NCBI RefSeq assembly: GCF_013297935.1
Contig: NZ_JAAFIX010000009.1
Span: 62,001-126,000, forward strand
Direction of reading: 5' to 3'
Length of the DNA stretch: 64,000 nt
Source of the DNA: Rhodoferax sp.
GTDB taxonomy: Bacteria; Pseudomonadota; Gammaproteobacteria; Burkholderiales; Burkholderiaceae_C
The position numbers and the translations under genes were made by a program. The notes under the pieces are model-generated. The model did not search any database. It worked only from the letters and a program-made list of their open reading frames with translations, and was not told the origin of the DNA. Positions 1-64,000 of this stretch are shown here, one piece after another. How positions within the stretch are numbered: position 1 is the first letter of the stretch; each line of letters opens with the position of its first letter.

Positions 1-462
1 GGCGATTGCGGATCCTTCTTTCCCCACGAAAGCATTGTGATTGTGTATGCCAACGCCCACAGCCTGACACCCTTGGTCAAGGGCAGTCGTATCCGGCCCT
101 TGCTGGCCATGTCGGCCGCAAAAACCTCGCTGCTGACCACCTATCTCGCACTCAAACGCTTGTTGCTGAAAGCCAAAGTTGAGCCTACTATCGTTAATAT
201 GGTGGACCCCACGAAACCGGCTAAAACAGGCACCAAATCACCCACGAGCCTCAGTGATTGTGCGAAGTATTTTTTGAATTACGACATATCTCCCGTGCAC
301 ATCAGGGCACCCGTCGGTGACGAACTGCCTTCGCCCAGCATTGAGCGATTGGCGTTGGGACTGCTAGAAAGTGCCCTGCCACTGGAAGCCGGCTGGGCCT
401 ACGCCCCGCACCAACAGAGCCGTCGGGCCTTCAGCAGCGCAGTTCCCGCAGGGAGACATTGA
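1..462 (+). CDS. FlhG/FleN-like MinD-family ATPase, C-terminal part (partial)
   Basis: The reading frame is open from the first base, so only the last 153 codons of a gene entering from the left are present. The visible part has no Walker motif; those would lie upstream. The segment with alternating hydrophobic stretches (IVIVYANAHSLTP, TSLLTTYLALKRLL) resembles the second half of a MinD/ParA-type fold. In Burkholderiales the gene directly before fliA is usually flhG (a MinD-like regulator of flagellar number or placement), and this gene overlaps the fliA start by one base (TGATG). The assignment rests mainly on that position; a degenerate or lineage-specific FlhG is possible because the C-terminus is not strongly conserved. 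Confidence 0.5.
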   Translation, partial: GDCGSFFPHESIVIVYANAHSLTPLVKGSRIRPLLAMSAAKTSLLTTYLALKRLLLKAKVEPTIVNMVDPTKPAKTGTKSPTSLSDCAKYFLNYDISPVHIRAPVGDELPSPSIERLALGLLESALPLEAGWAYAPHQQSRRAFSSAVPAGRH

Positions 463-1178
463 TGTATACCGCCAAAGGGCAACTCGACCGCTCCGCACTG
501 ATCAAGCAATACCAACCATTGGTGCGCCGCCTGGCCCACCACATGATGGCCAAATTGCCGCCCAGTGTGGAGGTAGACGACCTGATTCAGGTCGGATTAA
601 TCGGCCTGTCCGACGCACTATCCCGCTACGAGGCATCGCAGGGCGTTCAGTTCGAAACCTTCGCCACCCAGCGCATCCGTGGCGCCATGCTCGACGAGCT
701 TCGCGAGAACGACTGGATGTCGCGGGGTTCGCGCAAGAGCCAAAAAGAAATCGAGACCGCCCTGCGCAAGCTGGAGCACAAGTTGGGCCGGAGCCCGGCG
801 GAGTCTGAAATCGCTGCAGAACTCGGCATGTCTCTGCCGGACTACCAGTCGCTGCTCGGCAAGGTCCGGGGTACCCAGTTGGTGTACCTGGAAGACATGT
901 CGCGCCGCAATGAAGACGACGACACCTACCTCGACCGCCACGTCGCCGACCAGGACGCCGATCCGCTCAATATGTTGCGCGACCAGCGCTTGCGACAGTC
1001 GCTGGTGGACGCCATCAAGGGGCTGCCGGAGCGCGAGCAGTACATCATGAGCATGTATTACGAGCAGGATATGAATCTGAAAGAAATCGCTGCCGTGCTG
1101 GATGTGACTGAGTCACGGGTGTGCCAGTTACACAGCCAATCTATCGCCCGGCTACGCGCCAAAATGCGCGCCCATTGA
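462..1178 (+). CDS. fliA: RNA polymerase sigma-28 factor FliA
   Basis: Sigma factor for late flagellar and chemotaxis genes. The protein is 238 aa, the normal length. Region 2 contains RIRGAMLDELRENDW, the FliA-type 2.4 segment that recognises the -10 element, and the C-terminal region 4 helix-turn-helix reads LKEIAAVLDVTESRVCQLHS. The ATG at 462 is chosen because GGGAG lies 6 bases upstream and the ATG overlaps the previous stop codon; an in-frame TTG at 459 is less likely. The gene ends just before a terminator. Its antagonist FlgM is encoded about 0.5 kb downstream on the opposite strand, and a matching sigma-28 promoter is present there. Confidence 0.96.
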   Translation: MYTAKGQLDRSALIKQYQPLVRRLAHHMMAKLPPSVEVDDLIQVGLIGLSDALSRYEASQGVQFETFATQRIRGAMLDELRENDWMSRGSRKSQKEIETALRKLEHKLGRSPAESEIAAELGMSLPDYQSLLGKVRGTQLVYLEDMSRRNEDDDTYLDRHVADQDADPLNMLRDQRLRQSLVDAIKGLPEREQYIMSMYYEQDMNLKEIAAVLDVTESRVCQLHSQSIARLRAKMRAH

Positions 1179-1193
1179 TGGCACTACCTCAAC

Positions 1194-1221
1194 AAAAAAG
1201 GGCCTCACGGCCCTTTTTTTT
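1194..1221 (+). terminator. Rho-independent terminator between fliA and flgN
   Basis: A run of A, the stem GGGCC / GGCCC with loop TCAC, then eight T. A-tract and T-tract extend the stem, so the structure can work in both directions and separates the convergent fliA and flgN genes. Confidence 0.88.
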
Positions 1222-1240
1222 CGGATGAACTTCGGTGGTC

Positions 1241-1618
1241 TCAAACCGCCATTGGGCTTAAGCGGCCGGACGACTTGGGGCCGGCCCCATAAGCACCACC
1301 ACCTGCGTAGGTAGGGTCCATGGTTGCGGGCACCACCAGATTGAGTGTCTGCTCCACCAGCATGGCGCGTCGCAACAGGTTTGCGCGTACGACCTGGAAA
1401 CCTTCAGCCAATGCCTTGATCCGCGCAGTGACGACCGCGTCGTTCAGGCCTTGGCGCTGCCATTGTTGCCAGACCTCTGCGAGATTGATGGATAGTTTTT
1501 GAACCTGCTCGGACAGCGCAGGCAATACCTCGATATCACCGGCCGCAACAGCGACTGCCAGTTGATTGAAATGACTTTCCAGCGCGTCGAAATAAGAATC
1601 CGGACTGAACGTATTCAT
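1241..1618 (-). CDS. flgN: FlgN-like flagellar export chaperone
   Basis: A 125-aa helical protein located directly after flgM, the usual place of flgN. FlgN is the cytoplasmic chaperone for the hook-filament junction proteins FlgK and FlgL, both encoded in this window. The sequence is mostly heptad-like helix (ALESHFNQLAVAVAAGD, IKALAEGFQVVRANLLRRA) followed by a Gly/Ala/Ser/Pro-rich tail of about 30 residues. Sequence conservation of FlgN is low, so the call leans on position, size and helix content. An AAAGGTG motif lies 5 bases before the ATG. It is probably cotranscribed with flgM from the sigma-28 promoter at 2037-2063; the gap to flgM is 43 bases. Confidence 0.75.
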   Translation of the reverse strand: MNTFSPDSYFDALESHFNQLAVAVAAGDIEVLPALSEQVQKLSINLAEVWQQWQRQGLNDAVVTARIKALAEGFQVVRANLLRRAMLVEQTLNLVVPATMDPTYAGGGAYGAGPKSSGRLSPMAV

Positions 1619-1661
1619 GGTGTCACCTTTGCATCAAATGAAATGCACAGGTGACCCCCAT

Positions 1662-1994
1662 TTACCGGGTGGTGCGGTTCAACATTTCCTGCGCGTTGGA
1701 CAAAAGCTTGTCGGCAATGGCTTCGGCATTCACCGTGAACGAGCCGTCCTGGATGGAAGCGCGTACGGACTCTACCTTCGCCATGTCGACATCTGCCGCT
1801 TCGCTGCGCTCCGGTTTTTCCAAGGCGCGCGCCGCGGTGGACACCGTCACCGCCACGCCGGCGGACCGGGTGCTCTGGGTGGCGTTGGTGTTCGCATTGG
1901 CCGCCGCATTGCTGCTCTGCGCAGCCTTTTGGGCAGCACCGGACACCGTAGATGTTACGGAAGCGGGTAATTCTGAGGGTTGACCAATTTTCAT
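1662..1994 (-). CDS. flgM: Anti-sigma-28 factor FlgM
   Basis: FlgM binds FliA and holds late flagellar transcription until the hook is finished, when FlgM is exported. The protein is 110 aa. It starts MKIG, has an Ala/Asn/Thr/Ser-rich unstructured N-terminal half, and ends with the conserved helical anti-sigma part (VDMAKVESVRASIQDGSFTV, NAEAIADKLLSNAQEML). The ATG at 1994 has GGAG 6 bases upstream; an in-frame TTG at 2006 lies on top of that ribosome binding site and is rejected. A near-perfect sigma-28 promoter lies 43 bases upstream of the start, giving the normal feedback loop. Confidence 0.93.
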   Translation of the reverse strand: MKIGQPSELPASVTSTVSGAAQKAAQSSNAAANANTNATQSTRSAGVAVTVSTAARALEKPERSEAADVDMAKVESVRASIQDGSFTVNAEAIADKLLSNAQEMLNRTTR

Positions 1995-2036
1995 CGCGTT
2001 CTCCAAAACTACGGTAAGCGTAGCCTCGTACGAATG

Positions 2037-2063
2037 TTATCGGTCCGTGCGGTGTGAACTTTA
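2037..2063 (-). promoter_or_regulatory. Sigma-28 (FliA) promoter of flgMN
   Basis: Read on the minus strand: TAAAGTTC, 11 bases, ACCGATAA. The consensus is TAAAGTTT-N11-GCCGATAA, so 14 of 16 positions match with exact spacing. It lies between flgA and flgM and points at flgM. Confidence 0.9.
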
Positions 2064-2087
2064 GGGATATTTGCACAATGTTTGCCC

Positions 2088-2825
2088 CTAAAGATCAATT
2101 TTCACTGTGCGGACATCCAGTACGGTACCCGTGGTGACCCGCCCGTTGTCCATTTTTACGCGCGCCTGTTGCCCGATCACGCCCGCCGAGAGCGCTTGGG
2201 CCTCACTGGAAATCTGAAAACCCGGCCCCTGGGCCACAATTTTGACCGAAGCCCCCGCCTGAAACACCTGCGTCGGCCGGAGCATCCCTTGCCGCAAAGC
2301 CTGACCGGTCGTCAGCACGCGTGAGGCGGTCTGACCCAGCCACGCAGAGCGCTCGGTGAGCACTGCCGCAGGCTCCTCGGCCCAATCGACCTCGCCGCGG
2401 ATGATGTCGCCGTCGTTCACGTTGACCCCCGCTGCCAGCTGGTTTTTTACCACCCAGGCTTCCCCCCAGGCGCGCACGGTCACGGGCAGCGTGATATTCC
2501 AGCGGCTCATGCCGTCTACACACTTCACCCCTAAGCGACTGCGCCCCCACAAACGGGAGCCGGGCGGAACATAGACCTCCATATTCCCGCAGGCTGCGAG
2601 CCGGACCCGACTGTCCAAGGCGCCGACCTGAACCTCCATCCGGAGGGGGGATCCGCCGGGTCGTTGAGACTTCAACACCGCGTCGCCCGCCCATTGCTGC
2701 GCCAGCGTCTGCACACTGAGTGCGCTTTGCTCTTGGGCCACGACCGGCGAAGCCCACACGGACAGAGCCGCCGCCACCAGCCAGGGTGCGCGCGCAAGAT
2801 AGAAAGGGGGATGACGGGTTGGCAT
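2088..2825 (-). CDS. flgA: Flagellar basal body P-ring formation protein FlgA
   Basis: Periplasmic chaperone that helps FlgI assemble into the P ring. The protein is 245 aa with a Sec signal peptide (WLVAAALSVWASPVVAQ, cleavage after AQ or QE). The C-terminal SAF-like part is typical: VNVNDGDIIRGEVDW and the ending VDVRTVKIDL-type strand pattern (GTVLDVRTVKIDL). The ATG at 2825 has GGAG 6 bases upstream; a GTG at 2846 is in frame but less likely. The gene is divergent from flgB and 93 bases upstream of flgM, the normal flgAMN arrangement. Confidence 0.92.
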   Translation of the reverse strand: MPTRHPPFYLARAPWLVAAALSVWASPVVAQEQSALSVQTLAQQWAGDAVLKSQRPGGSPLRMEVQVGALDSRVRLAACGNMEVYVPPGSRLWGRSRLGVKCVDGMSRWNITLPVTVRAWGEAWVVKNQLAAGVNVNDGDIIRGEVDWAEEPAAVLTERSAWLGQTASRVLTTGQALRQGMLRPTQVFQAGASVKIVAQGPGFQISSEAQALSAGVIGQQARVKMDNGRVTTGTVLDVRTVKIDL

Positions 2826-3000
2826 AGCAGGCTCCAGTAATGGCACTGACTATAGGAATCCGGTCGCCCCACGAAGCCCGCAAATACGCAGCTTTCCTCG
2901 CCTTATTCCAAAGCTCAAAAATTAAAGCTTTTTCCATAATTGCCTCACGTCGCGAGCCGGGGTCCTTCCCGGGGAGCGAATGCCATCAGCCGAGGTGCCT
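2826..3000. promoter_or_regulatory. Divergent flgA / flgB promoter region
   Basis: This 175-bp AT-rich spacer must drive flgAMN leftwards and flgBCDEFGHIJKL rightwards. It holds a symmetrical AAAGCTC / AAAGCTTT pair (about 2911-2932). A TAAAGCTT at 2923 is followed at the right distance by GCCTCACG, but the second half fits the sigma-28 -10 poorly, so no sigma-28 promoter is called. A class II activator such as FlhDC would be expected here; the site could not be assigned. Confidence 0.45.
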
Positions 3001-3441
3001 ATGTTCTCCAACCTAACCAATGCTTTGGATTTCCAATCAAAGGGATTGGTGCTGCGCGCAGAACGACAACGCGTCATTGCCAGCAACATCGCCAATGCCG
3101 ACACGCCCGGTTACTCCGGACGCGACTTCGACTTTAAGAAGGCCATGGCGGAGGCGACTTCGGGCCCGGCCATGCCCTTGGCAAATCCATCGAGCGGCAA
3201 ATCGCTGGATGGCACTACCAATAGCCGCCACATTCCTCTCAGCACCATCGAAGGCTCCTCCATCGGTGACAACAGCAAGCTGGGCTACACGATCCAAACC
3301 CAACCCGCCATGGATGGCAACAGTGTTGATCTGGACCGCGAGCGCGCCAACTTTGTAGACAACTCGGTCCGCTACGAGGCCACGCTCCGTTTCATTAACG
3401 GCTCTTCCCGAACAATCTTGAGCGCTATTCAAGGCCAGTAG
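3001..3441 (+). CDS. flgB: Flagellar proximal rod protein FlgB
   Basis: Rod subunit at the base of the flagellar axle. The protein is 146 aa and starts MFSNLTNALDFQ, with the rod-family signature IASNIANADTPGYSGRDF near residues 28-45, as in all axial proteins. The start at 3001 has CGAGGTG upstream; an in-frame ATG at 2980 would add seven non-conserved residues. First gene of the flgB-L operon, 28 bases before flgC. Confidence 0.95.
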   Translation: MFSNLTNALDFQSKGLVLRAERQRVIASNIANADTPGYSGRDFDFKKAMAEATSGPAMPLANPSSGKSLDGTTNSRHIPLSTIEGSSIGDNSKLGYTIQTQPAMDGNSVDLDRERANFVDNSVRYEATLRFINGSSRTILSAIQGQ

Positions 3442-3469
3442 GCATTGAATTAGACCGAGGAGACCCACC

Positions 3470-3874
3470 ATGTCCATGTTTTCCATCTTCAACGTCAGCG
3501 GTAGCGCCGTCAGTGCGCAGTCGCAGCGCCTCAACGTCGTCGCCAGTAATCTGGCCAATGCGGACGCCGTGGCAGGGCCCGATGGTCAGGGCTACAAAAG
3601 CCGCCAGGTGGTGTTTGAAACCGTGCCCATGGGCTCCGAAGCCTCGGCCGGGGTCAAAGTCAACGCTATCAAAGAGAGCAACGAGCCTTTGCGCAAGGTG
3701 CACAACCCGCTGCACCCTTCCGCCGATGCAGAGGGATATGTCACCCAATCGAACGTGAACCCCGTGGAAGAAATGGTCAACATGATTTCCGCCTCGCGTT
3801 CGTACCAGAACAACGTTGAAGTGATGAACACCGCCAAAACGCTGCTGCTCAAGACGCTGCAGATGGGTCAATAA
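3470..3874 (+). CDS. flgC: Flagellar proximal rod protein FlgC
   Basis: Rod subunit of 134 aa. The N-terminal axial signature is VVASNLANADAVAGPDGQ and the C-terminal coiled part is VNPVEEMVNMISASRSYQNN, both diagnostic for FlgC. A GAGGAG ribosome binding site precedes the ATG. It follows flgB and precedes flgD by 17 bases. Confidence 0.96.
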   Translation: MSMFSIFNVSGSAVSAQSQRLNVVASNLANADAVAGPDGQGYKSRQVVFETVPMGSEASAGVKVNAIKESNEPLRKVHNPLHPSADAEGYVTQSNVNPVEEMVNMISASRSYQNNVEVMNTAKTLLLKTLQMGQ

Positions 3875-3891
3875 CCCCTAAGGAACACACC

Positions 3892-4539
3892 ATGGCCACC
3901 GCAGTCAGCAACGCCACCTCGCTCACCGGCACCGGCGCCACCACCAGTGGCATCGTGAGTGCGCAGGAGCAAACCGATCGCTTTATGAAGCTCCTGGTCG
4001 CACAGCTCAATAACCAGGACCCGATGAACCCTATGGACAACGCCCAGATGACGAGTCAGATCGCGCAGATCAATACCGTCTCCGGCATCCAGGAACTCAA
4101 TGCCACCATGCAAAGCATGGCCGCCCAGTTCACCTCTATGCAGGTTCTACAGGGCGCCAGCATGGTGGGGCATGGCGTCCTCGTGGAGTCCAACACCTTG
4201 TCGGTCGATGGCGGCGCCGCCAAGGGCGCCATCAACTTGGCAAGCAAGGCCGACAAAGTCACGGTGGACATCAAAACAGCGGGCGGGCAGTTGCTGGAGA
4301 CCATCAACCTCGGCGCACTCCCGGCAGGTCAAAGCAACTTCCAGTGGGATGCCTCCAAATACAGCGGTCTGACCAGTGCCACCTTCAAGGTCAATGCGAC
4401 ACAAGGCGGCAATACCGTGAAGTCCACCGACATGGCCCAAGACACCGTCACCGCGGTCGGCACCGACAACGGAGCCATGTCGCTCCAGCTCAAAGGCCGC
4501 ACCGCCGTGACCTACAGCGCCATCAAGTCCATTCTCTAA
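3892..4539 (+). CDS. flgD: Flagellar hook capping/scaffold protein FlgD
   Basis: FlgD caps the growing hook and is needed for hook subunit polymerisation. The protein is 215 aa. The N-terminal motif NNQDPMNPMDNAQMTSQIAQ (about residues 43-62) is the FlgD signature, followed by the FLGD Ig-like/Tudor region (LETINLGALPAGQSNFQWD). It lies directly before flgE, the protein it assembles. Confidence 0.95.
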   Translation: MATAVSNATSLTGTGATTSGIVSAQEQTDRFMKLLVAQLNNQDPMNPMDNAQMTSQIAQINTVSGIQELNATMQSMAAQFTSMQVLQGASMVGHGVLVESNTLSVDGGAAKGAINLASKADKVTVDIKTAGGQLLETINLGALPAGQSNFQWDASKYSGLTSATFKVNATQGGNTVKSTDMAQDTVTAVGTDNGAMSLQLKGRTAVTYSAIKSIL

Positions 4540-4565
4540 CACTGCATTTCCAAGAGGTAACTCCC

Positions 4566-5969
4566 ATGAGCTTTCAAACAGGACTCTCCGGCCTCAACGG
4601 CGCCAGCAAAAGTCTGGACGTGATCGGCAACAACATCGCCAATGCGAACACCGTCGGCATGAAGTACTCGCGCACCGAGTTTTCAGCGCTGGTGGCGGGC
4701 CAGTTGGGCGCCGCGGGCGGCAGCACGAGCACGACGCCGGGTATCGGGGTAGCCGTAGGCAATATTGCGCAACAGTTCACCCAGGGCAACATTTCGATCA
4801 CCGGCAATAACTTGGATGTGGCCATCAATGGCGGTGGCTTCTTTCAGATCACCCTGCCTGACCAGTCCACCGCCTACACGCGGGATGGCCAATTCAAGCT
4901 GGACTCGAGTGGCAACTTGATTACCAACGGCGGCGCCAACGTCATGGGCTACCCCACCGACTTGCTGGGAAACCGCACCAGTATCACGCCGCAGAACATG
5001 ACGATTCCCACCAACGCACCGATTCCTGCGCAGGCAACCACCGCGATCACGGCGGAATTCAATCTCGATGCCCGCACCAAGCCCGCGATCCAGAGTACCC
5101 CTCCAACGCCTATTTCGACCTACGGCACCACCATGACCGCCTTCGATTCCCAAGGCAATGAGGTCCCCGTGAGCCTGTACTTTGTAAAACGCGGGCCGGA
5201 TACCACCGTTAACCCCGCGGTGACGGTAGATACGTGGGATGTGTTCGATGCCAACACCGTTGCGGCCGGTACCACCGCCATGAATACCAATGCCGCGCGA
5301 TACGCAACGCACACCGCCAATGTGGCCTACAACACGGCCAACCCTGCACCGGCAGACCAGAAGCCCACCTTTGCGGCAGCCGGTACCGGTGCCTTTGTGG
5401 CACCGGCTCTCACGATCGTGGCTACAGGCGCGCTTTTTCAATTGAATTACGACGTTAACGGCAAGCTGACATCGCCCCTGGCCACCCAGACACTGACCCT
5501 GAATTCTCCGAACACGGCCATTGGCCCCTTCACGACCACCTTGGACCTCTCCAAGACAACCCAGTACGGCACGACCTTTGCAGTGTCCAACCTCACCCAA
5601 GACGGATACACCGCAGGTGACCTCACCGGTATCTCCATCGATGAAAGCGGCGTCATCACGACCCGCTACTCCAATGGGGAGTCCCAGGCGCGCGGCCAGC
5701 TCTTGCTGGCAGATTTCCGCAACGTGCAAGGTCTCACCCAGATCGGCGGTGGCAACTGGACGGAGTCCTTTGCATCCGGGCAGCCCGTATTGGGCAACCC
5801 GGGTCTCGGCAAGTTCGGCGGCCTGCGCTCCGGCTCCCTCGAAGACTCCAACGTCGACCTCACCGGCGAGCTGGTCAACATGATGACCGCCCAGCGCAAC
5901 TACCAGGCCAACGCCCAAACCATCAAAACGCAGGACCAGATCATGTCGACCCTGGTCAACCTGCGCTAA
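4566..5969 (+). CDS. flgE: Flagellar hook protein FlgE
   Basis: Main subunit of the hook, 467 aa. N-terminal signature MSFQTGLSGLNGASKSLD and GNNIANANTVGMK; C-terminal signature NYQANAQTIKTQDQIMS. The ATG at 4566 has an AGAGG sequence upstream and gives the conserved N-terminus, so the longer open frame is not used. The middle region (about residues 150-350) is Thr/Ala/Asn-rich and variable, as expected for surface-exposed hook domains. It is somewhat longer than the roughly 400-aa enterobacterial protein. Confidence 0.96.
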   Translation: MSFQTGLSGLNGASKSLDVIGNNIANANTVGMKYSRTEFSALVAGQLGAAGGSTSTTPGIGVAVGNIAQQFTQGNISITGNNLDVAINGGGFFQITLPDQSTAYTRDGQFKLDSSGNLITNGGANVMGYPTDLLGNRTSITPQNMTIPTNAPIPAQATTAITAEFNLDARTKPAIQSTPPTPISTYGTTMTAFDSQGNEVPVSLYFVKRGPDTTVNPAVTVDTWDVFDANTVAAGTTAMNTNAARYATHTANVAYNTANPAPADQKPTFAAAGTGAFVAPALTIVATGALFQLNYDVNGKLTSPLATQTLTLNSPNTAIGPFTTTLDLSKTTQYGTTFAVSNLTQDGYTAGDLTGISIDESGVITTRYSNGESQARGQLLLADFRNVQGLTQIGGGNWTESFASGQPVLGNPGLGKFGGLRSGSLEDSNVDLTGELVNMMTAQRNYQANAQTIKTQDQIMSTLVNLR

Positions 5970-5994
5970 GCCCACACTCCGGAGCTGACACACC

Positions 5995-6735
5995 ATGGAC
6001 CGTCTGATCTACACCGCAATGACCGGCGCCAACGCGGCGGCAAGCCGTCAGTCGGTCATTGCCAACAACCTAGCCAACGTGTCGACCAATGGCTTTCGCG
6101 CCCAATTGGCCACCTACCGTGCGGTTCCCCTGCGCGGCGATGGTGCCACCACCCGGGTGTTTGCGCTGGAATCCACAGCCGGCCACCTCAACACCCCCGG
6201 CCCCGCCATGCGCACCGACCGCAGCCTCGATGTCATGGCCAAGGGAGACGCCTGGTTTGCGGTGCAAGGACTGGACGGAACCGAGGCTTACACCCGCAAC
6301 GGCCACATTGAAGTCGCCACCGACGGCACCCTCACCACCGGCAACGGACTGCAGGTCCTTAGCAGCGACGGTTCGCCCATCACCTCCCCCGCCGGGGCGG
6401 AGCTGACCATTCAACCGGACGGCAACGTGAGTGCCAAAGTCGGCACCCAGCCGGCTAACGTCATCGGCAAACTCAAGCTGGTGGTACCCACCCCCGAAGA
6501 CCCCTTGGTGCGCGGAGGCGATGGTCTGTTCCGGGCGCTCTCCGGCGACCCGTTGAACCAGGAAGACACCGCTCGAGTGCAGTCTGGCATGTTGGAAGGC
6601 TCCAACGTCAATGCCATTGAGGCCATGGTCGGCATGATCCAGACCGCGCGCCAATTTGAAGCCCAAACCCGGCTCATGCAAACGGCGGAGTCCAACGACC
6701 GCTCCGCCGGCCAGCTACTCAACTTGCAAGGATAA
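5995..6735 (+). CDS. flgF: Flagellar proximal rod protein FlgF
   Basis: Rod subunit of 246 aa. It starts [20 protein letters not shown] and has the axial motif [15 protein letters not shown]; the C-terminus has the FlgF/G pattern [19 protein letters not shown]. It lies between flgE and flgG with gaps of 25 and 5 bases. Confidence 0.96.
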
Positions 6736-6740
6736 ACACC

Positions 6741-7523
6741 ATGATCAACTCGCTCTGGATCTCCAAAACGGGCATGGAAGCCCAGCAAATGCAGTTGGAC
6801 GTCATCTCCAACAACTTGGCCAACGTCTCCACCAATGGCTTCAAGAAATCACATGCAGTTTTCGAAGACCTGATGTACCAGAACCTGCGGCAAGTGGGCT
6901 CCAACACCTCGGAGCAGTCCACCTTGCCCACCGGCCTGCAACTGGGTTTGGGCGTCCGCACGGTGGCCACCAGCCGCTCGTTCTCCCAGGGGAACCTGCA
7001 GCAGTCCAGCAACAACCTGGATGTCGCCATTCAGGGCAATGGCTTCTTCCAGGTCACCATGCCGGACGGCACCACGGGCTACACCCGCGACGGCGCCTTC
7101 CAGGTCGACAATGCCGGTCGTTTGGTCACCTCCAATGGCCTGCCGATCTTGAATGGGATTACCGTCCCGGCCAATGCCACCAGTCTGGCCATTGCCCAAG
7201 ACGGCGCGGTCACGGCCCAAGTGCCCGGAAATGTTGCACCGCAGCCCATCGGCACTATCACACTGGCCAGCTTTATCAACCCGGCCGGCCTGGAGCCCAA
7301 GGGCCAAAACATCTATGCTGAGAGCACCGCCTCCGGCCAACCCAATGCAGGCACCGCAGGTGCGAACGGCTTGGGCACCCTGGCGCAGGGCTTTGTGGAA
7401 ACATCCAACGTCAATGTGGTGCAAGAACTGGTCACCATGATCCAGACCCAGCGCGCCTATGAGATGAACTCCAAAGCCATTCAAACCTCCGACCAGATGC
7501 TACAAAAGCTCGGTCAGCTGTAA
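6741..7523 (+). CDS. flgG: Flagellar distal rod protein FlgG
   Basis: Distal rod subunit, 260 aa, the standard length. It starts [20 protein letters not shown] with [15 protein letters not shown], and ends with the highly conserved [20 protein letters not shown]. It is the most conserved axial protein, and identification is unambiguous. Confidence 0.97.
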
Positions 7524-7535
7524 AGAGGAGGCGCC

Positions 7536-8225
7536 ATGCTCTCAGTACCCTTCACCCGTTTGGCAGTGGCCGCCGCGACCGCATGGTTGCTGGCCGGTTG
7601 CCAACAAATGCCGCAAAAAGTGGCGGTCGACTTTGTCGAACCCCGCATTCCTGCGGCGCCGATTGCCTCGGTGGCCTCCAAACCCGCCAACGGCAGCATT
7701 TACCAGACCTCCGCCTTCCGCCCCGCTTTCGAAGACCGCCGGGCGCGGCTGGTGGGCGACGCGGTCACGATCCAGATCGTTGAAAACGTGACTGCGAGCC
7801 AGAAGTCCACCTCCACGGTGAATCGCAACACGTCTATTGACTCCGCGATCACCGCGCTCCCGGACCAAACCCTTGCAGGCCTGGGCAAACTCAATATCGG
7901 CGCGGCCACCAACAACAACTTCTCAGGCAAAGGCGGCACCGAAAGTGCCAATACCTTCGCCGGCTCCATCACCGCCACCGTCATCGAAACATTGCCCAAC
8001 GGGCACCTGATCGTGACCGGCGAAAAGCAGATCGGGGTGAACCAAAATGTGGACGTGCTGCGCTTCTCCGGCACGATCGATCCACGCATGCTCCAGCCCG
8101 GTAGCGTCATCAGCTCCACCCAGGTGGCCAACGTGCGCGTGGAGTCCCGGGGACGCGGCGCCCAGGGCGAAGCCCAAACAGTTGGCTGGTTATCACGGTT
8201 CTTTTTGAGTTTTCAAGCCTTCTAA
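7536..8225 (+). CDS. flgH: Flagellar L-ring lipoprotein FlgH
   Basis: Outer-membrane ring subunit, 229 aa. The signal peptide ends in the lipobox LAGC with lipidated Cys22. Conserved FlgH segments follow: RRARLVGDAVTIQIVE, SITATVIETLPNGHLIVTGE and SGTIDPRMLQPGSVISSTQV. An AGAGGAGG ribosome binding site precedes the ATG. Together with FlgI it forms the LP-ring bushing. Confidence 0.96.
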   Translation: MLSVPFTRLAVAAATAWLLAGCQQMPQKVAVDFVEPRIPAAPIASVASKPANGSIYQTSAFRPAFEDRRARLVGDAVTIQIVENVTASQKSTSTVNRNTSIDSAITALPDQTLAGLGKLNIGAATNNNFSGKGGTESANTFAGSITATVIETLPNGHLIVTGEKQIGVNQNVDVLRFSGTIDPRMLQPGSVISSTQVANVRVESRGRGAQGEAQTVGWLSRFFLSFQAF

Positions 8226-8240
8226 AGAAATCCAGAATAC

Positions 8241-8290
8241 TGCCGAGGGGTAACAGATCCAGTCGGATCGCCCCGTTAACCGACTCGGCA
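8241..8290 (+). other. Hairpin in the flgH-flgI spacer
   Basis: TGCCGAG (8241-8247) pairs perfectly with CTCGGCA (8284-8290). Inside it, GGGTAAC (8248-8254) pairs with GTTAACC (8275-8281) except for one mismatch, with a 2-base bulge. The flgI ATG is at 8292, one base after the stem, and the only Shine-Dalgarno-like sequence (GAGGGG, 8245-8250) is in the left arm. No T-tract follows, so it is not a terminator. Confidence 0.6.
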
Positions 8291-8291
8291 C

Positions 8292-9437
8292 ATGACACAC
8301 TGGAACCACCTCGCAAACACCTTCCGCCTGCGGCGCTTGGGCGGCTTGTTCGTGGCAGTCGCTTTGGCCATGGCGCCTGGGGTCCATGGCGCTCAGCGCA
8401 TCAAGGAAGTGGCCGCCATTGAAGGCGTGCGCAGCAACCAACTTACAGGCTTCGGCCTCGTGATCGGCCTGGACGGCACGGGCGACCAGACCACCCAGAT
8501 GCCCTACACCACCCAGGGCCTCAAAAACTACATGGAGCAGCTCGGGCTCACGCTCACCGCAGCCTCGCTCACGCAACTCCAAATGAAAAACGTGGCGGCC
8601 GTGCTGGTCACCACCCAACTGCCGGCTTTCGCCCGGCCGGGGCAAATGCTCGACATCAACGTTTCCTCGCTCGGCAACGCCAAATCGCTCAAAGGCGGTA
8701 CGCTGATCGCTACCCCGCTCAAAGGGGCCGATGGCGAGGTTTACGCCATGGCACAGGGCAACCTGATCGTGGCCGGTGCAGGGGCTTCCGCCGGGGGCAG
8801 CAAAGTACAAGTCAACCATCTGAGCGCGGGACGTATTCCGGACGGGGCACAGGTCGAGCGCGCGGTCCCCACCAGCCTGCAGGAAGGCGCAACGATCAAC
8901 CTCAGCCTGAATGCCTCCGACTTTCAAACAGCCCGCAAAGTCGCGAAAGCGGTGAACAACCGCTTCGGTGCCGGCGTGGCGCAGGCACTGGACGGACGCA
9001 CAGTGCAGGTCAAGGCCCCGACCAACCCCAACGACCGCGTGAGCTTCATTGCCGACATGGAAGAGCTCCCGGTTGACAGCTCCGTGGCGGCGGCCAAGAT
9101 CATCATCAACTCGCGCACCGGCTCCATTGTCATGAACCAGGCAGTGACCCTGGGTGCTTGTGCCATTGCGCACGGCAACCTGTCGGTGAGCGTGTCGTCC
9201 AGCCCCGTGATCAGCCAGCCCAACGCACTCTCCAACGGCCAAACTGTAGTGGGCGAAAAGGCCAACATCGAGATCAAGCAAGAAGCAGGCAAACTCATTC
9301 AGCTCCCCCAGGCGGCCCAGTTGACTGATGTCGTCAAGGCGCTGAACTCATTGGGTGCCACCCCCCAGGATCTGCTGGCTATTCTGCAAGCCATCAAATC
9401 CGCCGGCGCCCTGAACGCGGAGTTGGAGGTGATTTGA
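8292..9437 (+). CDS. flgI: Flagellar P-ring protein FlgI
   Basis: Periplasmic P-ring subunit, 381 aa. A Sec signal peptide (LFVAVALAMAPGVHGAQ) precedes the mature start RIKEVAAIEGVRSNQLTGFG, a family hallmark; the C-terminus LGATPQDLLAILQAIKSAGA is also characteristic. No good ribosome binding site is seen next to the ATG; a hairpin ends one base before it, so translation may be coupled or structure-controlled. FlgA, its assembly chaperone, is encoded in the divergent operon. Confidence 0.96.
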   Translation: MTHWNHLANTFRLRRLGGLFVAVALAMAPGVHGAQRIKEVAAIEGVRSNQLTGFGLVIGLDGTGDQTTQMPYTTQGLKNYMEQLGLTLTAASLTQLQMKNVAAVLVTTQLPAFARPGQMLDINVSSLGNAKSLKGGTLIATPLKGADGEVYAMAQGNLIVAGAGASAGGSKVQVNHLSAGRIPDGAQVERAVPTSLQEGATINLSLNASDFQTARKVAKAVNNRFGAGVAQALDGRTVQVKAPTNPNDRVSFIADMEELPVDSSVAAAKIIINSRTGSIVMNQAVTLGACAIAHGNLSVSVSSSPVISQPNALSNGQTVVGEKANIEIKQEAGKLIQLPQAAQLTDVVKALNSLGATPQDLLAILQAIKSAGALNAELEVI

Positions 9438-9438
9438 T

Positions 9439-10407
9439 ATGAGCTACGGTTCTGCTTTCGGCCCGTCGTCGTTGTCCAGCACCCAGGACCTGGTGGCGGA
9501 TGCCCGCTCACTGAGTTCGCTCAAAGCCGGCGCGGACAAGGCCACACCCGAGACTATCCGCGAAACGGCCAAGCAATTCGAGTCGCTGTTCATGCGGGAG
9601 CTGATCAAGAGCATGCGCGAAGCCACCATGAAAACCGGCATGCTGGACAACCCCGGCTCTGACCTCGGCACCGATTTGTTCGACCAACAGTTGTCCGTCA
9701 GCATGTCCGGCCAGCCCGGCGGCTTGTCCGAACTCATTTCCCAGCAGCTGGCCCGCCAGATGGGTGTGGAGATGCCACAGTCCGGATTTTCCGGCTCTAC
9801 CAGCACACCCAGCACCAGCCTCGCGCCGGTACGCGCACCCGACATGCTCACACCTAAAGTTGCCTCGGACAAACTTGCTCCGTCGGACGCCGCCCTGCAG
9901 CCGGTCAAAACCAAAAAGGCGCCTACTGCCTCCCAGGCAGACTTTGTTGCCAAACACTCCGATACCGCCACCAAGGTGGAAAAGGCCACGGGCATTCCCG
10001 CCAGCTTCATGCTGGGCCAGGCGGGGCACGAAACAGGCTGGGGTAAAAGTCAGATTCGCAACAAAGACGGCAGCAACTCCTTCAACCTGTTCGGCATCAA
10101 GGCCGGTGCCAGTTGGAAGGGGAAAGTAACCGAAGTCACCACCACCGAGTATGTGAATGGTGTGTCCGAAAAACGGGTCGCCAAGTTCAGGGCCTATGAC
10201 TCGTTTGAAGACTCTTTCAAAGACTACGCCAGGCTGATCAGTGACAGCCCCCGCTACGCCAAAGCCAAAGAACAAACAGGCTCGGTGACCGCCTTTGCCA
10301 GCGGCCTGCAAAAGGCAGGCTATGCCACCGACCCCGAGTACGCAGCCAAACTGAGCCGCGCCATCAACACCACCTTGCAACTGCGCCGCGCGCAAGTGCA
10401 GGTGTAA
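9439..10407 (+). CDS. flgJ: Flagellar rod assembly protein / muramidase FlgJ
   Basis: Bifunctional protein of 322 aa. The N-terminal rod-cap domain (about residues 30-110) has AKQFESLFMRELIKSMREAT and DQQLSVSMSGQPGGLSELIS. After a Ser/Thr/Pro-rich linker comes a C-terminal glucosaminidase domain (about residues 170-320) with the catalytic Glu in GQAGHETGWGKSQI and the NLFGIKAG motif. It opens a gap in the peptidoglycan for the rod. The gene begins one base after the flgI stop. Confidence 0.95.
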   Translation: MSYGSAFGPSSLSSTQDLVADARSLSSLKAGADKATPETIRETAKQFESLFMRELIKSMREATMKTGMLDNPGSDLGTDLFDQQLSVSMSGQPGGLSELISQQLARQMGVEMPQSGFSGSTSTPSTSLAPVRAPDMLTPKVASDKLAPSDAALQPVKTKKAPTASQADFVAKHSDTATKVEKATGIPASFMLGQAGHETGWGKSQIRNKDGSNSFNLFGIKAGASWKGKVTEVTTTEYVNGVSEKRVAKFRAYDSFEDSFKDYARLISDSPRYAKAKEQTGSVTAFASGLQKAGYATDPEYAAKLSRAINTTLQLRRAQVQV

Positions 10408-10425
10408 CCGAGCCAGCGACAGACT

Positions 10426-12396
10426 ATGAGCGTTCTCAACATCGGCACCCGCGCCCTGCAGGCCAACCAGATTGCCCTGCAGACCGCCGGCAACAACATT
10501 GCCAACGTCAACACGCCCGGCTACTCCCGCCAAAGCGTGGTGCTCACGGCAGTGGAAGGCCAGTTCACTGGCGGTGGCTACATTGGCAAGGGCGTGGATG
10601 TGCAAACCATCCAACGCAATTTCAGTGCCTTTCTCACCCGTCAGGCCACACTCGCCAGCGCGACCCAGAACGCGGATGCCGCCCGCTCCAACAAGCTCAA
10701 TCAGTTACAAGACATTTTCTCGGGCGGCAGCACCGGCCTGGGCGCCGCGGTCAGCGACATGATGAATGCGTTTTCTGACGTTGCCAGTGCGCCTACCGAC
10801 CTCACCGCCCGCACGGTGGCGCTCACGCGAGTCGATGAAACAGCAGGCCGCTTCCGGGCAGCCTCGCAGGCATTGGATGACCTGCAAACCGGCGTGCAGC
10901 AGGAGCTCGCCCAGAAGGCCAACAACATCAATACGCTAGCGCGCAACATTGCCGATGTGAACCAAGAGATTGCGCGCGCCCAAGGGTCGGGCCAGCCCCC
11001 CAATGACCTGCTGGACCGGCGGGACCAATTGGTGCGCGAGCTCAATCAGTTTGTTCAGACCACGTCCATCGCTGCCGACGACGGCACCGTGGGCATCTTT
11101 TTGGCGGGCAGCCAGCCGCTAGTTTTAGGAACGACGGTGTCACCGGTCTCGATCGTGAACGACGATTTCGGCGACCCGCTCAAAAGCAAGCTGGCCATCA
11201 CCCGCGATGGTCAGCAAGTGCTGCTGGATGAAAACGCCTTGGGCGGCGGCGAGGTCTCGGGTCTGCTGCGGTTTCAAAACACAGATCTGACCGAAGGCCG
11301 CAATCTGCTGGGGCGTTTGACCCTGGCCATCACCACGCAAATGAATGCGCAGCACGGCCTTGGGCTGGATCTGGACGGCAACGCAGGCGGCCCCTTGTTC
11401 ACCACGGTAGATCTCAACACCACGGCCAACATCCGCATTCCGGCTGCCCCAGCTACCTTGAACACCGGCAACGCCACGCTGGGACTGGCCATCGCAGACT
11501 CCACCCAGTTTGCAGCCTCCGACTACGAGGTGAGCTTCGGTTCCGCCACCTCCGGCACCATCACCCGCAAGTCGGACGGAAAAGTCATCACCTTCCCTCA
11601 GACCCCGGCTGCCACTGCGCCGGCCTTGGCGGTGGTGGATGGCCTGAGCATCAACCTTTCCACAGGTACCGCCAACGTGGGCGACCGGTTCCTGATCAAG
11701 CCCTTCTCCACCTCGGCCAGCAACGTGGCGCGGGTTTTTTCCACACCCCGTCAGCTGGCGGTCGCCAGCCCGATAGCCGGGGCCATGGGCACCACCAACA
11801 AGGGCAGCTTGCAGCAGGTCTCGCTCACGGCCCTGAGCAACAACCAGTCGGCAACACCGCACGCCCCGGTCACACTCACCTTCACTAGTGCCACCACCTA
11901 CACCCGCAGCGATGAGCTGCCCGTGGCAAATGCGACCAGCTTCACCTTTGACCCCAGCACGGCAATTACCGCTGTTGACCCGCTCGCCAACTGGAGCCTC
12001 AAGCTCACCGGCACACCCAAGGCAGGGGACACCTTCACGGTCGTGGACATCAAAGACCCTGCTTACAAGCTGGACCTCAAGCTCAACGGCGGCAACGCGA
12101 CTGCCATGATGAACTTGCGCGACAAGGCCCTGTTTGACGGCGCCGCCATGACCGATGGCTATGCCAGCGCGATTTCGCAAATCGGCATCCGCACCCAAAG
12201 CGCCGGCTACTCGGCCACTGTCTCGAGCTCTATCGCAGCTAGCCTGGAAAAAGACCGCAGTGCGGTCTCCGGTGTCAATCTGGACGAGGAAGCAGCCAAG
12301 CTCATCCAGTTCCAGCAGGCTTACCAGGCTTCTGCCAAGATGATCCAGATAGCGCAAAACATTTTCGACACCCTCATCCAAGGCCTCGGCCGTTGA
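10426..12396 (+). CDS. flgK: Flagellar hook-associated protein FlgK (HAP1)
   Basis: First hook-filament junction protein, 656 aa. N-terminal axial signature NIGTRALQANQIALQTAGNN and NVNTPGYSRQSVVL; C-terminal LIQFQQAYQASAKMIQIAQN. The central part (about residues 330-540) is Thr/Ala/Ser-rich and low in similarity between species. The protein is about 100 residues longer than the enterobacterial one, mostly in this exposed domain. FlgN, its likely chaperone, is encoded at the left of the window. Confidence 0.95.
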   Translation: MSVLNIGTRALQANQIALQTAGNNIANVNTPGYSRQSVVLTAVEGQFTGGGYIGKGVDVQTIQRNFSAFLTRQATLASATQNADAARSNKLNQLQDIFSGGSTGLGAAVSDMMNAFSDVASAPTDLTARTVALTRVDETAGRFRAASQALDDLQTGVQQELAQKANNINTLARNIADVNQEIARAQGSGQPPNDLLDRRDQLVRELNQFVQTTSIAADDGTVGIFLAGSQPLVLGTTVSPVSIVNDDFGDPLKSKLAITRDGQQVLLDENALGGGEVSGLLRFQNTDLTEGRNLLGRLTLAITTQMNAQHGLGLDLDGNAGGPLFTTVDLNTTANIRIPAAPATLNTGNATLGLAIADSTQFAASDYEVSFGSATSGTITRKSDGKVITFPQTPAATAPALAVVDGLSINLSTGTANVGDRFLIKPFSTSASNVARVFSTPRQLAVASPIAGAMGTTNKGSLQQVSLTALSNNQSATPHAPVTLTFTSATTYTRSDELPVANATSFTFDPSTAITAVDPLANWSLKLTGTPKAGDTFTVVDIKDPAYKLDLKLNGGNATAMMNLRDKALFDGAAMTDGYASAISQIGIRTQSAGYSATVSSSIAASLEKDRSAVSGVNLDEEAAKLIQFQQAYQASAKMIQIAQNIFDTLIQGLGR

Positions 12397-12415
12397 GGCT
12401 TGAAGGAGTTACACC

Positions 12416-13726
12416 ATGGCCGTCAACCTCTCCCGCCTAGCCTCTGCCAATACTTACGACAATGCGCTCAGCAACCTGTCCAAACGGCAAACCGCACTGT
12501 CCAACCTGCAGGAAAACCTCACCTCCGGCAAAAAAGTCGTACGCGCCAGCGACGACCCTACCGGCGCGGCCCAAGCCGAGCGCGCACTCACCCGCCTGGC
12601 ACGCATCGCCACCGACCAGCGCGCGCTGGAAGCCCAGCGCAACACCATCGCCAATGCCGAAAGCACACTGGGCGATGTGGTCGATGCTTTGCAACAGTTC
12701 CGCGAACTGGTAGTGAGCGCCGGCAACGGCAGCCACACCGCGGCAGAGCGGAAAACTATTGCAGATCAATTGCAGGGTTTGCGGGAGCAAATTCTGGGCT
12801 ACGCCAACCGCAAAGACACCAACGGCCAACCCCTCTTCGGGGCGCTTGCCAGCGCAGCGCAGCCGTTCACCGGCCCTAGCGCCGCGGCGCCCGACTACAC
12901 CTACAACGGCTTGCCAGGCCAGTCCTCCACCAGTGAAACTGCCATTGCCAGCACGCTGGATGGCGAAAGCGCTTTTATGCACCAGACCTCGAGAGACGGG
13001 GTCTACAACGTCACCACTAGCACCATTCCGACCAACCGAGCACTGACCACAGGCAATGTGACAGTCACTGACGCCGCTCGGGTAACTCGGGCGAGCTATC
13101 AAATTACCTTTGGTGCGGTTGTGAATGACCCCATTACCGGCACGAGTACGACCGAGTTCACCATTGTGGAAACCAATGCGGCGGGCGATCCGCCCACCTG
13201 GGGTGTACCCAATCAAATCGGCCCGATACCCGTGCCAAGCTACACCACCGGCAAACCGGTCACCATCAAAATTGAAGACACTGCGGGGGTTCCACCCACC
13301 TTGGTGGCGATGCCCGGCCTGTCGCTCACCATCACCGGTACGCCCGCGGCGGGCGACGTCATCACCGTAGACCCCAACCCCAGCATCTTCAGTGTGATGG
13401 ACGACGCCATCCGCGACATCGGCAGCGCTGCCAACGCCAATGCCGCCACGCAAGCGGTTAGCCAAGCCATCTTCAACCTCGACATCGGCATGAACCGCGT
13501 CTCGGCCATCCGGGGCCAGGCCGGCGACTTGCTTAACCGGGCAGACCGCATTACCTCCAACCAGGAGAGCAAGAGCATCCAGTTAGAGGCGGACCGCTCC
13601 CGCGCCGAGGATCTCGACATGATCAAGGGCATTGCCGATTTCCAGAACCAGCAAACCGGCTACCAGGCGGCACTGCAGTCGTACGCGCAGGTGCAAAAGC
13701 TCTCGCTGTTCAACTACATCAGCTAA
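12416..13726 (+). CDS. flgL: Flagellar hook-associated protein FlgL (HAP3)
   Basis: Second hook-filament junction protein, 436 aa, flagellin-related. The N-terminus has NLSKRQTALSNLQENLTSGK and RASDDPTGAAQAERAL, the C-terminus IADFQNQQTGYQAALQSYAQ and LSLFNYIS. It is longer than the roughly 317-aa enterobacterial FlgL because of a Thr/Pro-rich central segment (about residues 160-320). A GAAGGAG ribosome binding site precedes the ATG. Last structural gene of the operon. Confidence 0.94.
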   Translation: MAVNLSRLASANTYDNALSNLSKRQTALSNLQENLTSGKKVVRASDDPTGAAQAERALTRLARIATDQRALEAQRNTIANAESTLGDVVDALQQFRELVVSAGNGSHTAAERKTIADQLQGLREQILGYANRKDTNGQPLFGALASAAQPFTGPSAAAPDYTYNGLPGQSSTSETAIASTLDGESAFMHQTSRDGVYNVTTSTIPTNRALTTGNVTVTDAARVTRASYQITFGAVVNDPITGTSTTEFTIVETNAAGDPPTWGVPNQIGPIPVPSYTTGKPVTIKIEDTAGVPPTLVAMPGLSLTITGTPAAGDVITVDPNPSIFSVMDDAIRDIGSAANANAATQAVSQAIFNLDIGMNRVSAIRGQAGDLLNRADRITSNQESKSIQLEADRSRAEDLDMIKGIADFQNQQTGYQAALQSYAQVQKLSLFNYIS

Positions 13727-13730
13727 GGCC

Positions 13731-14951
13731 ATGAGCAGCTCAGTACTCGGCAGCATCACCATCGGGTATGAAGCCCTGTGGGACCAATGGCGCAAGCGCT
13801 TTGGCGTGCGGCTCTGGCTGGACCCGGACAGCAGCAGCGCGGTAGATGCCACGCACCTGATCGAGTCTATGCAAGAACTCTGGCCCGCGCCCCGCGAGCT
13901 GTGTTTGCTCCACGCCCGCTCACCCGGCCTGCTGGCCGACTTGCTGGACCACAGCAGCGCATCCAATGTCTGGATAGAAGTCCCCGAGCAATGGTTGAGC
14001 GACGCGCTCCTGGCCGGGCGGGTGCGCAAGGCCCAGCAACGCGGTGTCAAGTTGGTGTGGTGCGGCGAGCCCGGCGAGCACCCGCAAGCCGACATGGCGC
14101 AGTGGTTTCACACCACCGTGCTCTCACTGACCCCCACACAGGCGCTGGGGGCGCTGCGTGCGGCCTTGCAGCGCAGCCAGGACGGCAGCAGCGCCGCGCC
14201 ACGCCGCCGCGAGAGCCCGGTGCAAGGCGGGCAACTCTATGAATCCTTAGCCAGCCAAGCGCTGGTGGAGCATGCGCTCGACCAGCAGCATGTGCGCGCA
14301 GTGTCGGGCTGGCCGTCAGAAGAGGTCTTGTACGCCTACCGTTACCGCCAGATCCAACCCGCCCGCCAGGCGCTACTGGACTTGGTACGGGCCATCGATG
14401 CGGACGAATCGCTCGATGCACTGGAACACGCCCTGGGCCGCGAGCCTCTGCTCTGCTACCGCTTCATGCGCTACGCCAACTCGGCCGCCCTGAGCCTGCG
14501 CAACGAAATCGGCAGCCTGCGCCAAGCCCTGATGACGCTAGGCTACAGCCACCTGCGGGCGTGGCTGATGGAGTACCTGCCCCACGCGAGTGCGGACAGC
14601 AACATCGACCCCATCCGCCACAGCATGGTGCTGCGGGCCCGCATCATGGAGCACCTGGCCGATGCCGGCGTGGAAGACGACCTGCGCCGCGAAGTGTTTT
14701 TGTGCGGCGTGTTTTCGCAAGTCGACCTGTTGCTGGGCGAAAGCCTGGGCGCGGCCCTGCACCGCTTGCCCCTGCCCGGGCGTGTGGCCTCGGCCGTGGT
14801 GGGCCAAACCGGCCCTTACGCGCCGTGGCTGGAAGTGGCAACCGCCTTGGAGGGACGCAACACCAAAGTCATTCGCGAAGTCTGCCGCGCCCACCAGATA
14901 CCCACCGACGAGGTCAACCGCGCACTTTTGCGGGCACTAGCTCAGGGTTAA
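13731..14951 (+). CDS. HDOD-domain signalling protein with degenerate EAL-like N-terminus
   Basis: A 406-aa protein beginning four bases after the flgL stop, so probably cotranscribed with it. Residues about 200-400 look like an HDOD domain: EEVLYAYRYRQIQPARQALL, EPLLCYRFMRYANSAALSLR and IGSLRQALMTLGYSHLRAWL. The N-terminal 150 residues begin SITIGYEALWDQW, recalling the start of EAL domains in EAL-HDOD (YuxH-type) proteins, but the EAL triad and the metal-binding Glu/Asp residues are not seen. It may therefore sense or scaffold rather than degrade cyclic di-GMP. HDOD proteins occur in signalling and motility control; the exact function is unknown. Confidence 0.72.
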   Translation: MSSSVLGSITIGYEALWDQWRKRFGVRLWLDPDSSSAVDATHLIESMQELWPAPRELCLLHARSPGLLADLLDHSSASNVWIEVPEQWLSDALLAGRVRKAQQRGVKLVWCGEPGEHPQADMAQWFHTTVLSLTPTQALGALRAALQRSQDGSSAAPRRRESPVQGGQLYESLASQALVEHALDQQHVRAVSGWPSEEVLYAYRYRQIQPARQALLDLVRAIDADESLDALEHALGREPLLCYRFMRYANSAALSLRNEIGSLRQALMTLGYSHLRAWLMEYLPHASADSNIDPIRHSMVLRARIMEHLADAGVEDDLRREVFLCGVFSQVDLLLGESLGAALHRLPLPGRVASAVVGQTGPYAPWLEVATALEGRNTKVIREVCRAHQIPTDEVNRALLRALAQG

Positions 14952-14953
14952 GT

Positions 14954-15012
14954 GCCTAATTGGCCCCTAGCCCATTCACACTATACGCCAGTAGCTCCTG
15001 AATTAGTAGCAA
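14954..15012 (-). repeat. Dispersed 59-bp repeat, copy 1
   Basis: Reads on the minus strand from TTGCTACTAATTC to CCAATTAGGC. It starts at the base after the TAA stop of the MocR-type gene and fills the spacer to the HDOD gene. It aligns without gaps to the other nine copies (AGCT at 17-20, GGCTA at 41-45). Confidence 0.85.
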
Positions 15013-16476
15013 TTAACCCCTGCCCACCTGCTCATCCCGCAGCCGTGCAAACGTCTTCCAGAACTGCGCTTCCTGGGTGCTGGCAAAGTTGATGCGCATC
15101 AGGCTGCTGGGCGTGCGCCTTGCATGAAACAGGGCACCGGGCGCCAGCAGGTAGCCCTCGTCGAGCATGCGCTGGCTCAGGGCATCGGTGTCCACCCCGG
15201 TTTCTACCCACCCAAACAGGCCCACCGGGTCCGAGGCAAAGGTGCAGCCATGCGCCAGCGCCAGCTTCACGCTGCGGGCGCGGGCGGCGTCGAGCTGGGT
15301 GCGAATGCGCTCGGCGTGCCGGCGCAGCTGGCCCTGGTCTATGCACCAGGCCATGGCTTTTTCCAGCAAAGCGGGCGTGGTCAGGGTGGAGAGCAGCTTG
15401 GTGTCGAGCAAGCGCTCGGCCAAGTCTTTGGGTGCCGCCAGGTAGCCCACGCGCCAGTTGGGCGCCAGAATCTTGGCAAACCCCGCCACATAAATGGTAC
15501 GCTGCAGCCCGTCCAGTGCGCACAAGCGGGTGGCGTGCTCGGGGGCAAAGTGGCTGTAGGTGTCGTCTTCAACAATGTGAAAGTCGTGCTGATTCGCCAG
15601 CTGCAAAATGCGGTAGGCACTGCTGGGCGAGAGGCAAAAACCCGTGGGGTTGTGGAACACGCTCACGCTCACAAACAGCTTGGGGCGGTGCACCTCGCAG
15701 TACCGGGCCATCACATCCAGGTCCGGCCCGTCGGCACGGCGCGGCACCGGCAAAATGCGCATGCCCAGAGCGTCCAGCCGCGCAAACTCTACGGCCCAGC
15801 CGGGCTCTTCGACCATCACATAGTCACCCGCTTGCAGCAGGGTGCGGCTCACCACATCGAGCGCATGGGTAGCGCCCATGGTCGTGATGATCTGCTCCGG
15901 CGCGGCGTGCACCGCCAGCCCCGCCAACTTGGTGGACAGCGCCCGGCGCAGCCCGATGTCACCGGCCGGCTCACCGTATTGCAACGAAAACGCGTTCAGC
16001 GCCTCCACACTGCAACTGCGGCGCACCGCGGTGGCCAAAAAAGTAGTCTCCAGCCACTCCTTGGGCAGCACACCCATGCCGGGCTGCGGCTTGTTGCTCA
16101 CGCCATGGAACATGCCGCGTATCAGCGCAGTGGCGTTGAGCGGCGCGCGCTGGCGGGGCATGGTGAGCATCAAGCTGGCCCCCTCAGCGCCCGGCTCACT
16201 TGCTCCTGAAATAATAGCTACTCGCGCAATATCTACTTGGGCTAGAGGCATATCTCGCACATAAAACCCGCGGTTGCGGCGCGCTTCGATCAGACCTTGC
16301 GCCAGCAACTGGTCATACGCGGCCACCACGGTGGACGGGCTCACCTTCTGCTGCTGTGCGCACAGGCGCACTGAGGGCAGGCGCGCGCCCGGCGCCAGCA
16401 ATCGGTCGCGAATGCGCTGGGCGAACACGGTGCACAGCTGCTCAGCCAGGGTCTGGGCGGCGGTTTTCATGAGCAT
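15013..16476 (-). CDS. MocR-type regulator (GntR helix-turn-helix fused to aminotransferase fold)
   Basis: A 487-aa PLP-dependent transcription factor. Residues about 1-75 are a GntR winged helix (GARLPSVRLCAQQQKVSPST, VAAYDQLLAQGLIEARRNRG); residues about 130-480 are a fold-type I aminotransferase with the PLP lysine in GFAKILAPNW (Lys335 from this start). MocR proteins sense a PLP-reactive ligand and control adjacent genes. Here the divergent neighbour is an EamA exporter heading a nine-gene train. ATG at 16476 (MLMKT) has AGG upstream; ATG at 16470 is also possible. The interdomain linker (VDIARVAIISGAS) is encoded by repeat copy 2 read antisense. Confidence 0.88.
   Translation of the reverse strand: MLMKTAAQTLAEQLCTVFAQRIRDRLLAPGARLPSVRLCAQQQKVSPSTVVAAYDQLLAQGLIEARRNRGFYVRDMPLAQVDIARVAIISGASEPGAEGASLMLTMPRQRAPLNATALIRGMFHGVSNKPQPGMGVLPKEWLETTFLATAVRRSCSVEALNAFSLQYGEPAGDIGLRRALSTKLAGLAVHAAPEQIITTMGATHALDVVSRTLLQAGDYVMVEEPGWAVEFARLDALGMRILPVPRRADGPDLDVMARYCEVHRPKLFVSVSVFHNPTGFCLSPSSAYRILQLANQHDFHIVEDDTYSHFAPEHATRLCALDGLQRTIYVAGFAKILAPNWRVGYLAAPKDLAERLLDTKLLSTLTTPALLEKAMAWCIDQGQLRRHAERIRTQLDAARARSVKLALAHGCTFASDPVGLFGWVETGVDTDALSQRMLDEGYLLAPGALFHARRTPSSLMRINFASTQEAQFWKTFARLRDEQVGRG
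16200..16258 (+). repeat. Dispersed 59-bp repeat, copy 2, inside the MocR-type gene
   Basis: Begins TTGCTCCTGAAATAATAGCT. It lies inside a coding sequence, antisense to it, and is translated in the linker between the DNA-binding and aminotransferase domains. Confidence 0.85.
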
Positions 16477-16518
16477 GGAGAGCCTGCTTTCAAGGTGGTG
16501 TAACGGCCATGCCAGCAA

Positions 16519-16559
16519 TACAGTTTGCCGACTGTTTAGCAAAACTGTACTGCAACTGT
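16519..16559. promoter_or_regulatory. Candidate MocR operator
   Basis: In the 110-bp divergent spacer, TACAGTTT (16519-16526) and AAACTGTA (16542-16549) form a perfect 8-bp inverted repeat 23 bp apart. ACTGT also recurs directly at 16531, 16544 and 16555. MocR dimers commonly bind such combined direct and inverted repeats next to their own promoter, so this is the likely operator for both directions. Confidence 0.6.
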
Positions 16560-16586
16560 GCTGTTTTTCAAAGTACATTGATTCCC

Positions 16587-17540
16587 ATGAATTCCCAAAA
16601 CGAAACACGTGGCCTCTGGCTGGGCCTGCTGGGTGTGGCCATCTTTGCCATCACCCTGCCCATGACCCGCCTGGCCACCGGCACCGCCGACGCGCCCCAG
16701 CTCTCGCCCTGGTTTGTGACTATGGCGCGGGCGGCGCTGGCGGGCGGTTTGTCGATCGTGTTTTTGCTGGCCACGCGCTCCCGCTGGCCCACCGCGACCG
16801 AGTGGCGGCCGCTGGCGGTGGCCACGCTGGGCAATGCGCTGGGTTTCCCGCTGCTCATCGGTTACGCGCTGCGCACCATCAGCGCCAGCCATGCGGCCGT
16901 CATCATCGCCTTGCTGCCGTTGGCAACGGCCGTGGTGGCCGCGCTGGTCATGCACCAGCGCGCACGGCTGGGCTTCTGGCTGAGTGCCGTTATCGGTGCG
17001 GCACTGGTGGTGGGCTTTTCGCTCTACCGCGCCATGCAGCACAGCACCGACCTGGCGCTGGAGTGGGGCGATGTGCTGATGCTAGGCGCCGTGGTGTCTG
17101 CTGCACTGGGCTATGTGTATGGCGCCAAGGTCACCCCCACGCTGGGCGCCGAGCAGGTGATTTGCTGGGTGTGCGTGCTGGCCTTGCCGGTGACCTTGCC
17201 CGGCACCTGGCTCACCTGGCCCGAGCACAGTGTGCACACCACCTCCTGGTGGGCGCTGGGCTATGTGGGCGTGTTTTCTATGTGGGCGGGCTTTTTTGCC
17301 TGGTACCGCGGACTGGCGCTGGGCGGCACGCTCAAAGTCAGCCAGGTGCAGCTGCTGCAGCCGTTCTTGAGCATTCTGGCGGCAGTGCCCTTGTTGGGCG
17401 AGTCGCTGGACATGGTGACCCTGGGCTTTGCCCTGGCTGTAGTGGCCACCGTGTTCACCGGCAAGCGCTTTGCGGTCTCGGCACCGGCTGGCACCGCGGT
17501 GACCCCGCCTGCGCCGCGCTCCACCGGAGCCACCGCATGA
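16587..17540 (+). CDS. EamA/DMT-family inner-membrane transporter
   Basis: A 317-aa, very hydrophobic protein with about ten membrane helices in two halves, as in the drug/metabolite transporter (EamA) family. Recognisable parts are LLIGYALRTISASHAAVIIA in the first half and LKVSQVQLLQPFLSILAAV in the second. Such proteins usually export amino acids or other metabolites; the substrate is unknown. The ATG at 16587 is chosen because it gives a normal N-terminus. It is divergent from the MocR-type regulator and overlaps the LysE gene by four bases (ATGA), so it is probably the first gene of the operon. Confidence 0.87.
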   Translation: MNSQNETRGLWLGLLGVAIFAITLPMTRLATGTADAPQLSPWFVTMARAALAGGLSIVFLLATRSRWPTATEWRPLAVATLGNALGFPLLIGYALRTISASHAAVIIALLPLATAVVAALVMHQRARLGFWLSAVIGAALVVGFSLYRAMQHSTDLALEWGDVLMLGAVVSAALGYVYGAKVTPTLGAEQVICWVCVLALPVTLPGTWLTWPEHSVHTTSWWALGYVGVFSMWAGFFAWYRGLALGGTLKVSQVQLLQPFLSILAAVPLLGESLDMVTLGFALAVVATVFTGKRFAVSAPAGTAVTPPAPRSTGATA

Positions 17541-18157
17541 GCCCCGACACGCTCCTAGCCGCTGGCCTGTTTGCAGTCGTCAGCTCCGTCACGCCGGGCC
17601 CCAACAACACTATGCTCATGGCCTCGGGGGTGAACTTCGGGTTTCGCCGCTCGCTGCGCCACCTGTGGGGGGTGAACCTGGGCTTTACCTTCATGCTGCT
17701 GTGCGTGGGCCTGGGGCTGCACTCGGTGTTGGACCAGTTTCCCCAGTTTTACGACGTACTGCGCTATGCGGGCTCTGCCTACATGCTCTGGATTGCCTGG
17801 CAACTGGCCCGCACGCAGCCTGCCGCACCGGCCGAAACCGGCAACACAGGTCAAGCGCCCACAGCCGCGCAGCCCATGGGCTTTTTTGCAGCGGCCGCTT
17901 TCCAGTGGATCAACCCCAAAGCCTGGGTGATGGCCGTGACCTGCATGAGCACGTATTTGTCTGCCACCGCCGGTTGGGCGCAGGTGGCCTTGTTAGCCGG
18001 GCTTTTTATGCTGCTAGGTGCGCCCTGCTCGGCGTTTTGGGTGGGCTTCGGCCAAGCCATGCGCGGCCTGCTGCAAGACCCGCTGCGCCTGCGCATCTTC
18101 AACATCACCATGGCGCTGGCCCTGGTGGCGTCGCTTTACCCTATGCTGATAATTTGA
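17537..18157 (+). CDS. LysE-family amino acid exporter
   Basis: A 206-aa membrane protein of the LysE/RhtB family. The N-terminal signature SSVTPGPNNTMLMASGVNFG is diagnostic, and about six hydrophobic segments follow (GFTFMLLCVGLGLHSVL, VALLAGLFMLLGAPCSAFWV). The family exports amino acids such as lysine, threonine or homoserine. It overlaps the EamA gene stop by four bases and is followed after 10 bases by the cupin gene, so two different exporters are translated in tandem. Confidence 0.9.
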   Translation: MSPDTLLAAGLFAVVSSVTPGPNNTMLMASGVNFGFRRSLRHLWGVNLGFTFMLLCVGLGLHSVLDQFPQFYDVLRYAGSAYMLWIAWQLARTQPAAPAETGNTGQAPTAAQPMGFFAAAAFQWINPKAWVMAVTCMSTYLSATAGWAQVALLAGLFMLLGAPCSAFWVGFGQAMRGLLQDPLRLRIFNITMALALVASLYPMLII

Positions 18158-18167
18158 AAGCCGAACC

Positions 18168-18497
18168 ATGGAACTACACAACATCCCCTTTGGCACCACC
18201 GACTGGTCCACCATCCCGGCCGAAGAAAAAAGTGCCCAGGCTGGCCGCGCGCTGTGGCGCACGCAACACTTTGGCAATGTGCGGGTGCGCATGGTGGAGT
18301 ACACGCCGGGTTATGTGTCAGACCACTGGTGTGTCAAAGGCCACATCCTGCTATGCCTGCAGGGCGAGCTGCATACCGAACTGGAAGACGGCCGCAGCTT
18401 CACCCTGCGCCCCGGCATGAGCTACCAAGTGGCCGACAATGCGGAACCCCACCGCTCAACCGCGCCCCTGGGCGCCACCCTGTTTGTGGTGGACTGA
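18168..18497 (+). CDS. DHCW-motif cupin-fold protein
   Basis: Small single-domain cupin of 109 aa. The motif VSDHWCVKGHILLCLQGELH contains the DHCW tetrad that names the family, and RPGMSYQVADNAEPHRS carries the second cupin motif with a histidine. The family has no well-defined reaction known to me. It lies within the MocR-linked gene train, 10 bases after the LysE gene. Confidence 0.85.
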   Translation: MELHNIPFGTTDWSTIPAEEKSAQAGRALWRTQHFGNVRVRMVEYTPGYVSDHWCVKGHILLCLQGELHTELEDGRSFTLRPGMSYQVADNAEPHRSTAPLGATLFVVD

Positions 18498-18546
18498 GTG
18501 AACCTTGAACACTGAAAAAACGACACTGAATCCCTCTGGAGCTTTT

Positions 18547-19773
18547 ATGACGCATTGGACCCTGGCCGCACGTGCCGCCAAGATGAACCCCTCGGTGATC
18601 CGCGAGATCCTCAAAGTGACCGAGAAGCCCGGCATCATCAGCTTTGCCGGCGGCCTGCCCAGCAGCAAAACATTCCCCGTGGCCGAATTTGAAGCCGCCT
18701 GCGCCAAGGTACTGCGCGACGATCCCGCAGGCGCCCTGCAATACGCAGCCTCCGAGGGCTACGGCCCGCTGCGCGAAATGGTGGCCGCCCAGCTCCAAGC
18801 CCAGAGCGCCGCTGCCGGCGTGACCTGGAATGTAGACCCTGCCCAAGTGCTCATCACCACCGGCTCCCAGCAGGGCCTGGACCTGGTCGCCAAAATCTTG
18901 ATCGACGCAGGCAGCAAAGTGCTGGTCGAGTCCCCCACCTACCTGGGCGCGGTCATGGCCTTCATGCCCATGGAGCCGAATGTGGTGAGCGTGGCCAGCG
19001 ACGCCGAGGGCCTGGACCTTGCCGACCTGGAAGCCCAGTCGGCCGATGCCCGCTTTTTGTATGTGCTGCCCAACTTCCAGAACCCCACCGGCCGCACCAT
19101 GAGCGAGGCGCGCCGCGCCGCCCTGAGCGCCCAAGCGGCGCGCACCGGCCTGCCCATCATGGAAGACAACCCCTATGGCGACCTATGGTTCGACCAGGCC
19201 CCGCCTGCCCCGCTGACCGCGCGCAACCCCGAAGGCGGCATTTATCTCGGCTCATTTTCCAAAGTGCTGGCGCCCGGCCTGCGCATGGGCTTTATCGTGG
19301 CGCCCAAGGCGGTGTACCCCAAGCTGCTGCAAGCCAAGCAAGCGGCTGACCTGCACAGCCCCGGCTTCAACCAGCGCCTGATTTTTGAGGTGATGCAAAA
19401 CGGTTTCCTGGACCGCCATGTGCCCACCATCCGCAGCCTGTACAAGGCCCAGCGCGACGCGATGCTCGAAGCTCTAGCCAAGCACTTCCCCGAGTCGCAA
19501 GGTCCGGACGCGGCTAACGCCGACAGCACCTTCACCTGGAACACCCCCGCCGGTGGCATGTTCTTGTGGGCGCGCCTGCCTACCGGCATGAACGCCGTAG
19601 ACCTGCTGCCCAAGGCGGTGGACAAGGGCGTGGCCTTTGTGCCCGGCGCGCCGTTTTACGCCGGTCAGGGCGATGCCCGCGCCATGCGCCTGAGCTTTGT
19701 GACCCCCAGCGTGGAAGAAATCCACCGCGGTGTGGCCGCACTGGCCGAAGCCATTCACGCCCAACGGAGCTAG
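18547..19773 (+). CDS. PLP-dependent aminotransferase (2-aminoadipate aminotransferase type)
   Basis: A 408-aa fold-type I aminotransferase. Key features are the N-terminal GIISFAGGLPSSKTFPV, the PNFQNPTGRTMSEARR loop and the PLP lysine at residue 239 in YLGSFSKVLAPGLRMGF. It resembles LysN/ARO8-type enzymes with broad activity on 2-aminoadipate, branched or aromatic amino acids. The ATG at 18547 has GGAG 5 bases upstream; a TTG at 18505 is rejected. It is a true enzyme, unlike the MocR regulator, and sits in the middle of the MocR-linked train. Confidence 0.9.
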   Translation: MTHWTLAARAAKMNPSVIREILKVTEKPGIISFAGGLPSSKTFPVAEFEAACAKVLRDDPAGALQYAASEGYGPLREMVAAQLQAQSAAAGVTWNVDPAQVLITTGSQQGLDLVAKILIDAGSKVLVESPTYLGAVMAFMPMEPNVVSVASDAEGLDLADLEAQSADARFLYVLPNFQNPTGRTMSEARRAALSAQAARTGLPIMEDNPYGDLWFDQAPPAPLTARNPEGGIYLGSFSKVLAPGLRMGFIVAPKAVYPKLLQAKQAADLHSPGFNQRLIFEVMQNGFLDRHVPTIRSLYKAQRDAMLEALAKHFPESQGPDAANADSTFTWNTPAGGMFLWARLPTGMNAVDLLPKAVDKGVAFVPGAPFYAGQGDARAMRLSFVTPSVEEIHRGVAALAEAIHAQRS

Positions 19774-19777
19774 CACC

Positions 19778-20401
19778 ATGGCGGTCCATATCTGGGGGCG
19801 CCTGAGTTCGCTCAACGTACGTAAAGTGGTGTGGGCCGCGCAGGAAACCGGTGTGGCCTTCACCCGCAGCGATGCGGGCATGGCCTTCGGGGTGGTCAAA
19901 ACCCCCGAGTACCTGGCAATGAACCCCAATGCGCTGGTGCCCACCCTGCAAGACGGCGAACTGGTGCTGTGGGAGAGCAACGTGATCGTGCGCTACCTGT
20001 GCGCCAAATATGGGACTGCCGAGTTGTACCCCCAGGATTTGGCGCAGCGATTCAACGCCGAGCGCTGGATGGACTGGCAACAAACCACCCTGAACATCGG
20101 CAGTGGTGGTGCTTTTTTGCAGTGGTTCCGCACGCCTGAAGACAAGCGGGACGCGGCCGTCATCGCCAAATCGGTGGCCACCACCGAGCCCGCCATGGCC
20201 CAACTCAACGCGCACCTAGCGGACCGGGCCTACGTGGGCGGCGAGCACTTCAGCATGGCCGACATTCCCGTGGCCTGCGACGTGCACCGCTGGTTCGCGC
20301 TGCCCCAGCCCCGCCCGGCGTGGCCGCACCTGGAGCGCTGGTTTGCCAGCATCCTGGCGCGCCCCGCTACCCGCGGCGTGCTCGATCTCCCGATTTCATA
20401 A
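19778..20401 (+). CDS. Glutathione S-transferase family protein
   Basis: A 207-aa protein with the thioredoxin-like GST N-domain (IWGRLSSLNVRKVVWAAQET; NPNALVPTLQDGELVLWESN, containing the conserved Pro and ES of the glutathione site) and an all-helical C-domain (YVGGEHFSMADIPVACDVHR, the N-capping box). Start at 19778, four bases after the aminotransferase stop. GSTs conjugate glutathione or isomerise substrates; the substrate here is unknown. Confidence 0.9.
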   Translation: MAVHIWGRLSSLNVRKVVWAAQETGVAFTRSDAGMAFGVVKTPEYLAMNPNALVPTLQDGELVLWESNVIVRYLCAKYGTAELYPQDLAQRFNAERWMDWQQTTLNIGSGGAFLQWFRTPEDKRDAAVIAKSVATTEPAMAQLNAHLADRAYVGGEHFSMADIPVACDVHRWFALPQPRPAWPHLERWFASILARPATRGVLDLPIS

Positions 20402-20426
20402 CCTGCTTTTTCTCAAAAGGCTCCTC

Positions 20427-21299
20427 GTGCCCCAGCTCCGCCCCTTCGCCCAAGTCGATGTGTTCACCGCCCAGCCGTATCTGGGTAATCCGCTGGCCGT
20501 CGTGCTCGACGGCAGTGGCCTGAACGATGCGCAGATGCAGGGCTTTGCACGATGGACCAACCTGTCTGAGACCACGTTTTTGCTGCCCCCCACACCGGCA
20601 GCCGCCGCACAGGGCGCGGACTACCGGGTGCGCATCTTCACCCCCGGCGGGGAAATGCCCTTTGCCGGCCACCCCACTTTGGGCAGCTGCCACGCCTGGC
20701 TGGAAGCCGGTGGCACGCCCAAAGCGGCAGACCGCATCGTGCAGGAGTGCGCCAAGGGCTTGGTGCAGATTTGCCGCGACGGCACGCGCCTGGCGTTTGC
20801 CGCCCCGGTGTCGCAACGCAAAAACCCCAGCCCCGGCTTGCTGGCCCAGGTAGCGCACGCACTGGGCCTGACGGCCAGGCAAATCATCTCGGCCCAGCAC
20901 CTGAGCAACGGCACCGAGTGGCTGGGCGTGCTGGTGGACGACAGGCAAACCGTGCTGCAACTGCAGCCCGACCACCCCGCCCTCAAGAATTTAGGGGTAA
21001 AAGTGGGTGTAGCCGCCGTAGATACTGCGCTAGCAGCTACAGTTTCGATAGCAGGCAAGCTGGAGGTGCGCGCCTTTGCCTCGCTGAACGGCATCTACGA
21101 AGACCCGGTCACCGGCAGCCTGAACGCCAGCCTGGCCCAGTGGCTGATCGCGGACGAGTACATGCCCGCCAGCTACCTCGTGCACCAAGGCACCTGCATC
21201 CAGCGCGAAGGCCGCCTCCACATCCGGCAGGACGCAGGCGGCCAAGTCTGGGTGGGTGGCGACTCGGTCACCTGCCTGCGTGGCACGGCCACCCTGTAA
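20427..21299 (+). CDS. PhzF-family isomerase-like protein, first of two tandem copies
   Basis: A 290-aa protein of the PhzF / diaminopimelate epimerase-fold family. FAQVDVFTAQPYLGNPLAVV is the N-terminal signature; the general acid/base Glu48 is in NLSETTFLLPP; FTPGGEMPFAGHPTLGSCHA and EDPVTGSLNASLAQWLIADE are the other conserved blocks. The start is taken as GTG 20427 because AAAAGG lies 6 bases upstream and it gives the family N-terminus. About residues 190-210 are encoded by repeat copy 3 read antisense. Family members isomerise small amino-acid-derived compounds; there are no other phenazine genes here. Confidence 0.88.
   Translation: MPQLRPFAQVDVFTAQPYLGNPLAVVLDGSGLNDAQMQGFARWTNLSETTFLLPPTPAAAAQGADYRVRIFTPGGEMPFAGHPTLGSCHAWLEAGGTPKAADRIVQECAKGLVQICRDGTRLAFAAPVSQRKNPSPGLLAQVAHALGLTARQIISAQHLSNGTEWLGVLVDDRQTVLQLQPDHPALKNLGVKVGVAAVDTALAATVSIAGKLEVRAFASLNGIYEDPVTGSLNASLAQWLIADEYMPASYLVHQGTCIQREGRLHIRQDAGGQVWVGGDSVTCLRGTATL
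20996..21054 (-). repeat. Dispersed 59-bp repeat, copy 3, inside the first PhzF-like gene
   Basis: On the minus strand CTGCTATCGAAACTGTAGCT begins the repeat. On the plus strand it encodes GVAAVDTALAATVSIA. It is antisense to the gene and in the same antisense frame as copy 2. Confidence 0.85.
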
Positions 21300-21345
21300 A
21301 CACCCTTCCTCACCTCATCCCACCTCATTCCCGAAGGCTCCTGCC

Positions 21346-22311
21346 ATGACCGCAGCCCCCGCCCGCGCCCGCCCCTTTGCCCAGGTGGACGTGTTCACCG
21401 CCACGCCTTACCTCGGCAACCCACTGGCCGTGGTGCTGGACGGCACCGGCCTGAGCGCCGAAGCCATGCAGGCTTTTGCCAACTGGACCAACCTGTCTGA
21501 GACCACGTTTTTGCTGCCCCCCAGCCCCGAGGCTGCGGCCCAGGGTGCCGACTACCGGGTGCGCATCTTCACCCCGGGCGATGAGCTTCCCTTTGCCGGC
21601 CACCCCACGCTGGGCAGCTGCCACGCGTGGCTAGAGGCGGGGGGCGTGCCCCAGGCGGCAGGCACCATCGTGCAAGAGTGCGCCAAAGGCTTGGTCAAGC
21701 TCAAACGCGACGGTACGCGCTTGGCCTTTGCCGCGCCCAGCCTGCAACGCAGCACGCCCGATGCAGCGCTGATCGCCCGTGTGGCGGCGGCGCTGGGCCT
21801 GCAGGCAGAGCAGATTCTGGCAGCGCAGTGGCTCAACAACGGCCCCACCTGGCTGGGCTTGCTGCTCGACAGCATGGACACCGTGCTGGGCCTGCAGCCG
21901 GATGCTGCGGCACTCAAAGATTTGGTGCCCGGCGTGGGTGTAGCCGGCATGGAAACTGCGCCAGCAGCTCCTGATTTGATAGTGCGCAGCAACCGGGAAG
22001 CGCGCGCCTTCATCCACCCGGACGGTGCCCGCGATGCGGGTGCCAGCCCCGCGGATGACGACACACCCTCGGTCGAGGTGCGGTTTTTCGCGCCCGACAT
22101 CGGCGTGCTGGAGGACCCGGTCACCGGCAGCTTCAACGCCAGTCTGGCCCAGTGGCTGATTGCCGACGGAGTGGCCCCGGCCCGCTACGTGGCCGCCCAA
22201 GGCACCTGCCTGGGACGTGCCGGGCGGGTGTGGATTGAACAAGACGCCACCGGCCAAGTCTGGGTCGGCGGCAACTCGGTCACCTGTATGGAAGGAAAGG
22301 TCACTCTATGA
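21346..22311 (+). CDS. PhzF-family isomerase-like protein, second tandem copy
   Basis: A 321-aa paralogue of the preceding gene with nearly identical blocks (GNPLAVVLDGTGLSAEAMQ, Glu52 in NWTNLSETTFLLPPS, EDPVTGSFNASLAQWLIADG). It differs by an extra segment of about 28 residues (HPDGARDAGASPADDDTPS) before the last conserved block. It contains repeat copy 4 at the position equivalent to copy 3 in its neighbour, so the repeat was probably there before the duplication. The ATG of the dehydratase overlaps its stop codon. Confidence 0.88.
   Translation: MTAAPARARPFAQVDVFTATPYLGNPLAVVLDGTGLSAEAMQAFANWTNLSETTFLLPPSPEAAAQGADYRVRIFTPGDELPFAGHPTLGSCHAWLEAGGVPQAAGTIVQECAKGLVKLKRDGTRLAFAAPSLQRSTPDAALIARVAAALGLQAEQILAAQWLNNGPTWLGLLLDSMDTVLGLQPDAAALKDLVPGVGVAGMETAPAAPDLIVRSNREARAFIHPDGARDAGASPADDDTPSVEVRFFAPDIGVLEDPVTGSFNASLAQWLIADGVAPARYVAAQGTCLGRAGRVWIEQDATGQVWVGGNSVTCMEGKVTL
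21927..21985 (-). repeat. Dispersed 59-bp repeat, copy 4, inside the second PhzF-like gene
   Basis: The most diverged copy; minus strand reads GCACTATCAAATCAGGAGCT at its start and keeps GGCTACACCC at 41-50. It is positionally equivalent to copy 3 in the paralogue. Confidence 0.7.
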
Positions 22312-23273
22312 ACCCATTGCTCCCCACCCTGAACGACATCGAAGCTGCCGCCCAGGTGGTGTACCGCGAATTCGGCCCCACCCCACAGTACCGCTGGGGC
22401 CAGCTCAGTGCCCGGCTGGGCACCACCTGCTGGGTCAAGCACGAGAACCACACGCCGGTGGGCGCTTTCAAAATCCGCGGGGGCCTAACTTACTTTGACC
22501 GGCTGGCCCAGCGCGGTGCCATGCCCGCCGAAGTGGTGGGCGCTACCCGCGGCAACCACGGCCAAAGCGTGGGCTGGGCCGCACGGGCGCACGGCGTGCC
22601 CTGCACCATCGTGGTCCCGCACGGCAACTCGGTGGAAAAGAACGCCGCCATGCGCGCACTGGGCGTCACCCTCATCGAACACGGCACCGACTTTCAAGAG
22701 AGCCGCGAACACGCCATGCACCTGGCCCGCGAGCGCGGCGCCCACATGGTGCCCAGCTTCCACCCCGACCTACTGCGCGGCGTGGCCACCTACTGGTGGG
22801 AACTGCTCAAGGCCGCGCCCGAGCTGGATGTGATTTATGTGCCCATCGGCCAAGGCTCAGGTGCCTGCAGCGCCGTGGCGGCCAAGCGGGCACTCCAGCA
22901 CAAGGCTCGCATCGTGGGCGTGGTGAGCGCCCACGCCACCACCTATGCCGACTCATTCGCAGCCGGCAAAGTGGTGGAAGCGCCCGTGACCACCCAACTG
23001 GCCGACGGCATGGCCTGCCGCGTGGCCGACCCCGAGGCGCTGGAGATATTGATGGGCGCCATTGACCACCTCGTGCGAGTGACCGACGCCGAAGTCGCCC
23101 AAGCCATGCGCGACCTCTTCGCCTGCACCCACAACGTGGCCGAAGGCGCGGGCGCGGCCAGCTTTGCGGCGGCCATGCAGGAGCGCGATAGTCTGAAAGG
23201 GCAGACGGTGGGGATTACCTTGTGCGGGGGGAATGTGGACTCGGCGGTGTTGGCGGAGGTGCTGCGGAATTGA
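22308..23273 (+). CDS. Threonine/serine dehydratase-like PLP enzyme
   Basis: A 321-aa fold-type II PLP enzyme. The PLP lysine is Lys55 in NHTPVGAFKIRGGLTYF; the phosphate loop is GQGSGACSAVA; the substrate-binding asparagine loop is ATRGNHGQSVGWAARAHG. It lacks the C-terminal regulatory ACT domain of biosynthetic IlvA, so it fits catabolic dehydratases acting on threonine, serine or a hydroxylated amino acid. Its ATG overlaps the stop of the PhzF gene. Its own stop TGA (23271-23273) falls within repeat copy 5. Last gene of the MocR-linked train. Confidence 0.9.
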   Translation: MNPLLPTLNDIEAAAQVVYREFGPTPQYRWGQLSARLGTTCWVKHENHTPVGAFKIRGGLTYFDRLAQRGAMPAEVVGATRGNHGQSVGWAARAHGVPCTIVVPHGNSVEKNAAMRALGVTLIEHGTDFQESREHAMHLARERGAHMVPSFHPDLLRGVATYWWELLKAAPELDVIYVPIGQGSGACSAVAAKRALQHKARIVGVVSAHATTYADSFAAGKVVEAPVTTQLADGMACRVADPEALEILMGAIDHLVRVTDAEVAQAMRDLFACTHNVAEGAGAASFAAAMQERDSLKGQTVGITLCGGNVDSAVLAEVLRN

Positions 23274-23317
23274 TAGCTGCTATTGCAATATCTACGGGCG
23301 CTACAGGCCATTTCTAC
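23259..23317 (+). repeat. Dispersed 59-bp repeat, copy 5, at the end of the dehydratase gene
   Basis: GATAGCTGCTATTGCAATAT and GCTACAGGCC match the other copies; the first ten positions are coding sequence and poorly matched. The repeat supplies the stop codon of the upstream gene (TGA followed by TAG). Confidence 0.78.
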
Positions 23318-23590
23318 ACATAAACCACCACAAACAAGCCTACCGAATTCGCGATTCAGGCGGATAAACTGATCGATATCAACGAAGGCTGCCCTGACAT
23401 CACCGTGTCCGGGTGGCGATATGTCTGATCAGTATTTTTGTTACGCACCGAGTGACAATTTGCAAAACAGAGACGCACATTGCCAACCAGTGCGCGACCA
23501 ACTCTTGCGTGGCGTTGTGTATCGGCGTCGGCTTAGCCTTCGCGGTGCACCGAACTTAAATGCGATCGACGATAGGGTTTTTACACAACG
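23318..23590. other. Spacer without a recognised gene
   Basis: No gene is recognised. The sequence is more AT-rich than the DNA to the left. Two short open stretches look coding-like but have no convincing start: one ending at 23430 (reading LIDINEGCPDITVSGWRYV) and a GTG-started frame of about 34 codons beginning near 23451 (CKTETHIANQCATNSCVALC). They may be remnants of a decayed or rearranged gene. Confidence 0.35.
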
Positions 23591-24292
23591 CTATTGGACT
23601 GGAATCAAAATCTCGCTGCGCCGAAGCAACGGTGGCACGGAAGGTGGGTCATACCTTGCAAACTGCGGCAATCCGTTTGGCACCAGCCCTTTCTTGTCCA
23701 TCCAGCTTCTCAGCATCACTGTTTGCTCTGCTACGTTGGCCTCTGTGCTGAATTTAGAGAAACGGACAGAAGCAAATTTTTGCTCGGGTATGGCGCGCGT
23801 TGTCACCCGGGGATCTGCGGACTTTGGCAAAGTGTCCAACGTGTAGCTCGATGGCATGACAAAGTGCAACCGGTAAGTCGACGGCGATTGTGCTTCCATG
23901 GTGACCGGCAACGTCATGGAAATCTTCTCAGGAACCTTCTCCAGGGTGACAGGAACAGTCATTGAAATTTTGTCGGGTGCTTGTTTTTCCTGGTCTAACG
24001 AAGCGTTCGCCCCCTCTCGGAAAATGTACTGCTTGACCAATCGAGACCCCTCTTTGCCGGCCTTGGTCAGGTCTCCCTGAACCGTCACCTCAGCAACGAT
24101 CATGGGGCTGTATCTTCGCAATTCAAAATCTGCTTCTTTGTCCAGCAACTGAAACTTAGGCTGCTCAAGCGAAAACAGTTGTGCTTGAGCACTGACGACT
24201 GTGAGCATTGCCGCCAAAAAAACTGCGGGAATCGCCAGCATGCGAGCCACGCACCGTCGGGCGTTGGATACGGTATTAAGTGAATTGACCAT
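23591..24292 (-). CDS. SOUL-family heme-binding-like protein, exported
   Basis: A 233-aa protein of the SOUL/HBP family. After an N-terminal signal peptide (MLAIPAVFLAAMLTVVSAQA) come the family elements FELRRYSPMIVAEVTVQGD, ISMTVPVTLEKVPEKISMTL, YRLHFVMPSSYTLDTLPKS and RTFSKFSTEA-like VRFSKFSTEANVAEQ. Family members bind heme or similar tetrapyrroles, but bacterial functions are poorly defined. The start is uncertain; the ATG at 24292 keeps the signal peptide near the N-terminus and has only a weak GAG upstream. Codon use is more AT-rich than that of neighbours on the left. Confidence 0.83.
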   Translation of the reverse strand: MVNSLNTVSNARRCVARMLAIPAVFLAAMLTVVSAQAQLFSLEQPKFQLLDKEADFELRRYSPMIVAEVTVQGDLTKAGKEGSRLVKQYIFREGANASLDQEKQAPDKISMTVPVTLEKVPEKISMTLPVTMEAQSPSTYRLHFVMPSSYTLDTLPKSADPRVTTRAIPEQKFASVRFSKFSTEANVAEQTVMLRSWMDKKGLVPNGLPQFARYDPPSVPPLLRRSEILIPVQ

Positions 24293-24426
24293 GAAATACT
24301 CGATAGTAGTTTTTTGTATTTTATGGTTCACCAAAATACCCATAGGTATTTTCCGCCTTCGCCCTCCTGCAACACCATCAATATAGATTTTGCAGTGGGC
24401 ATCCCGTCCAGATTTACCGAAGCAGA

Positions 24427-24485
24427 TTGCTATTATTTTCATAGCTACTGTCGCAAACACTACATGGGCTCGGTGCCATTTAGGC
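24427..24485 (+). repeat. Dispersed 59-bp repeat, copy 6, upstream of the histidine phosphatase gene
   Basis: TTGCTATTATTTTCATAGCT, then a GCAAACACT centre and GGCTCGGTGCC. The small inverted repeat GCTAT / ATAGC is perfect here. It ends 13 bases before the next start codon. Confidence 0.88.
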
Positions 24486-24498
24486 TTAAATCCTCCCC

Positions 24499-25167
24499 AT
24501 GGGAAACCTCTACCTTGTACGCCACGGCCAGGCTTCGTTTGGCGCTGCAGACTATGACAACTTGAGCGAGCTCGGCCACCGGCAGAGCGTGCGGCTGGGG
24601 GAGTACTTTGCGGGCAAGGGCTTGCAGTTTGAGGCGGTGATGACCGGCACGCTCAAGCGCCACGCCCAGACCTGGGCGGGCATTGCGCAGGGTGCGGGGC
24701 TCGCCCACCAGCCGCTGGAGTGGCCGGGACTGAATGAATACGACAGCGAGGCGGTGATCAAAGCCATTCATCCCGCGCCGCTGGCCAAGCCCGACACGCC
24801 CGAGGTGTACCGCCACCACTTCCGGCTGCTGCGCGACGGCCTCACGCAGTGGATGAACGGTGTCATCAGCCCGCAAGGCATGCCCGATTACGACAGCTTT
24901 GTGCGCGGCGTGACCAGCGCGCTGGACCATGTGCGCAAGTCGCACACCGGCAATGTGCTGGTGGTGAGCAGCGGCGGGCCCATTTCCACCGCGGTCGGGC
25001 ACATTTTGGGCACCACGCCTGAGACCACGATTGAGCTGAACCTGCGCATTCGCAACAGCTCGGTCACCGAGCTGGCCTACACCCCCAAGCGCCACATGCT
25101 GGTGACCTACAACACCCTGCCCCACCTGGACGATGCAGCCCACGCGGATTGGGTGACCTACTCCTGA
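24499..25167 (+). CDS. Histidine phosphatase family protein (phosphoglycerate-mutase-like)
   Basis: A 222-aa protein starting MGNLYLVRHGQASFGAADYD; RHG is the catalytic motif of the branch, with the phospho-accepting histidine at residue 9. Other blocks are VMTGTLKRHAQTWAGIAQGA (second Arg/His pair) and VLVVSSGGPISTAVGHIL. The substrate cannot be told from sequence; most such stand-alone proteins are broad phosphatases. No strong ribosome binding site is seen, and repeat copy 6 makes up the sequence just upstream. Confidence 0.88.
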   Translation: MGNLYLVRHGQASFGAADYDNLSELGHRQSVRLGEYFAGKGLQFEAVMTGTLKRHAQTWAGIAQGAGLAHQPLEWPGLNEYDSEAVIKAIHPAPLAKPDTPEVYRHHFRLLRDGLTQWMNGVISPQGMPDYDSFVRGVTSALDHVRKSHTGNVLVVSSGGPISTAVGHILGTTPETTIELNLRIRNSSVTELAYTPKRHMLVTYNTLPHLDDAAHADWVTYS

Positions 25168-25210
25168 GGGTGTCGCGCCCGCGTCGCCTCTGGAACAGCG
25201 GGCGACGGGT

Positions 25211-25227
25211 CTGGCATAGCTCGTGCT
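25211..25227 (+). promoter_or_regulatory. Sigma-54-type promoter of amtB
   Basis: CTGGCATAGCTCGTGCT fits the sigma-54 consensus with the invariant GG and GC exactly 10 bases apart. Three positions deviate from the full consensus. It lies 35 bases before the amtB start, in agreement with nitrogen control by NtrC. Confidence 0.65.
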
Positions 25228-25261
25228 TTGTGCCCTGTGTTGGAACACACCGAGGATCACA

Positions 25262-26665
25262 ATGCACCAAAAAGGTCGGCCCGCCCTCGCACTATGGGCG
25301 GGTATCGTCGCACTCAGCTGGTCGCTGAGCACGCAAGCGCAAACCGTGGCCAGCGGTCCCGTGACCGAGGCAGCACCCGCGGTGGTGGCAGCGCCCGCCG
25401 CACCTGCACCTACTCCCGCGCCCACCAAACCTTTTATGGCCAAGCAAGACACCATCAACAGTGCAGACACCGCCTGGATGATGACCAGCACCGCGCTGGT
25501 GTTGTTGATGACCTTGCCCGGCATTGCCTTGTTTTACGGCGGCATGGTGCGCAAGAAGAGTGTCATCAACACCATGGCCAGTGTGGTGGCGGTGGCGGCG
25601 TTGCTCAGCCTGCTGTGGTTTGCGGTGGGCTACTCGCTGGCCTTTACCCCCGGCTCCGCATGGCTAGGCGGCACCGAGCGACTGTGGTTTAGCGGCTTGG
25701 GCTACCTGAAAGAGGCCGGCATGGTGGCGGTGAGCCACGTGGCGCCCAATATTCCGGAGTCGGTGTACGCCATGTTCCAGCTCACCTTCTTCATCATTAC
25801 CGGGGCGCTGATTGTGGGCGCGCTGGTGGAGCGCATGCGCTTCTCGGCCATGCTGCTGTTCATTGGCATGTGGTCGGTGGTGGTGTACGCCCCGATTGCC
25901 CACTGGGTGTGGGAGCCCGGTGGCTGGCTGGTGCAAATGGGCGTGCTCGACTTTGCCGGCGGCGCGGTGGTGCACATCAACGCAGGTGTGTCCGGCCTGG
26001 TGTGCGCCTACATGCTGGGCGCCCGCAAGGGCTATGGCAAGGAGCCGTTCGAGCCCTTCAACCTCGGTTTGACGATGGTGGGTGCGGGCTTGCTGTGGGT
26101 GGGCTGGTTCGGCTTCAACGCCGGCTCGGCGGTGGCTGCCGACGGGCGTGCCGGCCTGGCCATGGCGGTGACGCATATTGCGGCCTCGGCCGGCGCTATC
26201 AGCTGGATGCTGGGTGAGTGGCTGATGCGCGGCAGGCCGTCGTTGCTGGGGCTGTGCTCCGGTCTGGTGGCAGGGCTGGTGGCCATTACGCCCGCGGCAG
26301 GTTTTGTGGCGCCCGGCTCCGCGCTGGTCATTGGCCTGGTGGCGGGGGTGGCCTGCTACTGGGGGGCTACCGGCCTCAAGCGCATGCTCAACGCCGATGA
26401 CTCGCTCGACGTGTTCGGGGTGCACGGCATCGGGGGCATTGTGGGCTCCTTGCTGACCGGGGTGTTTGCCAGCAAAGGCATTTCGGGCGTGACCGGCAGT
26501 GTGGCGACCCAGGCGCTGGGCGTGTTGGTAGTGGTGGTCTACAGCGGCGCCATGAGCCTGGCGCTACTCTGGCTGACCAAGGTTATTGTGGGCCTGCGGG
26601 TCGATGACAACGCAGAGCTGGTGGGCCTGGATGTGTCGCAGCACCGCGAGCACATCGGGGGCTGA
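25262..26665 (+). CDS. amtB: Ammonium transporter AmtB
   Basis: Inner-membrane ammonium/ammonia channel, 467 aa. A cleavable signal peptide (ALWAGIVALSWSLSTQAQT) and an Ala/Pro-rich stretch precede eleven membrane helices. Family signatures include MLPGIALFYGGMVRKKSVIN-type MTLPGIALFYGGMVRKKSV, DFAGGAVVHINAGVSGLVCA and DSLDVFGVHGIGGIVGSLLT. ATG at 25262 has GAGG 7 bases upstream. A PII gene (glnK) is usually paired with amtB, but none is seen next to it. A sigma-54-like promoter precedes it. Confidence 0.96.
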   Translation: MHQKGRPALALWAGIVALSWSLSTQAQTVASGPVTEAAPAVVAAPAAPAPTPAPTKPFMAKQDTINSADTAWMMTSTALVLLMTLPGIALFYGGMVRKKSVINTMASVVAVAALLSLLWFAVGYSLAFTPGSAWLGGTERLWFSGLGYLKEAGMVAVSHVAPNIPESVYAMFQLTFFIITGALIVGALVERMRFSAMLLFIGMWSVVVYAPIAHWVWEPGGWLVQMGVLDFAGGAVVHINAGVSGLVCAYMLGARKGYGKEPFEPFNLGLTMVGAGLLWVGWFGFNAGSAVAADGRAGLAMAVTHIAASAGAISWMLGEWLMRGRPSLLGLCSGLVAGLVAITPAAGFVAPGSALVIGLVAGVACYWGATGLKRMLNADDSLDVFGVHGIGGIVGSLLTGVFASKGISGVTGSVATQALGVLVVVVYSGAMSLALLWLTKVIVGLRVDDNAELVGLDVSQHREHIGG

Positions 26666-26717
26666 TGACGTAGTTTGAAACGGTTTGCAGCCGCTCGGGG
26701 CTGCCAAGGAGTGTTGC

Positions 26718-27083
26718 ATGTTGAACAGCGAAAAACTGGCGATTGCCGCCCACCTGCATGTGTTGCTACGCCGTAAAACCGGCCGGGTAACCGACACCGA
26801 GTGGATGGCCAGCAACACCGAATACGCGGCCGAAATCATCCGCTTCGCCCGGGCCGCAGCCAAGGACGACGGCCACGCCGACATCGGCGAATGGGCTGCC
26901 AAGCTGGAGCTGGCCATGGAGCCCCACCATCCCCCCCGACCCGCGACCCGCGACCGCTTGATGGGCATGCTGGGCGCCACAAGCCGCCCGGCCCCTTTTT
27001 CGGGGGCGGCACCCGGCGCATCCGACTCCCTGATCGGGGCCAGCGCCCAGGAGGCGCACCGCTACATACGCGGCATCCGCTGA
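26718..27083 (+). CDS. Conserved hypothetical protein, 121 aa
   Basis: Soluble protein without recognised domain. The N-terminal half is helical and amphipathic (NSEKLAIAAHLHVLLRRKTG, EYAAEIIRFARAAAKDDG), then a Pro/Ala-rich low-complexity linker, then a short C-terminal helix. An AAGGAG sequence 6 bases before the ATG supports expression. I recall similar small proteins in Comamonadaceae near amtB or elsewhere, but assign no function. Confidence 0.65.
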   Translation: MLNSEKLAIAAHLHVLLRRKTGRVTDTEWMASNTEYAAEIIRFARAAAKDDGHADIGEWAAKLELAMEPHHPPRPATRDRLMGMLGATSRPAPFSGAAPGASDSLIGASAQEAHRYIRGIR

Positions 27084-27129
27084 GGAAAACCCGCGGCCGG
27101 ACCGCGGATATCGTCGGCACAATCTGCGC

Positions 27130-27537
27130 ATGCATCGTTTTTCCTCACGCCTGTGGGCCTGCGCAGCATTCAGCTGTGCCAGCACCCTGAGTCAAGCCAC
27201 CCCCCTGCTCCGCTGCGAGCTCACCTACGCCGGTAGCACCCAGACCCTGGAGGCCACCGCGGTGGAGGACCCTTACCCGGTGGCGTCGGTCGATGTGGGC
27301 GGGCGCTTTCGCTTCAAGGCCGTGGTGGTGGGGAAAGGTGCGCAGCCGGACTACATCAAAACCTATGCCTACCTCGAAACCCGCACCCAGCCGGTGCTGG
27401 TGCAGCAGGTCAACTACTACCCGCCCTTCACCGGCGAGCCGCAGGGCCAGCGTTTGAGCGGCAGGCAATTTGTATATGCCGGTCCGGTTGAGCGCGAGCT
27501 GCAATACGAGTGCGTACTGCACGGGGTGCAACCATGA
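27130..27537 (+). CDS. Conserved hypothetical exported protein, 135 aa
   Basis: The N-terminus is a likely signal peptide (LWACAAFSCASTLSQA, cleavage after SQA). The mature part is beta-rich with two cysteines (LLRCELTYAGSTQTLEA and ELQYECVLHG), possibly a disulfide. The gene overlaps the following CapA-like gene by four bases, so the two are translationally coupled. Function unknown. Confidence 0.7.
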   Translation: MHRFSSRLWACAAFSCASTLSQATPLLRCELTYAGSTQTLEATAVEDPYPVASVDVGGRFRFKAVVVGKGAQPDYIKTYAYLETRTQPVLVQQVNYYPPFTGEPQGQRLSGRQFVYAGPVERELQYECVLHGVQP

Positions 27538-28550
27538 GCGCGCAGCCCCTGGGGTGGCTGCGCCATGTGCGCTCGGCGTGGCTGTGGGCTGCGCTCGTCG
27601 CTGGCAGCACGGCTGCATTCGCTGCGGAACTACTCCCGGCGGAGCCGGTGACCCTGGTGTTTGCCGGGGACATCGTGCTCGACGATGTGGCAGGCGCCAT
27701 GATCGAGCGGGGCGAAGACCCTTTCGGCGGATTCCGGGAGTTTTTTGCCAAGGCCGACATCCGCGTGGGCAACCTCGAATGCGTGGTGGCCACCACTGGC
27801 TCGGCGGGGGACAAAAACTACACCTTCCGGGCCCACCCGCGGACGCTGCCGGTGCTCAAGCGCCACTTTGACGCACTGGCCCTGGCCAACAACCACTCCG
27901 GCGACTACGGGCGCGAAGCCTTTGCCGAAATGCTGACCCTGCTGCCCGCCGCCGGGCTGCAGTACTTCGGCGGCGGCCGCAATCTGGCCGAGGCACATGC
28001 CCCGCTGGTCCTCACACGCAAAGGCCTGCGCATTGCGCTGCTGGGCTACAACGAATTCATGCCGCGCAGTTTTGAGGCGGACTTTGATGCCCCCGGCAGC
28101 GCCTGGAGTGAAGACGAGCAGGTAGTGGCCGACATTCGCGCGGCCCGCACCGTGCACCGCGCAGACCTGGTGATTCCGGTGATGCACTGGGGTTGGGAAA
28201 ACGAGCTGGTGGCCAACAGCCGCCAGCGCGCACTGGCTCGCCGCATGATCGATGCCGGAGCCGACGCCGTGATTGGCGGTCACCCGCATGTGACGCAAGA
28301 CATTGAGCAGCACCGGGGCAAGCCCATCATTTACAGCGTGGGTAATTTCGTCATGAAAGAAACCGACAATGACAACCAGCGCCGCGCCTGGGTGCTGAGG
28401 CTGCGCCTCGACCAGCAAGGGGTGCGCAGTTTTGACACCCGCGCGGTCCAGATCGACCTACAAGGCATTCCGGCTCCGGACCTGACCCGCGCCACGCCCT
28501 GCTGGAGCCGTGGCGAAACCGGCACCCGAGGGTGCATTGCGCAGGACTAA
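27534..28550 (+). CDS. CapA-family protein (PGA-capsule metallophosphatase fold), exported
   Basis: A 338-aa protein with signal peptide (WAALVAGSTAAFAAE) and the CapA metallophosphatase fold: VTLVFAGDIVLDDVAGAMIE, VGNLECVVATTG, DALALANNHSGDYGREAF and VIGGHPHVTQDIEQHRGKPI, including the conserved Asp, Asn and His metal ligands. Named after Bacillus CapA of poly-gamma-glutamate capsule synthesis, but in Proteobacteria the family is broad, and no capsule genes are nearby. It overlaps the preceding exported protein and stops one base from the convergent creatininase-like gene. Confidence 0.87.
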   Translation: MSAQPLGWLRHVRSAWLWAALVAGSTAAFAAELLPAEPVTLVFAGDIVLDDVAGAMIERGEDPFGGFREFFAKADIRVGNLECVVATTGSAGDKNYTFRAHPRTLPVLKRHFDALALANNHSGDYGREAFAEMLTLLPAAGLQYFGGGRNLAEAHAPLVLTRKGLRIALLGYNEFMPRSFEADFDAPGSAWSEDEQVVADIRAARTVHRADLVIPVMHWGWENELVANSRQRALARRMIDAGADAVIGGHPHVTQDIEQHRGKPIIYSVGNFVMKETDNDNQRRAWVLRLRLDQQGVRSFDTRAVQIDLQGIPAPDLTRATPCWSRGETGTRGCIAQD

Positions 28551-28551
28551 C

Positions 28552-29388
28552 TCAAGGGCGCGCCTTGAGGGTGTCCTCAGGCAGGGCGTGAACTTCTGAC
28601 AGCAAGCCGGCCAAGGCCCGCCCCGCGGCCGACAGCACGGCCTCGCCTTTGACGGCGGTGGCCGCAGCGGCGTTGCCCACGGCACCGGTCGGGTTGTAGT
28701 CCTGTATTTGCCAGCCGAGTTTTGCGCTCTTGCCATTCCCCAGAATGGGGAATGCTTTGGCCCGGTCTTCGGACGTCGATGCAAAGTTGTCTGCCTGGCC
28801 CATGTTCACCAGGTCCGGGCGCAAGGCCAGCATCATCGAGGTTTCAACATCCCCCGCATGGATGCCGAAGCGGTGTTCATGCGCGCTGAAAAGCGCATTC
28901 ACATCGCTGCCGCCCGGCGCGGTGAGGGGCAGCCCGAACCAGTTGACGCTGTAGACCAGCAGCCCCAACCGTGCCCGCAAGTCCCGGGCCACCACATCCA
29001 TCAGGCCGACCTGGCCGCCGTGGCTGTTGAAGATCACCATGCGCTTCACGCCGGTGGCGGCCACGCATTCGCCGATTTCGGTCCAGAGACGAATCACCGT
29101 TTCGGCCTTCAGGGTCAGCGTGCCCGCAAACTGTGCATGCTCGGGGCTGAAACCCACCGCCTGTGTGGGCAAAAACAGGGCAGGCACATCGGCTGCGAGA
29201 TGCGGCAGCGCCTGCGCCACCACGCCATCCACCAGCGCGCTGTCGACCTGCAAAGGCAGGTGCGGGCCATGTTGTTCGGTCGCTGCGACGGGCAACACCG
29301 CAATCAGGCGGTCCAGGGTGCCGGCGGCGCGGGCTGCTTCGAATTGCGGACTGGTCCAGTCCGCCCAAAAACGGGAGGGAGGGTGCAT
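28552..29388 (-). CDS. Creatininase-family amidohydrolase
   Basis: A 278-aa protein of the creatininase / MftE superfamily. Metal-binding blocks are visible: PVAATEQHGPHLPLQVDSAL (Glu and His ligands), VIFNSHGGQVGLMDVVARD and GIHAGDVETSMMLALRPDLV. The family hydrolyses cyclic amides such as creatinine or formylated pterin and flavin intermediates; substrate unknown here. It starts near 29388 (an in-frame GTG lies three bases earlier), ten bases after the histidine kinase stop, and is probably cotranscribed with it. Confidence 0.87.
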   Translation of the reverse strand: MHPPSRFWADWTSPQFEAARAAGTLDRLIAVLPVAATEQHGPHLPLQVDSALVDGVVAQALPHLAADVPALFLPTQAVGFSPEHAQFAGTLTLKAETVIRLWTEIGECVAATGVKRMVIFNSHGGQVGLMDVVARDLRARLGLLVYSVNWFGLPLTAPGGSDVNALFSAHEHRFGIHAGDVETSMMLALRPDLVNMGQADNFASTSEDRAKAFPILGNGKSAKLGWQIQDYNPTGAVGNAAAATAVKGEAVLSAAGRALAGLLSEVHALPEDTLKARP

Positions 29389-29397
29389 CACACCATC

Positions 29398-31377
29398 TTA
29401 ACCAGCCGCCACTTCCGGCGAGATCACCGGAGCCACCAAGGGCATGCGGATACGGAAGCACGCACCGGAACCTGGCACATTGCTCACATCGATGGTGCCG
29501 CCCAGGGTCTTGGTCACGAGGTTATAAACAATATTGAGCCCCAGTCCGCTGCCGCCTTGTCCGAGCCGGGTGGTGAAGAACGGGTCAAACACCCGCGCGA
29601 GGTGGGCAGGGGGAATGCCCCGACCGTTGTCGGAGACGCGCAGCTCCAAGCGGTCATCCCCATCGAGGCAGGCACTGATATGGATGGTGCCGGGTTCGCC
29701 GTTTTCGTCGAACGCATGGATCAAGGCGTTGTTGATCAGGTTGGTCAAAATTTGCCCCAAGGGTCCGGGGTAGCTGTTGAGCACCACTTCCAGAGGAATG
29801 TCGGAGGTCACCACGTGCGGTGATTTGCGGATCGTGGGCCCGAGGGTCAACAGAATTTCAGACACCGTGTGGTGCAACTCAAAGCTGCGGCGGTTCAGGC
29901 TGGTCTGGTCCACCGCCACTTGCTTGAAGCTCGATACCAGCTCTGCGGCGTGTTGCAAGCCGCGCATCAAAATGCCCGCGCCCTGCTGGGTGTTGGTGAC
30001 GAACTCATCCAGGCGGCTGCGGGTCAAGCCCTTGCTCATGCTCTGGGCAAAACTGCTGGCATGGTCCTGCAAGGTGCTGGCCACCGTGAGGCTGTTGCCG
30101 ATCGGGGTGTTTAACTCGTGGGCGATGCCGGCGACCAGCGACCCGAGTGCCGACATTTTCTCGGCACGCACCAGCTCAGATTGGGCGGCCCGCAGCTGGC
30201 CCAAGGCATCGGTCAGCTCTTGAGTTCGCTCCTGAACGCGGTGCTCCAAGGTGGCATTGAGCTGGAGAATGTTTTCGTCGTAGCGGTGTTGTTCGGTAAT
30301 GTCGTCAAACGCCATGATCAGCACCCGCTCGCCCGCCAGTGTGACAACCCGCCCGGACAGTTCGCAGTAGATCTCAGCACCGTAGAGGCCGCGACGCATC
30401 CAAGCCTGGAAATTACTCAACTCACCGGTTTTTTGCAGCGTGTCAAGGGCTTGCTTGCGGACTTCAAGGTCTTTCCAGATGCCCACGCGTTTGCCGTTGC
30501 TGCCGATCACGCCGGCGCGGTCCATGCCGAACACCCGGCCCCACGCCGTGTTCACGTCCAGGGTCTGCACCTCACCCTCGAAAGTGGACACCGACATAGC
30601 TACCGGCGAGGCATCAAAAATGGCGGCAAACTTGGCTTGGCTGTCGCGCAGGGCCTGCTCGGTGCGGGCCCGCTCTTCGAGCTCCCGCTGCAAAGCCAGT
30701 GTTTTTTGCTCACGCTCACTCAAGAGGGCACCAAGGTCTATTCGCATGCCATCCAGCGCATTGGCGAGTTGGCCCATTTCGTCATTTTTGGGACTCGCCA
30801 CTGACTCAGACAGGTCGCCACGTGCAAGGCGCAGCGCACTCTCACGCAGTCGCAACATCGGCTTCACGATGCGGGTGTTAAACAAGGGCCAAATGAATGC
30901 AAACGCCAAGCCCACTTGCAGCAACAGGGCCCCGGCAAAGCGCATCAAATCCGCGCGAGCTTCGGCTTCGACGCGGCGGGTGGACATCATGACCATCAGT
31001 TTGCCCACGCGTGCACCGTTGTAAGTGATCTCCCGCTCTTCCACCCGCTGGCTATCCACGGCACCCTGCACGTCGCCACGCTTGACAAAGCTCTCGCCGA
31101 ACTCGTCGGTGACCGTCACGCTGACGACGTCCGGGTTGCGCATTACCGCCTCGACCAGCTCGATGGCCACCCCCCGATCGAGATTCCACACTGCAACCGC
31201 CATACCGCGTGACAAGACGTCGGCATACTGTTTGAGCGGCGCCTCAACCCGAAGAGCCACCTCAGTCTCCTGCTTGCTGGTGATCTGGAAGCCGGCAAAA
31301 AACAAGGCAGGCAGCAGAATGCCCGCGGCCACACCGAACATGAGCGTCTGACGCAGTGAAAAACTCGGAAACTTCAC
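29398..31377 (-). CDS. Sensor histidine kinase (HAMP-PAS-HisKA-HATPase)
   Basis: About 659 aa. A membrane helix (LMFGVAAGILLPALFFAGF), a periplasmic sensor of about 130 residues, a second helix (ALLLQVGLAFAFIWPLF), HAMP, PAS (DSQAKFAAIFDASPVAMSVS), coiled coil, and a kinase core with phospho-accepting His in SLVAGIAHELNTPIGNSLTV and ATP boxes VSDNGRGIPPAH and GQGGSGLGLNIVYNLVTKT. No response regulator is adjacent, so it is an orphan kinase. The GTG at 31377 is the most plausible start; the frame remains open upstream to 31512, running through a tetranucleotide repeat. Confidence 0.87.
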   Translation of the reverse strand: MKFPSFSLRQTLMFGVAAGILLPALFFAGFQITSKQETEVALRVEAPLKQYADVLSRGMAVAVWNLDRGVAIELVEAVMRNPDVVSVTVTDEFGESFVKRGDVQGAVDSQRVEEREITYNGARVGKLMVMMSTRRVEAEARADLMRFAGALLLQVGLAFAFIWPLFNTRIVKPMLRLRESALRLARGDLSESVASPKNDEMGQLANALDGMRIDLGALLSEREQKTLALQRELEERARTEQALRDSQAKFAAIFDASPVAMSVSTFEGEVQTLDVNTAWGRVFGMDRAGVIGSNGKRVGIWKDLEVRKQALDTLQKTGELSNFQAWMRRGLYGAEIYCELSGRVVTLAGERVLIMAFDDITEQHRYDENILQLNATLEHRVQERTQELTDALGQLRAAQSELVRAEKMSALGSLVAGIAHELNTPIGNSLTVASTLQDHASSFAQSMSKGLTRSRLDEFVTNTQQGAGILMRGLQHAAELVSSFKQVAVDQTSLNRRSFELHHTVSEILLTLGPTIRKSPHVVTSDIPLEVVLNSYPGPLGQILTNLINNALIHAFDENGEPGTIHISACLDGDDRLELRVSDNGRGIPPAHLARVFDPFFTTRLGQGGSGLGLNIVYNLVTKTLGGTIDVSNVPGSGACFRIRMPLVAPVISPEVAAG

Positions 31378-31491
31378 GCGGAACAGGCCTTTCCAAAGGT
31401 TGTGCAGCCAAGCTGTCGCAGTATCAAGGCGGGCAGGCCGGGGGTCAAGCACATCGGGCACTGTCAACCGGATGCGCCTGTTATAACCCAG

Positions 31492-31511
31492 CCCACCCAC
31501 CCACCCACCCA
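31492..31511. repeat. Tetranucleotide repeat (CCCA)5
   Basis: Five exact CCCA units in the spacer between the histidine kinase gene and dsbD. TTATAA at 31481-31486 could be a -10 element for the kinase gene just downstream of the tract. Confidence 0.9.
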
Positions 31512-31557
31512 CGGCCGTGCGAGGAACTAAATCCCGCCCACCGGCTCAGACCCGCAG

Positions 31558-33828
31558 ATGAACAAATTCTCTCCTTCCGCACGCTGGCGCGGCCTACAGG
31601 CCACTCTGTTTCTTGTAGCAGCTTGCGCAGTCTTCACGGGGGCTCAAGCCCAATTTGGCACCTCTTCGGCCCCGATGGCGACTGCACTGGGCGGCACGGC
31701 CGCCGGTGCAACGCTCCGGACCGACCAGGTCAACGCAGAGCTCTTGGTGCACGCGCCTGACGGGCTCACCCCCGGTGGCACCCTGTGGCTGGGCCTGCGG
31801 CTGCAGCACCAGCCGCACTGGCACACCTATTGGAAAAACCCCGGCGACTCCGGCCTGCCCACCCAGTTGCAGTGGACCCTGCCGGCCGGGCTGAGCGCCG
31901 GAGATATTGCCTGGCCGGTGCCGCAAAAAATTGCGATCGGCACCCTGGCCAACCTCGGCTACGAGGGGGATGTCGTGTTGCCGGTCCCCGTGAAGGTGGG
32001 GCCGGACTTCAAGGCGACCGGCTCTCCTTCCGGTGCGGATATTCAGTTAGCGGTCAGTTGGCTGGTCTGCAAGGAAGAGTGCATTCCTCAAGAGGGCCGC
32101 TTCTCGGTGCGTGTACCGGCGCAAGGCTCCACGGTGGCCAGCGCCGCACTGTTTCAGGCGGCGTGGGCGGCAACGCCCAAGGCCTGGAGCGGCCAGATCG
32201 AGGCCCAAGCCGAACCCGAAGGCTTGCGCCTGCAAGTCTCCGGCCTGCCCCCGGCCTGGACCGGGCGGGCTCTGCTGGCATTACCCGAAACCACAGAGGT
32301 GCTGGACACCACAGCCCTGCCCAGCCCCGCCGACAGCCTGCGCCAAGGCGCACTCCAGCCACGTCAACAAACCTGGAGCGGCACGACCTGGCAGGCGTGG
32401 GTGCCTTATGCCCCGCAGCGCCACACATCGCCCGAGCGCATGGCGTGGGTCCTGAGCGCAGGCGGCACGGAGAGCCTGCGCGCGGAATCTACCGTGACCG
32501 GCAGCTGGCCGCCCGTCGCCGCTGCGGCGACCGTGCCTGCTGCTTTGCAGGCCGCGCTGGACAGCAACGCCCGCTCCAACCCGCCCATGGCCCCAGCACC
32601 CGACGGAGGCTGGGTGTGGATGGTGCTCGGCGCCTTGCTGGGCGGGCTCATTTTGAACCTCATGCCCTGTGTGTTTCCGGTTCTGGCGATCAAGGTGCTG
32701 AGCTTCGCCGCGCAAGGCCACCGCTCCCGGGCGGAGCAACGCGCCCAAGGACTGGCCTACACCGCCGGGGTGGTGCTGTCGTTCATGGCACTCGGCGGCC
32801 TGTTGCTGGCCCTGCGGGCCGGTGGCGAGCAGCTGGGCTGGGGTTTCCAGCTGCAGTCCCCCGCGGTCATTGCTGTTCTGGCCCTGCTGTTCACGCTTTT
32901 GGCTCTGAACCTGGCCGGCTGGCTGCACATAGGCAGCGTTGTGCCCGACCGCTGGGCTGGGCTACGCCTGCACCATCCGGTGGCCGAAGCGTTTTTGTCG
33001 GGGGTGTTGGCCGTCGCGATCGCCTCGCCGTGCACGGCGCCATTCATGGGTGCGTCGCTGGGCTACGCCATGACCGTACCCGGCCCACAGGCCTTGGGCT
33101 TGTTTGCGGCCCTGGGCCTGGGCTTGGCACTGCCTTACTTGTTGGCAAGTTGGTGGCCGGCCATGGGCCGGTGGCTGCCGCGCCCCGGGGCTTGGATGGA
33201 AACGCTCAAGCACTTTCTGGCCTTCCCGATGGCGGCCACCGTGGTCTGGCTGGTCTGGGTGCTCGGCCACCTGGCCGGTGTCGATGGCGCCGCCAGCTTG
33301 CTACTGCTGCTCCTGAGCACGTGCTTGCTGGTGTGGGCCCTGCGTCAGAGCGGGCGCGCCAGGGTGGCATTTACTATGATTTCGATAGCTGCTTGCGCAC
33401 TATCGGCGGGGGCTACATGGCAATTTGGCTTCAAATCTACCGAGGCCACCCGCTCCGGCAGCGCACCGGCTGAGGCCGGCAGCGGCAGCGGCAGCTGGCA
33501 AGCCTGGTCTGAGGGCGCGGTGCAGGCCGCACTGCAGCAAGGGCGGCCGGTGTTTGTGGACTTCACGGCCGCGTGGTGCATTAGCTGCCAAGTCAACAAG
33601 CAGACCACCCTGAACCAGTCGGAGGTGGAGGCTGCCTTTGCCGCCAAACAGGTCACCCTTTTGCGCGCCGACTGGACCCGGCGTGACCCGGCCATCACCC
33701 GTGCGCTGGAGCAACTCGGCCGCAGTGGCGTGCCGGTGTATGTGCTCTACGCCCCCGGACGCCCCCCGGTGGTGCTGACCGAACTGCTCACCCCGGGTGA
33801 GGTCCTGCGCGTCGTGGCCGCGTTGTGA
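31558..33828 (+). CDS. dsbD: Thiol:disulfide interchange protein DsbD
   Basis: Inner-membrane protein of 756 aa that carries reducing power to the periplasm. Layout: signal peptide (LFLVAACAVFTGAQAQ), a periplasmic domain of about 300 residues with WLVCKEECIPQEG, eight membrane helices with the redox Cys in LMPCVFPVLAIKVLSF and ASPCTAPFMGASLGY, and a C-terminal thioredoxin domain with AAWCISCQVNKQTT. The N-domain is longer than in E. coli DsbD and resembles ScsB-type proteins. The last membrane segment (VAFTMISIAACALSAGATW) is encoded by repeat copy 7. Divergent from the histidine kinase. Confidence 0.92.
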   Translation: MNKFSPSARWRGLQATLFLVAACAVFTGAQAQFGTSSAPMATALGGTAAGATLRTDQVNAELLVHAPDGLTPGGTLWLGLRLQHQPHWHTYWKNPGDSGLPTQLQWTLPAGLSAGDIAWPVPQKIAIGTLANLGYEGDVVLPVPVKVGPDFKATGSPSGADIQLAVSWLVCKEECIPQEGRFSVRVPAQGSTVASAALFQAAWAATPKAWSGQIEAQAEPEGLRLQVSGLPPAWTGRALLALPETTEVLDTTALPSPADSLRQGALQPRQQTWSGTTWQAWVPYAPQRHTSPERMAWVLSAGGTESLRAESTVTGSWPPVAAAATVPAALQAALDSNARSNPPMAPAPDGGWVWMVLGALLGGLILNLMPCVFPVLAIKVLSFAAQGHRSRAEQRAQGLAYTAGVVLSFMALGGLLLALRAGGEQLGWGFQLQSPAVIAVLALLFTLLALNLAGWLHIGSVVPDRWAGLRLHHPVAEAFLSGVLAVAIASPCTAPFMGASLGYAMTVPGPQALGLFAALGLGLALPYLLASWWPAMGRWLPRPGAWMETLKHFLAFPMAATVVWLVWVLGHLAGVDGAASLLLLLLSTCLLVWALRQSGRARVAFTMISIAACALSAGATWQFGFKSTEATRSGSAPAEAGSGSGSWQAWSEGAVQAALQQGRPVFVDFTAAWCISCQVNKQTTLNQSEVEAAFAAKQVTLLRADWTRRDPAITRALEQLGRSGVPVYVLYAPGRPPVVLTELLTPGEVLRVVAAL
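33371..33429 (+). repeat. Dispersed 59-bp repeat, copy 7, inside dsbD
   Basis: TTACTATGATTTCGATAGCT, GCTTGCGCAC, then GGCTACATGGC. It is in sense orientation and encodes most of the last membrane helix before the thioredoxin domain. Confidence 0.88.
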
Positions 33829-33862
33829 ATTACCGCTCCACTCCACGACCACGCTGCACACC

Positions 33863-34273
33863 ATGACCGACGCCGAAACCCTCCGCAGCCTGCTGCACCC
33901 GCCCCGCACGGTCGCGGTCGTGGGCTTGTCGCCCAAGCCGCACCGCGAAAGCTTTAAGGTCGCCGCCTATATGCAACAGCAAGGCTGGCGCATCGTGCCG
34001 ATCAACCCGAATGCGGCAGAAATTTTGGGCGAAAAAGCCTACCCCAGCCTCACTGAAGCGGCGGCGCATGAAGCCATTGCCTTGGTGAACGTGTTCCGCA
34101 ACAGCGACGACGTGCCGCCGGTGGTGGCAGAGGCCATCGCCATCGGCGCGCCCGCCATCTGGCTGCAGCTGGGCATCCGCCACGACGCTGCACTGGCCCA
34201 AGCACAGGCTGCCGGCCTGCTGTGCGTGCAGGACAAGTGCCTGCTGGTTGAGCACGCACGCGCCCTCCGCTGA
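33863..34273 (+). CDS. CoA-binding domain protein (YccU type)
   Basis: A 136-aa Rossmann-fold protein. Signature blocks are RTVAVVGLSPKPHRESFKVA, GWRIVPINPNAAEILGEKAY and the final LLCVQDKCLLVEHAR with conserved Cys. The family is related to the CoA-binding domain of succinyl-CoA ligase; its physiological role is unclear. Start at 33863 chosen for the family N-terminus, 34 bases after the dsbD stop. Confidence 0.88.
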   Translation: MTDAETLRSLLHPPRTVAVVGLSPKPHRESFKVAAYMQQQGWRIVPINPNAAEILGEKAYPSLTEAAAHEAIALVNVFRNSDDVPPVVAEAIAIGAPAIWLQLGIRHDAALAQAQAAGLLCVQDKCLLVEHARALR

Positions 34274-34375
34274 GCCCGCCGTCTGCCGGACCCTGCACCT
34301 GCTCCGGCGCGGCCATTGCGCCTTGACTTGAGGCAAGACAAAGGCGGCGGTGTTATGAACTGCGACAATCGGTCC

Positions 34376-35539
34376 ATGACCGACACCACCCCCACCAGCA
34401 CCGCGTTCACGACCCAGGCCACCACCTTCGACGGCCTGCACAACCCCACTTTTCTGCAAGCCTGCATGCGCCAGGCCACCGCTCACACCCCTGTGTGGCT
34501 GATGCGCCAGGCCGGCCGCTACTTGCCGGAATACGTGGCCACCCGCGCCACCGCCGGCAGCTTTATGGGCTTGGCCACCAACACCCAGTACGCCACTGAG
34601 GTGACTTTGCAACCGCTGGAGCGCTACCCGCTGGATGCGGCTATTTTGTTCAGCGACATACTCACCGTGCCGGACGCCATGGGCCTGGGCCTGTCGTTCG
34701 CGCAAGGCGAAGGCCCTCGTTTTGCCAGCCCCATCAAGACTGAGGCTGACGTGGCCAAGCTCGCTGTGCCCGACATGGCCAAGCTGCAGTACGTGTTTGA
34801 CGCCGTCTCCAGCATCCGCAAAGCACTCACCGTGGACGGCAAGGGCCGCGTGCCGCTGATCGGCTTCAGTGGCAGCCCCTGGACGCTGGCCTGCTACATG
34901 GTCGAAGGCAAAGGCAGCGACGACTACCGCTTGGTCAAAACCATGATGTACAGCCGCCCGGACCTGATGCACCGCATGCTGACCATCAACGCCGATTCGG
35001 TAGCCGCCTACCTGAATGCCCAGATCGACGCCGGCGCCCAAGCGGTGATGGTGTTTGACAGCTGGGGCGGTGTGCTGGCCGATGGCGCGTTCCAAGAATT
35101 CAGCCTCGCCTACACCGCCCGCGTCCTGAAGCAGCTCAAGCGCTTCGGCACTGATGGCAAAGTGGTGCCGCGCATTGTGTTCACCAAAGGCGGTGGTTTG
35201 TGGCTGCAAGACATGCAGGCGCTGGACTGCGAAGTGCTGGGCTTGGACTGGACTGTGAACCTTGCCAAAGCGCGCGCCTTGGTGGGTGGTGTTGAGAACG
35301 GCCCCGGCAAGGCGCTGCAAGGCAACATCGACCCCAACGTCTTGTTTGCGCCACCGGCTGCTATTGAATCCGAAGTGGCCAAGGTACTCGGCAGCTTTGG
35401 AACCCCCTACCAAGGCACTGGAACCGGCCCCACCCACATCTTCAATCTGGGCCACGGCATCAGCCAATACACCCCGCCGGAGCATGTGGCGGCGCTGGTG
35501 GCCGCAGTGCACAGCCACTCCAAAACCATGCGTGCCTGA
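34376..35539 (+). CDS. hemE: Uroporphyrinogen decarboxylase HemE
   Basis: Cytoplasmic heme-biosynthesis enzyme converting uroporphyrinogen III to coproporphyrinogen III. The protein is 387 aa with the active-site loop [13 protein letters not shown], the catalytic Asp in [15 protein letters not shown] and [32 protein letters not shown] closes the sequence. The start is uncertain between ATG 34376 and ATG 34355. TTGAGG and TGTTAT, 17 bases apart (34328-34356), could form the promoter, which would favour 34376. Confidence 0.96.
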
Positions 35540-35912
35540 ATTCCATAGCACGTTTTTTTCAGAAAAACAAAGTTCCAATCGCTTAGTTATGCACAAAATC
35601 GGGGGGCTAGGGTTTACCCCTTCCCCCATTCGGGTGGGTGGCGCTACAAAACCCATAGCGCTTCTAAGTGCTTGATTTATATAGGTTTGCGGATTTGCTT
35701 TTTTTCTGGGCAGCGTAAGAAAACCCTTGATTTATAAGGCCTGAAGCGGCGCCAAAGGCACATATCAACAAAGTTATCCACAGAAAACTTGGATCAAGCG
35801 TAAACGGCATGTAAATCAAGGACTTAGCGCAGACTCCGCAAGTTCACCTCAACAAGTAGCCCCAAGTGCCATTCCATATCCTGAGAACCTCAGCGGCCAC
35901 CGGAGCCCCGGC
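35540..35912. promoter_or_regulatory. hemE-priA spacer with DnaA-box-like sequences and AT-rich repeats
   Basis: A 373-bp spacer without a gene. It contains TTATGCACA (35587-35595) and TTATCCACA (35774-35782), both matching the DnaA-box consensus TTATNCACA in the same direction. An 11-bp repeat CTTGATTTATA occurs at 35671 and 35726, with an inverted 9-bp version at 35812-35820. Together with AT-rich stretches this recalls replication-origin architecture, but no dnaA, dnaN or rnpA gene is present. It also has to carry the priA promoter. Confidence 0.5.
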
Positions 35913-38051
35913 ATGAGCCATTGGTTGCCCGTTTTGGTGCACACCCCCGCCCATGCCGCGCTGGGTCCGGTACTCACCTACCGCAGCGAACAGCTGCTGC
36001 CGGCGGGTACCTTGGTGCGGGTGCCGCTGGGCAAGCGCGAGACCCTGGGCGTGGTGTGGGACGCCACCACTGCGGAGGCGACCGGCGAGTTCGACCCGAC
36101 CAAGGTGCGCGACATTGCGGGCGTGCTGGAAGGAATTCCGCCCCTCAGCCGGGCGTGGCAACAGTTGCTGGGCTTTACCGCCGCCTACTACCAGCGCTCG
36201 GCCGGCGAAGTGGCGCTGGCCGCCCTGCCCCCGCAGCTGCGCGAGCTGAACCCCGAGCAAATGGCGCGCCGCCTCAAGCGCAAAAAGGCGGATGCCGGTG
36301 CCGGCGGAGCCGTGCTGGCCGCACCGACCCTCACGCCTGAGCAAGCTGCCGCGATTGCACAGATTGACAGCAACAGCGGCCCCTTTTTGCTCTTCGGCGC
36401 CACTGGCAGCGGCAAGACCGAGGTCTATTTGCACTGCGTGCACAAACTTCTGGCCGCCGACCCGGACGCCCAGGCCCTGATCATGGTGCCGGAGATCAAC
36501 CTCACGCCGCAGTTGGAAGAGCGCTTCAAAGCCCGCTTTGCCCCGCTCTATGGCGAGCAAGCGGTGGTGAGCCTGCACAGCGGCATGACCAACCCGCAGC
36601 GCCTCAAAAGCTGGCTCAGTGCCCACGGTGGCGCGGCCCGCATCGTGCTGGGCACGCGCATGGCGGTGTTTACGTCTCTGCCCAAACTGCGGCTGATCGT
36701 GGTCGATGAAGAGCACGACCCCAGCTACAAAAGCGGCGAAGGCGCCCGCTACTCGGCGCGTGACCTCGCGGTGTACCGCGGCAAGCTCGATGGTGCCAAA
36801 GTCATTCTCGGCTCGGCCACGCCCTCGTTGGAAAGCTGGCACCACAGCCGGCCGGCTGAGGAAGGAGGGCGCTATCTGCGCCTGCACATGCCCAGCCGCG
36901 TGGGAGACGCCGCACGCCTGCCCCTAGTGCGGCGGGTGGACATGAACCACCAGCCCCGGCGGGCCATCTTCTCGACCCCGCTGATTGCAGCCATCACCGA
37001 GCGGGTGGCACGCGGCGAGCAGTGCATGGTGTTTTTGAACCGGCGCGGCTACGCCCCGGTGCTGACCTGCGAAGACTGCGGCTGGAAGAGCGAGTGCCCG
37101 CACTGCAGCGCGTTTCGCGTGTTCCACAAAATCGACCGCACCCTGCGTTGCCACCACTGCGGCTTTACCGAGCGGGTGCCGCGCGCCTGCCCGGACTGTG
37201 GCAACGTCGACATCGCCCCTTTCGGGCGCGGCACTGAGCAGATTGAAGAACACCTGGCCGAGTTGCTGGTGGATGTGCGGCGTCACGGCTCTGTCACGCC
37301 CGACAAGCCGGAGGGCGAACCGATCCGCATCGCCCGCATCGACGCCGACAGCACCAAACTCAAAGGCCAGCTCGAAGAGCAACTGGCCGCCGTGCACTCC
37401 GGCGACGTGGATGTGCTGGTGGGCACGCAAATGATTGCTAAGGGCCACGACTTCCGCCGCATCACGCTGGTCGCAGCAGTAAACCCGGACGGCGCTTTAT
37501 TCAGCAGCGACTTCCGGGCGCCCGAACGCTTGTTCAGTTTGCTGATGCAGGCCGCAGGCCGGGCCGGGCGCGATGCGTCGCTGGGCGCACAAAGCGAGGT
37601 GTGGCTGCAAACTTTTCAGCCCGAGCACGGCCTCTACGCCGCCCTCAAGAAACACGACTACCCCACCTTTGCCGCGCAGCAGCTCCAAGAGCGCGAGCAA
37701 GCCAACATGCCACCCTTCAGCGCCCAGGCGCTGGTGCGGGCCGAGGCCAAGACGCAGGAAGCGGCGCAAGCCTTCTTGAACGCCGCCCGCACCTTCGCCC
37801 AGACCGAGATGGCTACGTGGGACGGCTGGGCCGAGGCGCTGGCCCAAGTCTTCCTCTACCCCGCCGTACCCATGGCCATCCAGCGGGTCGCCAATATAGA
37901 GCGGGCCCAGATGCTGATTGAATGCCCATCACGCGCCACGCTGCAGCAGTTCCTGACCGCCTGGCAAAGCGTGCTGCACGCCACCCGCAGCCAACCCGAA
38001 TGCAAAGGCCTGATCCGCTGGGCGATTGATGTGGATCCGTTGGCGATTTGA
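35913..38051 (+). CDS. priA: Primosomal replication protein N' (PriA helicase)
   Basis: Superfamily 2 helicase that restarts stalled replication forks, 712 aa. N-terminal DNA-binding part (PVLVHTPAHAALGPVLTYRS), Walker A FGATGSGKTEVYLHCV, DEEH box (VVDEEHDPSYKSGEGARYSA), then eight zinc-binding cysteines (CEDCGWKSECPHC and CHHCGFTERVPRACPDC) and helicase motifs V/VI (GTQMIAKGHDFRRITLV, LLMQAAGRAGRDASLG). Complete and normal length. Confidence 0.97.
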   Translation: MSHWLPVLVHTPAHAALGPVLTYRSEQLLPAGTLVRVPLGKRETLGVVWDATTAEATGEFDPTKVRDIAGVLEGIPPLSRAWQQLLGFTAAYYQRSAGEVALAALPPQLRELNPEQMARRLKRKKADAGAGGAVLAAPTLTPEQAAAIAQIDSNSGPFLLFGATGSGKTEVYLHCVHKLLAADPDAQALIMVPEINLTPQLEERFKARFAPLYGEQAVVSLHSGMTNPQRLKSWLSAHGGAARIVLGTRMAVFTSLPKLRLIVVDEEHDPSYKSGEGARYSARDLAVYRGKLDGAKVILGSATPSLESWHHSRPAEEGGRYLRLHMPSRVGDAARLPLVRRVDMNHQPRRAIFSTPLIAAITERVARGEQCMVFLNRRGYAPVLTCEDCGWKSECPHCSAFRVFHKIDRTLRCHHCGFTERVPRACPDCGNVDIAPFGRGTEQIEEHLAELLVDVRRHGSVTPDKPEGEPIRIARIDADSTKLKGQLEEQLAAVHSGDVDVLVGTQMIAKGHDFRRITLVAAVNPDGALFSSDFRAPERLFSLLMQAAGRAGRDASLGAQSEVWLQTFQPEHGLYAALKKHDYPTFAAQQLQEREQANMPPFSAQALVRAEAKTQEAAQAFLNAARTFAQTEMATWDGWAEALAQVFLYPAVPMAIQRVANIERAQMLIECPSRATLQQFLTAWQSVLHATRSQPECKGLIRWAIDVDPLAI

Positions 38052-38052
38052 G

Positions 38053-38111
38053 TTAAAAAGCGGGCTTAGCCCACATCAGACATGCGCAAGCAGCTACAAA
38101 ATGAATAGCAG
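38053..38111 (-). repeat. Dispersed 59-bp repeat, copy 8, between priA and a small membrane protein gene
   Basis: Minus strand: CTGCTATTCATTTTGTAGCT, GCTTGCGCAT, GGCTAAGCCC. It begins two bases after the TAA stop of the minus-strand gene and ends next to the priA stop. Confidence 0.87.
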
Positions 38112-38113
38112 TC

Positions 38114-38485
38114 TTAATGTCTGTCGGTCTTGGGACCGTAGGGCAATGCTTGATCACTGCGCACTTCGTGGGCCTGCACATCCACGACATCGACCACCTC
38201 GGCCTCGTTGCCACGCGGTCCGAATCCGCCTGAAAAACCGCCAGCAGCTGACGGCCCGGCCCGGAAACCTCCGTGCTTGAACTGCTGCCTGGCTTGGTTG
38301 AAACGCTGAAACGTGGTCACAAAAGCCGGCTTGCGGCCGGTGAGGAGCGCTTTGAGCAGCACCCACACCAGGCTGACCAGCCCCACGAAGATCAGACTCA
38401 GCGCAAACACCGCCGCAGCGGCAATAAGCACCAGCTTGAGGGCGGTGCGGAGAATGGCGGAAACAAGGTTCATCAAGGTGTCCAT
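38114..38485 (-). CDS. Small hypothetical membrane protein, 123 aa
   Basis: One or two membrane helices in the first half (LKLVLIAAAAVFALSLIFVG, LVSLVWVLLKALLTG), then a cytoplasmic Gly/Phe/Arg-rich tail (FKHGGFRAGPSAAGGFSGG) ending in an acidic stretch. No family recognised. ATG at 38485 preferred to a TTG at 38500. It is convergent with priA; repeat copy 8 fills the gap. Confidence 0.6.
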   Translation of the reverse strand: MDTLMNLVSAILRTALKLVLIAAAAVFALSLIFVGLVSLVWVLLKALLTGRKPAFVTTFQRFNQARQQFKHGGFRAGPSAAGGFSGGFGPRGNEAEVVDVVDVQAHEVRSDQALPYGPKTDRH

Positions 38486-38546
38486 GGCGCTATTGTGCAA
38501 CGCAGTGCAATGCCACCGGCAAGCCCAAGGGCAGCGGCATATTTAA

Positions 38547-38605
38547 ATGAAATCCGCCCCTAACCCTGGTATCTATTGCGCAACCAGCTACCAAAAACAT
38601 AGCAG
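38547..38605 (-). repeat. Dispersed 59-bp repeat, copy 9, after the AEC transporter gene
   Basis: Minus strand: CTGCTATGTTTTTGGTAGCT, GGTTGCGCAA, GGTTAGGGGC. It starts at the base directly after the TAA stop of the AEC transporter gene. Confidence 0.85.
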
Positions 38606-39595
38606 TTATATACCGACCATCAAGGCGACCGCACCCGAGAAGGTAAAGAATGCTGCGGCGGTGGACACCAGAATGATGCGGGCGATGCGGCCGTTGTCCG
38701 CCCCGAAGCGCTCGGCCAGGAGCGACACATTGCTCGCACTCGGCAAGGCGGCCAGCAACACCAGCACGGTGAGTGCAAATTTGTCGATGTGCACGCCCGC
38801 GCTCACGGCCGACACGCCCACCAGCAATACCAGCAGGGGGTGCAAAAAGAGTTTGATCAGCGCCACCGGCACATATTCCTGCCAGTGCACCTCGTGCGTC
38901 TCGTCGTCCTTGGCCAGCATTTGCGAGCGTGCTAGTACCGCACCGATGGTGAACAGCGCCACCGGCGAGGCCGCATCTGCCAGCAGGCCCAGGGTAGATG
39001 CCACTGGCTTGGGCAGCTCGAGCTGCAAGGCTGAGAACACTGCGCCCAGAAGGATGGACCAAGGCATGGGGTTGGCGGCCACGCCCTTGAGCGCATTTTT
39101 GGCCGCCTGCCCCGCCGACACACCGCCCTGCGCCGGATCGCCCCCCAAGCGCGAGAGCGCGATGCAGAGCGAGGAGGTGATCACCATGTCCACCAGAATG
39201 GTCACAATCGCCGGCCCTGCGGCCTTGGCCCCGAGCAGGGCCACCAACAGCGGCACCCCCATGAAACCGGTGTTGGGGAACGCCGCCACCAGCGCGCCGA
39301 AAGCGGCGTCGTTCCAGCCAATGCGACCATGCAGCGTCACTGCCACCGTGAATGCCACCATCACCAAGGCGCACAGCAGGTAAGTGAGTGCAAGGCTCAC
39401 GTCCAGCAACTCACCGATGGGCGTGCTGGCCCCGAACCGGAACAACATGCAGGGGAGCGCGAAAAACAGCACAAACCCGTTCAGCCCGGGGATGGCCGCC
39501 AGCGGCAACATGCCCTTGCGCGCCGCCAGATAGCCGCAAAGCACCAAGGCGAAAAAAGGAAAGGTAACAGTCAGGATTTGCAGCATGGCCGCCAT
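38606..39595 (-). CDS. AEC (auxin efflux carrier) family transporter
   Basis: About 329 aa with ten hydrophobic segments in two five-helix halves. Family features are ILTVTFPFFALVLCGYLAAR at the N-terminus, the cytoplasmic loop, and AAFGALVAAFPNTGFMGVPL with the conserved Asn-Thr-Gly. Such bacterial proteins export or import carboxylates such as malate or malonate; the substrate is unknown. The start is either 39595 or 39586, neither with a strong ribosome binding site. Its stop is followed directly by repeat copy 9. Confidence 0.87.
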   Translation of the reverse strand: MAAMLQILTVTFPFFALVLCGYLAARKGMLPLAAIPGLNGFVLFFALPCMLFRFGASTPIGELLDVSLALTYLLCALVMVAFTVAVTLHGRIGWNDAAFGALVAAFPNTGFMGVPLLVALLGAKAAGPAIVTILVDMVITSSLCIALSRLGGDPAQGGVSAGQAAKNALKGVAANPMPWSILLGAVFSALQLELPKPVASTLGLLADAASPVALFTIGAVLARSQMLAKDDETHEVHWQEYVPVALIKLFLHPLLVLLVGVSAVSAGVHIDKFALTVLVLLAALPSASNVSLLAERFGADNGRIARIILVSTAAAFFTFSGAVALMVGI

Positions 39596-39830
39596 TGTCA
39601 GGGAAACAAGAGGATGGCCCTTTTCGGCGTGGCATGCGCCACATACCTCGAACTCAGGAGGTGGGGTGTATTGCACAGTGAGGTCAAGGAGGAGCCCGCT
39701 CCGGCGGGCGGGGGACACGAACGGCGCAATGCACCCTATCTCCTGAGTGAGCGAACACCAGCCCTCCATGCGCAAACCGGCAACCCGTTAAGATTGCCCG
39801 CTCCCCGCACGTCAGGTCCTCCATCCCCCT

Positions 39831-41972
39831 ATGTCTGCCCCCCAAGCCAACCACGGCATGAACCCCGCCCAGCAGGAAGCCGTGAACTACCTGCACGGGC
39901 CCTGCCTGGTGCTGGCGGGTGCCGGCTCGGGTAAAACACGGGTGATCACCCACAAAATCGCCCGCCTGATCCAAATGGGCATGCCGGCCAACCGGATTGC
40001 GGCCATCACCTTTACCAACAAGGCAGCCGCCGAAATGCGCGAGCGCGCCAAACACTTGATTGGCAAAGCTGCCAAGGATGTGGTGGTGTGCACCTTCCAC
40101 GCGCTGGGTGTGCGCATGCTGCGCGAAGACGGCTCGGTGCTCGGGCTCAAGCCGCAGTTCAGTATTCTGGACAGCGACGACGTCACCAGCATCATCAAAG
40201 ACGCCGGCGGCATCATCGACACGGCCACTGCCCGCCAGTGGCAGTGGACCATCAGCGCCTGGAAAGGCGCCGGCCTGAACAGTGAGCAGGCGCTGGCGGC
40301 GGCGGAAGACGACAACGAGCGCATCATCGCCACCGCCATGGCCCGCTACGAAGAGCGCCTGGTGGCCTACCAGAGTGTGGACTTTGATGACCTGATCAGC
40401 CTGCCCCTCAAGCTGTTGCGGGACTACCCCGAGGTGCGCGCCCGCTGGCAGAGCCTGCTGGGCCATGTGCTGGTGGACGAATACCAGGACACGAATGCCA
40501 CCCAATACGAGGTGCTGAAGTACCTGGTGGGCGACAAAGCCCGCTTTACCGCCGTGGGGGACGATGACCAGTCCATCTACGGCTGGCGCGGCGCCACGCT
40601 GGACAACCTGAAAAAACTGCCGGTCGACTTTCCCACGCTCAAGGTCATCAAACTGGAGCAGAACTACCGCTCCACCAGCGCCATCCTGCGGGCAGCCAAC
40701 AATGTGATCGGCCCCAACCCCAAGCTGTTTCCCAAGACGCTGTTCAGCGAGCTGGGTGAGGGCGAACCGGTGCGGGTGGTGGATGCCGACAACGAGGAGC
40801 ACGAGGCCGAGCGCGCCGTGGCCCGCATCCAGAGCCTGCGCGCCAACGGAATTGGTGGGGGCGTGCCGGACGCGCAAGGCAAGCAGTACAAAGAGTTCCG
40901 CGACTTTGCGGTGCTGTACCGCGCCAACCACCAGGCCAAGCCCTTTGAGAAGGCGCTGCGCAAGGCGGGCATTCCTTACAAAGTCTCGGGCGGGCAGAGC
41001 TTTTTTGACCGGGCCGAAATCCGCGACCTGTGCGCCTGGTTCCGGCTCTGGAGCAACAACGACGATGACCCGGCCTTCCTGCGCGCAGTGACCACGCCCA
41101 AGCGGGGCATCGGCCACACCACGCTGGGCACCTTGGGCACTTTTGCCACCCAGTACAAGCTGAGTTTGTTTGAGTCGCTGTTTTCGTCGTCGCTCGCCAG
41201 CGTGCTGAGCGCCAAGGCTTTGGGCAGCTTGCATGAGTTCGGGCGCTACATCAACGACCTGGAATACCGCGCCCGCCACACCGAGGGTGCTGAGGCGGCC
41301 TTGGCCTTCATCATGGACTGGCTCAAAGAGATCGGGTACGAAAAACACCTCTATGACGGCGAAGACAGCGAGGGGGCAGCCTCCGCCAAGTGGAGCAATG
41401 TGATCGAGTTCTGCGAATGGATGGCCCAGCGGTGCGGCGGCCAGATTGACGACGCTGCCGGTGTGACCAACACCCGGGAAGTCAAAAACCTGCTGGAAGT
41501 GTCGCAAACCATTGCCCTGCTCTCCACCATCAGCGAGCGCGAAAAAGACCAGAACGTGGTGACCCTCTCCACCTTGCACGCATCCAAGGGCCTGGAATGG
41601 CCGCACGTGATGCTGGTCGGCGTGACCGAAGGCATGCTGCCCTTCAAGCTGGGCGACGGGGCCGACACCCTAGGCGGCTCAACCTTGGAGCACGAGTCCG
41701 CCAACGAAGAAATCGCCGCGCGCCTGCAAGAGGAGCGACGGCTGATGTACGTCGGCATCACCCGCGCCCAGCGCAGCCTGGCCGTGAGCTGGACCCGCCG
41801 ACGCAAAAAGGGCCGTGAAATGGTGGCCGCTCTACCCAGCCGCTTCATTGCCGAAATGGCACTGGACTCCGCCACCGCTAAAGAAGACCCCCGCGAAAAA
41901 CTGCGTGCTCTGCGCGCCGAGTTTGCGGCCAAAGCCCTTGCCACAGCTGCTAACGCAGCGGAGAAGTCATGA
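39831..41972 (+). CDS. rep: ATP-dependent DNA helicase Rep/UvrD
   Basis: Superfamily 1A helicase of 713 aa. Walker A LAGAGSGKTRVITHKIARL, motif Ia ITFTNKAAAEMRERAK, DEYQDTN (motif II), GDDDQSIYGWRGA (motif III), LEQNYRST (motif IV), STLHASKGLEWPHV (motif V) and VGITRAQRSL (motif VI) are all present. The lineup resembles Rep more than UvrD, which is usually longer; the split is not certain. It starts at 39831 and its stop overlaps the start of the phospholipase gene by four bases. Confidence 0.93.
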   Translation: MSAPQANHGMNPAQQEAVNYLHGPCLVLAGAGSGKTRVITHKIARLIQMGMPANRIAAITFTNKAAAEMRERAKHLIGKAAKDVVVCTFHALGVRMLREDGSVLGLKPQFSILDSDDVTSIIKDAGGIIDTATARQWQWTISAWKGAGLNSEQALAAAEDDNERIIATAMARYEERLVAYQSVDFDDLISLPLKLLRDYPEVRARWQSLLGHVLVDEYQDTNATQYEVLKYLVGDKARFTAVGDDDQSIYGWRGATLDNLKKLPVDFPTLKVIKLEQNYRSTSAILRAANNVIGPNPKLFPKTLFSELGEGEPVRVVDADNEEHEAERAVARIQSLRANGIGGGVPDAQGKQYKEFRDFAVLYRANHQAKPFEKALRKAGIPYKVSGGQSFFDRAEIRDLCAWFRLWSNNDDDPAFLRAVTTPKRGIGHTTLGTLGTFATQYKLSLFESLFSSSLASVLSAKALGSLHEFGRYINDLEYRARHTEGAEAALAFIMDWLKEIGYEKHLYDGEDSEGAASAKWSNVIEFCEWMAQRCGGQIDDAAGVTNTREVKNLLEVSQTIALLSTISEREKDQNVVTLSTLHASKGLEWPHVMLVGVTEGMLPFKLGDGADTLGGSTLEHESANEEIAARLQEERRLMYVGITRAQRSLAVSWTRRRKKGREMVAALPSRFIAEMALDSATAKEDPREKLRALRAEFAAKALATAANAAEKS

Positions 41973-42985
41973 AGCACCTACCGTCATTTGCTATATTTTT
42001 TATAGCTATCGGCGCATATTCCACTTGGGCTCAAGCCCCGAATGGCACGGATGCTTTTGCCAGCAATGCTGCCGTAGCGGCAGTACCGCCGGCACAGACG
42101 CCGGTGCCGCTTGAAGTGGTCAGTTGCAAGAACCCGTCAGCCACCTCCCTCTCGCGGTTCTGGGAGTTGGAGCCGGCCAGCGACTGCGGCACCTTCGGCT
42201 TGCGGGGTTATCGCCCTATCAGCCTGGCCGTCATCGGGTCAGACAGTGTGAACACCGCCCCCACCTCACCCGCCACAGACCACACCGGCACATTCCAGCC
42301 CTACACCACCAGCGAGACCCGCATCAACCTCTCGGTGCGGACCAAAATTGCGCAAGGTCTGCTCACTGGCGGTGATCCGAACCGGCTGGATTCACTGTGG
42401 TTTGCCTACAGCCAGCAGTCGTACTGGCAGCTGTTTAACGCCGATCTCTCGCGCCCTTTCCGTGCCACCGACCACGAGCCGGAGCTGATCTACATTTTTC
42501 CGGTGAAGTCGGCACTGCCCTCCGGCTGGCGACTGCGATACGGCGGGATCGGCGTCAACCACCAGAGCAACGGCCAGAGCCTGCCGCTCTCGCGCAGCTG
42601 GAACCGCATCATCGGCCGTGCGGGCCTGGAACTGGGGAACAAAATCTCGATCACCGGTGCGCTGTGGCAGCGCATTCCGGAAGACAGCGCCAGCGACGAC
42701 AACCCGGACATCGTGGACCGCATCGGGCGCGCCGAGTTGTCGACGGTGTGGAACGTGGACGCGGTGAACTCACTTGCACTGACCCTGCGCCATTCGCTGC
42801 AAACAAGCGACAGCGGCTCGGTCCGCATTGCGTGGTTCAAGAAAATAGGCAGCGCTCCGGACAATGCCAACCGCAGCAGCTTGCGCTTGCACACGGAACT
42901 CTTCAGTGGCTATGGCGACTCTTTGATGGACTACAACCGCAAGCGCACCGTGTTGAGCGTCGGCTTGACGCTGCTGGACTGGTAA
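41969..42985 (+). CDS. pldA: Outer-membrane phospholipase A
   Basis: A 338-aa outer-membrane beta-barrel enzyme that hydrolyses phospholipids. The active site GGIGVNHQSNGQSLPLSRSW contains the catalytic His and Ser, with the Asn in WNRIIGRAGLELG. The barrel strands end in the terminal aromatic residue (GLTLLDW). An extra N-terminal region of about 90 residues precedes the barrel. The signal peptide (FAIFFIAIGAYSTWAQA) is encoded by repeat copy 10. It overlaps the helicase stop by four bases. Confidence 0.9.
   Translation: MKHLPSFAIFFIAIGAYSTWAQAPNGTDAFASNAAVAAVPPAQTPVPLEVVSCKNPSATSLSRFWELEPASDCGTFGLRGYRPISLAVIGSDSVNTAPTSPATDHTGTFQPYTTSETRINLSVRTKIAQGLLTGGDPNRLDSLWFAYSQQSYWQLFNADLSRPFRATDHEPELIYIFPVKSALPSGWRLRYGGIGVNHQSNGQSLPLSRSWNRIIGRAGLELGNKISITGALWQRIPEDSASDDNPDIVDRIGRAELSTVWNVDAVNSLALTLRHSLQTSDSGSVRIAWFKKIGSAPDNANRSSLRLHTELFSGYGDSLMDYNRKRTVLSVGLTLLDW
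41988..42046 (+). repeat. Dispersed 59-bp repeat, copy 10, forming the phospholipase signal peptide
   Basis: TTGCTATATTTTTTATAGCT, ATCGGCGCAT, GGCTCAAGCCCC. In sense orientation and in the same frame as copy 7; it encodes the hydrophobic core and the AQA cleavage site. Confidence 0.87.
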
Positions 42986-42990
42986 ACGGC

Positions 42991-43578
42991 TTAGCGATGG
43001 CCGTCGAAGGTCGAGTGGAAGGAGTCTGAGAAACCCGTGGCCTGGCTCGGCTCGGCGATGCCAAACATGCGGTCATGCAGATCCGCCAGCTCCAGCATCG
43101 CCTGGGCAGCCTCGGGATTGAAACCGATGCGGGAGTTGCCCATGCCATCCCCGCCATTGATGATGAGTTTGTTAATGTACAAACTGCACTCTTTGTATCC
43201 CCACAGAGTACGGATGGTGGTGGCAATGCGGTGGTGATAGAGCTCCACTATTTCCAAGGCCTCCGCCGCACGCTGCGCGGGGGACTTGTCGTCAAGCCCC
43301 ATGGGCTGGGTCGGAAGGTCTTCGAAATCGGGAAATGCATCCGCTGCCTTCGCCTCGCTTCGGCTGCGAACTTGCACCTCGGAGGCAGAAGCCAATGGAT
43401 CTGCACTGGTGATGGGTGCTAGACCACTGTAGCGGGAGTCCTGTGCGGCTAAAGCGTTGTCCCACAAGCTCCAGGAGGTCTCCGGGTCATCCTCGACGAC
43501 TTCAAGGCCGCGTGAATCTCCAGCATCCAAACGCTTGGACGCTGCTGAGTCACTTTTGCCGAGAAACCTACCGAACAT
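42991..43578 (-). CDS. Conserved hypothetical protein, 195 aa
   Basis: Cytoplasmic protein with no domain recognised. The N-terminal half is acidic and low in complexity (EVVEDDPETSWSLWDNALAA), the C-terminal half helical and better ordered (ALEIVELYHHRIATTIRTLW, AAQAMLELADLHDRMFG). It is convergent with the phospholipase gene, five bases apart. I believe similar proteins occur in other Comamonadaceae but cannot confirm. Confidence 0.65.
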   Translation of the reverse strand: MFGRFLGKSDSAASKRLDAGDSRGLEVVEDDPETSWSLWDNALAAQDSRYSGLAPITSADPLASASEVQVRSRSEAKAADAFPDFEDLPTQPMGLDDKSPAQRAAEALEIVELYHHRIATTIRTLWGYKECSLYINKLIINGGDGMGNSRIGFNPEAAQAMLELADLHDRMFGIAEPSQATGFSDSFHSTFDGHR

Positions 43579-43741
43579 GAAGCCGCCTTTTCAAATAAAG
43601 ATCATCACCAGTCGCTGTGGCGCAGCACCGTCAGCGGACGCACTGCCCAGACGTGACACGACCCGGTTGTGAGATTAATCCTTAGCCCGCTTTCAGGCAA
43701 GAGGCCGGAAGGACTAATCAGAACGCTTCAGCTTGCGCCCA

Positions 43742-43778
43742 AAGAAAAAGCGGCATTCCCGTTAAGAAATGCCGCTTT
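43742..43778 (-). terminator. Rho-independent terminator after tRNA-Phe
   Basis: On the minus strand AAAGCGGCATT pairs with AATGCCGCTTT, followed by TTC and T-rich sequence, shortly after the CCA end of tRNA-Phe. Confidence 0.82.
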
Positions 43779-43785
43779 CGCGTTT

Positions 43786-43861
43786 TGGTGGCCTGGGGCG
43801 GAATCGAACCACCGACACAAGGATTTTCAATCCTCTGCTCTACCGACTGAGCTACCGGGCC
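43786..43861 (-). tRNA. tRNA-Phe (anticodon GAA)
   Basis: A 76-nt cloverleaf with encoded CCA. The anticodon loop TTGAAAA gives GAA. The D-arm GCTCAGTCGGTAGAGC and T-loop TTCGATT are standard. The acceptor stem GGCCCGG / CCAGGCC has one C-A mismatch at the 5:68 pair. A TAGAAT -10-like box lies 10 bases upstream, so it may have its own promoter inside the 3' end of the ntrX-like gene. Confidence 0.95.
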
Positions 43862-43886
43862 TAAGCCTCGTATTCTAGCATTGAAT

Positions 43887-44558
43887 TTATGCGTTATTTC
43901 TCTTGCCGCGAGAAAGATCAACGCCGAGCTGTTTTAGCTTCCGGTACAGGTGGGTTCGTTCCAACCCTGTTTTCTCTGCCACCCGGGTCATTGATCCATT
44001 TTCTTTAGCCAAGTGATATTCAAAATATGCTTTTTCGAACTCATCCCGAGCCTCGCGCAGTGGCTTATCCAGCTCGAAGTCCTGGCTGGCCTGCGGCCCT
44101 GATTCCACAGGCTCGATCATCAGAATAGGTGCGTGCGCAACCGGCTCTGCATTCATGGTGTAGGCCGCCACGGCAGGCGCTGCTTTGCGGACGGCTCCGC
44201 GAGCCAAGCCCTGCTCAACCGCCTTCAAGAGCTTTTGCAGAGTGACCGGCTTTTCCAGGAAAGCCAGAGCGCCGATTTTGGTAGCCTCCACCGCGGTGTC
44301 GATCGTTGCATGGCCGCTCATCATGATCACGGGCATCGTCAGTGCGCCTGTGGACGCCCATTCCTTCAGAAGTGTGACGCCATCAGTGTCTGGCATCCAT
44401 ATATCCAAGAGCACGAGATCGGGGCGCTCGCGCAAACGTGCGGCGCGTGCCTGCGCAGCATTTTCCGCAAGCTCGACCGTGTGTCCTTCATCATTCAGGA
44501 TCTCCGACAGAAGCTCACGGATGCCATGCTCGTCATCCACCACCAAAATGTTCGCCAT
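43887..44558 (-). CDS. NtrX-like response regulator without sigma-54 activator domain
   Basis: A 223-aa response regulator. Residues 1-120 are a receiver domain (ILVVDDE, phospho-accepting Asp52 in LLDIWMPDTDG, Lys103 in FLEKP). Residues about 175-215 are a Fis-type helix-turn-helix (GSMTRVAEKTGLERTHLYRK). The AAA+ sigma-54-interaction domain of true NtrX (about 450 aa) is absent, so it cannot work as an ordinary bacterial enhancer-binding protein. It follows the NtrY-like kinase gene, with an overlap-near gap of 34 bases. ATG at 44558 gives the standard receiver start. Confidence 0.85.
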   Translation of the reverse strand: MANILVVDDEHGIRELLSEILNDEGHTVELAENAAQARAARLRERPDLVLLDIWMPDTDGVTLLKEWASTGALTMPVIMMSGHATIDTAVEATKIGALAFLEKPVTLQKLLKAVEQGLARGAVRKAAPAVAAYTMNAEPVAHAPILMIEPVESGPQASQDFELDKPLREARDEFEKAYFEYHLAKENGSMTRVAEKTGLERTHLYRKLKQLGVDLSRGKRNNA

Positions 44559-44592
44559 ATTGCTTACGCTATCCCTTATGAAGCCCGATTCA

Positions 44593-46887
44593 CTACGATG
44601 CCGCTGGCTCGGGCGCTGCCGCCAATGATAACGACACTTGTGCACCCACCACGACACCGTCTTTTTGGATGTTCCCGACATCGATACGGGATCCGTGCTC
44701 GTCCGATATCTTCTTCACTACAGCAAGTCCCAGGCCAGTTCCCCGTGATTTGGTCGTCACATAGGGCTCAAAGGCTCGCTTAAGAATGTTGTCGGCGAAT
44801 CCATCCCCTTGATCCCGGATGGACAGCCGGACCCGGCGGTTGGCTGCTTGCCATTGGGTGCGTATGGTCACGGTTCGCGCAAGCTCTCTGGGTTCGTTGG
44901 CAGACAAACAAGCGTCTTGGGCATTCTGGAGCAGGTTGTGAATGACTTGTCGCAGCTGCTCTGCATCTCCCATGACTTGAGGGCACAGCGGGTCCAAGTC
45001 CATCACCACAGGGACCTTGGCATTCTCCAAATCGTAAAGGTGCAACACGTCTTGCACCAGCTGGTTCAATTGCAAGGGTTTCAGCTCAGCAGCCGGCAGC
45101 CTTGCATAGTCCCTGAACTCATTCACCAAGCGCTTCATGGAGTCCACTTGATCCACGATGGTCTTGACGGATTTTGTGAGAATGGCTTGTTCAGGCGGTG
45201 CGACTTTCCCCGTGAGTTTCATCTCCAGTCGCTCTGCAGAGAGCTGAATCGGCGTCAGCGGATTTTTGATTTCGTGGGCAAGCCGACGTGCGACTTCGCC
45301 CCAAGCCTGTGCCCGCTGCGCAGAAACAATTTCAGAGATGTCGTCGAAAACCAGCAGCTGGTGGTGGGAGGGAAGCTCAGCGCCTCTAGCAACCAGCGTC
45401 AGTATTCCGGCAAACGGACTTGCCACAGGATCGGATGACTGGGCGAGCTCAAAGGGTTGCTGCCAGTGGTCTGCCACTTGCTCTTGGTGACCTTCCACCA
45501 AGGCATCAAACTGCTTTTTGGCACCGTCGCCGAACAACTCAAGCCCTGGAATCTCTGAAAGGGCATGACCCTCGTGGGTGCGGAGATCCGTCTTGAGTAT
45601 TCGAGACGCTCCGGGGTTGGAACTCACGATTCGACCTGCTGGGTCCAGGACGATGACCCCCGAGGTCAAGTTATCGAGGATGGTCTGCAAGTGGGCGCGT
45701 GCCGCATCGACTTGCGACATGCTGGCCTCCACCGCATAACGCGCTTCCAGCAGTTGCTGTGTCATCGAGGCAAATGCCCGGGTCAATCCACCCAATTCGT
45801 CTCTGCCCTGCAAGGCCAATTTAGGCGTCAGGTCACCTGCGGCCACTTGGCCCACGCCCTCGGTTAACAGCAAAAGGGGCCGTGCGATCTGGTTCCCCAA
45901 CACCACTGCGAGCAAGACTGCCCCAAAAACAGCAAGAAACAAACTCAGGGTTAAGGTACCGATATACATGCGCTTCAATCCTTCACGGCCGAGCGCACGC
46001 TCCTGGTATTCCCGGTTGGCTCGCTCCACCGCGAGTGCATTGCTGACCAAGCTGGTTGGCAGCGCTTTGGTCACCAGCATGTATCGGATTTCCGACACCA
46101 ACCCCAAACCAGGGTTTGCAATAGGCACGAGTGCTTTGATTCGCGCGGTATTGGGTCCATCAGGCGTCGATTCATCCAGCCCTTCTACCCAGGCGAGCGA
46201 TCGCTGTTGGCGAGCGCTGCGGAACTGGCTGTTGGTCGGCTTGTCGGGACTCAGTTGAAATTTCGACTGCCCCACGCTGGCCAATAAAGTGCCTGAGCCA
46301 CTCCAAATGGTGATGTCCGTGGCGCCCAGTTGGTCCAACAGACGCTCTGCCAGCATACCGGATGCACTCTCAGAGTTCTCCGAAAGCAATCCCGCTGCTG
46401 CTTTGGATTTGCCGGCCAGATCAACCGTCAAAGTTTCCAGCGTGACCCGCCCCAAGCCTAGACCCGCCTCTAGAGCGCCTTCCACCTGAACGTCAAACCA
46501 AGTTTCAATGGACCTGGAAACAAACTGGTAAGACACCACGTAGATAAGCAAACCCGGCATAACCCCGACCAACGCAAAAATGGTGGCCAACTTGAGCAAG
46601 AGGCGGCTACCGAAGCGCCCCTGTCGCAGTCTTGTGAAAAGTCGAAACCCAACCCAGGCAATGGCCGCCGCCAGCAAGCTGGCCACCACGACGTTGATGA
46701 TGAATAGCGTTTGATAGTTGCTTTCATACAGCTCCCGGTTATTTGTTGCCTGGGTTAGCAAGAACAACAAAGTGAGACCGATGAGGACCATGACAGCCGA
46801 GCCGATCGCAATGGCTCTGCGCATCGAACGCGAAGTGTGGTTGACCTTTTGCGCCCCCCCCGCAGCCTCGTTGTTAGCGACGCTCAT
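44593..46887 (-). CDS. NtrY-like sensor histidine kinase
   Basis: A 764-aa membrane kinase. Several N-terminal helices (AIAIGSAVMVLIGLTLLFLL, LFIINVVVASLLAAAIAW, LKLATIFALVGVMPGLLIYV) match the NtrY topology, followed by a periplasmic loop, HAMP (GNQIARPLLLLTEGVGQVAA), PAS, and a kinase core with the phospho-accepting His in VARRLAHEIKNPLTPIQLSA and ATP-binding GTGLGLAVVKKISDEHG. Partner of the adjacent NtrX-like regulator. Overlaps the DUF4390 gene start region by four bases. Confidence 0.88.
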   Translation of the reverse strand: MSVANNEAAGGAQKVNHTSRSMRRAIAIGSAVMVLIGLTLLFLLTQATNNRELYESNYQTLFIINVVVASLLAAAIAWVGFRLFTRLRQGRFGSRLLLKLATIFALVGVMPGLLIYVVSYQFVSRSIETWFDVQVEGALEAGLGLGRVTLETLTVDLAGKSKAAAGLLSENSESASGMLAERLLDQLGATDITIWSGSGTLLASVGQSKFQLSPDKPTNSQFRSARQQRSLAWVEGLDESTPDGPNTARIKALVPIANPGLGLVSEIRYMLVTKALPTSLVSNALAVERANREYQERALGREGLKRMYIGTLTLSLFLAVFGAVLLAVVLGNQIARPLLLLTEGVGQVAAGDLTPKLALQGRDELGGLTRAFASMTQQLLEARYAVEASMSQVDAARAHLQTILDNLTSGVIVLDPAGRIVSSNPGASRILKTDLRTHEGHALSEIPGLELFGDGAKKQFDALVEGHQEQVADHWQQPFELAQSSDPVASPFAGILTLVARGAELPSHHQLLVFDDISEIVSAQRAQAWGEVARRLAHEIKNPLTPIQLSAERLEMKLTGKVAPPEQAILTKSVKTIVDQVDSMKRLVNEFRDYARLPAAELKPLQLNQLVQDVLHLYDLENAKVPVVMDLDPLCPQVMGDAEQLRQVIHNLLQNAQDACLSANEPRELARTVTIRTQWQAANRRVRLSIRDQGDGFADNILKRAFEPYVTTKSRGTGLGLAVVKKISDEHGSRIDVGNIQKDGVVVGAQVSLSLAAAPEPAAS

Positions 46888-47492
46888 TTGGGCGATTCAA
46901 GAGGAAGGGCTTGCGACCGAAGAACGCTCAGGTCCCAGTCTGTTTGCCCCAGTAAACCGATCTGAAATGGGCGCGGCAATTGGCTGACATCCAGGTGGAA
47001 CTTGAAATCCAAGCGGTATTTCCCTTGGGGCTCCAAGTCTCCACCCGAGGCAATGCGCCACCGGCTGATCTTGCGCACAGCAGCCATAGCGGCAGCGGAG
47101 GTGTCGTAGGACTGACTGAGTGCAAGTCCCTGCCCCGCTGCGCTGCCAGCACCGGTGCTCATGCTCAAGCGCCAGCGTCTGGTCAGTGGCTGAAATGCGA
47201 GTTTGTAGTTTCTTGCTGACGAGGTTTGCGTCTTGTCGTACCAGTACCAGCGCTCTTTCAAGACATCCGCTTCAGCGCGGAAGTAAATCGGGACACCCTT
47301 TAGGAGTGCATCTTCCACCGCGGATGACAACTCGAATTGCAACTGCGCATTGAGCACGACCTCGTCTTGGGACCGATCTACTTCGAATTGAGAGATTTCT
47401 ATTTGTGTCTGAGCGTAGCTAGGCAGTAGCACTGCGGCCAGCATCAGCAAGCAAAGCTTGCGGAGCAGTCTTTCAAGGTCGCATTTTTTCAT
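46884..47492 (-). CDS. DUF4390-domain exported protein
   Basis: About 202 aa. A signal peptide (LCLLMLAAVLLPSYAQTQ) precedes a mature beta-rich domain with VDRSQDEVVLNAQLQFELSS, GVPIYFRAEADVLKERWYWY and FQPLTRRWRLSMSTGAG. I recognise this as DUF4390, regularly found between rsmB and ntrY-like genes in Betaproteobacteria; function unknown. ATG at 47492 is chosen for a normal signal peptide; ATG at 47516 or 47513 is possible. The start lies inside the end of rsmB. Confidence 0.82.
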   Translation of the reverse strand: MKKCDLERLLRKLCLLMLAAVLLPSYAQTQIEISQFEVDRSQDEVVLNAQLQFELSSAVEDALLKGVPIYFRAEADVLKERWYWYDKTQTSSARNYKLAFQPLTRRWRLSMSTGAGSAAGQGLALSQSYDTSAAAMAAVRKISRWRIASGGDLEPQGKYRLDFKFHLDVSQLPRPFQIGLLGQTDWDLSVLRSQALPLESPK

Positions 47493-48798
47493 ACAGTGCA
47501 TAGAAAAAGCCATCATGGTCGCTCGCTTGATTGTCGACCAGTCCCTCTTGATCTGCTGCTAGGCCGGGCAATAAATGTCCCGGGGACGGCATTAATCGAG
47601 CATCTTTGTTGCTCGCAAGAAACGCTTGAACTTGCCCATCTCCTTCAGCTTTGAAGATCGAGCATGTGCAATACAGCAGCCGTCCACCGGCCGCGAGAAG
47701 GGGCCACAATGCATTAAGAATTTGCTTTTGCTGGGATGCCAATTGTTGAATATCGGATTCGCGGCGTAGCCACCGGATATCCGGGTGGCGGCGCACGATG
47801 CCTGACGCAGTGCAAGGTGCATCGAGCAAAATAGCGCCGAACAGCTCTCCGTCCCACCATGTTGCTGGTTTAGATGCATCAGCACACAAAACCTTGGCAG
47901 TCAGGCCCAATCGCCCCAGAGTTTCTCCTATTCGCTCTGCGCGCTGCGGATCCACCTCTAAGGCAATAACTTGCGCCTCGGACATCTCTAACAAATGCGC
48001 CGTCTTCCCCCCGGGAGCTGCACATGCATCCAAAACTCTCAACGGCAGCCCTCGCAGCCCACCGTCCAATAGCAGAGGTGCTGCATATTGCGCAGCTCCA
48101 TCTTGCACAGAGACCCACCCATCCTCAAATCCAGGCAGCTTATGGACCGGAACAGGTTTCGCCAACTCGATGCGGGTTGAAGAGCTTCTGGCGACTGCAA
48201 CGCCAGCATCTTGCAGTTTTAGCAAGTAGTCAGCCGGATCAACTTTTCGCTGGTTCACCCGAAGAGTCATGGGGGGATGGCGGTTCGCTTCGCTGAGCAA
48301 TCGTTCCCAGCAGTCGGGATGATCAGCCTGTACACGTTTGACCCACCACAAAGGGTGGTTCCAACTAGCTTCGAGCCGCTTGTTGGCCTCAGCGAGCAAT
48401 GCGTCACGCTCCCTCTGAAAGCGCCGCAAACATGCATTGATAAAGTTAGCTTGCGCCTTGCTGCGCGGCGACTGCTTGGCCGCTTGTACGGTTTGGTTCA
48501 CCAAGGTGAATTCGTCGTAACTCGTCTCTTCGTTGGAGGACATCAGACCAAGTGCCAGACACAAAAGTGTGTCTGAGGGCAGCGCAGGCGGCTTTTGCGC
48601 GAGCAGTGTCCGCAGTGCTACCGCCCTGCCATGGTTCCGCCAGGCATGAAATGCCAATGCTTGAACTGCCGGTCGCAGGGACGCTTCGACAGCGTCAATA
48701 GATGAAGTCCCTGACTGCCCGGCGGACACTCGCAACAATACCTCGACGGTTGCTTGTAACTGGCGCCACAGTTCAGGGGCCTTTCTAGCTTCATTCAT
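47473..48798 (-). CDS. rsmB: 16S rRNA (cytosine-967-C5)-methyltransferase RsmB
   Basis: A 441-aa rRNA methyltransferase. The N-terminal NusB-like domain spans about residues 1-150 (ANFINACLRRFQRERDAL). The SAM-dependent domain has ACAAPGGKTAHLLEMSEAQ, DAPCTASGIVRRHPDIRWLR (first Cys) and LLYCTCSIFKAEGDGQV (catalytic Cys). ATG at 48798 has AGGA 5 bases upstream. Seven bases after the LemA-like gene, so translated in the same operon. Confidence 0.93.
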   Translation of the reverse strand: MNEARKAPELWRQLQATVEVLLRVSAGQSGTSSIDAVEASLRPAVQALAFHAWRNHGRAVALRTLLAQKPPALPSDTLLCLALGLMSSNEETSYDEFTLVNQTVQAAKQSPRSKAQANFINACLRRFQRERDALLAEANKRLEASWNHPLWWVKRVQADHPDCWERLLSEANRHPPMTLRVNQRKVDPADYLLKLQDAGVAVARSSSTRIELAKPVPVHKLPGFEDGWVSVQDGAAQYAAPLLLDGGLRGLPLRVLDACAAPGGKTAHLLEMSEAQVIALEVDPQRAERIGETLGRLGLTAKVLCADASKPATWWDGELFGAILLDAPCTASGIVRRHPDIRWLRRESDIQQLASQQKQILNALWPLLAAGGRLLYCTCSIFKAEGDGQVQAFLASNKDARLMPSPGHLLPGLAADQEGLVDNQASDHDGFFYALYEKMRP

Positions 48799-48805
48799 GA
48801 CTGTC

Positions 48806-49363
48806 CTAAAGAGGAGCAATGGCCCCGAAACCTAGTATTCCCGATACGCAGCGCGCGGGATATTGTTGGATGGCGTCGTTATAGCTTTCAAGGATGCGAT
48901 TCAAGGCCTCCTTGATCACCAGCACTTTCGCAGAATTTGCTTCCCACTCAATCGCCAAAGTGTCGGGGACTCTGGCGCCGGCGAGGTCTGGAGGTTGCGC
49001 GAGCCAAGCATTCCAGGCGTCCTGCAAATGTCCCCAGCTTTCCGCCCGCCTCTGCTGCGCTTCGTCGCTCAACCTGTTTTTCCGGCTTGCACCCCAAACA
49101 GCTTCTGCAAAGCGATTGGCTTGCAACAGCTGCAACCAACACTCATCAAATGGCGCAAAGGGAGCTTGCGCGGATGCTTCGTCGCTCTGATCGGTTGCTG
49201 CAGCCTGTGTGGCCACTAGACGGACACAAACCATCACCTGTTTGTCCAGCGCAGCTGACACATCTAGCGCGCGTGAACGTAGTCGCATGAGCCGGTTATA
49301 GACGCCTACCAGCCAAAACAAACCACACGCGAGAATCAACCATACATAAATCGTTTGACTCAT
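48806..49363 (-). CDS. LemA-like membrane protein
   Basis: A 185-aa protein with one N-terminal membrane helix (YVWLILACGLFWLVG) followed by VYNRLMRLRSRALDVSAALD, the usual LemA beginning (YNxLxRLRxR). The C-terminus ESYNDAIQQYPARCVSGILG also follows the LemA pattern, although the middle is divergent. ATG at 49363 has GGAG 5 bases upstream. First gene of the group leading to rsmB, DUF4390 and the ntrYX-like pair; the rpoC terminator isolates it from the upstream operon. Confidence 0.72.
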   Translation of the reverse strand: MSQTIYVWLILACGLFWLVGVYNRLMRLRSRALDVSAALDKQVMVCVRLVATQAAATDQSDEASAQAPFAPFDECWLQLLQANRFAEAVWGASRKNRLSDEAQQRRAESWGHLQDAWNAWLAQPPDLAGARVPDTLAIEWEANSAKVLVIKEALNRILESYNDAIQQYPARCVSGILGFGAIAPL

Positions 49364-49393
49364 TTCAGCTCCTCGGTACGTGCCAGCGACTTC

Positions 49394-49437
49394 CGAAAAA
49401 AAGCGCCCCAAGTTGCAAGCAACTTGGGGCGCTTTGA
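49394..49437 (-). terminator. Strong rho-independent terminator of the rpoBC operon
   Basis: Minus strand: a 15-bp perfect stem (AAAGCGCCCCAAGTT / AACTTGGGGCGCTTT, loop of six bases) followed by a T-tract. It starts about 15 bases after the rpoC stop codon. Confidence 0.93.
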
Positions 49438-49451
49438 TTCAGTAGCGAGGA

Positions 49452-52400
49452 TTACTCAGCCGAAGTGTCTTCCCCAGTGGAGAGATCTTCGGTTACCTCA
49501 GCGGTGCCTGCCAACTCTGCAGCTTCTGCTTCAGCGATCGCACGGCGTTCTGCGTCGTCCATTGTTTCGCGAACTTTGCGGGCTTCATGGTAAGCCAAGC
49601 CGGTTCCTGCTGGAATCAGGCGACCAACGATCACGTTTTCCTTCAAGCCACGCAATTCGTCGCGTTTGCCCATGATGGCAGCTTCGGTCAACACGCGCGT
49701 TGTTTCCTGGAAGGACGCAGCAGAGATGAAGCTGTCCGTAGACAACGACGCCTTGGTAATACCCAAGAGCAGGTTGGTGAACGTCGCAGGGATCTTACCG
49801 TCGGCACGCAGGGCGTCGTTGGTGTTAAGCATCTCGGAGCGTTCGACTTGTTCGCCATTGATGTAACCCGAATCACCGGCGTTTTCAACCACCACGCGAC
49901 GCAGCATCTGACGAACAATCACTTCAATGTGCTTGTCGTTGATCTTCACGCCTTGCAAGCGGTACACATCCTGAACTTCGTCCACGATATAACGTGCCAG
50001 CTCTTCGGAACCCAGCAAACGCAGGATGTCTTGTGGGTCGGCAGGACCGTCGACCACCGACTCGCCCTTGTTCACCACTTGGCCTTCGTGCACCAAAATG
50101 TTCTTTTCCTTGGGCACTAATTCTTCCCAGACCTTGCCTTCTGGATCGGTGATTTGCAAGCGGACCTTGCCTTTGGTTTCCTTACCGAAGGACACCGTAC
50201 CAGTTACTTCTGCCAAAACACCCTTGTCTTTCGGCGAGCGGGCTTCGAACAGCTCTGCAACGCGTGGCAGACCACCGGTAATGTCGCGGGTCTTTTGACC
50301 TTCGATCGGGATACGCGCCAGCACTTCGCCTGGGCCCACATCCTGACCATCACGCACCTGCACGAGGGATCCGACGGGGAAGCCAATGGTCACCGAATGA
50401 TCGGTACCTGGAATCTTCACTTCGTGACCCGAAGCGTCAATCAGCTTGACTTGCGGACGGACCACCTTGGCGGCACCGCGACGTTTCGGATCAATAACCA
50501 CCAAGGTCGAGAGACCTGTTACCTCATCCACCTGCTTGGCCACTGTCAAGCCTTCTTCGACGTTTTCGAAGTGGGCTTTACCGGCGAATTCAGTGATGAT
50601 GGGGCGTGTCAATGGGTCCCAGTTCGCCAGAATGGCGCCGGCCTTGATCGATTGATCTACCTTGACCGTCAGTACGGCACCGTAAGGCACTTTATGGCGC
50701 TCACGTTCGCGGCCGTGTTCATCGTGAATGATGATTTCGCCGGAACGGGCAATCACGACCAACTCACCCTTGCTGTTGGTCACATAGCGCATGGTGGCGT
50801 TAAAGCCGATATTGCCGTTGGACTTGGCTTCAACGCTCGACGCGATCGCAGCACGTGATGCAGCACCACCGATGTGGAACGTACGCATGGTCAGCTGGGT
50901 ACCCGGTTCGCCGATGGACTGTGCAGCAATCACACCAACAGCTTCGCCGCCGTTGATCAAACCACCGCGACCCAAGTCACGACCGTAGCACTTGGCACAA
51001 ATACCAAAGCGCGTTTCGCAGGTCAGTGCCGTACGAACCTTGACTTCATCGACGCCGGCTGCTTCCAGCATTTCGATTTCGTCTTCGTCCAGCATAGTGC
51101 CGGCAGGCGAAAGAACACCGCGTGTTTCCGGATGCAGCACGTCGTCCGCAGCGGTGCGGCCGAGGATACGGTCACGCAGGGATTCGATGACTTCACCACC
51201 TTCGACGATGGCGCGCATCAGGTAACCACCGTGTGTGCCGCAGTCTTGTTCAGTAACGACCAGATCCTGGGTCACATCAACCAAACGGCGTGTCAGGTAA
51301 CCGGAGTTCGCTGTTTTCAACGCAGTATCGGCCAGACCCTTACGCGCACCGTGGGTGGAGATGAAGTACTCCAACACGTTCAGACCTTCGCGGAAGTTCG
51401 CGGTAATAGGCGTTTCAATGATGGAGCCATCGGGCTTGGCCATAAGACCCCGCATACCAGCCACCTGACGAATCTGCGCCGCAGAGCCGCGGGCACCCGA
51501 GTCCGCCATCATGTAGATGGAGTTGAAGGATTCCTGTTGCACTTGGTTGCCATGGCGGTCGGTGACCATTTCCTTGGACAACTTGGCCATCATCACCTTG
51601 GACACTTCGTCACCCGACTTGCCCCAGATATCAACCACCTTGTTGTAGCGCTCACCGGACGTCACTAGACCGGAAACATACTGCTGCTCGATCTCTTTGA
51701 CTTCCTTTTGGGCGCGACCAATGATGTCGTGCTTCTCTTGCGGCACCAACATGTCGTCGATACAAATCGAGATACCGGCCTTCGTCGCCAAGCGGAAACC
51801 ACTTTGCAAGAGCTTGTCTGCAAACACCACGGTCTCTTTCAGTCCGCACTTGCGGAAAGACACGTTGATCAGCTTGGAGATTTCCTTCTTCTTCAAGGCC
51901 TTGTTGATGTTGGCGAAAGGCAAGCCCTTTGGCAGAATTTCAGACAACAGTGCGCGGCCAGCAGTGGTTTCCCACAGCTTGGTTTCCGGCTCAAATTCAC
52001 CGGTTTCCTTGTTCTTGGTCCACTCGGTCAGACGCACGTTGATACGTGCGTTCAGCTCGACTTGGCCCGCATCGAAAGCGCGCTGTACTTCGCCTGTGTC
52101 CGCAAACACCAGACCCTCACCCTTGCCGTTGATACGGTCGCGGGTGGTGTAGTACAAGCCCAACACCACGTCCTGCGAAGGAACGATGGAAGGCTCGCCG
52201 TTGGCAGGGAACAGCACGTTGTTGGAGGCCAGCATCAATGTGCGGGCTTCCATTTGCGCTTCCACCGACAACGGCACGTGAACAGCCATTTGGTCACCGT
52301 CGAAGTCGGCGTTAAAGGCCGCGCAAACGAGAGGGTGCAGCTGAATAGCTTTGCCTTCGATCAAGATAGGCTCGAAAGCTTGGATACCCAAACGGTGCAG

Positions 52401-53678
52401 CGTTGGCGCACGGTTCAGCATCACGGGGTGCTCTTTGATAACCTCTTCAAGGATGTCCCACACCACGGGCGTGCCAGATTCAACTTCCTTTTTGGCAGCC
52501 TTGATCGTGGTTGCAATACCCATGGCTTCTAGGCGCGCAAAGATGAAGGGCTTGAACAATTCCAAAGCCATCAGTTTCGGCAGACCGCACTGGTGCAACT
52601 TGAGTGTTGGGCCCACGGTAATCACGGAACGACCAGAGTAATCCACGCGCTTGCCCAGCAAGTTCTGACGGAAACGACCGGATTTACCCTTGATCATGTC
52701 AGCCAAGGACTTCAGTGCACGTTTGTTGGCGCCAGTCATAGCCTTGCCACGGCGACCGTTGTCCAGCAAGCTGTCCACGGCTTCTTGCAGCATGCGCTTT
52801 TCGTTGCGCGCAATGATTTCCGGTGCTTTCAACTCCAGCAAACGGCGCAGACGGCTGTTGCGGTTGATCACACGGCGATACAAGTCGTTCAGATCCGAGG
52901 TCGCAAAGCGGCCGCCGTCCAACGGCACCAGAGGACGCAAATCCGGAGGCAGCACAGGCAGCACATCCAGAACCATCCACTCAGGCTTGATACCGGACTT
53001 CTTGAATGCTTCGAGAACCTTCAAACGCTTGGCGTTCTTCTTGATCTTGAGTTCAGAGCCGGTCAGGTCGTTGCGCAACTTCTCGATCGAACCGTCGATG
53101 TCGATGCTTTCCAAGAGATCCTTGATACCTTCAGCGCCCATCTTGGCGATGAACTCATCTCCGTACTCTTGGAATTTTGCATCGTAATCGTCTTCCGACA
53201 TGATGCTGTACTTCTTCAGCGGAGTCATGCCTGGATCAGTCACAACATATGCTTCGAAGTACAACACGCGTTCGATATCGCGCAAGGTCATATCCAACAC
53301 CAAGCCCAAACGGCTAGGCAAAGACTTCAAGAACCAGATGTGAGCACAAGGCGCAGCGAGGTCGATGTGACCCATGCGTTCGCGACGCACCTTAGTCTGT
53401 GTGACTTCAACGCCGCACTTCTCGCAGATAACACCGCGATGTTTCAGGCGCTTGTATTTGCCGCACAAGCATTCGTAATCTTTGATAGGTCCAAAGATCT
53501 TGGCGCAAAACAAGCCGTCCCGCTCAGGCTTGAACGTACGGTAGTTGATGGTTTCAGGTTTCTTGACCTCACCAAAAGACCAGGAGCGGATCTTTTCAGG
53601 GGATGCCATGCCAATTTTGATGGCATCAAAATGCTCATCGGGCGTGAACTGCTTGAACAGGTCGAGTAAAGATTTCAT
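49452..53678 (-). CDS. rpoC: RNA polymerase subunit beta' (RpoC)
   Basis: Catalytic subunit of RNA polymerase, 1408 aa, normal for Betaproteobacteria. The N-terminal zinc site is [19 protein letters not shown] (about residues 70-88); the catalytic triad of aspartates is in [17 protein letters not shown] near residue 460; a second zinc site is [19 protein letters not shown]. Ends with the acidic tail [12 protein letters not shown]. Start ATG at 53678, 19 bases after the rpoB stop. Confidence 0.99.
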
Positions 53679-53697
53679 GTGACTCTTTCCCTTTCAA

Positions 53698-56600
53698 TTA
53701 AGAACGATCCAGTTCGATGTCGATGCCCAAGGAACGGATTTCCTTGACCAACACATTGAACGACTCCGGCATACCGGCTTCAATTGAGTGCTCACCCTTG
53801 ACAATGTTTTCGTACACCTTGGTACGACCTTGCACGTCATCGGACTTCACAGTGAGCATTTCCTGCAGCACGTAAGAAGCACCGTATGCCTCCAACGCCC
53901 ACACTTCCATTTCACCGAAACGCTGACCACCGAACTGAGCCTTACCGCCCAGAGGCTGCTGGGTAACCAAGCTGTAAGGGCCTGTGGAGCGGGCGTGCAT
54001 CTTGTCATCCACCAAGTGGTGCAGTTTCAAGTAATGCATGTACCCCACCGTGGTGGTGCGTTCGAACGCATCACCACTACGACCGTCATACAACTGGGCT
54101 TGTGTGCGAGTAGCTGTCAGGCCCTTTGCCTTAGCTACATCGTCCGGGTACGCCAGTTGCAGCATGTCACCGATTTCTTTTTCGGTTGCGCCATCAAATA
54201 CCGGCGATGCAAAAGGCACACCGCTGGTCAGCTCTTCGGCCATCTCTTGAATCTCGGTGTCAGACAGGTCGGCAAGCTCTTCTTTGCGGCCAGTGCTGTT
54301 GTAAACCTGTTCCAAGAAACCACGAATTTCGGTGCTTGCTGCTTCACGTTGCAACATATCGCCGATTCGCTGTCCCAAGCCCTTACCGGCCCAGCCCAAG
54401 TGCACTTCCAACACCTGTCCAATGTTCATACGTGAGGGAACGCCCAGGGGGTTCAATACGATGTCCACGGGAGTGCCGTCTGCCAAGTAAGGCATATCTT
54501 CCACAGGCGTGATCTTGGAGACCACACCCTTGTTGCCGTGACGGCCGGCCATCTTGTCACCAGGCTGCAAGCGACGCTTGACGGCGATGTAGACCTTGAC
54601 CATCTTCAAGACGCCTGCGGGCAACTCGTCGCCTTGCGTCAACTTCTTGCGCTTTTCTTCAAAGGCGAGGTCAAAGCTATGGCGAGTTTGCTCCAGGGAA
54701 TTCTTGATGCTCTCAAGTTGGCTTGCAACTTCTTCGTCCGCTGGACGAATGTCAAACCAGTGGAACTTCTCCACAGAGGTCAGGTAAGCCTTGTCGAGCT
54801 TGGTGCCCTTGGCCAGCTTTTGTGGGCCGCCATTGGCCACTTTGCCGGTCAACAGCTTCTCGATACGGTCAAACGCATCTGCTTCCACGATACGCAACTG
54901 GTCGTTCAGGTCCAGGCGGAAACGCTTGAGTTCGTCGTCGATGATCTGCTGCGCACGGCGATCACGCTGAATACCTTCGCGGGTGAACACTTGTACGTCG
55001 ATCACGGTGCCGGAGCTGCCCTGATCCACTCGCAAGGATGTGTCTTTCACATCGCTGGCTTTCTCGCCGAAGATCGCACGCAAGAGCTTTTCTTCAGGGG
55101 TCAGCGTGGTTTCGCCCTTGGGCGTAACCTTTCCAACCAAAGTGTCACCCGGCAGGACTTCAGCACCCACATAGATGATCCCCGACTCATCCAAACGGTT
55201 GAGTTGCTGCTCGCTCAGATTAGGAATATCGCGGGTAATTTCTTCTGCGCCCAACTTGGTGTCACGCGCCATGACCACGAGTTCTTCGATGTGAATCGAG
55301 GTGTAGCGGTCTTCTGCTACTACGCGCTCGCTGATCAAGATCGAGTCTTCGAAGTTGTAGCCGTTCCAAGGCATGAACGCTACCAGCATGTTCTGACCGA
55401 TAGCGATCTCGCCGAGGTCAGTAGAAGCGCCGTCGGCGATCACGTCACCCTTGGAAAGCTTATCGCCTTTGCGAACGATAGGCCGTTGATGGATGTTGGT
55501 GTTCTGGTTGGAACGCTGATATTTGATCAGGTTGTAGATGTCCACACCGACTTCACCGGCTTGCGCCTCAGCATCGTTAACGCGAATCACAACGCGGGTT
55601 GCGTCGACATAATCCACCACACCACCGCGGGTAGCAGTTACGACCGTACCGGAGTCAACTGCGGCTACGCGCTCGATACCGGTACCGACCATTGGCTTTT
55701 CAGGCCGCAGCACAGGAACCGCTTGGCGAGACATGTTCGCACCCATCAACGCACGGTTGGCGTCATCGTGTTCCAAGAATGGAACCAAAGAAGCAGCCAC
55801 CGAAACGATCTGCGCTGGCGACACGTCCATGTACTGAACGCGATCAGCGCTTACCAGAATCGACTCGCCCTTTTCACGAGCAGAGACCAGATCACCGGTC
55901 AAGGTACCTTGCTTGTCCAGTGCAGCGTTGGCCTGGGCAATAACGTATTTACCTTCTTCAATCGCCGACAGATAGTCGATTTCGTTAGTAACTTTACTAT
56001 CAACCACGCGGCGATATGGCGTTTCAATAAAGCCATATTCGTTCAGGCGAGCGTACAGCGCCAACGAGTTGATCAGACCAATGTTCGGGCCTTCTGGTGT
56101 CTCGATAGGGCACACACGACCATAGTGGGTCACGTGAACGTCACGCACTTCAAAGCCAGCACGTTCGCGGGTCAAACCACCCGGGCCAAGGGCCGATACG
56201 CGGCGCTTGTGGGTGATTTCGGCCAACGGATTAGTCTGGTCCATGAACTGCGACAGCTGCGATGCACCAAAGAACTCTTTCAACGCAGCCGAGATAGGCT
56301 TGCTGTTGATCAAATCGTGCGGCATCAAGGGCTCTTGCTCTGCCTGGCCCAAGCGTTCTTTAACGGCTTTTTCAATACGAGCCAAACCGGTACGGTATTG
56401 GTTTTCGGCCAACTCGCCCACGCAACGTACGCGGCGGTTACCCAAGTGGTCAATATCGTCAACGTCACCGCGACCATTGCGCAGATCCACCAGAATCTTG
56501 ACAACAGCCAAGATATCTTCGTTGGTCAGCACCATAGGGCCAGTGGATTCCGAGCGCCCCATCTTGGCGTTGAACTTCATGCGGCCGACGCGCGACAGAT

Positions 56601-57810
56601 CGTAGGTGTCCGGGTTGTAGAACAAACGCTGGAACAAAGCTTGCACCGCGTCTTCTGTTGGTGGCTCGCCGGGGCGCATCATGCGGTAGATCGCAACGCG
56701 GGCAGCAAACTCATCTACGGTTTCATCAGTACGCAGGGTCTGAGAAATGTAAGCACCCTGGTCCAGCTCATTGGTGTAGATGCAGGCAAGGTCTTGAATT
56801 CCAGCAGAACGGAGCTTTTTGAGCAAAGCTTCAGTCAACTCTTCGTTGGCTTTGGAGACGATTTCACCTGTGTCTTCGTCCACCACGTTGCGTGCAACCA
56901 CGCGACCGATCAGGAAATCTTCGGGGACGCTGATGTGGGTGGTGCCGGACTGCTCCAATTCGCGGGTGTGGCGGGCTGTGACGCGCTTGTCCTTGGCCAC
57001 CACCACTTTGCCGGATTTGTCGGTGATGTCGAAACGGGCGACTTCGCCACGCAGACGTTCAGCAACGAACTCCATCTGGGCTCCGCTGTCCATCAACCGG
57101 AAGTTATCGTTGACAAAGAAGTTTGCGAGGATGGATTCGTTGTTCAGGCCGATGGCCTTTAGCAGAATCGTCACGGGCATCTTGCGGCGGCGATCGACGC
57201 GGAAGTACAACAAGTCCTTAGGGTCAAATTCAAAATCCAGCCACGAACCTCGGTAAGGAATGATTCGAGCCGAGAACAGCAACTTACCGGAGCTATGAGT
57301 CTTGCCCTTGTCGTGTTCGAAGAACACACCTGGCGAGCGATGCAGCTGAGACACGATGACGCGCTCGGTGCCGTTGATGATGAAGGAGCCTTTGCCTGTC
57401 ATCAAGGGCACTTCGCCCATGTAGACTTCTTGCTCTTTGACTTCCTTGACCACCTTGTTTTGGCCGGTCGAAGACTCACGGTCATAAATGATCAACTGCA
57501 CCTTAGCGCGCACGGCAGAAGCGTAGGTCAAACCACGGGTCTGGCATTCACGCACATCGAACGCTGGCTTTGCCAAGTTGTACTCAAGGTACTTCATTTC
57601 CACGAAACCGTTATGCGAAACGATCGGGAAAGCTGCCTCGAAGGCGGCCTGCAAACCTTCAGCGGTACGCTTTTTCGGGGTGACATCTGCCTGCAAAAAC
57701 GCGGTGTAGGCGTCTTTTTGCATCTGAAGCAGGTAAGGGATCTCTAGCACGCTATCGCGACTACCGAAGTTTTTGCGAATCCGCTTGCGTTCTGTGTATG
57801 TGTAAGCCAT
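53698..57810 (-). CDS. rpoB: RNA polymerase subunit beta (RpoB)
   Basis: Large RNA polymerase subunit, 1370 aa. Start [16 protein letters not shown]; the rifampicin-binding cluster [20 protein letters not shown] lies around residues 520-545 and has the wild-type-like residues; [20 protein letters not shown] is near the C-terminus. The start at 57810 has GGAG upstream. Preceded by a 270-bp spacer with two hairpins, as in other rplL-rpoB junctions. Confidence 0.99.
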
Positions 57811-57970
57811 TAGATCTCCGGGCAAAGGCTGAGGAATCCTGGGGGTCCTAGGCGACTGTCGCGTTGAGCACTCTCAACAGACTTGGTGATTGGCCACTAC
57901 CAATCATTGGCGGACGGTCACGCATTGCACGCAACCCGTACCAAGGCATCTTCTGCAGTCGGATCAGAAG

Positions 57971-58005
57971 ACACAGGAAAGCAGTGGATCACTGCTTTCC
58001 TGTGC
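57971..58005 (-). promoter_or_regulatory. Perfect long hairpin in the rplL-rpoB spacer (possible RNase III processing site)
   Basis: CACAGGAAAGCAGT pairs with ACTGCTTTCCTGTG around a GGATC loop, a 14-bp perfect stem without a T-tract. Its position between rplL and rpoB matches the known mRNA-processing stem at this junction in enterobacteria. Confidence 0.6.
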
Positions 58006-58034
58006 AAACTAATGTCTAGCCTACAAGCGGCAAA

Positions 58035-58063
58035 GGCTGGAGGCCCTTGTGGAACCTCCAGCC
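58035..58063 (-). promoter_or_regulatory. Hairpin after rplL (attenuator)
   Basis: GGCTGGAGG and CCTCCAGCC form a 9-bp stem 16 bases after the rplL stop. No long T-tract follows, so partial termination, reducing rpoBC relative to L7/L12, is the likely role. Confidence 0.6.
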
Positions 58064-58079
58064 CATGCAAATCGGTCGA

Positions 58080-58454
58080 TTACTTGAGTTCGACCTTAGC
58101 GCCAGCTTCTTCCAGCTTCTTCTTAGCTGCATCAGCGTCAGCCTTAGAAACGCCTTCTTTAACTGCCTTAGGAGCGCCGTCCACCAGGTCCTTAGCTTCT
58201 TTCAAGCCCAGACCGGTGATTTCACGCACTGCCTTGATGACGGACACTTTGTTAGCGCCGGCTTCAGTCAACACCACGTTGAATTCTGTCTTCTCTTCAG
58301 CAGCAGCAGCGGCACCGCCACCAGCAGCAGCAGGAGCAGCCATTGCAGCAGCGCTCACACCAAATTTCTCTTCGATGGCTTTCACCAGGTCGTTGAGTTC
58401 CATGACCGTCATGCTGTCCAGCGCGGTCAAAAATGCGTCTTTATCGAATGCCAT
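58080..58454 (-). CDS. rplL: 50S ribosomal protein L7/L12
   Basis: A 124-aa stalk protein. The N-terminal dimerisation helix ([20 protein letters not shown]), an Ala/Gly hinge ([16 protein letters not shown]) and the C-terminal domain ([37 protein letters not shown]) are all visible. Confidence 0.99.
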
Positions 58455-58496
58455 TTTGATTTCCTAACAATATTGGTTACTTCAGACAGGCAGCGA

Positions 58497-59030
58497 TTAA
58501 GCTGCGGCTGTCTCTGCTTCTGCGGGGGCAGCTTCTGCTGCGCCAGCGCCACGCTGCTCCGCCAATGCCGCCAGCACACGTGCTGTACGGGAAATGGGGG
58601 ATTGCATCAAGCCCAGCAATTGCGCCAACAACACTTCCTTCGAAGGGATGCTTGCCAACTGCTTAACGCCGTTCACGTCCAGAGCCTTACCGCCATACGC
58701 ACCAGCACGAATCACCAACTTGTCGTTGGTTTTTGCGAACTCGGCAACAACCTTAGCGGCTGCCACTGCGTCTTCGGAAAAGCCGTAGATCAGAGGACCG
58801 GTCATCTGGTCGGACACGATGTCAAACGGGGTACCAGCTACTGCGCGGCGAGCCAAGGTGTTTTTCAACACACTCAGGCTCACACCAGCGCTGCGTGCTG
58901 TGTTACGCAGTTTGGTCATGTCAGCGACCGTGATGCCGCGGTATTCCGCGATCACGAGCGTTTGAGCTTTAGCGGCGAGGCCGGTCACATCACTGATGAC
59001 CGCTTCTTTCTCACTGCGATTCAGACTCAA
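58497..59030 (-). CDS. rplJ: 50S ribosomal protein L10
   Basis: A 177-aa protein at the base of the L7/L12 stalk; starts [20 protein letters not shown] with [20 protein letters not shown], and ends in an Ala/Glu-rich tail. In related bacteria the L10-L7/L12 complex represses translation of its own leader; a 227-bp leader precedes it. Confidence 0.98.
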
Positions 59031-59257
59031 GGTCTACTCCTTTAAATGCACTTCACAACTTTCGTTGCTCATGCTCCACATTGCAGCGACCAACTGTTAA
59101 CGGAACTCTCATTCCATCTGCAGCGGGATCGCCATCTGCGTTGGTTAAATATTAAGTGCCTGCGGCACACCAACGGTCTTGGATGGCCCGACTCCACCAG
59201 AGTGGCTTCGCCGGCCCACCACATCAAGCCGACGCAAAGGCCGACTCAAATTCACGA
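59031..59257 (-). promoter_or_regulatory. rplJ leader (probable L10 autoregulatory leader)
   Basis: A 227-bp spacer between rplA and rplJ, where the L10 leader RNA and the rplJL promoter lie in other Proteobacteria. AAAGGAG gives the rplJ ribosome binding site. Several G/C-rich stem-forming stretches are visible (GGGCCGGCGAAGCC, TTGGTGTGCCGCAGGCAC), but the structure was not modelled. Confidence 0.5.
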
Positions 59258-59953
59258 TTACGCCGCGATGGACTGGATATCGACGCGAACGCCCACACCC
59301 ATCGTAGACGACACTGCCACTTTGCGCAGGTACAAACCCTTGCTGGAAGCTGGCTTTGCTTTGTTCAAGGCCTCCACCAAAGCGGCCAAGTTGCCTTGCA
59401 GCTTGTCAGAGTCGAACGAACGACGACCGATGGTGCTGTGCACGATACCAGCCTTGTCGACGCGGAACTGCACTTGACCAGCTTTCGCGTTCTTTACCGC
59501 GGTTGCAACGTCAGGGGTTACGGTACCGACCTTGGGGTTAGGCATCAAACCGCGTGGTCCGAGGATCTGACCCAAAGTACCCACAATACGCATTGCGTCA
59601 GGGGCGGCAATCACGATATCGAATGGCATGTCGCCGGCTTTCACCATGGCAGCCAAGTCATCCATACCGACCACGTCTGCGCCTGCAGCCTTAGCTTCTT
59701 CAGCCTTGGCACCTTGCGCGAACACAGCAACACGCTTTGTCTTACCGGTTCCATTTGGCAGAACTACCGCACCGCGCACAACTTGGTCCGACTTTTTAGC
59801 GTCGATACCGAGCTGCACAGCAACGTCGATAGACTCGTCGAACTTAGCGTTAGCGAACTCTTTGACCAAGGTCAGTGCATCGTTCAATCCGTACAGCTTG
59901 AGGCTGTCCACTTTGCCCACTTGGGTCTTTTGTTTTTTAGTCAGCTTGGACAT
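59258..59953 (-). CDS. rplA: 50S ribosomal protein L1
   Basis: A 231-aa protein with [40 protein letters not shown], and [20 protein letters not shown], the L1 signature. The ATG directly follows the rplK stop codon. Confidence 0.99.
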
Positions 59954-60385
59954 TTACACGCCCTCCACATTCACGCCCATGGAACGGGCAGAGCCAGCGA
60001 TAGTGCGAACAGCAGCGTCCAGATCGGCAGCTGTCATGTCCTTCATCTTGGTCTTAGCGATTTCTTCCAGCTGAGCACGAGTGATCTTGCCCACCTTATC
60101 GACGTGAGGACGCGAAGAACCTTTGTCCAGCTTAATCGCCTTCTTGATCAAGACGGTTGCAGGAGGTGTTTTGATAACAAAAGTGAAACTCTTGTCAGCA
60201 AAAGCGGTGATCACCACGGGCAATGGCAGACCTGGCTCAACACCTTGGGTCTGGGCGTTGAACGCCTTGCAGAATTCCATGATGTTCAAACCACGTTGTC
60301 CCAAAGCGGGACCAATAGGTGGGGATGGATTGGCCTTACCGGCCGGTACTTGCAGCTTGATAAAGCCGACAATTTTCTTTGCCAT
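59954..60385 (-). CDS. rplK: 50S ribosomal protein L11
   Basis: A 143-aa protein; [40 protein letters not shown] and [13 protein letters not shown] are the conserved blocks. GTPase-centre protein and part of the stringent response sensor site. 135 bases separate it from nusG. Confidence 0.99.
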
Positions 60386-60520
60386 GATTTCTCCTAACGG
60401 GTCAAACGCTTACAACCAATCAATTGGTCTCAGCTCCCCGGGGCTAACGACTCACAATACAACCAAGGCGCTGAGTCGGAACACACCTTGGGTTTGGCGC
60501 CAAGCGCCATGAACTTTAAT

Positions 60521-61111
60521 TTAGGTCTTCTCGATTTGAGAAAACTCCAACTCCACCGGAGTAGAGCGCCCGAAAATAGTTACGGAGACCCGAACTTTGC
60601 TTTTCTCGTAATTGACATCTTCCACCGAGCCATTGAAGTCGGTAAAGGGGCCTTCTTTCACCCGCACAAACTCACCCACCACGAATTCGATTTTGTGACG
60701 CGGCTTGTCGGTTCCTTCTTGCATCTGATTGACGATTTTCATCACTTCAGACTCAGAAATAGGTGCAGGGCGATTCTTCGCACCACCCACGAAACCAGTG
60801 ACTTTATTGGTGTGCTTCACCAAGTGCCAAGTATCGTCATCCATGACCATTTCCACCAGCACATAACCCGGGAAGAATTTGCGCTCTGTGGTTTTCTTTT
60901 GGCCGTTTTTGACCTCGACAACTTCTTCCATCGGCACCAAAATGCGACCGAACTTGGTCTGCATGCCAGCACGCTGGATGCGCTCCAAGATGTTGCGCTC
61001 GACCGCCTTTTCCATACCGGAATAGGCATGAACGACATACCAGCGCAAATCCGGATTGGTAGTAGACGCAGCCGCTTGCGCAGCGGGAACCAGCACATCG
61101 TCAGTCATCAT
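60521..61111 (-). CDS. nusG: Transcription termination/antitermination factor NusG
   Basis: A 196-aa protein with the NGN domain ([40 protein letters not shown]) and C-terminal KOW domain ([20 protein letters not shown]). The start is ATG 61111 or 61108; GGAAG lies just upstream of both. It overlaps the secE stop codon. Confidence 0.97.
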
Positions 61112-61491
61112 TTCTTCCATCCCAGGATCAAGTCGTAAAAGAGCCATTCCAGCGTCTTGTCAGTCAACCACAAGAACACCGCCATGATCAGCACAAAACC
61201 AAAAACGTACGCGGTGATTTGAATCGCCTCTTTACGCTCAGGCCAAACCACTTTTTTAACTTCACGCCAAGCATCGCGACCAAAGGCGATCAATTGACGA
61301 CCCGACTCAGAGGTGAAGAATGCAGCGCAAGCGAGCACCAAGCCAAGGAGCAATGCCCCCCATTGCACGAGCTGCCCTTGCTTATTCAACAAGTAGAAAG
61401 CAGACAATCCTGCCAACAACAGCACCACCGCCGCCGCAAGCTTGAGCTTGTCTGCGCCGGTGTTGACGGTTTCAATTTGAGTCGATGCCAT
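61108..61491 (-). CDS. secE: Preprotein translocase subunit SecE
   Basis: A 127-aa inner-membrane subunit with three helices ([54 protein letters not shown]) and the conserved cytoplasmic motif [16 protein letters not shown]. Located upstream of nusG as usual. Confidence 0.98.
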
Positions 61492-61544
61492 GTTATTTTT
61501 TCGCGTTTGCTTGCATTCGGTTTCAGCGACCTTAAGACGCTGAA

Positions 61545-61565
61545 GCCCGCTACACCGTAGCGGGC
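61545..61565 (-). other. Hairpin between tRNA-Trp and secE
   Basis: GCCCGCTA pairs with TAGCGGGC around a 5-base loop. There is no T-tract. It may be a processing or partial termination signal between the tRNA-tuf unit and secE. Confidence 0.5.
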
Positions 61566-61594
61566 TCTTGGTTATCCACCGAACTATATTTCGG

Positions 61595-61670
61595 TGGCAG
61601 GGGCAGTAGGAATCGAACCTACAACCTTCGGTTTTGGAGACCGACGCTCTGCCAATTGAGCTATACCCCT
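61595..61670 (-). tRNA. tRNA-Trp (anticodon CCA)
   Basis: 76-nt cloverleaf with encoded CCA; acceptor AGGGGTA / TGCCCCT, anticodon loop CTCCAAA. Lies between tuf and secE, the standard position. Confidence 0.97.
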
Positions 61671-61682
61671 ACAGTCATTCCT

Positions 61683-62873
61683 TTACGCGATGATTTTGGC
61701 AACCACGCCAGCGCCCACGGTACGACCGCCTTCGCGAATAGCGAAACGCAGGCCTTCTTCCATGGCGATGGGGTTGATCAACTTCACAGTGATGGACACG
61801 TTGTCACCAGGCATCACCATTTCTTTGCCTTCTGGCAACTCGATCGCACCGGTCACGTCCGTTGTACGGAAGTAGAACTGGGGACGGTAGTTGTTGAAGA
61901 AAGGAGTGTGACGTCCGCCTTCGTCTTTGGACAAAACGTAGATTTCGCCGGTGAAGTGGGTGTGTGGCTTGATGGAGCCGGGCTTGCACAGCACTTGGCC
62001 GCGCTGCACGTCTTCACGCTTGGTGCCGCGCAACAGGATACCGACGTTGTCGCCTGCTTGACCTTGGTCGAGCAATTTGCGGAACATTTCGACGCCTGTG
62101 CAGGTGGTCTTTTGGGTGTCAGCGATACCGACGATTTCGATTTCTTCGCCGACCTTGACGATACCGCGCTCAACGCGACCCGTAACCACGGTGCCGCGAC
62201 CGGAGATCGAGAACACGTCTTCCACAGGCATCAGGAATGCGCCGTCCACTGCGCGCTCTGGCAGGGGGATGTAGCTGTCCAGTGCGTCAGCCAACTTCAT
62301 GATGGCGCCTTCACCCAGGTCACCCTTGTCGCCTTCCATGGCGAGCTTGGCGGAACCGTGGATGATGGGGGTGTCGTCGCCTGGGAAGTCGTACTTGGAC
62401 AGGAGTTCGCGAACTTCCATTTCCACCAGTTCCAACAACTCAGCGTCGTCAACCATGTCGCACTTGTTCAGGAACACGATGATGTAAGGAACGCCCACTT
62501 GGCGAGCCAACAAGATGTGCTCACGGGTCTGGGGCATGGGGCCGTCAGCCGCGGAGCAAACCAGAATAGCGCCGTCCATCTGGGCTGCGCCTGTGATCAT
62601 GTTCTTCACATAGTCAGCGTGCCCGGGGCAGTCCACGTGTGCGTAGTGGCGGTTGGCGGTTTCGTATTCAACGTGTGCGGTGTTGATGGTAATACCGCGT
62701 GCTTTTTCTTCAGGCGCTGCGTCGATCTGGTCGTAGGCCTTGGCGGATCCGCCGAACTTGGCTGCCAGCACGGTGGTGATCGCTGCTGTCAGTGTGGTCT
62801 TGCCGTGGTCAACGTGACCTATGGTGCCCACGTTGACGTGTGGCTTGGTACGTGTGAATTTTTCTTTACCCAT
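61683..62873 (-). CDS. tuf: Elongation factor Tu
   Basis: A 396-aa GTPase that brings aminoacyl-tRNA to the ribosome. P-loop GHVDHGKT at residues 19-26, [25 protein letters not shown] and the C-terminal [24 protein letters not shown] [19 protein letters not shown] are present. It is inside the tRNA-tuf-tRNA-secE unit; bacteria of this group usually have a second copy near the str operon, outside this window. Confidence 0.99.
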
Positions 62874-62958
62874 GCTTAGCTCCGAAAAGTAATAGGTTCA
62901 AACAAATAACTATCGCCGTACTACCGCCATCACAAGCATGCCAGCGGCAACGCCAAAT

Positions 62959-63033
<75 letters not shown>

Positions 63034-63090
63034 AAAGACTTGCTTGCGCAAATCTCAAAATCTTCAATACAACACAGCAACTTGTGACTT

Positions 63091-63164
63091 TGGAGCGGGG
63101 TAGGAGAATCGAACTCCTCGCTTTAGCTTGGAAGGCTAAGGTATTACCACTATACGAACCCCGC
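63091..63164 (-). tRNA. tRNA-Gly (anticodon TCC)
   Basis: 74-nt cloverleaf with encoded CCA; acceptor GCGGGGT / ACCCCGC, anticodon loop CTTCCAA. Confidence 0.97.
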
Positions 63165-63198
63165 ACAGGCCCGCCAATCTATCAGTCTTTCAAGTCAC

Positions 63199-63284
63199 TG
63201 GTGGAGAGGGCTGGATTCGAACCAGCGTACTCGTAAGAGGGCAGATTTACAGTCTGCTGCCATTAACCACTCGGCCACCTCTCC
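63199..63284 (-). tRNA. tRNA-Tyr (anticodon GTA)
   Basis: 86-nt class II tRNA with long variable arm and encoded CCA; acceptor GGAGAGG / CCTCTCC, anticodon loop containing CTGTAAA. First gene of the Tyr-Gly-Thr-tuf-Trp unit. Confidence 0.97.
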
Positions 63285-63298
63285 TAGGTGAGCCTCGG

Positions 63299-63328
63299 AT
63301 TATGCCAGCTTTATGAGGCCCGTGTCAT
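63299..63328 (-). promoter_or_regulatory. Promoter of the tRNA-tuf unit
   Basis: Minus strand: ATGACA, 18 bases, CATAAT, placed 14 bases before tRNA-Tyr. Both hexamers match the sigma-70 consensus at five of six positions. Confidence 0.6.
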
Positions 63329-63385
63329 CTGTCGCACAAGTTTTTTGTAGTAACGGGCATTTCGGCCACAGCTTGGCTTCAGATT

Positions 63386-64000
63386 TCAAGCCTGTGCGCT
63401 GCCCTGCAGCCAACTACTTGCCTGACTGAAATGACCACACCCGACAAATGGCACTGGCGGACGGGATGCAGACAGAGGGGATGGATGATTCGCACGCAAG
63501 ACCAGATGTTTTTCAGGGTCTATCAAGGCCTGCTTGCTCTGCGCATGTGCGCCCCACAACATAAAAACCGCAGCTCGTGCCTGGCTGTTGACCTCGCGGA
63601 TCACCATATCGGTCAACACCTCCCACCCCCACTTGGCGTGGCTGGCGGGCAGCGCCTCTTCGACCGTCAAGCAGGTATTCAGGAGCAACACGCCCTGTTG
63701 CGCCCAAGATTGCAAACTCCCCTCCGTCGGGGGAAACAGGGGCCCGGCGGCATCGCCCTCCCGCCTCAGTTCTTTGAAAATGTTTCGGAGTGACGGCGGT
63801 ATGGCTACCCCCTGTGCGACAGAGAAAGCCAGCCCCTCCGCTTGGCCACGGCCGTGATAGGGATCCTGGCCCAGGATCACGACCTTGACGCTACCCAGCG
63901 CCGTGAGGGACAGCGCGCGCAAGGGCTCTGGCGGGAAAATGACAGCACCAGCGTCCAGCCGGCTCTGCAAGCGAGCGCACAAGGCCTTGCCTTCTGCGCT
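63386..64000 (-). CDS. ung: Uracil-DNA glycosylase (partial, N-terminus outside the window)
   Basis: The frame is open to the right edge; 204 codons are visible. The catalytic water-activating Asp motif [18 protein letters not shown] and the C-terminal [10 protein letters not shown] loop identify family 1 uracil-DNA glycosylase, which removes uracil from DNA in base-excision repair. The N-terminal 20-60 residues lie beyond 64000. Confidence 0.96.

What the first reader, a model, noticed from the sequence alone, without database searches (positions are those of the whole stretch)
14954..42046. Ten copies of an ungapped 59-bp dispersed repeat
Ten copies (14954, 16200, 20996, 21927, 23259, 24427, 33371, 38053, 38547, 41988; five in each orientation) align over 59 positions with no gaps. 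Constant elements are TTGCTAT-like at 1-7, ATAGCT at 15-20, a GCGCA-like core at 25-29 and GGCTA at 41-45. GCTAT (3-7) and ATAGC (15-19) form a small hairpin in most copies, and TAGC could pair instead with GGCTA at 41-45, giving alternative structures. The copies fall in a 27-kb part of the window and I saw none in the flagellar, ntrYX or rpoBC parts. I recall similar sequences in other Comamonadaceae genomes, but not a described mechanism of spread.
Basis: partly seen in the sequence, partly recalled or inferred. Interest (0 to 1): 0.8.

Follow-up and report, generated by a model that had tools for sequence, protein, structure and literature searches.

The report
Long, genome-wide DNA signature motif
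The repeat is real and far more abundant than seen: an almost indel-free, roughly 65-base DNA motif that some genomes of one family of water and soil bacteria carry hundreds of times, between and inside genes, and that behaves more like a recognition signal kept in place than like leftover copies of a jumping element.

Summary
Confirmed and enlarged. The ten copies exist, plus an eleventh (31600-31671 +). In 400-kb samples taken without regard to hits, the motif occurs about once per 6 kb in this genome (66 copies) and once per 3.4 kb in another genus (117), with 0 in reversed sequence. A gap-permitting search finds a net indel in 1 of 179 hits. It is about 65 bp, shows no covarying hairpin and no orientation bias, and is spaced more evenly than chance. 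By a simple gene caller 31 of 66 and 38 of 117 copies lie inside genes; some replace homologous protein sequence without length change (IcmF, FolP, LpxB, DsbD). Decayed copies are almost absent. Another genus uses a 'dialect' (position 30 A for C), also at five shared in-gene sites. Of 103 same-genus genomes 42 reach the scoring cap and 45 show none.

Best reading: a long, protein-recognised self-DNA signal kept up by selection or drive, working like a DNA uptake sequence; not a REP/TnpA-REP family. The reader protein is unknown, uptake untested, pilus and ComEC genes do not discriminate, and one intergenic copy is a clear insertion. No description found in the open-licence library searched.

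The parts
14944..15015 (-). motif copy filling the gap between convergent HDOD (stop 14951) and MocR-type regulator (stop side 15013) genes
   Evidence: 50.7 bits; ORFs, domains
16198..16270 (+). motif copy inside the MocR-type (GntR + aminotransferase) gene 15013-16608 (-), in the inter-domain linker
   Evidence: 55.2 bits; domains; orthologues; copy at the same site in another genus
20985..21057 (-). motif copy inside PhzF-family gene 1 (20343-21299 +)
   Evidence: 54.5 bits; Pfam PhzC-PhzF; orthologues
21915..21986 (-). motif copy inside PhzF-family gene 2 (21256-22311 +)
   Evidence: 48.2 bits; orthologues
23258..23329 (+). motif copy overlapping the 3' end and stop codon of a PALP-family gene (22308-23273 +)
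   Evidence: 51.4 bits
24425..24497 (+). motif copy just upstream of a histidine-phosphatase gene (start 24499 +)
   Evidence: 55.4 bits; present in 13 relatives while the left flank is not conserved
   Evidence: 52.4 bits; DsbD alignment
33369..33441 (+). motif copy inside DsbD, in the hydrophobic segment before the thioredoxin domain
   Evidence: 57.8 bits; same-length protein in relatives
38041..38113 (-). motif copy beginning at the stop codon of priA (35913-38051 +)
   Evidence: 52.1 bits; domains
38536..38608 (-). motif copy at the 3' end of a Mem_trans-family transporter gene (38606-39775 -)
   Evidence: 48.5 bits
41986..42057 (+). motif copy encoding the signal-peptide segment of a phospholipase A1-family gene (41969-42985 +)
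   Evidence: 49.2 bits; Pfam PLA1; relative OS-4 has no motif here

Best explanation
The 'repeat' is a long DNA recognition motif of about 65 bp. A protein, probably multimeric, reads it as DNA and not as folded RNA. I commit to the mechanism that it works like a DNA uptake or self-recognition sequence: DNA carrying the motif is preferentially taken up and recombined, which restores mutated copies, spreads new ones, favours tolerant places (intergenic, gene ends, linkers, signal peptides) and gives even spacing. Shown: abundance, lack of indels, near-absence of decayed copies, even spacing, no orientation bias, in-gene copies without length change, dialects. Inferred: a protein reader, maintenance by drive or selection. 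Not shown: DNA uptake. I hold the first step (maintained recognition signal, not passive mobile debris) at about 0.65 and the whole statement including uptake at the confidence given.
For: Abundance: 66 copies in 400 kb here, 117 in 400 kb of genome G117, 0 in reversed controls. Indels: a gap-permitting search gives a net indel in 0 of 65 and 1 of 114 hits and no hit missed by the ungapped matrix. Almost no decay: 113 sites over 30 bits against 7 at 5-30 bits in G117, 65 against 2 in G000; 2-3 solitary 5' halves, no solitary 3' halves; from -40 to 0 bits the real sequence has no excess of sites over reversed sequence. Halves of copies are not correlated in G000 (r 0.036, p 0.19, 108 copies; r 0.069, p 0.09). 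Dependencies are between neighbouring bases (14-15: TT 55, AA 33, AT 20, TA 0 of 108; 58-59: TT 87, AA 15), and half-sites GCT[A/C][T/C] at 7-11 and, inverted, at 23-19 share degeneracy. Even spacing: gap CV 0.67 in G117, p 0.0003 against a gene-aware null; in G000 the 20-kb counts (dispersion 0.35, p 0.006) though not the gap CV (p 0.11). Orientation: tandem gaps 19/23 and 12/11, in genes 15 of 38 and 15 of 31; no replichore bias in the 150 top hits of G007. In-gene copies with no gap inside the copy against solved homologues: IcmF, FolP, LpxB; internal DsbD copy against relatives. Dialect: position 30 C 0.98 in G000, A 0.90 in G117, and each genome's own letter at 5 of 5 shared in-gene sites. 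Orthologous non-coding copies differ less at high-information (0.14) than at low-information positions (0.37). Same-family Verminephrobacter eiseniae and some Acidovorax are naturally competent, the former with evidence for selective DNA uptake (PMC4212676: passages, and first of two parts of the Discussion). DUS features for comparison from PMC1939737 (passages).
Against: The motif is far longer than known uptake sequences (9-12 bp cores). ComEC is in 244 of 250 family genomes and PilQ in 100 of 103 genus genomes, motif or not, so neither explains presence and absence; the ComEA model was uninformative. A gradual drive predicts many partial matches, which are missing. One intergenic copy, on Comamonas plasmid pI2, is a clean gain of about 60-77 bp against homologous operons, and several in-gene copies carry extra residues against solved homologues (ProA +14, PurL +8, Cca +6, AroA +5, aquaporin +4), so some births involve inserted DNA. 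Signs of copying: in G117 the two halves are weakly correlated (r 0.142, p < 0.002); in the 108 copies alternating 6-base blocks are correlated (r 0.11, p 0.004) and pair identities spread more than column-shuffled ones (sd 0.064 against 0.052), though neighbouring-base dependence may cause part of this. No uptake experiment exists for the motif, and I did not show that any motif-rich strain is competent. The orthologue comparison used sites found by the motif itself.
Confidence: 0.38

Rival explanations
1. A binding site for a chromosome-organising or other intracellular DNA-binding protein of this family, kept at every site by ordinary selection, with no uptake drive.
For: Even spacing, both orientations, 150 top hits uniform along G007 (KS p 0.47), convergent gene ends favoured (26 of 45 convergent pairs in G117 carry a copy), near-absence of decayed copies, shape-like base dependencies and symmetric half-sites. 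Rare in viral sequence: an exact 25-base-specified pattern hits 5 stretches of 4 IMG/VR contigs, and 50,697 phage records give only one 36-base match at E 0.5.
Against: Selection strong enough to hold roughly 600-1,350 long sites individually is hard to imagine for a function that close relatives of the same genus do without (45 of 103 genus genomes show no match). No candidate protein found.
Confidence: 0.27
2. An old miniature mobile element (MITE- or REP-like) that spread in the ancestor of these genera by a transposase, with today's copies as survivors; in-gene copies were trimmed to length afterwards.
For: Copy number and dispersal; about 60-77 bp gained at a gene junction on plasmid pI2 against four homologous operons; extra residues in several in-gene copies; sites shared between genera; half-half correlation in G117 and block correlation in G000.
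Against: One net indel in 179 hits among copies that are on average only 54-63% alike; almost no decayed or partial copies; no pair above 86% identity among 108 copies; dialect change at sites already shared between genera; length-neutral copies in FolP, LpxB, IcmF and DsbD; Y1 transposase does not track the motif.
Confidence: 0.22
3. Overwriting by a templated copy: single-stranded DNA of the element anneals to partly similar places and replaces them, giving same-length conversion where the target is similar and net gain where it is not (retron- or recombineering-like).
For: Mix of zero and small positive length changes at sites with pre-existing similarity, e.g. FolP, LpxB, AroA; a junction on pI2 where the end of the motif partly matches the replaced letters.
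Against: No template locus or enzyme identified; a template would fix all positions alike, but positions 12, 34 and 56 are nearly free while 8, 9, 21-23 and 30-32 are 97% or more invariant.
Confidence: 0.08
4. A transcribed RNA element (terminator, attenuator, riboswitch-like).
For: Many copies sit at gene 3' ends.
Against: No orientation bias relative to genes, no stable or covarying fold, no Rfam hit in the window other than tRNAs, and only two chance-level hits beside the one copy tested at a lax threshold.
Confidence: 0.03

Closest known systems
DNA uptake sequences DUS (Neisseriaceae) and USS (Pasteurellaceae)
   Same: Hundreds to thousands of copies, in genes and between them, no orientation bias, even spacing, at least partly in-place origin, lineage dialects (that DUS have dialects: title of Frye et al. 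2013 as cited in PMC4212676); natural competence and hints of selective uptake in the same family.
   Different: About 65 bp and 49-55 bits in the unbiased samples instead of a 9-12 bp core; partial matches nearly absent; at least one birth by gain of DNA; uptake untested.
Beta-proteobacterial repeat element BRE (Hot et al. 2011, PMC3110155; abstract, passages and the section on the element seen)
   Same: Small repeat in Comamonadaceae and other Betaproteobacteria, mostly intergenic, some copies wholly inside coding sequences.
   Different: Full-length Bordetella BREs are 75-91 bp, 69% G+C on average, in tandem arrays of variable number, and at most 29 were counted per genome; here 65 bp, 42-58% G+C in the window copies, single copies, hundreds per genome. 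BRE letters were not in the text held, so no direct alignment.
REP / REPIN elements with TnpA-REP (RAYT) transposases
   Same: Enrichment at gene 3' ends, high copy number.
   Different: No conserved palindrome or close paired copies; not linked to the Y1 gene; many in-gene copies. Defining features of REP recalled, no call.
Rickettsia palindromic elements (recalled, no call)
   Same: Repeats found in frame inside protein genes.
   Different: Here there is no constant insertion length; several in-gene copies replace homologous sequence at unchanged length.

Membership tests
DUS/USS | hundreds to thousands of genomic copies | tested here: met
   66 and 117 copies per 400 kb, 0 in reversed control; genome totals are extrapolated
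DUS/USS | no orientation bias, even spacing, in genes as well as between | tested here: met
   in G000 the gap CV alone is not significant (p 0.11)
DUS/USS | arises by substitution in place, not by insertion | tested here: inconclusive
   no gap in IcmF, FolP, LpxB, internal DsbD copy but gains on pI2 and in ProA, PurL, Cca, AroA, aquaporin
DUS/USS | partial matches graded and over-represented | tested here: not met
   7 and 2 sites at 5-30 bits against 113 and 65 above 30; no excess below
DUS/USS | short core of 9-12 bp | tested here: not met
   information spread over about 65 bp
DUS/USS | raises DNA uptake in a competent host | not testable with these tools
   needs transformation assays
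REP with TnpA-REP | palindromic hairpin unit | tested here: not met
   no covariation, weak folds
REP with TnpA-REP | cognate Y1 transposase that tracks the element | tested here: not met
   Y1 in 54 of 61 genus genomes, motif-rich and motif-free alike; four motif-rich drafts without a match; whether this gene is a true RAYT was not tested
REP with TnpA-REP | clustered inverted pairs (REPIN, BIME) | tested here: not met
   closest copies 134 bp (G117) and 348 bp (G000) apart; median gaps 3.1 and 4.4 kb
MITE | terminal inverted repeats and target-site duplication | tested here: inconclusive
   unit ends TTGCTAT and CTTAAA are by eye not inverted repeats; one insertion examined, no clear duplication
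BRE | tandem, G+C-rich 75-91 bp unit | tested here: not met
   single copies, 65 bp, G+C 0.42-0.58 in the window; sequence itself not compared

The most novel reading that the evidence does not exclude
A new kind of genome-wide self-recognition system in Comamonadaceae: a roughly 65-bp, many-turn DNA signal, far longer than the uptake or chromosome signal sequences I know of, read by an unknown protein complex, present in hundreds to over a thousand copies including inside core enzymes, homogenised into genus dialects and lost wholesale with its reader; it would be the sequence basis of the selective uptake reported for Verminephrobacter.
Probability: 0.3. Interest if true: 0.92.

Novelty: new variant of a known kind. 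Interest (0 to 1): 0.8.

Why it matters
At these densities the motif makes up about 1-2% of the genome (roughly 600 copies here and 1,350 in G117, extrapolated), sets the codons and some residues of enzymes such as FolP, LpxB, AroA, ProA and Cca, and yet I found no description of it (searches; open-licence papers only, listings and abstracts apart from three papers opened). If it is an uptake signal, it gives the missing sequence for selective transformation in a family important in water, soil and bioremediation, and a third, independent and very different case for testing how self-recognition sequences arise. If it is a chromosome signal, it points to an unknown nucleoid protein. Either way the question is directly testable.

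Tried and rejected
RNA fold and terminator role: rejected. TnpA-REP as cause: not supported. Same as BRE: unlikely from size, composition and arrangement, not tested by sequence. Insertion in genes: first suspected from DsbD and the phospholipase signal peptide, then withdrawn for the length-neutral cases. 'Motif-free' genomes with another dialect: rejected for G035 (0 of 131 intergenic stretches with 3 or more similar partners; positive controls 17 of 148 and 57 of 134), less data for G032 (35 stretches) and G018 (25). Relics in motif-free genomes: MocR sites of G018 and G006 score in the top 0.5% and 0.2% of background windows, G032 does not, G035 gave no flank match; suggestive only, and 237 kb of G035 show no excess of faint sites. 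Third codon positions of 20 in-gene copies match the motif at 242 of 266 against 67.2 expected: true, but copies were chosen by motif score, and one low-scoring ProA hit was left out by hand, so I do not count it as independent proof. ComEC, PilQ and a ComEA model as discriminators: uninformative (76 of 103 genomes matched the ComEA model, none over its cut-off, mostly in ORFs of about 700-900 residues). Viral scan with the other dialect: 0. Rows dropped: hits scoring 40 or less (7 of 115); copies at locus ends (12 of 108). Strand counts on the contigs as held: 41 plus and 25 minus in the G000 sample, 62 and 55 in G117, 81 and 69 in G007. Much's copy set came from top-scoring hits, so its 64 bits are higher than the 49-55 bits of the unbiased samples.
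Full report
OBSERVATION. The ten copies are real. Scores of 46-64 bits compare with a maximum of 11.6 in 20 simulated windows. An unfiltered model scan of the whole window returns 11 copies at 48-58 bits, the next hit being 10.3 bits. The eleventh (31600-31671 +) encodes the signal-peptide segment of DsbD.

THE MOTIF. From 90 stretches fetched around hits plus the window I collected 115 distinct ungapped copies; 0 were found in reversed sequence. Consensus of positions 5-69: tTGCTATnaaTTTagTAGCTGCTtGCGCAnatTctACGnGGGCTAGAGGCcnATTTGgCtcnaAA, 64 bits over the modelled 77 columns in this set, which leans to top-scoring copies, and 49-55 bits in the unbiased samples. Some positions are almost invariant (C8, T9, A21, G22, C23, C30, G31, C32), others nearly free (12, 34, 56). 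The strongest dependencies are between neighbouring bases; no predicted stem shows compensatory change. The half-sites GCT[A/C][T/C] at 7-11 and, inverted, at 23-19 have the same degeneracy in both genomes examined, and A/T-rich spots lie near 13-17, 35-36 and 57-60, about two helical turns apart. I read this as protein recognition of DNA; that is inference.

ABUNDANCE. Model searches hit their scoring caps: 150 here, 150 in G007, 150 in G117. Unbiased 400-kb samples hold 66 copies in G000 and 117 in G117, about 600 and 1,350 per genome if representative. A profile search that allows gaps adds no copy and finds a net indel in 0 of 65 and 1 of 114 hits. Scores are bimodal: 65 against 2 and 113 against 7 sites above 30 and at 5-30 bits, and from -40 to 0 bits real sequence shows no excess over reversed sequence.

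DISTRIBUTION. In the family 84 of 250 genomes, 49 of 126 genera, have a match at E 1e-5. None of 24 genomes of other families of the order has one (first model). G035, motif-free, shows no other dispersed intergenic family. Of 72,556 plasmid records 8 match: 7 from Comamonadaceae (Diaphorobacter, Comamonas, strain OS-4, Rhodoferax, two Polaromonas, Delftia; 3 of them over at least 80% of the query) and one short match in Brachyspira. Phage records gave one 36-base match at E 0.5, IMG/VR five stretches in four contigs for an exact pattern.

WHERE COPIES SIT. With a simple codon-based gene caller, in G117 38 of 117 copies lie inside genes, 42 in tandem, 29 in convergent and 8 in divergent gaps; in G000 31 of 66, 23, 10 and 2. 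Copies occur in 26 of 45 convergent, 39 of 233 tandem and 8 of 46 divergent gene pairs in G117, and in 10 of 50, 23 of 239 and 2 of 50 in G000. Orientation relative to genes is even. Copies are spaced more regularly than a null that respects gene layout (G117 gap CV 0.67 against 0.90, p 0.0003; G000 gap CV p 0.11 but 20-kb counts p 0.006). The 150 top hits in G007 show no replichore strand bias (p 0.73).

INSIDE GENES. In the hit-based set, 19 of 96 copies that could be judged are read through by a coding frame; these use two of the six frames, 4 the hydrophobic one and 15 the reverse one (one of the 19 is a weak ProA hit). The hydrophobic reading serves as signal peptide or membrane segment in the window (DsbD twice, phospholipase A1), the other sits in linkers and helices. 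Against solved homologues there is no gap inside the copy in IcmF (a 3-residue gap lies some 20 residues upstream), FolP and LpxB, nor in the internal DsbD copy against relatives (the N-terminal region varies). The protein is larger by 4-14 residues in aquaporin, AroA, Cca, PurL and ProA. In the MocR linker relatives without the motif are somewhat shorter, and the PhzF sites lie in a loop whose length varies. There is no constant insertion length. Between genes a clear gain exists: on Comamonas plasmid pI2 the motif separates by 73 bp two genes that overlap by 4 bp or are 10-13 bp apart in four homologous operons aligned; a fifth fetched operon (Burkholderia) has a 269-bp gap and was not aligned.

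EVOLUTION. Sixteen relatives that carry the motif share sites of the 11.5-kb test region, with gaps in coverage and losses at some sites; four motif-free relatives have none. At three non-coding sites orthologous copies differ by 0.14 at high-information, 0.37 at low-information positions and 0.49 in the left flank (ascertained by the motif). The same in-gene sites are occupied in another genus in MocR, ProA, Cca, WaaA and a methyltransferase-like gene (several gene names are my reading of the sequence, from no call), and position 30 follows each genome's own dialect at all five. In G000 the 5' and 3' halves of copies are not correlated, but alternating 6-base blocks are (r 0.11, p 0.004) and pair identities spread somewhat more than shuffled ones; in G117 the halves are weakly correlated.

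INTERPRETATION. Near-absence of indels and of decayed copies, dialects and even spacing speak for maintained function of single copies, not for passive remains of a mobile element. Even spacing, freedom of strand and tolerance inside genes are marks of uptake sequences (PMC1939737 passages), as are dialects. Natural competence and evidence for selective uptake in V. eiseniae, and competence in Acidovorax, are reported in the same family, with no sequence named in the parts I saw (PMC4212676, passages and first of two parts of the Discussion). Against it stand the length, the missing partial matches, the insertion on pI2 and the lack of correlation with pilus and ComEC genes. I therefore say it works like an uptake or self-recognition sequence and do not file it as one.

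LITERATURE. Searches brought no description of this motif; motif words as letters matched five papers, unrelated by title (listing only). The library holds open-licence papers only.

Noticed in passing
window 20343-22311: Two tandem PhzF-family genes, 80% alike over 300 bp, each carry a motif copy at the corresponding place, so the copies probably predate or were kept through the duplication.
   Followed up: partly
L306:14223-16724 (own genome): The gene that holds the ComEC match of this genome (G000:C1:395099-395953) carries two motif copies itself; a curiosity given the uptake hypothesis.
   Followed up: no
L282, L285, L280 (genome G117): Other abundant intergenic repeat families appear in G117, e.g. 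stretches around GGTCGGAGCCCGATTTCG and CCTTCCGGGGGAAGG, unrelated to the motif.
   Followed up: no
G000:C23:302807-303031 and counterparts: A usually single-copy gene of about 240-260 residues with a weak Y1 transposase match occurs in most genus genomes (54 of 61 with any match); in several (G000, G001, G007, G034, G082) it lies within 10 kb of a PilQ gene.
   Followed up: no
L231 and L233, MocR linker: Motif-free relatives G018 and G006 keep a faint motif-like trace in the MocR linker, perhaps a relic of a lost motif.
   Followed up: partly
window 31558-33828; L005: Single genes with two motif copies: DsbD and a DNA-polymerase-like gene in L005 (copies at 1499 and 2483).
   Followed up: no
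window 61598-63284: Cluster of four tRNA genes, with a fifth at 43789; no motif copies nearby.
   Followed up: no
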